From Erpobdella octoculata (Eukaryota; Annelida; Clitellata; Hirudinida; Erpobdellidae), in assembly GCA_963978895.1 (NCBI GenBank), contig OZ022246.1, forward strand, positions 25,917,359-25,981,358: a stretch of DNA of 64,000 bases, in the 5' to 3' direction. The notes beneath the pieces are model-generated. The model was not told the origin of the DNA, did not search any database, and worked only from the letters and a program-made list of their open reading frames with translations. The translations under genes and the position numbers were made by a program. Positions 1-64,000 of the stretch are shown piece after piece. Every line of letters starts with the position of its first letter. Position 1 is the stretch's first letter.

Positions 1-1263
1 AATACTAGTTAACATAAGATAATATTATCAAACTTTTCTATCGAGGTAATTTTTCAGATTTTTTAATGTTTCAAACTAAAAACCAATTTAACCGTTGTTG
101 AAAAATATTTAATAGCATGTAATGCACAATTAAATGAATCATAAGTTTATTGTTAAATTAGGTAATTTAGTTAAAAGTATTGATTATTTATTTCTTGGTT
201 TTGTTTCTCTTCAAAAAATTGTACGAAACAATTTCTGTATTTGCATTATTTAACTGACACTACTAACCAATTTAGTATCGTGTTTTCCAAAAGGTTGCAA
301 AGTAAAGATTGTGCAATAAAACGGGTTGTTTCTAATCCAATTGTTAAATTCTCAATAAATGTAATATTTTATTGAATGAATACATGATGAAATTGTTATT
401 TTGTTGTATTTCATTTTATCACATTTTGTAACAATTGACAATTTCATTTCTAATCGACAACCTAAAATAGCTTAATAACAATTGTTGGTAGTCTAAATAA
501 ACAAATTAAAAAACAGCATGGTGAATTGTACACCTAAATAAAAACTGTTATTTGTTCTTGTTATCATTAACCTATGATGTATAATTAAAGTTCTTCAAGC
601 TAATTTATCAACGTTTATATTTATATTTATTATTTACCAGAAATATTTTGATATAACAACTAGATATACAGCATACTCTAGTAGACCTAAATCTGTGACT
701 TCATAGTTACATAGAGATTTTCATAAATATGATAAGACTAATATGGCTGATTAAATTTGTTATGTCAATTAAATCACAATCATTATTCAATAAATAATAA
801 AACATTACGCCACAATAAGTATTTTTAATTAGGTTGTGTCTTCAGTTGTTACATTGAAATGTACAGGATATTTGCAAACAGATAATTCTGACTATTATTG
901 CACAAAACACACAATGATCTGAAAACCAAGTATAAAATTTGTTATAATCGTTCCCAGAAACAAACAAAAAAATATTTTATATGTTGTATGTTTTCAGTAT
1001 GCAGTCAAGAAACTTTTGCTTTCTTACTGCATTATTATTTATATTTCGAACATTTAAAATATTTAAATAAAAATCTCTACTCATCCTCATAACGCTTTGC
1101 CAAACTTGTTCTTGAATTCGTTCACAATTTTTGCACACATTATATTACTGTATCAGTCAAACCAATCTACAATTTTACAGCTTTTGTTCATAAAAAAACT
1201 TTTAAACAATTTTTAGTGCAAATCACAAATTTCTAATTTACAATACAATACAATGTAACTGTC
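1..1263. other. AT-rich intergenic DNA
   Basis: No coding exon, RNA gene or recognisable mobile element was seen here. The stretch is uniformly AT-rich with stops in every frame; the only longer open frame (about 898-1092) has low complexity and no resemblance to its neighbours. Confidence 0.6.
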
Positions 1264-1476
1264 ATTTAGCGACACGCCTTATCAAGACTAAAGTACTGTT
1301 CAAAGGCGGGAATATCAGCAGATATTGTATTCGTAGGCCCATTTTTAAACACCAGAGGCAGCCATTTATAGGCGTCTACCCACAACGGATGCTGATGCCA
1401 ACGGGATTCGAACAGACGAGTTCAGGTCTACAGGCGAATGCCTTACCGCTATACCACCAGCACTGGCTGAACACGT
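1264..1476 (-). mobile_element. tRNA-derived SINE copy
   Basis: Read on the minus strand this holds a tRNA-like promoter. A box A-like TGGTATAGCGGTAAGG lies near 1455 and a box B-like GTTCGAATCCCG near 1405, followed by a non-tRNA body. A second copy at about 12105-12285 has the same boxes and the same body (a shared AGCCATTTATRGGC block), in the same orientation. Two copies with a shared tRNA head and shared unrelated body indicate a SINE family rather than a tRNA gene. The element ends are approximate because I could not identify target duplications. Confidence 0.7.
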
Positions 1477-1639
1477 TTCTTCCGGGTTTTTTTAAACTTC
1501 CTTTAACTGTTATTTAATGTCTTTCAATTAAATTTTCATTTAAAATTTATCAACTCAAATCCGACTGTTGCAACTAAAAAATAAACAACAAGCTATGATT
1601 GTTTTATTTCTTATTCAAAGTACATGACGCACTACGGTA

Positions 1640-1724
1640 ACGGCGTGACGATTTTAAAGAATCACTTCGTTATTGCAGCATTCACAGACAACCCATGTAG
1701 CCTAACCTTCCTTATTCATAGCTA
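1640..1724 (+). promoter_or_regulatory. Conserved upstream block of subfamily A receptor (copy 1)
   Basis: An upstream block about 70-155 bases before the start codon is shared with the gene at 4.8 kb (4622-4710). Common elements in order are a GTGAC/CGTGACG motif, AATCACTT, a TTGCAGCATT/TTGCATT motif, AGCCTAACCTT and TTCATAGCT. The last element also lies upstream of the gene at 32.8 kb. Intergenic DNA around it does not align, so this is probably the proximal promoter. The factor that binds it is unknown. Confidence 0.5.
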
Positions 1725-1794
1725 GTTTTGTTGAAAGTGGATAGTAACTAAAAGCTATCTGAATAACAGAAGAAAAATTGTTAGTTTAAAAAAA

Positions 1795-4028
1795 ATGAAA
1801 CAATTAAAAATTAATTTGATTTGGACTACGCTTATGTTTTTGTTGAGTATTCGTAATTCAGAATGTCTTTCAAAATCAACGTGCATTGACAATTTTTGTT
1901 TTTACACAAACGGTTATTCATTTTCAACGTTCTCACAAGCTCAGGAGCAATGTAGACAAAATGGATATAAATTATTAGAATTAACTGGAGAACGTGTAGG
2001 CAAAGCTTTTGAAGAAGTTTACAAGACGTGGTCTCTTGATGGTGAATTATCTGGTTATAACTTGTGGTTGAATTTAAAATCAAACACTTTTGATTGGACG
2101 TGGGTCAACGGAATAAAATACACAAGCAAGATTTACAATTAAATAAAAATTTATTTTTTATTAAAATATTAATAATAACGTAATATGTTTTTAATGAAAT
2201 TGAAATACAATAAGATGTGTATAATTTTTCTAAATTTTATGTAAATTTACTACAAAATAAAACTTTAAAAAATTCAAATAAATTATTATACATTTTTAGA
2301 AATAAATGGTGATAATTTTTTCTACACTAATGAAAATTATGCTACAATTACGTATAACTCCAGTCGAAATACATTTATCCGAGAATCCACATACCACCGA
2401 TATTTGCCTTTAATTTGTTCGTCTCCTAGTGAGTAGAAATAAGGACAGTTGAATCAAGCATTTGCTGATAAAATCTTTAATATTTTAAGCTTGTAAAAAT
2501 GAAAAGTGTCTTTCGTATTACACATCAACTCCAATGACTTGGTTTGATGCAAGATACGAGTGTTACAAAAAAGGAGAAGATTTGGCAGTTTTGAATTGGG
2601 TGACGAACTTAAATACAGATTTACCTGGACTTAAATCATACCCGGGACAAGAATTTTGGTTGGGACTTACAAGACGAGATTTCGAATGGCAAGATTCGAG
2701 TTGGTTTTATTTATTTCCACATTATTTTTTCTCGAAATTAAAATAAACAATCAGCGTACCAATGTTTGTTTTGATAACATAGATAAAGCATTAAAGTATG
2801 CTAACTGGTCTTCGGGACAACCTGCAACCGATGGTGAATGTGCAATCATATCAACATATCTGTCAAACAAATGGGTCACCTCCGCATGTTCTCCTATGAA
2901 TTTCATCATAGTCTGCATGAATGGTAGAAATGTATTTACTTTAATTATTACTTGAGTCGTTTAATAAAACTATTTCTTTTTTAGAGACAATTTTAGAATT
3001 AACGACGTTAACAACAACAGTAAAAATAACTGAAACATCATCATTTTCAAGTAAGATTTAATATCAGTAAAGGTTTAAGAAGTTAATTATTTTTAAAAAA
3101 TGTAAATAACTAGTAAATAATATTAATTAACCCTAAATAAACATATATTTTTATTTTAAACAATGTTAAACCATAATACTTGTTGTTACTTTTTAATTAA
3201 ATAAAAATGCCATAAAATTAGGCTTAGCAGATTCATCAGCAACTGCAAATGCAACTGAAAATGCAAGATCAACTACAACTACAGAAATAATACAAATTAA
3301 AAACATCAACGCTCCATCATCTGAAACCAATTCATCTAAATCTATTGCTATTGGACTTGGAGTTGGAATTCCATTGGCCGTTCTCTTTCTCATTGTTATC
3401 ATCGTTGCAGTTTATTTTGGTCGCAAAAAATCAAAAAAGTATTTTGTGTTTTTTAATAATATCAAAAGATAGTTTGCATAAAACAAAATATTTTTTTAAA
3501 AACTAATCAAAATCATTAACTTTAAATTAAACATTTTTTTGAAAAATTGTTTGGACTTGTAACATAAATGTTTTTAAAATTACTTTGCGCATTATGCTTG
3601 TTTTTTTAATATTAATAAACTTATTTTAATTTTACTTAAAACAAATTGTTTATAAAAGTTTTATTTAACAATCAAAACTGTATCACTTTTGCAGAAATAT
3701 ATTAGAAAACTCATCCAATCAGGAAAATACTTATCCAAATTCCAGTTACAATGGAACCGGACAAACGGAAATCTACGAAGAACATGAAATCTCTAACAAC
3801 ACCTCCACAAGCAAAACTGAACCAATGTATTCATCAGTTAGAACGAATCCAATAAGAGCCGCTCGCGAAAGTGATACTAATGTAGAATATATAGGAAACT
3901 TGATAAGATCTTCTGAAGGCATGACTATCAACAACGAGGATGAATATGATAGTGATGCTGGGGGAGATAATATTCCGGATCTTCAGAATGCAAGGATACC
4001 CGATTACACGAGAGTTGATAAGGATTGA
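1795..4028 (+). CDS. Dual-CTLD transmembrane receptor, subfamily A, copy 1
   Basis: Seven-exon model: 1795-2125, 2300-2428, 2490-2699, 2783-2923, 2985-3050, 3222-3438, 3695-4028, giving 475 aa. Residues 1-25 are a signal peptide. Exons 1-2 encode CTLD1 (Cys pair near CIDNFC, core WLNLKS, last Cys in LPLICSS). Exons 3-4 encode CTLD2 (WFDARYEC, FWLGLTR, KWVTSACS, IIVCM). Exon 5 is a Thr-rich stalk, exon 6 holds more stalk plus the TM helix, and exon 7 is a tail with tyrosines in EPMYSSV, VEYIGN, YPN and PDYTRV. CTLD2 lacks the canonical QPD and WND calcium/sugar motifs, so binding is probably calcium-independent, as in NK-cell-type lectins. Intron 1 starts with GC (GCAAGA) where the paralogue at 4.8 kb has GTAAGA. 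Ligand and signalling partners are unknown; the role as an immune or recognition receptor is inferred. Confidence 0.85.
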
Positions 4029-4795
4029 ATGATAAACTTATTTTTGTAATGCAATTTTTTTTAAATTGGTAACATTTAAAGATATTTTTCAGGGGTGTTC
4101 TCTTAATTCTAATAAAAAAAATTATTAAAAATGTTTTAAATTTAATTGAGATTAAATACAATGGCTTGACTGTAAAGCCAAACAAAAACCATAAATATCA
4201 ATAACTACTAAAAACTTCTAAACACAAGTAAAACCATTATAATCCATAAATTAATTTATAAATTTTGTGTAAAATAATGTTTTTGATTGTAGTTTTAATT
4301 GCAACTTTTTGGTCTTTTTTCAGCACGTTTTACTACTTCGGTCGTACACTGCTTGATTATGTCTCATCTCACAAAAATGATATCAAAGTATGAAAACCTT
4401 AAAAATTAGTATTCGAACTAATTTTTATTCAAACTTCACCTTAATATATTTATTGAAATGAAACCGTTGTCAACTTTTTTGCTTCAACAAGTAACTATGC
4501 TGATAACACCGAGCTTGTTGTCTGTACGTGTTGAAATAACACGTGTGCAAATAAAATGTACACTACTAGTAGCTATGAATAATTGAACTATTTTCAAAGC
4601 ACAGTTGTCATAACGACGGAGATGTGTGACGTTTTATGATAAATCACTTTTGTATTTGTTGCATTTGAGGACAGCACAAGCAGCCTAACCTTTTTCATTC
4701 ATAGCTGTTTTTGCTTCAAACTAGTCAATGGTTAAAGGCCATTTCAATAACAGAGATAAATGAATAGTTGGTTTTATTGAAATTCAAGCTAATTC
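4029..4795. other. Intergenic spacer with subfamily A promoter block
   Basis: No gene was seen. The part from 4622 to 4710 repeats the upstream block of the first receptor gene (GTGACG, AAATCACTT, TTGCATT, AGCCTAACCTT, TTCATAGCT) about 90-170 bases before the next start codon. Its spacing to the ATG is similar to copy 1. Confidence 0.5.
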
Positions 4796-7107
4796 ATGAT
4801 GAATTCGATGTACGCAACGTTCTTTTTAATGTTAAATATTTATTATTTAGAAAGTATTTCAAACTCTACGTGTATTGACAATTTGTGTTTTTACATGAAC
4901 GGTTATTCGTCTTTAACGTTTTCACAAGCTCAGCAGGAATGCAGACAAAACGGTAGCAAATTATTAGAATTAACTGAAGAACGTGTAGGAAAAGCTTTTG
5001 AAGAAGTTTACAATATGTGGTCTTTTGATTATAAATTATCTGGATACAACTTTTGGTTGAATTTAAAGTCAAAGACGTTTGATTGGACGTGGGTCAATGG
5101 AATAAAATACACAAGTAAGACTGACAGGGAAATACATATTAAAAATTTATTTAAAATATTGATAAAAATACTAAATGTTTATTATTTTATTTGAAAAAAG
5201 AATCAGATCTGTAAATTATTTTTTAAATTTGTGCTTTTACACTACAAATTAACGTCTCTAGGTAGCAAATTTAATTATAATTTACTTAAAGAAATGAATG
5301 ATATTGACTTTATCCATGCCAACGAATATTATGCCACCATCGCATATGACTCCAGCAATGGAAAAACGTTTCTCCGAGGATCTTCATTTGACCAATTTCT
5401 CCCTTTTATTTGCTCGTCTGATGGTAAGAAATAAAAACACTTGAGTTGTACGTTTGACTAAAAATCCGTCAATATTTCAAGATTGTGAAGATGAGAAATG
5501 TCTTTCTTTTACCACTTCAAGTTATATATCTTGGTTCGATGCAAGATACGAATGTTTCAAATTAGGGAAAGATTTGGCAGTTTTAAATTGGGTAACAAAT
5601 TCAACTCAAAGTTTGTCTAAACTTCATTTACATCCTGGGCAAAAATTTTGGACGGGACTCACAAAACAGAATTTTAAATGGCAAGATTCAAGTTTGTCTT
5701 AAATATTTGCATTTCATTCTTATTAAAAACCTAATTTTTGTCTGAAAAAATAAATGAGTAATTTTTAATTAAATAATTCAGATGTCACGCTAAAGTATAC
5801 AAACTGGGTTTTTGGACAACCTTCTAGTGATGGTGATTGTGCAATTATATCACCATATTGGTCAAACAAATGGATCACATCAAGGTGTTCTTCTGCAAAT
5901 GACGTTATTTTTTGCATGAATGGTATGAATGTTTTCTAAATTTAATAAATATTGTTTGAATATTGAACTGTTTATTAAAAATATTTATTTTTCAGACAAA
6001 AAATTAGATTTGACAACATCAAAAGCAGAAATAAGGACACAAAATATGTTTTGTTCAGGTAGGGTTAAATCTTAGTAAAAATAAAATGTAGTTGGCATGC
6101 TATTTTTTAAATGCCAATTTTTTATTTATGTTATTGGTTCATAAATAAGTCATATGTTTAATCAAACGGTTTTAATTAAGAACTCAATTAATTTCTATAG
6201 TTAAAAAGGGTATCAATAAAAATTGACATAAAACTAAAAGTTTAAAACAATAAGTTTTAATAATTCAAACAAATATTGGGATGAAATCCAAACTACTTTT
6301 AAAATTTCTTTGATTATAATAACAATTTCGTTTCAGAAAATCCACCTACAACTACAAAAACACAACTAGTTGACAGTACTAACGTATCATCAACTGATAC
6401 AAATTCAACTAATTCGCTGGCAATTGGACTAGGAGTTGGAATTCCATTGGCTTTCTTGCTTATTTCTGCTATCGTCGTGACTGTGTATTTTTGTCTCAAA
6501 AAACCAAATAGGTGTTTTACATTTTAATAATGCTATTTTATATTTTTATAATACTTTCTGTTAGATATAAACATCATTGATTTACTAATTATTAATTTGT
6601 ATTAAAACATAGAAGCAATTTTTCAAACATAAAAATGTTTGATTTTATTAATTTGTCAAGTTTTCGATTAAACTGAGTTTTATTTTTTAGTTTTGTATAT
6701 TTTACCCAGATTTTTTTTAATTCTGTTTACTGAAAAAAGTTTTCAACTTTTACAGAAAGATTTTGAATGATCCTTTAAATCAGGAAAATAATTTTGTAAA
6801 CAACTACGACGAAATCGTACAACCAGTAATTTACGATGAACCAGAAAAGGTCGAACAAATATTGACAAGCCACATCGAACCAATGTATTCAACAGTTGGA
6901 ATCAATCCAATAAAAACTGCTTTCGAAAATGGTGCTAATACAGAAAACACAGAAAGTTCATTAAAATATGCTGAAATAAATATCAACAATAACAACAACA
7001 CTTATGAATCAGCAGATGTTGGTGAGGTTGTTGAAATGAAAATTACAGATATTCAGAATTCAACAATGCCGGAATATGCAACGATTGATAAAAAATCAAA
7101 AAAATAA
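4796..7107 (+). CDS. Dual-CTLD transmembrane receptor with ITIM-like tail, subfamily A, copy 2
   Basis: Exons: 4796-5114, 5262-5423, 5482-5691, 5782-5922, 5996-6058, 6337-6511, 6756-7107, giving 473 aa. It has the same plan as the upstream neighbour: signal peptide, CTLD1 (exons 1-2), CTLD2 (exons 3-4), stalk, TM (IGLGVGIPLAFLL region) and a 117-residue tail. CTLD2 has WVFGQPSSDGDC and KWITSRCS, so the lectin calcium motifs are incomplete. The tail has LKYAEI, which fits the ITIM consensus (I/V/L/S)xYxx(L/V/I) exactly, plus EPMYSTV, PEYATI, NYDEI and VIYDEP. An inhibitory, SH2-phosphatase-recruiting role follows from the motif but is inferred. The start could be any of three in-frame ATGs (4796, 4799, 4808); the first is given. 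The intron after exon 1 has a normal GTAAGA donor. Confidence 0.87.
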
Positions 7108-8106
7108 CAAATTTATTGTTACTTGCCCTTTGTCTTTTATGGTTGTTTTAAATTAAAAACAGATAACTGTAATTTAAAGCTTACCATGCATCATAATCGA
7201 TCTGATTTGTGTTAATATATCATTAATTGGCTAAAAAATTAAAATAATTTAAAACTCAGCATGTATTGTTATCAATCTGATCTGTGTTAATATGAGCAAT
7301 AATTGACTAAATAACTTTTTAAACTACTCAGCATTTTAAAACTATCAATTAAATGTAGATTTTTTACAAAGTGTTTTTTTTGCGATAAGGATATCATTAT
7401 AAAGTTGTTCACATACAGATTTTACATCAAATATGGAAAAATGATTTAATTTTGAGTTGACCACACCATTTCTGTTTGGAATCTTATTTTCTTAGCATTA
7501 CACAGTTCCAAATTCAGCGTTACAATTTTGTCAACAATGAATAACCGTATAAAACATACTAACATACTAAAATGAAGAGAAAATAATTAGCAACAAACAG
7601 AGGTATAACAACAGGTTGTACAACTTTTAAGTGCAATCAAGGAATCAAGAAATGTGTACGAAAACGTTGTGCTGTCTTCTATTTATGAATTTATCTAGGT
7701 AGATTCAATAGTTATTTAAATTATTTTTAATAAAATGTATTTTTTTGATAATTTAAGCATTTATTTTGACAAGAGAAGCTTTAAAATAATTAAATGAATT
7801 TTTTAATAGTTTTCATATGTTTGCTTGATGTTTATATTTATTTTGTTTCAAGTATATTACAGCAGTGTACAATTATTATTATAATCTTCTTATTCATTGC
7901 TGTTTTCTAATTATTAGTAATTGTTAACAATACATTCGAGTGAACTGTTCTAGGTTTTTCATTCACAGCTTGTCTCTCTGATAGAAGATTTCACAAGTTC
8001 AACATTTTTGGAGTTATAGACCTGAGATATTTCAATATAACGTTATAGAAACCACAAACATGATTCATAACATGTATTTTTATTAATAAAAAATTATTTA
8101 TTTAAA
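7108..8106. other. Intergenic spacer, AT-rich
   Basis: No gene or mobile element was recognised. A weak match to the promoter motifs of other receptor copies (CATTCACAGCTTG, about 7960-7975) lies upstream of the pseudogene that follows. Confidence 0.5.
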
Positions 8107-9310
8107 ATGAACATGTTGAAATAAATGTTAATTTTACTGTTGAATATTTCATATTTTTAATGTTCAGTTAAATATGCTTGTAGTGAAGATTGGTGTTTTT
8201 ACACTAATGGATTTTCCAGTTTCCTCGTTGACAGAAGCTCAACTTCAATGTCGGCAAAATGGAAGCAAGTTGGTGGAACTATCCGATGAAAAAGTTAAAA
8301 AAGTGTTTGGATGGGTATTGAGGATGAAGATTTTGCTAATTTTTATTTGATTTGGTTAAATTTAAAATTTATTAACGTTGATTGGACATGGGTCAACGGA
8401 ATAAAATACAGGGGTGAGCCTAAAATTTATTATAAGTTAAATTAATTTTTAATTGCAGGTATTTTAATTTTTTTCAAATACGTTCTTCTTAAATTACCGT
8501 TTTTATAAATGGAATTAAAAGTCTAGAAACTTACAATTTATTTGTTAATTTGTTTACTTGTAACATCGCGGTAAGACCAGTCAAATATCAGAGTTCTTCT
8601 TTGGTCTATTTTTCAAGACATAACCTTAACCCGGCCCAAAAATCGACAAATGAAGCAAGAAGAAACTTACCAAAATTACCGATTTATGCTGTTGCAAAAA
8701 TTAAGTGTAATTAATGTGTAAGAGATATCTTGCCTAGATTTGATATTGGTAGATGTGTGACTTATCTATTACGTTGATTTCAAGTTGGCTAGCTGCTCGT
8801 TACTGATAACATTTTTTTATCAACCCACTCAAACTCATTAAAAGTTGAAACTCATAAATCCAGACTGACCCAAATCATAGGCAATTCTGTAGTATAACCA
8901 TAAGTGTAGATAATTTAATGAGTTTTACAGGAACTGATCATTTTCAATTTTTTGAGGGTTTCGGAAGTTATTTCGTTATCAAATATGATTCCGAGAGTAA
9001 CAAAACAGTTGTTCGGGAAATTTCAAATTTATTTAATTTGCCCTTCATCTGTTCGTCTAATGGTAAAAAATAGATATAGTTGATTTAAACGTTTGGTTAT
9101 AAAATTTTCAATATTTTAAGGTTGCAAGATTAAACGTGAGTTTTTTACATTTCTCATTTTTAAAAATATAAGTTGGTATAATGGAATAATAGAATAATTC
9201 AAAAACAAATTTAGCAGTTTTAAATTAGGCGAACAATTGAACAATAGCTTCACCCGAACTTCAATTGCATCCGGAACAAGAAGTTTGGTTTGGGCAAAAT
9301 TTGACATAAA
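8107..9310 (+). pseudogene. Decayed subfamily B dual-CTLD receptor
   Basis: The first exon (8107 to about 8411) aligns with the genes at 27.9 and 32.8 kb. It has two in-frame stops in the signal-peptide region and a one-base insertion in the segment after the FYTNGF motif that shifts the CTLD1 frame. Its donor (GGTGAG) survives. Exon 2 (about 8932-9060) is intact in sequence, with an ICSSN end and a GTAAAA donor. Exon 3 (from about 9122) is collapsed; only scraps matching the TLAVLNWV and PEQE segments remain. No exon 4, stalk, TM or tail was found. No protein product is expected. Sequence is closer to subfamily B than to its immediate neighbours, so this copy was displaced from its relatives by later duplications. 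Confidence 0.85.
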
Positions 9311-9340
9311 GCTTACTTACTTCTTAAAAAAATTATATAT

Positions 9341-9395
9341 GCAGCTGATAAACTGGTAGAAAATCCATTCATGAGCTTGTATTCATGTAACAAAG
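9341..9395 (+). promoter_or_regulatory. Conserved upstream block of subfamily C receptor
   Basis: The block contains CAGCTGATAA, then GTAGAAAAT, CATTCAT and TTGTATT. Related blocks lie upstream of the genes at 18.5 kb (about 18380-18415, TTCATTCAAAAATAG) and 23.6 kb (23475-23525). A stand-alone copy is at 22366-22410. A further shared motif, ACAGGTGCACTAA, sits just before the start codons at 9419-9431 and about 23560. Probably promoter sequence; the factor is unknown. Confidence 0.45.
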
Positions 9396-9471
9396 CGTTG
9401 CTTAAATTCCGTATTAAACAGGTGCACTAAGTTAAATCGCATTAGATTGTTGTCCAACTTTAATTTTGAAA

Positions 9472-12400
9472 ATGTTTGTTAAATATACATTTTTACTGAT
9501 TTTCTGTTTTGTGTTGAAATGTTCTTCATGGAACGAATGTTTGAATGGAGTTTGTTTTTATTCCGAGGAAACTAATGCTTCGAGTTTAGTAGAAGCTCAA
9601 GATCTGTGCCGTAGAAATGGAAGCAAGTTGTTGGAACTGATAGACGAAGAAACTCAAAATACCTTTGAAAGTGTTGTAAACAAATGGATCGATTCTTCAC
9701 GAGCACAAGGAATGATGATTGCTTACGTCTGGTTGAATTTGAAAGCGGAGAAGTTTAACTGGACTTGGGTGACAGGAAAGATATATGATAGTTTGTATAT
9801 CAACAGTGTATTTTTTTACTTTTTGATATTCTGAAATAACGTTTTCTATATAAATTTTAATTACGATGCTATAATAATTCATAATTTAGGTTTTGAGTAA
9901 CAAACAATCCATTAATTTGTATCTAGATTTATTATTTTTTTTTTTAAAAAGATGTTTTATCTTATTTTTACAAAGGTCCAATACCCGTACAAGGCAGTAT
10001 CTACTATTACTATGGATTATTAAAATACACGTCTGCCAGCAAAACAATCTTGGTTCATTCGCTCTCTCCGGAAAATCCGGCTTTATTTATTTGCGCCAAT
10101 GAAAGTTTGTTGAGTTAAATAAACTTGTTATAGATATATATCACTGAATATCTATTTAGTATCAAACGTATTTTTTTAATTTCAGTTTTATCTTTATACT
10201 ATGATCCGAGAAAATTTAAATTTTTGTCAGTCTTTTTATTATCAGCAGCCAAATAAATAACCAATTAGCAGATACTAAATTATAATGCTATAGATTTGAT
10301 AAGCTAATTTATTATATGTTGATGTTGTATTTAATTAATTTTGGCTACTTGAGCCCATAATCAAATTTATAACTGTCCGTTGAAGTAATTTTAAAAGTGA
10401 TTGATTGTATCCTAAAACTACAATGCTGAAAATAGTAATTTGAAACTTCTTGTTATTTTAACTGCGTTTGTAACATATAACTTATTTGTTTAAACAAACT
10501 TTTTAAAACAAATATATATTTTTTCAAAACTACTTCATTGAAGATTGTAAAAATGCATCCTGTCTTACCTTAATTACCGATTCGATGCAAAACTGGTTCA
10601 AAGCAAGATACGAATGTACGAAAATGGGTAAAGATCTGGCCGTCTTGGATTGGGTTGGAAACTACATCGAGGATATTCCTCAATTGATCCAGAACGCTGA
10701 CACAGATTTTTGGATTGGTCTTTATAGACAAGAACATCGATGGCAAGATTTAAGTATGTTTTGATTATTATATCATTATTTAAGTTTTTTATATAAGGGA
10801 TATAAATGCTACTATGCGTCTCTACCTAAATCTTTCAAAAACGGAGCTTATATTGTTTCACCGTAGAATCCACAATACCTGTTTTCTGGAAAACTACAGT
10901 TTACTTTTTAGTGCTGAGGCTGAATATATTCTTAGCCTTGAAAGTTTTTTTAATAATTTACTTTGTATATCCTCAGTATCGTCCATGTTTTTCCACATTT
11001 GCCGTATTTGACCGATAAAATCATTTCTGGATCATTCCTGCTCCAAGATTCTTATCCATGTTTTTGTCATCTCAAGACTAGATTAATGAAATTATGACTG
11101 GCTTCCCCACTTCAACTCTACATCCCGCTATCTGTCGCCCGCCTGGTGATTGGTGCATCAACCCGTGATCATATTTTTTTGTTAGGTTACACTGGCTTCC
11201 TATTTTCCTCAGTGTATTTTAAAAACTACTAATGTTTATTCATAATATTTATCATAACAACTCCCCAACTTACCTACTTGATTTCATCAATCTCTGTTCG
11301 GACTGCCCGGGAAATTGCAGTCTCCATTCATCATTTGTTCATGACTTAATTGTTCCATGCGTTTGCCATAATAATTTAAGAAGAGCTTTTTCTGTTGCAG
11401 CTTCGATCGCCTCCAACAGTTTTCCATCTTTCATTAGAGAATCAGAAACAACCGATTTTAAAACTCTAAAAACTCATTTATTGTCGTAAACTTTAACCTT
11501 ATATTATTTCTTTATGTTATTACATTTGGTGCAAAACTCGTTTTGTTTTTAGTAAATTAATAAATAAATAAATTAGTAAATAAAATTATAAATAAAAATT
11601 TATAATTGGACTAATTTTGAAAAAATTGTTATCACTAAATATAGTTGTATTTATTAGTTAAAAAAAAGTTATTTTCTTGACTCTCAGAAACTCCTATGAA
11701 GTACATCAACTGGGCATACCCTCCTTCAATAACTTTAACTTCTGAATGCGCTAGAGCAATAGTAGGAGTTTACCGATGGGTGGTTTCCGAGTGTACTTAC
11801 AAAAATTCATATACTATTTGCATGAAAGGTATTTGAAAACAATTTTGTGGTAACATTTTTAACAGTTTTTAACTCGTTTTTATATTTTAAAAGCTGATTC
11901 AATTTCAACTGTAGCGAGTGTTTCAACGCCCTACGTTTTGTCATTATTTACACCAGGTATAATTTTTTTTATTCAAAAACAAATCAAAAATTTTTTAAAC
12001 TGGCAAAACTATTAATAACATAATTGTTTTCAGAATAAAGTTTGAGCACTTTTGGAATTAACAGTTCAAGCTTTAACGTAGCGTTAATCGTTAGACTTAT
12101 AAGCCACAATTCACTTTATCCAACTTTTACTTAGTCGTGGGACCATTTAGACATAAAACCAGAAACAGCCATTTATGGGCACCTACCAACACCCCATGCA
12201 GACGCTGGTAACGCCGGCGGGATTCGAACCGCAGACTTTCAGGTTCACAGGCAAATGCCTTAACGCTATACCACCATTGAGTAATTATTTTACAATGCTG
12301 TTTTTTTTTTTATTTTACTTGCTTATAATTAATTTGTAGTTTATCATAAAAATTGTTTTTTAATAAACATTTTTATTATTTAATTTGAGAAAAAGTACAT

Positions 12401-14342
12401 GACTTATTCTCTAATGTAATTATATCAGAACTATTTTTTAATTTTAATTTTAGTAAAAATTTTATCAAATTAGTTTCAGGAAATTTATCTACAAGTACAG
12501 CAACAACAACTACACCATCAACGACAACAACAGGTAATTTGTTTTTATTTGATTATTATGTAGTTGGCTTAAGGCGAGTCTCTTCATAGCCGCAAACACA
12601 AACAACAACAACATTGGAAACCACGTTGACTTTTTCATCTTGTCCTCCTATCAAGTTTCTAGCACTCTTATATATCAGTAAGTCACGTGACCCACGATGA
12701 CGTTTGAAAAAACCAATCAATTCAAAATACAGCATACCACGTGATTGCACCATGATAATATATTCATCCTGACAAAGAGCGCTGGCCAGAACCAAGACAC
12801 AGCCAAATATTAATTACAATTCAAATCATCCAATAATATTCAAATAAAGTACCAAGTGGTCAAACAATCATCCTTACATCAGCATATTCAAATATAGTTC
12901 GTCCGCCCACATACTAGATATCGCGTTAAAAACAGAATATGTTGGCATGCACGTTACGTCACAAGACGTGGAGATGACATACGTCATCATCATATGCAAC
13001 ACTATTATCTGGTGTGTCTATAAATGATACAAGTACAATTCTAAACACTGGTAATTGAGATTTTAATTAATACGCGGTTGGAGCCGCAGCGGATGTCGAT
13101 CTTGGTGGTAGTAGTAATTATTCAAACGAGAACATTGAAGACTGAAGTGCAATGTTTAAATTTTATTTCGAATTTGTGAAATTAATCTTGTTTTGCAATT
13201 GTTTTTAAAGTTTTATATTTTAAAGGTTTGTCTTGGCTTGAAAAAGTAATAATTGGAAGTTCTGTTGCTGGAGGAAGTTTTGTTTTGGCAGCAATTATTG
13301 CCAGTTTAGTTATGCTTTTTAAAAAGTTCAGGTCAGCAAAGAATTATTATTTTTTAGTCATTTTAAGGTTTTTAAACAAAAGAAAAATTTTTTGTTTATT
13401 AAAATGTTTTTTTCACAATTTAATTTTTTAAATATGTTTACTCATTTTTTGCTGCTTTTTAAAATCACTTTTGAAATTTTTGAATTAGGTTTCACTTGAT
13501 TAAAACACCTGATAGGAAAAACATTTAACGTTAAAAACTTAGATGTTTCTTAAATTAAATACTTAATAGTTTAGTATACTAAAATATTTAAAAAATTAAA
13601 ATTGTAAATTTGAATGCTGAATTGAAAAACAAAATTTTTGTTTAGAAACACCAAGAAAGATGAGTATAAAGAAACTTATGTAATCCCTGAAAGAAATTAT
13701 CAAGAACGATCTTTGTACGATGAAATAAACAAAGAAGAAACTTCGATTGAACATAATCAAAATGCAAATGATTCTTTTCATCAAGCTGGAAAAATAGATA
13801 ATACTCTAATAACTAATGAACAAGGTAAAGAAACATATACTACTCTGATAACCTATGAACAAGTTGAAAAAATAGATAATACTCTAATAACTAATGAACA
13901 AGGTAAGGGAACATATACCTCTCTGATAACCTATGAACAAACTGGAGAAATAGATAATACTCTAATAACTAATGAACAAAGTAAAGGAACGTATAATACT
14001 CTGATAACGTATGAACAAGTTGGAGAAACATATGCTAAACTATTAACTGATGAACAAACTGGAAGAACATATACTACTCAGATAACTGATAAACAGGCTG
14101 TTGAAACAAATGTTAGTCCAATAACTTATGAACAAGCTGAACCAAAATATGTCAATCCGCTAACTTATGAACAAGCTGAACCAAAATATGTCAATCCGCT
14201 AACTTATGAACAAGCTGAACCAAAATATGTCAATCCGCTAACTGATGAACAGATTAGAAATAATAAAATCGAAGCTTCAATAGATGAAAATAGCGTTTAT
14301 GGTAATAAAAAAACTGCTGAATTTGTCCTAAAACGACATTGA
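9472..14342 (+). CDS. Dual-CTLD receptor with repeat-expanded tyrosine tail, subfamily C, copy 1
   Basis: Eight exons: 9472-9790, 9976-10104, 10544-10753, 11688-11828, 11894-11956, 12480-12533, 13226-13331, 13646-14342, giving 572 aa. Signal peptide (MFVKYTFLLIFCFVLKCSSW), CTLD1, CTLD2 (ending YTICMK), two Thr/Ser-rich stalk exons, and a TM helix in exon 7 followed by KKFR. The start at 9472 matches the paralogue at 23613. The tail is about 232 residues. It opens with SLYDEI, an exact ITIM consensus, followed by repeated units of the type TYTTLITYEQ (YTTL, YTSL, YNTL, YAKL). These alternate with units where Tyr is replaced by Asn (DNTLITNEQ), then three identical 13-residue units with YVNPL. 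Introns 3, 5 and 6 are enlarged by a LINE end, a SINE and an unidentified insert. Multivalent SH2-protein docking is a reasonable inference, but not shown. Confidence 0.85.
10810..11600 (+). mobile_element. 3' end of a CR1/L2-like LINE inside an intron
   Basis: Frame-shifted pieces resemble the C-terminal part of LINE ORF2: LSKTELILF near 10828, a LHWLP-like segment near 11190, a YLLDFI segment and a closing FxSFIRES...FKTLKTHLL block at about 11400-11487. It ends in an A- and T-rich tail with short repeats of TAAATAAA type near 11555-11590. It is inserted in intron 3 of the receptor gene that starts at 9.5 kb, in the same orientation, and is too decayed to be mobile. Confidence 0.7.
12105..12285 (-). 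mobile_element. tRNA-derived SINE copy 2, in an intron
   Basis: On the minus strand it has TGGTATAGCGTTAAGG (box A-like) and GGTTCGAATCCCG (box B) with the same non-tRNA body as the copy at 1264-1476. It lies in intron 5 of the 9.5-kb receptor gene, antisense to the gene. Confidence 0.7.
12540..13200. other. Intron segment with unlike base composition
   Basis: About 600 bases of this intron are noticeably richer in G and C than the surrounding DNA, including CACGTGACCCACGATGACG and a second CACGTG at about 12739. No paralogue has a matching segment in the corresponding intron, so it is probably inserted DNA. I could not assign it to a transposon family and found no clear terminal repeats. 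An open minus-strand frame at 12556-12795 resembles nothing I recognise. Confidence 0.4.
13790..14260 (+). repeat. Coding tandem repeat in the receptor tail
   Basis: The reading frame consists of degenerate units of about 39-42 bases built on ITxEQ. In the 5' half, Tyr-type and Asn-type units alternate (TAT versus AAT codons). From 14123 to 14239 there are three perfect 39-bp copies, each encoding a 13-residue TYEQAEPKYVNPL unit. Perfect recent copies beside diverged older ones show ongoing repeat-number change without frame loss. Confidence 0.85.
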
Positions 14343-16195
14343 AGATTAAAAACGAAAAGATGTCACACGCCAATCTACCAAATGATAAGTTAAGAGCAAA
14401 ATTGTTTTGTAAATTCATAACATTTTCTGAAATATTTTGCTAATTAAATTATTATATTATTTAATTTTAATTTTTTATAAAAACGCATTCAAAAAATAAG
14501 AAATAGCTCTAGTTACTTTTTTTGCATAAGGATGAAACAGAAAAAAACACTACTATCATTAATTATGAGCTCTACGAACATCAACAACAGCAACAACTGA
14601 ATTAACCCAGGTTCGGGTTTACACGATCCTGCTCTCCCAAGTAATAATGAACAACCAAACAAAAAAACTAAAAAACTATGTCTTTTATGAATCGATGACA
14701 TATTCTCAAAACAGTTTTTAGCAAGTTTGGGCAGAATCTTTTTCAGTGGATTAAATAGCCTAGATGGAGATAAGTCCTGCAAAGAAAATAAAATAGTTGT
14801 TTTTGCTGTTCACAGATGATAGGTTTCATTGTGCTGAATGATTTCAAATTATTTTAATTTTAAAGGATTGTTATCAATTTGTATCAACCATTTTTTGTAA
14901 GTAGTATAAAATTCTTGCAAATGTTTTACAAAATGTTCAGTCTAACAGAAGAAACTAAAAAAATTAAAAATAAACTTATTATGTGTTTCTGACATACTGT
15001 CGAACAAAAAAAATTTAAATTTGTTCCTCAACAAAAATAATTGTATTTCACTGAGTTGATTTATGAATTTTTTAAGTTGTTAGGCTTTTTCAGTGTTTTC
15101 TGCCACAACGGCAGGGTTGGCAAAAAAAATGTTTCTCAACAACCTTGCAATTTGTTTTTATTTCATCATTTAATGCGTCGAACATCTTTCTTAAAAATTG
15201 CAAAACGTTTGCTTATGTTATTTACTTGAAATAAACGTCATTTAAAATCACGATTAACAAAATGGAAAAATATGTGGCGATGCAAACAAAAAATAAGCAA
15301 AACAAAATTCCGGTTTTGTGCAGTTTTTATACCGTGAAAAGCTGTTGTAAGATGCTTTTTCCTTTATAGAAATCATCGTGTCCTCCGCTTTTGCAGTGAC
15401 ATCAGCTAAATTTAATAATTTATCTCTGCAACCAAACTGACAGAAATTAATCTAGTGTTTGCTTTAAAAAATGTTTAGCTTTCTTTGAGAGACATTCATC
15501 TGCTTATTTCTTACATTTTGGTTCAGTCCTATTTTTCATTGAGTTGGAGCAAGCAATTGGCACAGTTTTCTGATTCATTTTCTTCATTTGATGTTGAGCG
15601 CAATTGGTCTTAATGAGTCATCATTTGTCAATGGTAGTACCGAGTCGTTCTCTGAATTTAATTTGTCATTGTTTTTAGCACTATGCAATTTTGAATCAAA
15701 TACTCCTTTAATTTCAACAATTGTCAGTGCTGTCGCCATATCATTTATTGAATTTATGCCGTCAAATGATGTAATGGGAATACTAATGGATGTAAAGACA
15801 CATGCACCTTGTGAGCCAAAAATATTCGATTTTCCTATATCTAAATATAAATAGTTAATAGGATCAAAGTTTGATCCACGACATAAAGTTCTTTTGTATA
15901 ACAACATATCGAATCATTATAAAATGCACACATAATAAAATAAAAATAAACAAATATCACGAAAATACGTAAGATGAATCTTCTTCATCTTACAGTGTAT
16001 ATGTATGTATATTTAAAGATTGAAGGTTTCTATTATTACATAAAAAATTTTGATTTCATTTTAACAATTTCAACTTTTTTAAAAATTTTCTTCTACTGAT
16101 GCATTTTTAAAATTATAAACGTTTTATTTTTATTATCATTAGAATAATGAAAAATCGCTTAATTACTATAATTTAAATTTGAAGCTTATTTTAAA
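14343..16195. other. Intergenic DNA with undetermined open frames
   Basis: No receptor exon is present. An open minus-strand frame of 107 codons (15584-15907) and a plus-strand frame at 15041-15229 lie close together with moderately coding-like composition. I recognise no domain and could not link them by splicing; a decayed transposon is the most likely source. The rest is AT-rich with no identifiable content. Confidence 0.35.
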
Positions 16196-16345
16196 TAATA
16201 CAATTACATCCGGCGACTGTAAATAAATGTTTTATGATCTGTAAAAGTGACTCAGCTTATCGCGCCAGGATGTGATTTGTAAAATCTTGAAGGCTTGCAT
16301 AAACCAGGTAGTTGACTACATCGGGTATTCATAAATGACATTTTT
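16196..16345 (+). other. Recurrent non-coding block, copy 1
   Basis: This segment aligns over about 150 bases with 22825-22985, and in part with 35155-35300. Shared landmarks in order are ATCCGG, AAATGTTT, a GTGAC motif, a GATGTGATTTGTAAA-type motif, an AGGTAGTTGA motif and an ACATCGGGTATT motif. All three copies are intergenic and lie upstream of a receptor gene. It could be a duplicated regulatory element or a non-autonomous repeat. Confidence 0.45.
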
Positions 16346-16445
16346 AAATAAAAAAATAAAAGTACTAAAATATGTCGTCAATACTTGCTTATAAGTTGAC
16401 AAGTTAGAAAATAATTATTTTTAGACAGTAGGGTCGGGTCGACTT

Positions 16446-16585
16446 TCTAACAACTCCGCCTCGCTAATTGCGAGCCAGTCCCAAGTCTGGATAAAGGAGG
16501 AAGGACAGTTGAAAAGATTAAATATGATATACGACAGGTATTACTTAAGTGCTTCCTACATACAGCCATTTCAGTCTTAAAACAC
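16446..16585 (+). repeat. Dispersed repeat, copy in + orientation
   Basis: About 120 bases (AACTCCGCCTCGCTAATTG through CATTTCAGTCTTAAAACAC) match the reverse complement of 52875-53008 with only a few mismatches. The locus is GC-richer than its surroundings. No coding potential was seen; probably the tail of a retroelement or a SINE. Confidence 0.7.
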
Positions 16586-16679
16586 CGGATGTAAAGGACT
16601 ATAAACTATTATTAAAAAAAATACTTTCTAAAAAATCAAAAAATATACTAAATTTTATTGCTGAAATGTTGTTACATTT

Positions 16680-17790
16680 TTGTCGTTGAAACATATTTCA
16701 AGTTATTTTCAAAAATACTGCATCAGCAATGCTGACGACTTACTAAACATGATTCAAACTGGTACACTCTGCACACACAAAATTCAACAGTGGCACTTCT
16801 TAAACTTCTTACAACGAAATCCTACCAAGTCTGAAGTAATTGTCTCTGACACACCTCAGCAACTCAATAGCTTAAAAAAATGACTTCTACAGACATTGCA
16901 GGCGCCACTCTTCCTATATCTTGACATGTTAAATTGCTAAGCGTCAATGTCAACAATCATCTACACTTCGACCGCCACATACCTTCAACTATAAAGGCCT
17001 GTAACTTTCACATTCAGGCCCTAAAACACCCACACCTTCTACTCTCTACTAAAACTGCTAGCACTTTTGCATGCAGACTAGTCATATTTAGACTCGACTA
17101 CTGCAACACTCTTCTGTGTAGAATAAGTCTTGTTTTTGTAAACTTCAGCGCGTCCAGAATTAACTTGCCAAAGTCACAACCGAATTTTAGAACATTTTCC
17201 GACACGTTACAACTCTGAAACTTTTAATATTGCTTTAAACTTGATGACAATGCAATATTCGACCACATTAATCATGATTTGAAAAGTTTCTTGAGTATTT
17301 TAGCAAATTAAAATTAAATTTGGCCATTAGTTCCGAAAGTCGTCACGCAATTAAAAAGCGTTGCTGCAATTGCAAATAAACATTGTAAAAACAGAGTTTC
17401 TTTAAGATTTACTTGTTCATCAACAGTCACTTGCTCCTCTTCTCATTTCCGCAAACCGCATTAATTCTTTATGGAATGCAGAATTATCTTCAAGATTGCT
17501 CCGTTAACCTACAAAACTTTCGGCACTAGCAACCCACCTTACTTGAACAAACTCATCGCCACTAGGACCAACAATTAGTAATTCCGTTCTTCTAACTCTG
17601 GCCCATTTTTTCAACCGGCTAGACGCTCAAAACCTAACAATAAATCACTTAGCTACTGCTCCCCTGCTATCTGGAACTCACTTCAACAATCAATAAAATA
17701 TTCACCATGTCTAACATCTTTCAAAAAGCTCCTGAAATCACATCTCTTTTCTAAGGCATTTGGACGCGATCCCGCGCGCCTCTGAAACTC
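16680..17790 (+). mobile_element. CR1/L2-like LINE ORF2 remnant, 3' end
   Basis: Several frames carry pieces typical of the last third of LINE reverse transcriptase: NPTKSEVIV (about 16826), LSVNVNNHLHFDRHI (16937), FRLDYCNTLL (about 17089), FKIAPLTYKTF (about 17490) and the closing AIWNSLQQSIK...FKKLLKSHLFSKAF block (about 17670-17760). Frame-shifts and stops separate them, so it is inactive. Only the 3' part is present, as is usual for 5'-truncated LINE insertions. Confidence 0.8.
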
Positions 17791-18495
17791 AGCTAATGGC
17801 GCTTTATAAATTGATTTAATATTATTATCTTAATCCACAATTTCTGTAAAAAACAACATTTTTTGAGTTTAATGAAACCACAAAAAATTCCAAATTTGGC
17901 TTATACGCAAACGGGCTTAAACGCGAGTAGAAATGGTAATTTTTAAAATAGAAAAAACAGCTTTAATGGCAGTTATATTATGTTATGCTAGGATGCAAAC
18001 AAATTATACAAAAATTATTTTTAATATGCTTCCTTGAAGATAAGTTTAGGTAAATCCGTCTCAAACATTTTTGAAAAAGACGTTATTTCGAACCCATCAT
18101 GACACTACATGAGACACAATAGTTTAGTAATGAAAACCACTGGCACCCCAGTTAGTGACTTATAAAAAAACAATGGGTAACATCGTCTCAATAATGATGG
18201 GAGAGGAAGTAATGTGTTGAATTTAACATTACGACGTAAATTACAATTATTTAGTGATACTAACAGAATCACACACAAAAAACATACAAAAAACTATGGC
18301 TAACGTGATTAACCATTAGCCAGAATTTTTTCTAACGTAAAATTTAACATGCCAAAAGCTTTTTAGATAGCTTACCATTAAATAAAAAGTTCATTCAAAA
18401 ATAGTATTTATTTAGCGACGCGTCCTACGGATTGCACATTAGACAAGTACATTAATTTGAAGAACATTAAATTGTTTATGAATAAAACATCAAAA
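17791..18495. other. Intergenic DNA and likely promoter of the next receptor
   Basis: No gene was seen. The final part (about 18359-18420) holds the TTCATTCAAAAATA motif shared with the region upstream of the 23.6-kb gene. A TTG-initiated extension of the following ORF is not needed because an ATG at 18496 matches the paralogues. Confidence 0.45.
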
Positions 18496-21209
18496 ATGTC
18501 TATTAGATATACGTTGTTTTTCGTTTTCTATTTGATTATGAAATGTTTTTCTTGGAACGAATGTATGAATGGCATTTGTTTCAATTCCGACGGAACTAGA
18601 ACTACAAGTTTAGTAGAAGCTCAAGATTTGTGCCGCAAAAATGGAAAGAAGTTGCTTGAGCTAAAGACTCAACAAACTCAAAATATCTTTAAGAGTGTGG
18701 CAGAGAAATGGATCACTTCCTCACAATCTACAGAATCTCACGTTTGGCTGAACTTGAAGGCAGAGATGTTTGACTGGACATGGGTGACAGGGGAAAAATA
18801 TAACAGTATAAAAAAAAATTCATATTACTTTTAATATTTTTACTTTTGGACTGTTTCATCAGTTTTTATAGAAACAAATAATATTTTACAATTTAAATTT
18901 TTGATTCAAACATTCTGAGTAATGTATATATTTATTTAAAATGTTTTATAAAAAATAATTTATTTTATTTCTGCAAGGCAGTACAGGCTACTACCATGGA
19001 TTGGTCAGATATATGTCGGATGGCAAAAGAATTGTGGTTTCTTCGACACCTCCAGAAAATGTAGCTTCATTTATTTGTGCCACCGAAAGTATGCTGCTTT
19101 GCTAAATTAATATTTTATAGAAATTACAGAATAATTATATATTATTAATTTTTATTTTCATTTTGATGTTTATATTTTGAGTCTAAGGAATTAATTATTT
19201 GTCCATTTTTAGCAACCGTAATATAATATTGTACAAATTAGTAAATACTAAACAAAATATGTTATAGATTTGATTAATTAATTATTTATTTATTTATTTG
19301 CCGTTGTTGTAGTTGAATATTTTTGGCTATTTTAGCTCAGCATAAACATAATAATTAACCATTGAAGTAATCATAAAAATACTTTTGGTTATTTAAAACT
19401 ACTATGCTAAAAATATGAATTTAAAATTATTTTTCATTTTAATTTCTGCTGTAACACTTAACGTTTATACCAAAAAAAAATTTTTTTTAATGCATATTTA
19501 ATAGAATAAACACATTATTTTATAAAACATTTGTATTGAAGATTGCAAAAGCGCCTCCTGTCTCACGTTCATCACAAACTTAAAAACAAACTGGTTTCAA
19601 GCAAGGTACGAATGTACGAAAATAGGCAAAGATCTGGCAGTATTGGACTGGATTGCTAACTTTACTGAAGATATTCCGCAATTAGTTCAGAATGCTGACA
19701 CATATTTTTGGATTGGTCTTTATAGGCAGGAATATCGTTGGCAGGATTCAAGTTTGTTTTAATTATTAGCACTTTATTTTTGAGTAAACATTTTTTGAAA
19801 GTTGTTATTCCCCAGATATAGTGGTACTTATTAGTTAAAATTTACTTTTTTACCTTCAGAAACCCCAATGAAGTATATCAATTGGGTAGACGTTCCTCGA
19901 GTGATTTTTGAATGTGCTAGAGCAGCAGTAGGAGACTACAGATGGGTGGTATCCGAGTGTACCGGGCCTAGTTCCTTGGTCATTTGCATGAAAGGTATTA
20001 TAAATAGTTGTGTGATATTATTTTAAAAAAAAAATAAACTTATTTACATATTTGAAAATTAGATTCTTTCTCAACTGCTCCAACTGTTTCTATATCTAAC
20101 AAATTATATCATTATAATCATTATAATTATTTACATCCAGTGAAAATTTATAGTTTCCAAAAATAAAAAAAGTTTTTTAAATTAACAAAATTATGCATGA
20201 CAAATTTTTTTTTTATTGGTCTGGGCACAAACAAAGTTTTAACAGTTTAAACTGTACAGAGTAAATAAACTTACCACAACTACTAATAAATGCCAGGATA
20301 TTATTAGGCTATATTGTCATTTTCAGAACTAGTAAACATCATGTTTTCACACACTTTCACTTAACTTGACTACTCTGTCTGTCTGTCTGTCTATCTGTCT
20401 GTCGTCAAATTTTGCAATCGATTTTAAACTAGTTTCCCGATGAGCTAGAAACTTCAAAATTTAAACACACCTTCGAATTGATTAACAATACATTGAATTA
20501 AATTTTCGGATCGATTGGACAAAATATAAGTAAATAATTATTTGTGATATTTTCGTCGAACTATTTATTGTCTATGCTAATATGTTTGCTGTTTATGTAG
20601 TAAAAATATAAAAGTGTTTTTTAAAAACTTTGTTTTTTCTTCACTTGTTAATAAATAAACGTTTTATTGAACTTAGATTATTTCTTCGAGAGAGCTTCAA
20701 TGGACTTCACAACACCTGCACAGAACGAGACAGGTTGATGACTTTATATCTTTAAACATGTTTTAAAGTTTGCAGTAAAAGTTAACTGATTAAAAAAGAT
20801 TTTTATTTTGCCATTCACTGCATTGCGCAAATAAATAATAATCGAATATCGAATAAACCATTTTATTTTTTCAAGTTTTTTTTAATAAAATCTCAGATAT
20901 AACTTTGCTTACTTTAGTAATTTGAGCAGTTATGCACAATTTCCAATAATAAGAAATTATTGATAAGTAGTAATGATTCGTTGACAAATAATAATAAATC
21001 ATTGACAATTTTTTACCATAGAAACAGACAAACCGTTATCTACTGGAACCAAAATTGGAATAGGGATTGGACTGGGTGTTGGTCTAATTGTGCTAATAGT
21101 TATTATAATAGTCATCGCTCGCAAATGCAAATGCAAGTTTGACGGTGATGATTGTGAGAATGTTGGCTCTTTTTTTAGTGGTTTGTTTTCCGGTGACAAT
21201 GAAGAGTGA
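18496..21209 (+). CDS. Dual-CTLD receptor with short tyrosine-free tail, subfamily C, copy 2
   Basis: Exons: 18496-18805, 18978-19088, 19542-19751, 19860-19994, 20677-20733, 21022-21209, giving 336 aa. The ATG at 18496 aligns with the other subfamily C starts; an in-frame ATG at 18478 is an alternative. It has a signal peptide, CTLD1 (WNECMNGICF to FICATE), CTLD2 (SCLTFI, FWIGLYR, VICMK), a short stalk, a Gly-rich TM helix, then ARKCKCK and an acidic tail ending DNEE. TM and tail share the last exon, so there is no separate tail exon. The tail has no tyrosine, which suggests a non-signalling, decoy or co-receptor-dependent form. The Cys residues beside the membrane could be lipidated (inference). 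A stalk exon used in copy 1 survives at about 20063-20140, but its donor has lost a base and would break the frame, so I leave it out. Confidence 0.83.
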
Positions 21210-22365
21210 AAAAAGAAAAACTATTAATTAAAAGATTTTACGTAAAAACAGTGGGTTCTGGGTATTTTAACGTTTTAAACTTGTTGACAATATAAATATA
21301 TTCTGAATTTGGAATTTTAGAAGTATTTTTTTGAAAACGTTGTTTTTACTGTAAACGTCTTTTTGTATTGGTTTTACTGCTGAATATATACTTTTAATAA
21401 AGTCTGTGTTTCTACTAAAGCGTGGTCTTAGTTGTTTTTGTTTGTTTGTTTGTTAGAAACTCAATTTCAATGTAAGCAGAAACCAGAATAATGAAATTAT
21501 TAAAACTTAACTTGTTGAGAAGATAACAAGATGGCGTTGATTGAAATGTTAAATTGTAACATTCAACATTTCAACCATCACCAAACGAATCAAATAAAAA
21601 TATTATATTCATAATACCGATGTGAAAACAAATTCAAAATGAAAATAAATTAATTTGTTTAAAGTTGCTTATAAAACATAAAAAATTTAATTATTTTTTT
21701 AATAAAACACAATAATTTATAAAGTAGTAAAATTAACTTTTATAATTGAAAAAAAGTGTGTAGGAAATCTTGAACTCAATAAAAAATGACAGTTTATTGT
21801 AAAATTATGGAAACAAGTTCATAATAATTCTACATCACATTGTAAATATAATATAAGAACAAGTTTCATAAATAACTACTTTAATTAAATAAACTTTGAA
21901 TTTAAATCAATTATAAAAATATTTCACACAAATATTACAGAGCTTCCTCAAATAAAAGAGTTTCACGGATAGCGTTAAATAATTTGTAATGAGGAAGGTG
22001 CTTTAGAGGCAAGCATGACATTATTTCAAGGACAATGACAATTTAGTAAGAAAATCAAAATCACACCAAAAATATAGAAATTATTACAAATATGTGAATA
22101 AGTATGAAAAAACTTGAAATATATTCCTAAGTAGAAACTAATAAATTTCAAGATGACAAAGACAGATTAAATAGTTCTACTTTTGGAATGATAGCAAAAT
22201 GCTGAGCACTGTTAAAAAAAATTTTCGTTTATTATTAGATATAAAAATTACATGACCTAAAAATGAGTTGGAATAATATGTAATATGTTTAACTAAATTT
22301 CTTATAAAACGCTATTTAAGCATTAAACTCGATGTAGAGGTTACTGCGCAGAATATTATATTTAC
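21210..22365. other. AT-rich intergenic DNA
   Basis: No gene, RNA or mobile element was recognised. Confidence 0.5.
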
Positions 22366-22410
22366 AGCTGATAATTCCGTAGAAAATTCATTCATAAGTT
22401 GTATTTAAAG
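22366..22410 (+). promoter_or_regulatory. Orphan copy of the subfamily C upstream block
   Basis: The sequence CAGCTGATAATTCCGTAG followed by AAAATTCATTCAT and TTGTATTT matches the block upstream of the 9.5-kb gene (9344-9390). No receptor exon follows; a large (TATG)n array begins 11 bases later. Probably the promoter of a lost gene copy or a by-product of duplication. Confidence 0.45.
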
Positions 22411-22420
22411 AGTATGTACG

Positions 22421-22541
22421 GTATGTATGTATGTGTGCTTGTATGTATGTAGGTATGTATACATGTATGTATGTATGTATGTATGTATTTATGTCTGTAT
22501 GTATGTATGTATGTATGTATGTATGTATGTATGTATGTATG

Positions 22542-22575
<34 letters not shown>

Positions 22576-22651
22576 TGTATGTATGTATGTATGTATGTAT
22601 GTATGTATGTATGTATGTATGTATGTATGTATGTATGTATGTATGTATGTA
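22421..22651 (+). repeat. (TATG)n microsatellite
   Basis: About 230 bases of almost perfect 4-bp repeat with a few interruptions at its 5' end. The open reading frames over it (poly MYVC type) are artefacts of the repeat. Confidence 0.95.
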
Positions 22652-22824
22652 TTTTTAGATTTGTAGTTTGTTTAGTTGATTTCTTCTATTGATGGTGCGA
22701 GCCTACTTTTTTTACAAGAATTAAAAAAAATTCATTATAATTAGATTAAATCGAAGATTGAATTAAAATCATTTATATAAAATTAAAACTGAAAATTTTA
22801 TTTAATTATATTTAAAAATACAAA

Positions 22825-22985
22825 TGGATCCGGTTGTGAAAAAATGTTTACTGACCTATATACGTGACCAACTTCAACGCCCAAATATGATTTGTTAAAC
22901 TTCAAGTCAGCAACTAGACACACGCCTTACATCAGGTAGTTGAGAACATCGGGTATTTAAAACCTACATTTCTGAATACTTACCT
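22825..22985 (+). other. Recurrent non-coding block, copy 2
   Basis: This block aligns with 16196-16345 in order and spacing (ATCCGG, AAATGTTT, GTGACC, ATATGATTTGTTAAAC, CAGGTAGTTGA, ACATCGGGTATT). It lies about 0.65 kb upstream of the receptor gene at 23.6 kb. The rest of 22652-23474 shows nothing else recognisable. Confidence 0.45.
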
Positions 22986-23474
22986 TTCCACGTAAACATT
23001 CACTAATAGGAAATCACAATTTATTGCCTTCAAAAGTTAAGCGCAATACAATTCTAATAATCGAAAGTATTTGTAATTAAAAGGATTTAATAAATTGTGA
23101 TTTTAATCAATCAGAATTAAATATATAAAAATCACATTTGAAAATAACAAATATAAAATTTGTTTAAACAAATTTATAATAATTATTAAGTTTGCTAAAT
23201 TTGTTCTTAACAATTAACAAAAAATAAAAATCTTATTTATTAGAGATACTTTATAATAAATTTCCATAAATATCAGTTAAGGAATAACCGATTCAATAAT
23301 CACTGAGAAGGAATCTGTTTCCATTTCAGAATTCAATTATTTAGTAATTAATAATATTAAAGAATTACAAATCATATTAAAGAATTACAACAATCGAACA
23401 ATATTATAAAAGACTTGATTAACTATTAATTATGGTTTATTGACGTAAAATTAACTTTGCAAGAATTTATTTTA

Positions 23475-23525
23475 ACAGCTAACAATTAGATAGAATGTTC
23501 ATTCAAAAATTTCTTATTTAAACCA
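23475..23525 (+). promoter_or_regulatory. Conserved upstream block of subfamily C receptor (copy 3)
   Basis: It contains CAGCTAACAATTAGATAGAA and TTCATTCAAAAATT, shared with the blocks upstream of the 9.5- and 18.5-kb genes. It sits 90-140 bases before the start codon. Confidence 0.45.
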
Positions 23526-23612
23526 TCGACTTTCGCGAAGATTCCATGCTATACTGAAACAGGTGCACTAATTTAATTTTTATCAAGTCGGTATTAAAGT
23601 TTTACTTTTAAA

Positions 23613-26099
<2,487 letters not shown>

Positions 26100-27940
26100 T
26101 AAATAAAAAAAATGCTACTTGATGATTTAACGTTAGATCAGAATTTCATTGCTTAGTAAACATTTTGAAATTTATTCAATATGTACCTATTTTTGGAATT
26201 AGGAACTTTTTAATTTTTTTAAACTTTAATTTTAATGTAAAAGATTTTTATTTGATTATAATAAATCAAATAAACATACTCGTGCTGAAATTTTGTGTTT
26301 TTAATCGAGCGGGTTCTTAGGTTTTTTGCTGTCAAAAACTTAACTTCGATGCAATCAAAGCAATTATCCAATTATTGGTATTATAAATAATGTCAAAACA
26401 CAACTTGTTACAAAAATAACAAATTGGCGTTGTCTGAAATATTAAATCTTAATTAATTTAACATTTCAAATACCACCAAACAAATTAAATAAAAATATAT
26501 TATCCATAGTATCTAGTAAATAAACATTTTCGTTACGTCAATCAACTTTAAAATTTAATGATATGTATTAAAAAGAGCCCTTTTATTTAATTTTTTTATA
26601 AAAAATACATAATTATGACAAATAAGTAAAACAAAGTATCTGAAACGTTGACCATATTTTAAAGAATTAATTGCAATTTTAAAATGTCTAATATTCAATA
26701 GTTTTTTAGTGACGTTAAACGTCATAAAATATTTTGTATCTAAACCATGTACCTATTTAAAATAGCTGTTGAGAAGAAATATTTTTTTATTAAACAGTTT
26801 GTAACTATTATTTTGAATTTTAAATTTTTGTATTAAATACAAACAACACTGATAGGATAAACCTTACGAGTAATTTAAAGTATGTTATTCTTAGGGGGTT
26901 TTCTATCGCAGAAATACAAAAACCTAAGAAATAGTCTATTTGAAAACTTAACTTACTCATAGCTTGTTTGAATATTTTTAGAAAAATTATCTTACTAGAA
27001 TCAAATCAAATTTAAATGACACTTCTGGTACAAATTACGATAATACAACAGCAGTATACGGAGGAATCAATCAAAGTATAGCTTCATCAGTGCCGAAAGT
27101 CTACAAACTGCTATCAAACACCTAATAATAAGCGCCTATTCAATCAAATCAAATTTATTTAACGCCAATGTCGTAAACGAATTTGAGGCTATTCGAACAA
27201 TTGTTTCTATTATACACTTTGTCTTAATTTTGACGTGAAGTCTGTTAGCTGTTAATTAAATGTTTATTAAAAAATTAAAATTTGTATTTATATAAAACTT
27301 TAATTTCAGATTAAAGTTTAGTAGAAATTTTTTACTATTACTTGGTGTTATTTTTTATTTGCAATGTTGCATTGTCAACACTGGGCAATATTTTTGCGGT
27401 TTTTTTACAAAAGGAAAGTAAAATAAAAAAATGGATTTGTTGTTATATTTTAGATAATTTAATTTTATTATTGGTATTGTCAAAAAAATCAAACACAAAG
27501 CGTTTTTATTGCATTAATCGCAATATTGCGAATATTAGTGATGCAACACAATCCAGATCCCTCCATAAGCAGGGAATAATTTTAATAAAAAAATAATTAA
27601 AAGTTGGATGAAGTGTCAAGTTGAAATAACCAAAACAACGAGATTTGTTCAATTAAATTAGACTGTCATTATTTCACAAACTTGATTGAAAACATTATGA
27701 TTTTGCTATGGCTATGTTAATTTTCATCCCTTGAATAGTGTATGTTCACTATGAATACTTTATCAATACCAGCTTTACAAACCTTAAATGTCAATGGCCA
27801 TTAAAAAAGCTTGTTTAAACAACAGATACCTTGTTTCATTTAAAACTTCTTGTCAAAAATTGTTGTTCAATAGTTTTATCGAAAGTTTATTTGTATGATA
27901 TACTTTATGTTTAATTTTTATTAATGATTAATAATTTGAA
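26100..27940. other. Intergenic DNA holding a relic tail exon
   Basis: Apart from the relic tail exon at 26982-27125, no gene or mobile element was recognised. An open frame at 27342-27596 shows no recognisable homology. Confidence 0.5.
26982..27125 (+). pseudogene. Orphan cytoplasmic-tail exon with ITAM-like pair
   Basis: After an acceptor (TTTTTAG) an open frame runs to a TAA at 27123-27125 and ends with TAVYGGINQ...VYKLLSNT. It aligns with the tail exon of the 27.9-kb gene (TVVYEGINQ...IYTQLSDDP), including two YxxI/L motifs with the same 11-residue gap. It is out of phase by one base with the usual phase-2 junction, and the 23.6-kb gene stops 0.9 kb upstream inside its TM exon. It could be a relic or, less likely, an alternative exon. 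Confidence 0.65.
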
Positions 27941-30640
27941 ATGAACGTTTTATGGAAAAGCTTAATTTTACTATTAAATATTTCCTGTTTCCAATGTTCA
28001 GTTAAATATACGTGTAGAAAAGGTTTGTGTTTTTACACGAATGGTTTTACAGTTTCTTCGTTGACAGAAGCTCAACTTCAATGTCGGCAAAATAGAAGCA
28101 AATTATTGGAACTAGCTGATGAAAAAGTTGAAAAGGTGTTTGATGATATTTACAAAACGTGGACTAATGGAGATGATGTGTTTTCTGGTTTTTACATTTG
28201 GTTGAATTTACAATCGTCAATTACTGCTGGTTGGAATTGGGTCACTGGATTAAATTACAATGGTAAGTTAAACTTTTGTTTTCATTGAATTAAATTTTAT
28301 AGTAAAAACTTCGAATTTGAAAAAGTTTTGATTGAAAACAAATAATTTTATTTAAAGATATATTTAATGTTGAATTTACCAACAAAAACGAAAATTATTC
28401 CATTATTTCGTACGACTCCGGCAATGGAAAATTTTTTTTCCGAGGATCCTCATTAAACCGAGAATTGCTTTTCATCTGCTCTTCTGACGGTAAAAAAACA
28501 AAACTGCTTGGTTAAATTTAAACTATTAATCATTCTTATTTTTTAAGGATGTACAAATTCAACTTGTGTTTCTTTCCACACTTCAACCTCAATGAATTGG
28601 TTTGCTGCAAACTACGAATGTTTTAAAATGGGAAAAACTCTGGCAGTTTTAAATTGGGTAACTAATTTTAACAAAGAGTTACCCGAATTTCAATTACATC
28701 CTGAACAAGAGTTTTGGTTAGGACTCACAAGAAGAATATTCAAATGGCAAGATTCAAGTTAGTTTTAATTGTTGCTCCCTGATTTAAATAAAGGGTATAT
28801 TTATTATTTTTTGTTTAAACTAGTTACGGCACTAACGTATGTTAATTGGCTTTCTGGACAACCTTCGACTGATGATTGTGTTGTTGTATCAAAATTCACG
28901 TCATATCAATGGATTACATCAAAATGCTCTGATGTGAATTACGTTGTTATTTGCATGAGTAGTATGGACTTTACTCTTAATTTGATTTATTCAATTATTA
29001 AAAATAACTCGTTTATTAATTTAGACACATCTTCAAACAAAACCTCAGAAAAATATATTTTAAAAATAGACTAAATCAAAATGTTTTTATAAAATAAAAT
29101 TTTTATTTGCTTGAAATATGTAATAATAACATTTTTTTATATTTATTTATTTAAAAAAACTTGTGAGCATTATTTAGATACATCAAGAAACAAAACTCTA
29201 GATTCAACAACTTCAATGATAAAGAATCCAGTCTCAACAGGTTTTTATAAAAAAAATTAGGAATTATTTGGAAATAATAACTAAAGGCTTTGAAATCGTA
29301 ATATTATACTGTTTAGACACGACTTGTTAAAAATATTGTAAAATAAGATTGATTGCTTGACATTTCTGAAAGTTTCTGCCTAGAAAATAATTTAAAATAA
29401 ATGCAAGTTTACCTAAGTTAACATTTGTATTAATTTAAACCATATAATTTATTTTGATATTATTATTATTTTTTCCAGAATTTTATAATTCAAAACTATG
29501 CGAAGATTGTTTGAGTTTGCCATCGAATCACGATGTGGGACTTGGAATTGGACTTTCACTATCAATTTTACTTAATATAGGACTACTTATTGGGATTTAT
29601 TTTCTATGGAAAAAAACTAAAATGTATTAAATAAATGAATTTATATTATTTTTAAATATTTATTAATTATTTATCAAACTTAAAAAAATTATTTCAAAAT
29701 TTTTGTTATTACTAGAGATGCACCGATACCATAAATATGGCCAATACCTATACCTATAACGATACTCATATGGCCGATGTCGATGCCGATACTGATACTT
29801 TTCAATATTTTATTATTTATTTGTTACTGTTTAAGTAAAAAAATCACAATTTCGTGATAATATTTTATTGAAATAATTTAATCGAATTCAAATAATAGTT
29901 ACTTCATAGTTGAAATTTAAAGTTAAATATTCTTAAATTATGGTGCAGGAACATCAGGCTTTCACTCATATTGGGAGAGAGCCTGTTTTTCTTGGGATTT
30001 TGACATTTTTTTATCTTTTTTAAATTTTTCACTTTAGGATAAAGCTATTAATTAATTTACTATTTTTATCAAACTATTCACGTTTATATACTCTGCTATT
30101 ACGCAATCATCAACCAAAATTACACAATCATTAACCAATATTACGCAACATTAGGTAATTCTGCGCAATACAAGCATTCTGCGCACCTTTAATTTAATTT
30201 ATTGAACATTATTTATTTAATTTATTAAACATTATCAATTCATTTTCTTTGTTTGTAAATAAAGTTTTTTACTTAAAATCGTTGTTGTTATGTTAAAACT
30301 TTTAATAGAAATAAGTAAATAGTCAAAAGTATCGGTATCGGCCAATGACCATCAACATTTTACCAGGCCGATACCGATAACTAAAAAAGGCCGATACTGC
30401 CGAAACGGATACTATCAGTGCATCTCTAGTTATTACATAAATATAATCATAAATATAAGTTACAATATTTTAAAAAATGCACAATAAAAAATGTAATTTT
30501 TGTTTTGCAGTACTGGTAAATTAAATACAAAAGCTATTTCTGGCAAAACTGAAGAAAACACAGTTGTATATGAAGGCATTAATCAAAATCCTGCTTCCTT
30601 GGAACAGCAAATTTACACACAGTTGTCAGATGATCCATAA
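27941..30640 (+). CDS. Dual-CTLD receptor with ITAM-like tail, subfamily B, copy 1
   Basis: Exons: 27941-28262, 28358-28489, 28548-28757, 28824-28961, 29178-29240, 29479-29623, 30511-30640, giving 379 aa. It has a signal peptide (MNVLWKSLILLLNISCFQCS), CTLD1 (TCRKGLCFYTNG to LLFICSSD), CTLD2 (STCVSFHT, EFWLGLTRR, WLSGQPSTDDC, QWITSKCS, VVICMS), a short stalk, a TM helix and a 42-residue tail. The tail has VVYEGI and IYTQL, an arrangement YxxI-x11-YxxL that fits a spaced ITAM; VVYEGI alone also fits an ITIM. Activating signalling through SH2-kinases is inferred. The last intron contains a 716-bp hAT element. Without splicing at 29624 the frame would stop after KMY. An alternative terminal exon at 29025-29074 would give a soluble product. 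Confidence 0.84.
29025..29074 (+). CDS. Possible alternative terminal exon giving a secreted form
   Basis: An acceptor (TTAATTTAG) leads to NTSSNKTSEK...KID and a TAA, with AATAAA about 17 bases later (29090-29096). It is the direct counterpart of the stalk exon of the 32.8-kb gene (33840-33917), but here it has a stop instead of a donor. A second stalk exon at 29178 can be used instead to reach the TM exon. Using 29025-29074 would end the protein before the membrane helix. Whether it is used is unknown. Confidence 0.45.
29713..30428. mobile_element. Non-autonomous hAT element in a receptor intron
   Basis: The terminal inverted repeats are TAGAGATGCACCGATA at the left and its near-complement ending TGCATCTCTA at the right. 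A perfect 8-bp target duplication GTTATTAC flanks it (29705-29712 and 30429-30436). Subterminal DNA has repeated CGATACC/GGTATCGG units. No transposase frame is present. The 8-bp duplication and the TIR type fit hAT transposons. It sits in the last intron of the 27.9-kb gene. Confidence 0.9.
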
Positions 30641-30939
30641 AATTATCATTCTTCAGCTTTTTTATGAGCAGCTCAAAATGTTTTTATTAAATTTTATTAT
30701 GGTCAAAAACTAAATATAGTTTGTGTTATTTATAATAGAATTTAGAAAATTTTACAGAATCAGCATATTTTTACTTTTTTACTTTTTTTTAATTCAATGG
30801 TTATTTAATATCAAGCAACGATGATTTTAATAAGTTTCACAAAAAATAATTAAAATTGAAAACTAGATAAAATGTTAGTTAATAATTATTAACATACATA
30901 ATTTCTAATGTATGTGTGTATGTTATCAAGGTAGCTATT

Positions 30940-30942
<3 letters not shown>
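30641..30942. other. 3' flank of the 27.9-kb receptor gene
   Basis: AT-rich non-coding DNA; nothing recognised. Confidence 0.5.
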
Positions 30943-31011
<69 letters not shown>

Positions 31012-31024
31012 ATATATATATATA
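30943..31024. repeat. (TA)n microsatellite
   Basis: About 80 bases of TA repeat with one TTTA interruption, next to the element that follows. Confidence 0.95.
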
Positions 31025-31062
31025 ACTGAGATTCTGTGTGTATGTAACTTATGCATTGCTAC

Positions 31063-31859
31063 TAGAGATGCACCGATACTATAGGTATCGGTATCGGAAT
31101 CGGCAGTATCGGTCTTTTTTCCAGGTATCGGTATCGCTATGGTGAAATTTTGAGGATCATTGGCCGATACCGATACTTTTGATCACATAGGATTCAACCG
31201 TCTTATGCAACAAGTTAAGCCTAATTATTGCCTTCCAAGCCGCAAGTACTTTTCAGATAAAGTGCTACCTAAAATCTATATTAAAGTGCTCAGAAAGGTT
31301 AAGACTATTATCAAATATTCTGAAAATAAAAGCTTCACCACTGATATATTGACTAATGTTTCAAATTACTCTTTCATCAGCCTTACAGCCTTACATTAAC
31401 ATTAACATTAACATTACATTAACGAAAATTATGACAGAAAAATTTTAGTACTACGGGTTGCACTATTCTCTGGGTCGCATAGAACTAGCAAGATTGCAGA
31501 GGTAATTGAAACTGTAATCCATGATTTTAAAATTCTCTAGCATAAAATTTATCTTTTTGTTAGGGATAATGGTGCTAATATGGGGAAAAAACATTTCAGA
31601 AACTGCATACACTGGTTTGTCATGTTTTTTGCATACTCTAAAATTAGTCATTTATGATGTTCTTTTTGAACAAAGGATTAAAAAGGATGTCATTGCTAAT
31701 TGCAAAAAATTGTTGGATATTTTACCATTCTACACTAGCTTGTAACAAATAAATAATTAAAGATTGAAAAGTATCGGTATCGGCATCGGAATCGGCATCG
31801 ACCTCTCTCATAACATGAGTATTGGTATCGGCCATATTTATTGGATCGGTGCATCTCTA
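31063..31859 (+). mobile_element. hAT element with transposase remnants
   Basis: It begins TAGAGATGCACCGATAC and ends in the inverted counterpart, flanked by ATTGCTAC and ATTGCCAC (8 bp, one mismatch). It has the same GGTATCGG subterminal repeats as the element at 29713. Inside, 31160-31399 encodes a piece like hAT/ZBED transposases (RLMQQVKPNYCLPSRKYFSD then KSFTTDIL). A second scrap near 31560-31740 has a DNGAN-like segment out of frame. It is inactive because the gene is broken and mostly deleted. It interrupts the Helitron-like unit. Confidence 0.88.
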
Positions 31860-31964
31860 ATTGCCACACCATTTATCCGATCGTAATAAAATTTTCACAG
31901 AACCTTGAGAGCAATGGATGAAAGTTTTTGTGAAAAAAATTAAAATCGGTCACAAACTGAGCGG

Positions 31965-32190
31965 AGAGGGAGCGAGAGAGCGAACGGAAACAGGAACTAG
32001 AAAATGAGCGGGAAAGTGAACGGGAGCGGGAAAGCGACCGGGAGCAGAAAAACGACCGGGAGCGGGAAAGCGACCAGGAACGGGAGAGCAAGCGGGAACG
32101 GAAGAGCAAGCAGGAAGGGGAAAGCGACCGGGATCAAGAAAGCAAACGGGAAAGAAAACGGAATCGAGAGAGAAAACGATAGAAAAACCT
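31965..32190 (+). repeat. 18-bp G/A-rich minisatellite
   Basis: Degenerate repeats of CGGGAGCGGGAAAGCGAC type. A very similar array lies at 42882-43036, also beside a long (TA)n tract, so the two loci probably share a mobile origin. Open frames on both strands rich in Arg, Ser and Gly are repeat artefacts. Confidence 0.85.
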
Positions 32191-32225
32191 CTAAAAATCC
32201 CTGGCAATGCCGGGTGCCCCGCTAG

Positions 32226-32755
32226 GTTAATATAAAAAATTTGTCACTTTTGACATGGAATCAATAGTCTCAATAATATGCTTATATTGGTCTAGTGAGC
32301 ATATGTTAAGTACTAATTTCAGTCGTTTGAAGTATGTGAATATTTTTGTCCAAAGCATTTATTTATAAGTTTACTTATAACCCAATCAAATGAAAGAGAA
32401 TTTATTACACTGAACAAATTATTGTTTTTTTGTTGATTTGTTTATTTGAATAAAATAAAATTAAAATTAAATTCATTAAAGTAGGTCATTACAATTATTT
32501 TTATATCATGAAGGTGAACAAAAAGTAGGCAGCGCACATGAATTTCAACGTTTATTTTTAATATAATTTATTTATAGCTGTTACATAAGCATTGACATTT
32601 GCAGACAAAACAAGCTGCTTCTTTCATTACTAGTTTAATTCATAGCTAGTTGTATTAAAAAATGATTTAAATAAACTAGTTAAGGCTTCTTTGTTGTACA
32701 TACATAACATGAAATTTTAGAATATCTTGCATTAATAAAAACTTATTTATTTAAA
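32226..32755 (+). promoter_or_regulatory. Upstream region of the 32.8-kb receptor
   Basis: The part at about 32596-32660 shares motifs with the subfamily A promoters: CATTGACATTTGCAGACA, AAGCTGCTT and AATTCATAGCTAGTT (compare TTATTCATAGCTAGTTTT at 1711). It sits 95-160 bases before the start codon. The rest of the stretch shows nothing recognisable. Confidence 0.45.
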
Positions 32756-34952
32756 ATGAATGTTTTGTGGAAAACGTTAATTTTGTTGTTGAATATTTCT
32801 TGTTTCCAATGTTCAGTTAAATATGCGTTTAGAGAAAATTTGTGTTTTTACACGACCGGTGTTTCAGCTTCATCGTTGTCAGATGCTCAACTTCAATGTC
32901 AGCGAAATGGAAGCAAACTATTGGAACTAGCTGATGAAAGAGTAGGAAAAATGTTTGATAATATTTACAAAACGTGGACTAATGGAGATGATGAGTTTTC
33001 TAGATTTTACGTTTGGTTGAACTTAAAATCGTCAGTTACAGTTGATTGGAATTGGGTCACTGGATTAAAATACAATGGTGAGTTAAACTTTTGTTTGTAT
33101 TGAATTATATTTTATAGTAAAACTTCGAATTTAAAAAAGTTTTGATTGAAAACAAATAAATTTATTTAAAGGGATAAATAATATTGAATTTACCAACACA
33201 AACGAAAATTATTCCATTATTTCGTACGATTCCGGCAACGGAAAATTTTATTTCCGAGGAACCTCATTCAACCGAAATTTGGCTTTCATCTGCTCTTCTA
33301 ACGGTAAGAAAATAAAACTGCTTGGTTAAATTTGAACTAATAATCATTTTTATTTTTTAAGAATGTGAAAATTCAACTTGTGTTTCTTTCCACACTTCAA
33401 CCTCATTGAATTGGTTTGCTGCAAACTACGAATGTTTTAAAATGGGAAAAAATCTTGCAGTTTTAAATTGGGTAACTAACTTTACCAAAGATTTACCTGA
33501 ACTTCAATCACATCCGAAACAAGAGTTTTGGTTGGGACTCACAAGAAGAATATTCAAATGGCAAGATTCATGTTAGTATCAATTGTTGCTCCCTGATTTA
33601 AATAAAGGGTATATTTATTATTTTTTTGTTTAAACTAGTTACGGCACTAACGTATGATAATTGGTTTTCGGGACAACCTACGACTGATGATTGTGTTATT
33701 TTATCAACATTCGCGTCATATCAATGGATTACATCAAAATGCTCTGATCAAAATCACATTGTTATTTGCATGAGTAGTATGGACTTTACTCTTAATTTGA
33801 TTCATTCAATTATTAAAAATAACTCGTTTATTAATTTAGACACATCTTCAGACAAAACCTCAGAAACGTCAACACCAGTAATCGAAATATTAGATAGTCA
33901 TACACTGCTATTGTCTGGTGAGTTAATTAATTATTATGAAGTAAAAAAACTACTAATGTTAAGAAAAATTAATTTGCTCTAAATATTTTTAATTTATTTT
34001 GCATTTTTGTTTGTCATTTTGTAACTATTTAAAATTAATTTTATTTGAATTTTCAAGTCAGAAATGACAAAAAACTAGTAATTTAAGCACAACATTTAAA
34101 TAACAAAAATGCTGTGAACTGTTAAAATTAAATGAATTATTTTATCAGCTTTTAAGTATGATGAAATTCTGTTAAAATGATTTTTAATGTTTCTATTGCT
34201 CATAAGTAATTAAAATTTTGTTACTGTTTTTAAGATGTAATATTTTTGATAATCTTAGATACAGCTTTCACTGTTAGTTCTCCTTCCAAACAAACTGGAA
34301 AACTTTCGTCAACAGCCACAAATCCTTCGTCACAATTTCTTCCCATTGGGTTGGGCGTTGGAATTCCACTTTTAATATTGCTTATTATTGCAATAATTGC
34401 AGGAATTTGTCTTATCCGGAAAAAGTCAAAAAGGTATTTGAAACATAAAATATTTTACTTATTAAACTTTTACAAGTTATTCAATAGAAAAAAATTCAGT
34501 TTATTATTTGAATCGAAAATGATCAAAGTAATTTTTCATTGTATTTAAAACAATTATTTGTTGTATACTCATAAAAGTATTGTTTTTACAGAACAAATTC
34601 CGATTCCTTAAGAAATTTTGCTAAAAGTTTTGTTGAAACTGACAACGACCAAATAAGACAACATGTTATCTACGATGAACCAGAATTCATCATCAACAAC
34701 AACAACAACAGCATGTCAAACAATATTAAATCATTATATGCTCCAGTGGTAAGCAATCAATCAAAAATGGCTAACGAAAATGATGAATTTGATTCAAGGA
34801 AAAATATAAATTCAATGAAGTATGCTGATTTAAATCTTCCTGGTGAGCCTTGCTATGAAGACTTCAGTCAACTTAAAGTTCCGGCTACTTCAGACGCATC
34901 TATGCCGGAATATGCGACAATTGATAAAAATAGAAATAGAAATAAATCTTAA
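32756..34952 (+). CDS. Dual-CTLD receptor with ITIM-like tail, subfamily B, copy 2
   Basis: Exons: 32756-33077, 33172-33303, 33362-33571, 33639-33776, 33840-33917, 34259-34433, 34592-34952, giving 471 aa. It has a signal peptide, CTLD1 (KYAFRENLCFYTTG to LAFICSSN), CTLD2 (ENSTCVSFHT, WFSGQPTTDDC, QWITSKCS, IVICMS), a Ser/Thr stalk, a TM helix (IGLGVGIPLLILLIIAII) and a 120-residue tail. The first Cys of CTLD1, present in the 27.9-kb paralogue (TCRKGLC), is Phe here. The tail has SLYAPV (exact ITIM consensus), MKYADL, PEYATI and VIYDEP, and its end (MPEYATIDK) matches the subfamily A tail at 7.1 kb. It therefore pairs a subfamily B ectodomain with an A-like tail, while its closest relative carries an ITAM-like tail. 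An inhibitory role is inferred. Confidence 0.87.
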
Positions 34953-37171
34953 TAATTTCATCAGTTTAATTATCAAATTAAAATTCATAATGGTGCTTGT
35001 AGATTATTGATACAGCTTGGTTATTTTGCTGTGTTACTGTTGTGATTTAACGTAACATATTTATAACAAAGAACCATTTTGTTTCTAGATTAATATTACA
35101 TGAACTTACGAAATAAAATAAATATGAAAATTAAAGCATATATTTTCTTTGGTAACAAAATTGAATGTAATTTATTGTCAATATTTTCTCGACATGACAC
35201 GACAAAGTCTAATACCAGGATGTGATTTCTAAAGCTTTGAATGACTTCAACAAATAATTATAATGTTTCACAGTAGGTAGTTGAATGCAAAAGTGATTCA
35301 CAATTGAAATTATAGAACATTCAACTGTTCTATGTAGATAAGCCTTGCTTTTCAGAAAGCACAATTTGTTGAATGCAAGCTGAAATATAAATATGAGGCC
35401 ATAACACAGCAGGTCCGGATAATAGAAATATTTACCTTGTTATTAAGAAGAATTGAAACCTATATATATATTATAGTAGAATTAATAATATTATTTTATT
35501 ACCAACAACATGTGCAAAGTTTCAAAACTGTCTAAAATAATTTACCAGTATTTGTTATAGTCATTTAATTGTTATTAAAAATTAATAAAAGTTAAACAAA
35601 TTTAAGTTTTAACAAACCGGTTAATTGTAATTTTATTGGACAGCAAAACACTTCATTATGTGTGTTTAAATTAAATTATTTTTTTTATAAAATTTTGTTT
35701 ATATTAAAAAAAACTCAATCACATCTTGACATAAAAATAATAAAATACATTCAAAATATCAGATTGCTCAGCATAAGTGAATAGCTTTATAAAATGTCAA
35801 CTTCGTTTAAATAATGTAGGTTAAAATGTGATTTTGATTCAACAAATTTCAAAGTAATAGTAATAATGAAACTCTTATATCAATGTCGATCGGTGTAGAT
35901 TACTACACATTTATTTTCTCATACAAATTGAAAAAACTTTCATAAACTTGGTTACTATTAATTTGGTAGATGTTTCATTAGATTTTTAATTTATAATATA
36001 TAATCCAAATTTAAAACGTATACGTTTTGAATATTAATTTCTAAATAAAATTATTTATGTCAAAGTTGATAATATTTTTTTCTAATACTGTTGTACATTT
36101 TAAACAGTTTCGAACGTCCAAAGCATTAAAATTTATAGAAAATAAAAAAAATTATATCTACATTTAAGACAATCTAACATACAATTCAACTAACTACCTG
36201 TTGCATCTAGAAATAAATTTTTTTTTGTTTTTTTGTTTTTTTTTTATATCTGGAATATCTGTAAAAGTTGTAATATCTGGAAGAGTCTTTAATATCACGA
36301 AGAGTCTGTTATATCTGGTTGGTAAAGTAATGTATTATTTTAGAGTCCCTTGTTTTTATTTAATTGATGGTAAGTTGTGTGAAACATTGTCAAGGACTAG
36401 GACATCTAGTGAAAACGTTGATTCAGCTGAAAAAAACATGAAATACTACATACCTAAGAAATGTCATAATTGTGATAGTGCTTAACTTTTTAATAATTAC
36501 TGATTATAATAACGTTCCCTGAAGACGGCCACTTTCAAGAATGTTTTTGTTTGTGTAATTCCGAGATTGTAATTTGCTTGTCAATAAAAACAACAGCCAA
36601 CCTTTTTATTTTGTACTGCAACAACGTCTAAATAATCAAAAACTAAAACTTGATTACTGTGACTTTACTGAAACTATTATGGAAGTCTAGCCAATTATTT
36701 ATTAACATAATAGATCAGTCTAATTGACTTATGAATGTAGGTTACATATACTTATGGCTTATTTTCTAATGTTACTTGTACACACCTCATTATATCAAAT
36801 CATGATGCAAACAGGATTTCTGATTAATAATTCTTCGTCACAATATTTGTCAACATTACAGAATGTGCTTATGCATTATTATTTAACTATAACTTGAATA
36901 TTACAACATGATGTTACTGTGTAAGCATCCATAACATAATGAAACTTGTCTAGTTGTGTCATTATAATACCTAGCAGATCACATTCGGACCAACGCATCT
37001 TAAACAAAAATGAGTATTGAAAAGCATACATACAGGCTCTGTTTTTCAATCAATTGCAGATCCTGCTCTTTTATTACGTTATTGAAAATAGATTTTTTAT
37101 TTTAAACCCTTAAAATATCATAAATAATTGAAGACTACTTAGTTTGCTGTAAAATCAAAAAGACTCCAAAT
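34953..37171. other. Intergenic DNA with recurrent block copy 3
   Basis: The segment 35155-35300 shares ACCAGGATGTGATTT, a TAAAGCTTTGAA motif and an AGGTAGTTGA motif with the blocks at 16196 and 22825. Elsewhere only AT-rich DNA was seen; an open frame at 36201-36485 has no recognisable homology. Confidence 0.45.
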
Positions 37172-39326
37172 ATGATATCAAAGTTTTATCCATTTCTTGT
37201 TTTGGTGAATCTTCTTCGTGCGTACGAATATGAAAGTTTTTGTGGCGATGGAGTTTGCTTTTATTTTAATGAAACAAAATCAGATAGTTTGCTGAGTGCT
37301 CAAAACGTTTGTAGAAAAAATAATAGAAAACTACTCGAAATTAAAAACGAAGTAATTCAAATTTTAGTTTCATCTGCAATCACTAATTGGATAAATGATA
37401 CTAAAAAATTGAGTTTTCGTGGCCCGTTTTGGCTGAATCTCAAAGCTGTAACTGATACTTGGAAATGGGTTGACGGAACAGTTTACTCTAGTCAGTTTTT
37501 AAATGTATCATTTTTTACTCTGGTTTTTATTCATGCCTTTTTAGATGTTCCAAAATAACTTGAGCCAATATCATCTCTGGCAAGAATGTGAAAAGATGTA
37601 ATCGCTACACGAAACTAACCTATAACAAATAATTTTTTCAATATTCATTTATCATGCAATATTTAAATGATAAGTGCAGTTTATCCACACAATCTTTGCA
37701 TCAAAACTCCCTGCCGGCAACCAAAGTTTTGTTTTTTTACAACTGAACAGAACCTTTTATTTTATGAATTTAAAGTAATAAATTTAAAACAGTTAAAAAA
37801 TAAACCGAATTGATTGTACGTATTGCAATGCAACTTATTACTAGTATTTGTACTATTATTTTTCTAAAAAATTACATTCGCTGAAACATTGATTGGTTTC
37901 AATTTTTTTTGCATAAAAGGTTCGAACAATCTGTCAACGGAATCCAACCAATTATTTGCTTATGTTAAAATTAAGAACAAAGAACTTTCATTTAAACAAG
38001 CTAATAGCAATTACGGCCCTGATTATTATCTGTTCAAAACAAGGTATGTCAGCTATGAAAAACAAGCATTAAAACAGTTAATGTAAATGGGATCTGGTTT
38101 TTTTATATCGAACTTATTTGCATGGATTTTAGATTGCAAAAACAGTTCGTGCTTAAAAAGTTTTTACGGTCCTAAAACATCTTGGTACGACGCTAGGAGA
38201 AATTGCAAGTCTATAGGTCAAGATTTATCTAGTTTGAGTTGGATAAAAAACGCCGATGATCTACCAGGCTCTCAGATGTCAAGTAAATCTTGGATCGGGT
38301 TGACACGAGAAAATTACTATTGGCAAGATTCAGGTGAGTTCAATAATTGCAATGACAAAATTTAGCTCTTCAAAAACTAGGCTAACTTGACAAATTATAG
38401 AATTTCTTGTTGTTGTTGTTTTGTTTTTTCTAATTATTTTATACTCAACTCAAATTGGTAATTAATTATTTAAATTTTTAAATGTTTTTAAAGTGTTAAT
38501 TTTTTATTACAACTTTATAATATTGTTTAAAAAATAATCAGGTACATTTGCCGAATATAACAGGTGGGGAAGAGGTTACGTGGACAAATTTGACTGTGCA
38601 GTTATGTTAATCACTTTAGAAGAAAATTGGCAAACGGTCGAATGTAATGGTTCATATTTCTATGTGATTTGCATGACTGGTATAAATAAATTTATAAAAA
38701 TTTTATTTAGAATTATATTTATAATTGTTTTTTATGTTTAGCGCAAATAAATAAATAACTCATTAAATATATACATTAGATTGAAAACAAAAATATTACG
38801 CTTTTTAAATCTGTTTTTTATAGAAAATTCAACCAAAAGTCCCCTTAATTCGTTTAGCACAACCATGTTTGTTTTTGGGACCATATCAGCTGTTGCAGTT
38901 ATCATAGTAATATACAACGTCATTAAAAAGTAATTGATTATAATAATGATTTTTGTTTTCTAACAATTTTATATTTTAAAAACAACAACATATTTATTTA
39001 GGAAATGTTCAACGTCTCAAATTCCTATTCGAACCATTTTAAGTCAAAATGGGGAAGTTCAACTGGAACACGGCTATGAAAATCTAGCTAAGGGTACCAA
39101 CCATGATGTGGTTACCCAGAATTCCCAGGATGATTATACTACAGATGATTTTAATCACTCACCTATCGATTGTACACCAGATTACGTAATTGCCATAAAT
39201 GAAAATCTGGATCTCTCGCAAAGCACCACCGCCAGTCAAAATTATACAAATTTACAAACCTCTACCGACGGATCCTACGTTTGCTCTTACGCCGGTCTTG
39301 CGCAATATGAAAATTTAGAAAGTTGA
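37172..39326 (+). CDS. Dual-CTLD receptor with multi-YxxL tail, subfamily D
   Basis: Preferred exons: 37172-37480, 37920-38043, 38133-38333, 38542-38679, 38824-38929, 39002-39326, giving 400 aa. It has a signal peptide, CTLD1 (SFCGDGVCFYFNE, FWLNLKAV), CTLD2 (NSSCLKSFYG, SWIGLTREN, FDCAVML, VICMT), almost no stalk, a TM helix and a 109-residue tail. The tail tyrosines are in GYENL, NYTNL, SYAGL and QYENL; YENL also contains the YxN Grb2-type site, and the last two lie close together. The exon 1-2 junction is uncertain. The expected phase-1 donor at 37491 puts exon 2 out of frame with exon 3. A donor at 37481 (GTTTAC) keeps everything in frame and restores the last CTLD1 Cys (LIIICSK). It is the most divergent complete dual-CTLD copy. 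Confidence 0.78.
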
Positions 39327-40443
39327 AAGAGAGAGAAACAAAGATGTCTTTAAATAAATTGGATTAAATTTTTAAAAAACGTTCGATTTGGTTTGATTTG
39401 ATTTTTTAATTTTAAGTGATTTTTCAAACAATTAAATGTTGATCATTTAATTTTGAATATTGTGTACACTGATTAGTAATAACTGTCTTGTTTGTTAATC
39501 ACAGTATACTGAAATTAAATTGGTCATAGTTAAATCGCTGTTTTATACCTAGAAAATAAATCCTAATGAGTTTAAGTCAGCAGACTAGCGTGATGGGTCA
39601 ATTATGCTCTGCGAAAGCCCAAAAGTGTGCCTATCAGGATCTCTGAGGTTCATGTGCAATTATATATGTATTTTGTGATTTCTTCAAACAGTCTTGTTAG
39701 CAAAATGCTGCTTCAGAGTCACAATTTCAAAACAGATGGACCATTTTGTTTTTTCAGCACAATATAAAAAATAATGGTTCTCCAGTACCCCCATATCCAG
39801 TAATATCACTAAAGTAGATACGGTTACTATTAATAGCAATGCAAAATGGTTGTGCAAAAATAAAATTAATGCATAAAGTTAATGTAAATTTAGTTCAACT
39901 TGATCTTTTAAAATTTCATTTTAATACTTTTTACAATTACTTAAGCCAACGATTATATTTATATTATATTTACCTAGCTGTGTTAATTTTATCTGGTTTC
40001 AGTCCTAGTAAATAATTTTAAAACTAAAACAATAATATAACGCAACGGGTTAATACATTACATAACATTATTTTCACCTGGTTCAATAAAAATATAAAAA
40101 AATATTTTACTTCCAGTGATGCAATACCTGCAAGTTAAAAATAGACCTCATAGCAAACGTTTTAATTGACGCCGCAAAGTCGTGATCTGTTAATATTAAA
40201 ACTCAAATTGACTTTCACCAGCATCCTCTTTCACTTTCTGAACAACAGCAGCAGATAGTAGCAGAAAAACTGTTTTTTATTTTTAGCTTAGCCATCATCA
40301 ATTAATTTTTTAAAAGATTATTATTCATTAATAGTCTTTTGCTTCTTCAATTTTGTTTTGGAAGTTAAACTGCTCATACTTGCAGTATCTTAATATTTTT
40401 TCATAAATTTATTTTTGTTTTAAATTTTTTTAACAACTAAATC
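39327..40443. other. AT-rich intergenic DNA
   Basis: Nothing recognisable was found apart from AT-rich sequence. Confidence 0.5.
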
Positions 40444-42258
40444 ATGACAGGATGTTTAGATTTTGAATCAAAAATCTTATTTGGATGTTGCTGCATCCTC
40501 TTATGCGTTTCAAACGCTTTCCAATCATCAGAGTCGTGTATACACAATAAATGCTTCGATGCCAATACGATAAAGAAAAGCTTGTCAGATGCTCAAACGA
40601 TTTGTACAAATGAATTAAGCATAAACTCAAAAATAAAAATCTCACAATCAAAACAGTTGTTTAATTTGAGTGTCTTGTTTTTCTACAGTTATTACAGGAA
40701 TAGAAATAACTGTATTTTGCTTAACGGCATTACAGAAACTGGTGAGTGTTTTTATAAATGTTTTGTTTAAAAAATATATTTTTACTGAAAATCTTCAAAA
40801 AAATACTTTTTTGTTCAATAAAATTTCAGGATGCAATTGTATCAAAAATAAAACAGCCTACAAAGTTAATAATAAGATTTGCAATGTCACTTGTGTCACA
40901 GGTAAATTTTAATTTTATCATTATTTACTACTACAATTATTATTATTATTTAATTATTCTTGTAAGTCTAACTTTAAATTATCAAAATGATGATTTTATT
41001 TCTCAACGATAGAGACATCAATGGCTAGAAGCCGTCGACAAAGCAATACAGATAAAAAGTCATCGAGCAAAACATTATCATCTAAGCCAGGCTTCTCAAA
41101 TACGACGACAGAATCGTCTGACGTTCACAAATTAGATTCATTGGTTACGCCTACGCCAATGACATTTTCCCTATTTGACCCGAAAAACAGGCCCATCTTA
41201 ATTGGAATGGCTGTAATGTTGCTCGTCTCTATAATTACTGCTTGCTTCATCTATTTCAGAAAGAGTAATGGGTAATTTTAATTTTAATTTTAAAGTTTAT
41301 AAAAATTAGTTTTGCTTAACTAAAAATTGTCTTTTATTAGATTTTTATGAAATGTATATAATAAAAAATTTGAATAGATTTGATATACTGAAATTATTTT
41401 CTGACAATTACCGATTACAAATTTTCACTAAAAAAACATTAAAATCTGTTAAAACAATTGTCTTCAGAGATTTTCCTCCACTTCCACAACGCTTAGAACA
41501 CCAGCTTCAGGCAAACGGAACTGTTATGGAAAATTACTACTCAGACAGGTACGTAGTTAATTGTTTTTATAATGCCGCCACATCATGAAAGTTTTATAAA
41601 TTCACTGCATCCTCGTGAAAAGACTTATATTCTGTTTTCTATTCACTATTTAAAAGTTCCGATTTGTATATGTATGTGACAATAACTAGGACAATAGTAG
41701 GCGTCTTTTTATACATACTTCTTGAGGTTAAAGATTCCCCCTCCTCTCCTCATTTAAGTTTTTTGTTTAAAAGATTTTTAGCAGAAGATTTGTATAACTA
41801 AAAACCAAAAATCAAAAATTTGTTAGAACATTAAATCATATAACATTGTTTTTTTAACCATTAAAAATTTAACAGAGTTTTTTAGTTTTTCATCTTAGGT
41901 TGAATACATTGCTTCAATAATCAATAAAATGCATCTAACGCGTTGTACTAAAACTGAAAACGTAGCTTAAAATTTCACTACACCTCTCTGTCAGGTTCAC
42001 AAACTATGAGCTGAAATAAAAAAAAATGAAAACCTTTTGCACAGGAAAAACTTAAAAGTTCCGCCAACCCCAACCGATCAGGAGCCACCACAGTCCAACG
42101 AGAACCAAGAGGGGCTGGAAGATCCTGAACCAACAGCGGGTACTGTGTATGCTTCGGTGGTAACAAATGACTATGAAAACGCCGGCTTCAGAAATCAGGT
42201 ACAAATTGAGTACGTCGATTTGACGTTTGTCAAGAACGTGGCTCCAGAATATGTTTAG
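40444..42258 (+). CDS. Divergent single-pass receptor with ITIM and Pro-rich tail
   Basis: Exons: 40444-40741, 40830-40901, 41013-41271, 41468-41548, 42045-42258, giving 307 aa. Residues up to about 26 form a signal peptide. The ectodomain starts like CTLD1 of its neighbours (SSESCIHNKCFDANT, then SLSDAQTIC) but lacks the WLNLK and WVNG core. It is followed by a small Cys-rich exon (GCNCIKNK, CNVTCVT). A Ser/Thr stalk and a TM helix (ILIGMAVMLLVSIITACFIY) follow. The tail has FPPLPQR (SH3-type), TVYASV, DYENAGF and IEYVDL, the last an exact ITIM. Intron phases (1,1,2,2) resemble the array genes, so it is a relative that lost CTLD2 and most of CTLD1. The last exon is GC-richer than the others. 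Function inferred: inhibitory or adaptor-recruiting receptor. Confidence 0.75.
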
Positions 42259-42339
42259 CATTGCATGGGATAGTTCTGAGAAGTTAGGAAATGTCAAGCT
42301 GATTCCAGAAGAACTACTCGGGATTTGAAAATTTTGGAT

Positions 42340-42419
42340 GATCGATGATGATGACGAGGATGATGAGGATGATGATGAGGATGATGAGGATAATGATGAG
42401 GATGATGATGATGATGATG
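42340..42419 (+). repeat. (GAT)n-rich tract after the 40.4-kb gene
   Basis: Imperfect GAT/GAG trinucleotide repeats begin about 80 bases after the stop codon, probably in the 3' UTR. Confidence 0.85.
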
Positions 42420-42754
42420 CACTGTTACTGTTCCCTAAATAACAAGAATTTATAATTTTTTATAATTTTTGTTTTTTATTGTAAAGAAAACTTTGGTTTG
42501 TATTTTTTATAATCGTGATGTCTTTGTTTAAGAACGTAATCCCAAGTAAAATATTTGTTTGGCAAGTCATTAATCAAGTTTGAACGACTATTCAGATTTT
42601 GTTCAACATTATTTTATAACAATTATCGTATGCTGGTACAAGTAATTCTTACAGCCAGCCATCAAATGTAAAAAATTTAGTTGCAATTTAAATAATTTAT
42701 TGTAGTATAGATAATTTAATAGTTTCATTGCAATAAAAATTGGTTTATAATCTA

Positions 42755-43036
<282 letters not shown>

Positions 43037-43928
43037 CATCGAAGTGAATATAATATATCAATTAATTTAAAACGACAATTGAAATAAAATTTAAAAACAA
43101 GTGAAATTAAAAAGTGGAATTGTTATTACTGGTATACTGAAAATTAGTATGTATATACCTAGCTGGAGTTTTAATGCATTTTTTGCCTATTACAAAATTC
43201 GTAATCTTGAGATTCTCATCTCTGATCATATTTAAATGCATCTAATTTAGTGAAGTGATAGATATCAAATAGGACTTTTGCAGAAAAAAAGTCAAATAAA
43301 AAACATTTCAAAATTGAATCGTTTCAGAACAACAGGAATTGGTTCGGCTGCAGCTTCTTGGCCTGGTTGTTTTTGCGTGGAGCCTATAGAAGTTCTACTG
43401 TTTCACACCACATTATACAATTTTTTTGGTTTAATTAAAAAAAAAAGTGAAAATGTCCATGAATACCTAATGATGTTTTTGTTGAGTAAAGTCGGCTGAG
43501 AGCAAAAACCTCGGACGTCGGGCTTCAGGGACAATGGCTCTTTCGTGCAAAACTAGCAAAAAAAGAAATTAGATCAAATTAATTTATAAATATATAGGAA
43601 ATCAAAAATGTCGGCTGAACTTCTAGCAAATCAGCATCTCTAGGTACTGAGTAAATTTGAAAAGCGACGGACGACAGCATTTCATGTTTCAAAATACGAT
43701 TATATTAAAAAAAAATTTAATCAAGTTTAAAATAATTAAATATCAATTTTTACCTGTTTTTTAAAGTTTTAATTAAAATTTGTAAACGTTAACTTTTAGT
43801 TAATGTTTGTTTATGTTTCGTGAACTTGCCGTGCGACCTGAGTGTTGTTGTCGTCCGCTGCACTGCAGGCAATGAAGTATCTTGAAAAAATTAATGTTTA
43901 AAAAAATACTAACACACCGTAATTTACA
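43037..43928. other. Intergenic region upstream of TIMMDC1
   Basis: No gene was seen. The stretch includes a GC-richer segment at about 43800-43870 that probably belongs to the TIMMDC1 promoter or 5' UTR. Confidence 0.45.
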
Positions 43929-46509
43929 ATGTCTACGACTTCGGTAGCTGAGATATGGAATTCGTTCACGTCAAAGATATCACAAAAACTTCAAAAAGTC
44001 GGCAGAAAAAGTGAAACAAACTCCACGTCTGATAATGTTACCAAAGTAGATCAAAATAACGAAAGCTTACAAGAAAATAAACAATTACAAAATAGCAGTT
44101 CAACTAGTCCTATTTTAGATGAAAAAGAAAAGGCAAAGAACAGCGATGAGCATAAAAAGATGATCATGGCAGACGACAGACTGATGGAAGAAGTAAAAAA
44201 AGAAGTTCAAGAACATTTAAGCAAGGAAACGGGTCGAGAGAGACTTATCAGGATGTTTGTGAGAGAGTAAGTTTTGCTGATTTGATTAAAATTATTCATT
44301 TTCTCAGATTTTGTGCTCTAGAAATTCTAGATGTTTTTTTTTTAATTTTTTGGCAGATTTTTAAATGTACCATTTGTTCATTTTCTTATAACAGAAATTA
44401 TATTTTCAGCTTATAAAAACATAATTTAATAAATATATATAATGTTCTATCAAGCAGGCATGGTTTTTTTTTTAATTTTTATACCCTAACCTACTCATCT
44501 TCTTTCTGCACTCGCGTCACAGGAGTACTAACGAAAAATCTCCAGAGGTTGTACTGGCAGCCAGTACCGCTTTGAACGCAGGAATGGTAGTCTTTGTAGT
44601 TACCTCTGCGTTCGGTGGGCAGCTGGCAGGACTCAAGTTCATGGAGAAAAACCAGCACACCGCTTTTACCACAAGGTTCATGGCGATGGTGAGCTGGTTG
44701 CTTATAAAAACTGAAATATAGTGGCTACGGCCAGTTTAAAATGTTGAGGTGGTTTAACTTTAAAATAGGATTTTTAAGAAAAATGAATTAAGTTTATTTT
44801 AGTAAAAATGCAAATGTTGATGATACAGTTTTTAGCCGGACCAGCTGATGTACTTGTATTGTTTTAATTTTAGTAATTTTTCAAGCATTTTATTTATTTA
44901 AGAATTTTATTTTTTCTTATTTCAGAGGAGATACAACGACACCGTGTTTTTCGGAGCACTGAAATTCGGGATGAAAATGGGAGCGAGAGCAGGAATATTT
45001 GCTGGCTTGTTCATGTAAATTGTATTTTTATTTCGATTTGTTCACGCTTTATTTGTCTCGTTTCCATTTCGGACACAACGTTCGGGTGGGAAAGGAAACT
45101 GCGGGTCCCAGATACACGTGCTTTTCCTTGTACTTTTTCAAGATGGCTGTGGTTTAAAATGCTGCTGATATTTTTTGTATCTATTTTTTTATAAATTTAA
45201 TTAAACAATTCATTTCAATTCAGGCTGACGTCGCAAGCCGTAGCAGTTTATAGAAATAAGTCAAGCGTATGGGAATACATGATTGGTGGAGGTAATAAAA
45301 ATTAACTTTTTTTTAATTTTATATTAAAATATTGTTTTTTTAATTAGATTTGAAATAATATTAATAATATTGACGTGTTATTATACGTATTTGTTTTTTA
45401 TTATTATTTTACAATCTCTCAGCTTCTACCTGCAGTTTCCTGAGGATGGGCCATGGATGGAGAGGAATGGTATCCGGTGGAATCATCGGCTCTTTTTTTG
45501 GGTTATTAATATGTTTAGTAATTTTTAATTATAATATTTTATTTAATTTAATAATTTGATTTAATTTAATAATTTGATTTAATTTAATAATTTGATTTAA
45601 TTTAATTATTTGATTTAATTTAATAATTTGATTTAATTTAATTTAATAATTTGATTTTATTTAATAATATGATTTAATTTAATAATTTAATTAATACACT
45701 CGAGATATTTCAACAACACTATCCTGGTTGAATTACAACTGCCAATTTTCAGGTCTACAGTCAGACAAATTATGAGTACCAGTTTCACTACTGGGGGGGT
45801 AATAATAGGGTTCGGCACATCCCGATTTCGGATACATGTGCGGGTGGCAGGAAACTGTGTGATCCCGTATGCACTAGCTGCTGTGTTGTGGGCTATTTCA
45901 TGAAGTGGCACCCTAATGTTATAAATAATAACAACAAAAATAATAATTACAGCTATGAATCTTATTTATAGCTAATATTTAATTGTATGTTAATCAATCG
46001 GGCATTGCTCATTTTAAAACATGAATATTCATTAGACTCGCAGGTGGGGCGGCAATCTTTGGCCTGTTGAAGTTCTCGAGCCTGACGCAAGAAGAAAGAC
46101 ACTACGAGGCGTTGGTTGACCAATACGTGGAGCTCAAGTAATTATTATTATGATATTTTATTTTATTTAAATGATTATTAATTGCATTTATTAAATTAAA
46201 TTAAGTTTCAATTCACGACTATCTGTTAAACAAATTTTTATTTTATTCAATTATATTTTATAATTATGATTTTATTTTATTTGATTTAAATGATTATTAT
46301 AATTATGATTTTATTTAATTTGATTTAAATGATTATTAACTGTGTTTATTAGATTAAATTAAGTTCCAATTCATGATTAATATCTGTTAAAAAAACAAAT
46401 TTATATTTCTTTTTTCAGAGAAGTAACTCAATTGACAGCGTCCACAAAATCAGAAGCGATGTTGGATGCAGCACCAACAGCAGAAAGGCAAGAAACAGTT
46501 CCATTGTGA
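43929..46509 (+). CDS. TIMMDC1: TIMMDC1, mitochondrial complex I assembly factor
   Basis: Seven exons: 43929-44266, 44523-44688, 44926-45014, 45224-45291, 45423-45512, 46044-46137, 46419-46509, giving 311 aa. The N-terminal 100 residues are hydrophilic and rich in Ser, Lys and Glu. From residue 115 on come the Tim17-family membrane segments: LNAGMVVFVVTSAFGG, a KFGMKMGARAGIFAGLF segment, MIGGASTCSFLRMGHGWRG with GGIIGSFFG, and CGGAAIFGLLKFSSLTQEE. The YNDTVFFGALKFGMKMG segment and the order of Gly-rich helices are characteristic of TIMMDC1, an inner-membrane protein needed to build the membrane arm of complex I. Human TIMMDC1 is slightly shorter (about 285 aa). The donor of exon 5 (GTTTAG) was chosen because it keeps the frame. 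Not related in function to the adjacent receptors; it marks the end of the array. Confidence 0.9.
45541..45690 (+). repeat. 18-bp AT-rich tandem repeat in TIMMDC1 intron
   Basis: About eight copies of a GATTTAATTTAATAATTT unit lie in intron 5, directly after the exon 5 donor. Confidence 0.9.
45700..45920. other. GC-richer insert in TIMMDC1 intron
   Basis: About 200 bases with balanced composition follow the tandem repeat, with an open minus-strand frame (45687-45911) that I do not recognise. Probably inserted repeat DNA. Confidence 0.4.
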
Positions 46510-62996
<16,487 letters not shown>

Positions 62997-63448
62997 CTGT
63001 ATTTTTGATACGACCTTAAAAACCAGTGCATTGAACGCTGGCCGTTTTACTAAGGTCCGAAGAAAGGTCTCGGTTGTATTGGTTGTTTCTGCCTATGACG
63101 AGTCTACCGGGGTTTTGACAGGAGACAGCCTGTAGCAGGTTTCAATATATAACGACGATCTTTTGGATGGGTCGGAACAAATTCTTTATCATAAATAATC
63201 TTCGAGCTTTGTAAATTATTATAATATAATTATAAATTAAATTATACGGTTAAACAAATCTAATCTTTCAAAAAAAGCAATCCAAAAAATTGTGAAGTAG
63301 CATTTTCTTCATTATAACAATCTTACTCTTTTTTTTCTTAACTTCCAAACAAAACCTTAACAGTTAAGAAAACGTAGAACTCCACAGTGTTGAATAGCAG
63401 CAAATGTACGGCATGGATATATTATATACATCTGCTGTATAAGAATCA

Positions 63449-63620
<172 letters not shown>

Positions 63621-63736
63621 ACTAAATGCTTTTCTTCAATTTTTCATCTACAAATGTACTTCTTCTTTTGTCCACAAAAACGTCGATAAAAACAACGATT
63701 GCATGAAAGCACTAGTACAGCATATAAGTGTACGCT

Positions 63737-64000
63737 TACCAAAAACGCTATGTACGTGATAACATCTAGCTAAATTGGAGAAGCGAGTGAACGGCTGCGT
63801 CTCCTACCACACGTACGCCAGCTGCACGGAGCGACACAAAACAGCAAACGTTTCTCTGGCAATTAAGAAAACACCCTGAGAATTTTTTAGTTGTGGTTGT
63901 TGCGGAGGTTGTGGAAAAAGCTTGTATGCGTGCGCTCGAGCCGCGTTGAGAGCATGCGGAATCATCCACGCACACATACACTCCCACACACACACACACA
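63737..64000 (-). other. Possible 5' UTR exon of CAMK1
   Basis: On the minus strand this is a GC-richer segment ending in GCGTTTTTG followed by a consensus donor GTAAGC (63736-63731). It has open frames, but none is protein-like, and it begins in a (TG)n run at the window edge. Its position, 0.7 kb upstream of the first coding exon, and its donor make a non-coding first exon plausible. Confidence 0.3.

Follow-up and report, generated by a model that had tools for sequence, protein, structure and literature searches.

In the mammalian NK complex and Dectin clusters, CTLD receptor genes stand in tandem, their products having ITIM or (hem)ITAM tails and CTLDs that lack the canonical sugar site, the mannose receptor family combines CysR and FN2 with 8-10 CTLDs, and Draper is an EGF-repeat engulfment receptor. 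To our knowledge, paired activating/inhibitory receptors are chiefly a vertebrate feature and ITIM/ITAM-like allorecognition receptors occur in tunicates and cnidarians, and we know of no receptor for annelid graft rejection. Paired receptors are defined, in the available portion of PMC3533184, from vertebrate KIR, LILR, PILR and DCIR/DCAR, and excerpts of PMC8092387 describe Drosophila Draper as carrying an ITAM (Shark) and, via an alternative isoform, an ITIM (Corkscrew).

The window considered here, a stretch of 64,000 nucleotides from the annelid Erpobdella octoculata, is one end (3′) of a large tandem cluster of CTLD receptor genes on chromosome 10, and what is new about it is the paired-receptor anatomy of the array, which is familiar chiefly from the natural-killer-type immune receptors of vertebrates. 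An annelid source is also indicated by the mitochondrial code and gene order. An exon-profile search placed 43 CTLD loci (first-half CTLD exons, E<1e-12) within the 244 kb examined, which rules out a chance origin of the array, and PF00059 matches extend to 0.29 Mb upstream of the window. The array delimited at 1.7-42.3 kb by a sequence-only reading is real, but these bounds are too narrow since relatives continue upstream, where the cluster comprises opposite-strand relatives including single-CTLD, mucin-stalk and EGF-bearing ones.

With vertebrate paired receptors the annelid genes have in common clustering, very similar ectodomains, unlike signalling parts and an ITIM-type tail on one partner; however, they encode type I CTLD proteins in a protostome, and their ITAM-like motif resides in the receptor's own tail, whereas vertebrate activating partners usually combine a charged TM residue with an adaptor (DAP12). 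Like the mammalian NK complex and Dectin clusters they are tandem CTLD genes with tyrosine-motif tails and without the canonical sugar site, but the mammalian receptors are single-CTLD type II proteins, neither of which holds for the window genes, the annelid receptors being type I and, in the window group, mostly endowed with two CTLDs. The mannose receptor family (LY75, PLA2R, MRC1) resembles them in its type I orientation and, by profile, LY75, PLA2R and the mannose receptors provide the nearest solved CTLDs; in contrast to that family, the annelid models contain only two CTLDs with no FN2 or cysteine-rich domain seen, bear ITIM/ITAM-like tails and stand in a tandem array. Among invertebrates, Botryllus fester/FcoR and Hydractinia Alr are likewise clustered type I receptors, whose tails contain ITIM, hemITAM or core YxxI/L/V motifs, but their ectodomains are of Ig/sushi type, as far as the accessible text of PMC12065747 goes, and not CTLDs. 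Draper is also a protostome receptor with ITAM and ITIM forms, but these are isoforms of a single gene according to the partial text of PMC8092387, whereas the annelid tail types reside on separate genes. A limited literature scan found no described family combining the two-CTLD type I layout with ITIM/ITAM-like tails.

The sequence-only reading had claimed eight genes in the same orientation sharing one plan of signal peptide, two CTLDs, stalk, TM and tail, and indeed 8/8 window genes form open spliced chains on the + strand, with gene 8 and the tyrosine-less tails as exceptions to the plan. Each gene encodes a signal peptide, two CTLDs without canonical Ca/sugar residues, a Thr/Ser-rich stalk, a TM and a tail on an exon of its own. 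In 8/8 models, as read by eye and by hydropathy, the N-terminus is hydrophobic and a single hydrophobic TM precedes basic residues, in agreement with a type I membrane plan. Gene 1 (1795..4028) has the tail motifs PMYSSV and DYTRV, and gene 2 (4799..7107) has IYDEPE, PMYSTV, LKYAEI (a strict ITIM) and PEYATI. A CTLD pseudogene on the + strand (8128..9294), already recognised as such in the earlier reading, contains stops and has lost exons, its first exon being 74% identical in DNA to gene 7. Gene 3 (9472..14342) has a long tail of repeated YTTL/YTSL/YNTL-ITYEQ units, for which two acceptors are possible (13646 or 13694), and genes 4 (18496..21209) and 5 (23613..26099) both end in a TM and a short tyrosine-less tail. 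Gene 6 (27941..30640) has a short ITAM-like tail, YEGI-x11-YTQL, whose exon (30511..30640) matches the tail of the C10:25905345 gene with 76% DNA identity across 139 bp. The tail of gene 7 (32756..34952), again with two possible acceptors (34592 or 34613), contains VIYDEPE, SLYAPV (a strict ITIM), MKYADL and PEYATI. Gene 8 (37172..39326) is a divergent dual-CTLD gene with GYENL, NYTNL, YAGL and QYENL in its tail; it is open only with a shifted donor at 37504 in phase 0, and the frame of its second CTLD1 exon (37920-38043) is doubtful, as it looks frameshifted by homology reading. Of the 46 introns in the eight models, 44 are GT-AG and one is GC-AG (first intron of gene 1, donor 2126), the remaining one following the gene 8 exon end at 38043 with a GT donor. 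Ectodomain exon junctions are in phase 1, with one exception in gene 8, and TM-to-tail junctions in phase 2, in which 6/6 window tail exons are entered.

The CTLD identity of both halves had been proposed for a profile check with PF00059, and both halves match this family: CTLD2 is above the cut-off in 3/3 genes tested, with 31.3 (gene 8) to 41.5 bits (gene 1), and CTLD1 in 3/6, the other three falling within 2 bits below the cut-off of 22.6 (20.7, 21.5 and 22.5 bits). Two whole proteins gave 49.3 and 56.3 bits with two PF00059 stretches each, and no second Pfam family was above cut-off in these two. The canonical Ca/sugar motifs EPN/QPD are found in 0/42 second-half CTLD exons, and WND in one, at its N-terminal start rather than at the binding site. 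A sugar-binding lectin of the classical-site type is therefore rejected, sugar uptake through the usual site is unlikely, and the ligands would rather be proteins. When the gene 5 protein was searched against a set of 5.8 billion sequences, 0/1046 candidates scored, and no homologues of the array protein were found in GTDB contigs; both sets are apparently mostly prokaryotic or metagenomic and therefore say little about animals.

The paired-receptor anatomy is most evident in genes 6 (27.9 kb) and 7 (32.7 kb), which have a common ectodomain tract (27928..29051 and 32743..33866, both +) with 90.4% DNA identity over 1125 bp including introns. This tract is bounded on both sides, its flanks having 42-63% identity per 60 bp as compared to 41-63% in an unrelated control, and despite it the tail of gene 6 is ITAM-like and that of gene 7 multi-ITIM-like. 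A second pair 40 kb away, C10:25905345 and 25907817, has 87.9% DNA identity over 1118 bp and unrelated tails. In these two pairs, which were examined in detail, the ectodomains are 79% and 83% identical in amino acids and the tails unrelated; conversely, gene 6 and 25905345 have tails that are 71% and ectodomains that are 42% identical in amino acids. Of the five recent pairs found by DNA comparison among the 43 loci, four are alike on the ectodomain side only and one also in its 3′ part. Near-identical ectodomains on unlike tails, i.e. the anatomy by which paired receptors are recognised, are present in the array. That the tails became unlike simply by evolving faster is rejected because the introns inside the tract of genes 6 and 7 have barely diverged (13/218 sites differ) while its flanks are at background. 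Positive selection is not supported, with dN/dS below 1 in 6/6 usable comparisons (0.23-0.63) out of seven, a set that leaves out gene 1 versus gene 2 and in which the 25905345 model has a misplaced acceptor.

With respect to the tails, the claim of diverse tyrosine-bearing tails encoded on exons of their own is supported; 6/8 window genes carry YxxΦ motifs in them, the exceptions being the short tyrosine-less tails of genes 4 and 5. Of the 42 second-half exons in the cluster, two lacked a donor, five lacked a TM reading and four incoherent rows (25747915, 25757613, 25892066 and 25916355) were dropped by hand, leaving 31 tails, three of them hand readings. These contain 64 YxxΦ motifs (23.3 expected from shuffles) and 24 strict ITIMs (6.0 expected), and nine have an ITAM pattern with a spacer of 6-12 (0.5 expected); none of these counts was reached in 2000 shuffles, a test that overstates significance because paralogous tails are not independent samples. 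The ITIM motif [ILVS]xYxx[ILV] is present in 15/31 tails and in 4/8 window genes, and the ITSM (TxYxxV/I/L) is not enriched in the 31 tails (0 versus 2.2 expected). The ITAM-like tails of gene 6 and 25905345 have a spacer of 11 residues as compared to the classical 6-8, and that of gene 6 also fits an ITIM hexamer (VVYEGI), so that whether it activates or inhibits can only be guessed.

As near-identical ectodomains reside on differing tails in neighbouring genes, the family would work as paired receptors, and it is rather probable that these are activating and inhibitory partners whose ectodomains either stay matched or acquire other tails through gene conversion or through recombination where exon borders are compatible in phase. 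Once phosphorylated, multi-tyrosine ITIM-like tails would be expected to bind phosphatases of the SHP type, and a tandem-SH2 kinase would be the expected partner of the short ITAM-like YxxI-x11-YxxL tails, the two classes possibly giving opposite signals. Three SHP-type tandem-SH2 loci, SHP2 among them, are present in the genome, and Draper with Shark and Corkscrew (PMC8092387) provides a precedent within the protostomes. A rival explanation is a lineage-specific expansion of pattern-recognition or endocytic CTLD receptors, in which YxxΦ, also an endocytic sorting motif, would serve uptake, as it does in proteins of the mannose-receptor type, and the tails would differ by drift, with no activating or inhibitory meaning. 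The nearest solved CTLDs do belong to endocytic mannose-receptor-family proteins, and large CTL repertoires are common in invertebrates and vary widely among annelids according to the available part of PMC10140915; however, the strict ITIM excess, the ITAM-type spacing in 9/31 tails, the recurrence of unlike tails on common ectodomains and the missing EPN/QPD make this expansion unlikely. Mis-joined haplotypes or faulty models mimicking ectodomain/tail mosaics, for which the gene 8 frame problem might speak, are very improbable given tracts that are 10-12% diverged, the unlike sequence upstream and downstream of them and their recurrence in four pairs.

The interpretation given in the earlier reading, which includes a putative self/non-self or microbe-sensing role, is supported in part. 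Its analogy to NK clusters gains weight because pairs with a common ectodomain differ in their tails and because tail motifs are more numerous than in shuffles, and paired innate receptors with NK-like logic and a separate protostome origin appear to be the best reading. That conversion matches ITIM- and ITAM-tailed partners in an independent NK-complex-like system, for balanced recognition in annelid coelomocytes and possibly allorecognition, is a more tentative extension that we regard as possible but doubtful. Quite improbable is an allorecognition complex functionally like Alr or fester/FcoR that controls annelid graft rejection or self-tolerance: annelids reject allografts (PMC2248247, in part) and those systems, too, consist of type I receptors in clusters whose tails are ITIM/ITAM-like, but nothing in the sequence relates the annelid genes to Alr or fester, neither being described as a CTLD protein in the accessible text of PMC12065747. 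If paired receptors are indeed at hand, a protostome CTLD version would imply that evolution arrives time and again at receptor pairing, at ectodomain homogenisation and at tail switching, and the locus would be a natural experiment in which signalling tails are swapped beneath a fixed ectodomain. The cluster also supplies concrete genes for the study of annelid recognition.

Two further elements lie on the + strand of the window. For the divergent relative claimed at 40.4-42.3 kb (40441..42258), ORFs for a CTLD-like N-terminus, a TM (40994-41272) and a tail with TVYASV and IEYVDL are present, but the one 70-aa piece tested has no Pfam match and the exon chain is doubtful. The other is an orphan ITAM-like tail ORF of the VYGGI-x11-VYKLL type 3′ of gene 5 (26982..27125), which has no in-frame join to that gene and shares 47% identity across 32 aa with the C10:25905345 tail.

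The receptor genes of the window were modelled by translation and by spliced alignment of a template gene. Eight lie on one strand between 1.8 and 39.3 kb (1795-4028, 4799-7107, 9472-14342, 18496-21209, 23613-26099, 27941-30640, 32756-34952 and 37172-39326, all +; genes 1 to 8), and the same approach found a CTLD pseudogene at 8.1-9.3 kb and, at 40.4-42.3 kb, ORFs that may belong to a divergent relative. All final models have an uninterrupted reading frame, 6-8 exons and 334-556 residues; the junctions between CTLD1, the first C-type lectin-like domain, and the transmembrane (TM) exon are in phase 1, gene 8 excepted, and the TM-to-tail junction is in phase 2 in all six genes with a tail exon. 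The first intron of gene 1 has a GC donor. The tandem array of the sequence-only reading is thus retained, but not its single exon plan throughout, as gene 8 (408 residues) has a phase 0 first junction, the sole open path, and an apparent frameshift in its second CTLD1 exon when compared by homology, and the divergent relative is only possible. The predicted CTLD fold in each half was recovered by a Pfam profile search, PF00059 being matched by CTLD2 in all three genes tested and by CTLD1 in three of six, with the other three just below the cut-off. Among solved structures CTLD1 is closest by profile to PLA2R, and CTLD2 to the CTLDs of LY75, PLA2R and the mannose receptor, multi-domain chains that sum several matches. 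A pure (AAT)n run of about 300 bp (25620-25920) directly precedes the TM exon in the last intron of gene 5, and the right half of the window is dense in long AT, CT/GA and trinucleotide microsatellites.

On the chromosome-10 contig (C10), an exon-profile scan of the window (C10:25917359-25981358) and of the 180 kb upstream of it, back to about 25.737 Mb, revealed a first-half CTLD exon (E<1e-12) at 43 loci. Of these, 15 lie on the + strand and have dual CTLDs. The other 28, on the - strand, include dual-CTLD loci as well as loci where only one CTLD was recognised or where long Thr/Ser stalks or EGF-like exons occur. In the whole assembly (386 Mb, 94 contigs), an exon-wise PF00059 scan gave at least 21 matches, a lower bound, with eight in C10:25.626-25.946 Mb and four at C10:24.40-24.42 Mb. 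On the - strand at C10:25744-25766 kb, CTLD loci have EGF-like exons downstream, two of them being 91% identical across 3.5 kb. The gene at C10:25902401-25903800, with an ectodomain 81% identical to that of gene 5, shows no TM in the 1.5 kb preceding the next gene and is perhaps truncated or secreted.

What distinguishes this cluster is the occurrence of matched ectodomains on unlike tails. Genes 6 and 7 have 1125 bp in common at 90.4% DNA identity, from just 5' of the ATG to the stalk; in 60-bp steps identity is 82-100% within this tract and 42-63% beyond either edge (unrelated control, 41-63%). Their ectodomains are 79% identical, and their tails belong to different classes. The genes starting at C10:25905345 and C10:25907817 show the same arrangement (87.9% over 1118 bp; ectodomains 83% identical), with similarity stopping at the CTLD2 exon, about 120 bp of weak similarity upstream of the tract (83% and 72%) and one stretch of intron 3 down to 67%. 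In turn, the short tails of gene 6 and 25905345 are 71% identical and their ectodomains 42%. Plain divergence could be invoked for the lost downstream similarity of genes 6 and 7, but the introns within the tract differ at only 13 of 218 sites, which excludes it and requires recombination or gene conversion. Among the 43 loci, five recent pairs were found, each sharing 250 bp or more of continuous sequence with an identity of 83% or higher. Four, named by their kb within C10:25 Mb (905/907, 945/950, i.e. genes 6/7, 834/837 and 866/884), end within the ectodomain side, and in the fifth, 748/765, similarity runs on through the 3' part. The ORFs 3' of 834 (NTYAEI, EQYQEI) and 837 (SLYTVI, VEYLNI) are unlike. 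By the definition in PMC3533184, gene pairs with like ectodomains and unlike tails are paired-receptor anatomy, in keeping with the earlier analogy to NK clusters.

A CTLD second-half exon is present at 42 loci, and at 31 of these a TM and tail could be read (137 Tyr among 2805 residues). Since related tails are not independent, shuffling does not give the exact strength of the motif excess, which is itself real: YxxΦ occurs 64 times (23.3 expected), strict ITIM hexamers 24 times (6.0 expected) and the pattern YxxL/I-x6-12-YxxL/I in nine tails (0.5 expected), none of 2000 shuffles being as high in any case. ITSMs are not enriched in these tails (0 observed, 2.2 expected), a count outside which falls TVYASV of the doubtful 42-kb ORF. 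The diverse tyrosine tails of the sequence-only reading are supported for six of the eight genes, and the tails form distinct classes. By alignment, a multi-tyrosine tail is common to genes 1, 2 and 7 and upstream genes 25898753 and 25907817, and a short YEGI-x11-YTQL/YTPL-type tail to gene 6, 25905345 and an orphan ORF at 26982. The gene 3 tail (13646-14342), with repeated ITYEQ/ITNEQ units and YTTL, YTSL, YNTL, YAKL and YVNP, seems to have grown by internal tandem duplication. At C10:25840990 (- strand), a predicted receptor tail carries many (V)EYANKNSG-type units, which we take to be YxN, Grb2-SH2-like.

With respect to signalling, SH2 exon matches number 88 in this genome, and tandem SH2 domains of SHP type occur at three loci: a canonical SHP2 at C5:33.548 Mb (hand-joined exons; PTPN11 is the best match among solved structures, E 2.9e-75), one at C2:27.186 Mb (6.7e-45) and one at C2:46.081 Mb (5.7e-46). 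All three are classed by their SH2 domains, the start of a phosphatase domain being seen in the second. These are more than the one gene known in the fly and the two known in humans. ITAM-to-Shark and ITIM-to-Corkscrew signalling by Drosophila Draper shows that both exist in protostomes (PMC8092387). From this precedent and the SHP-type loci we propose that multi-tyrosine tails would be inhibitory and ITAM-like tails activating, shared ectodomains carrying both kinds. The ITAM-like spacer, x11, is beyond the classical 6-8, and one hexamer of the short ITAM-like tail, VVYEGI, is at the same time of ITIM type; YxxΦ can moreover serve as an endocytic signal. As EPN/QPD is absent from CTLD2 in all 42 exons, protein or lipid ligands would be likelier than classical sugars. 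Seven comparisons of dN/dS were made, and the six that were usable gave 0.23-0.63; such values indicate working genes under net constraint and do not demonstrate diversifying selection.

Vertebrate paired receptors show the same logic, as do the NK-complex CTLD receptors and also Botryllus fester/FcoR and Hydractinia Alr (PMC12065747). No system described in the literature found joins a tandem annelid cluster of type I receptors with two CTLDs to ectodomain-matched ITIM/ITAM-like partners, in agreement with the earlier statement that no family of exactly this layout with separate tails was described.

Beyond the receptors, the window holds membrane-protein exons at 43923-45600 (+), presumably TIMMDC1-like, two pieces of which gave no Pfam family above the cut-off, and Ser/Thr kinase exons at 52000-63100 (-; PF00069, 90.9 bits, two exons joined by hand), which we take to be CaM-kinase-I-like. 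Near 56.8 kb, a kinase exon ending in GTPGYV passes directly into a GQFGYV-like minisatellite (56.47-56.76 kb). Contig C94 (19,123 bp, several kb of which consist of N) is mitochondrial, with at least 26 tRNA candidates (ARAGORN) and a COX1 match reading through 10 TGA codons and having 6 AGA/AGG codons where we would expect serine. With gene names assigned by recognition, the order among the matches listed is F-E-P-T-ND4L-ND4-C-M-V-L-A-S-L-ND1-I-K-ND3-S-ND2-COX1-N-COX2-D-Y-G-COX3-Q-ND6-CYTB-ATP6, presumably the annelid ground pattern.
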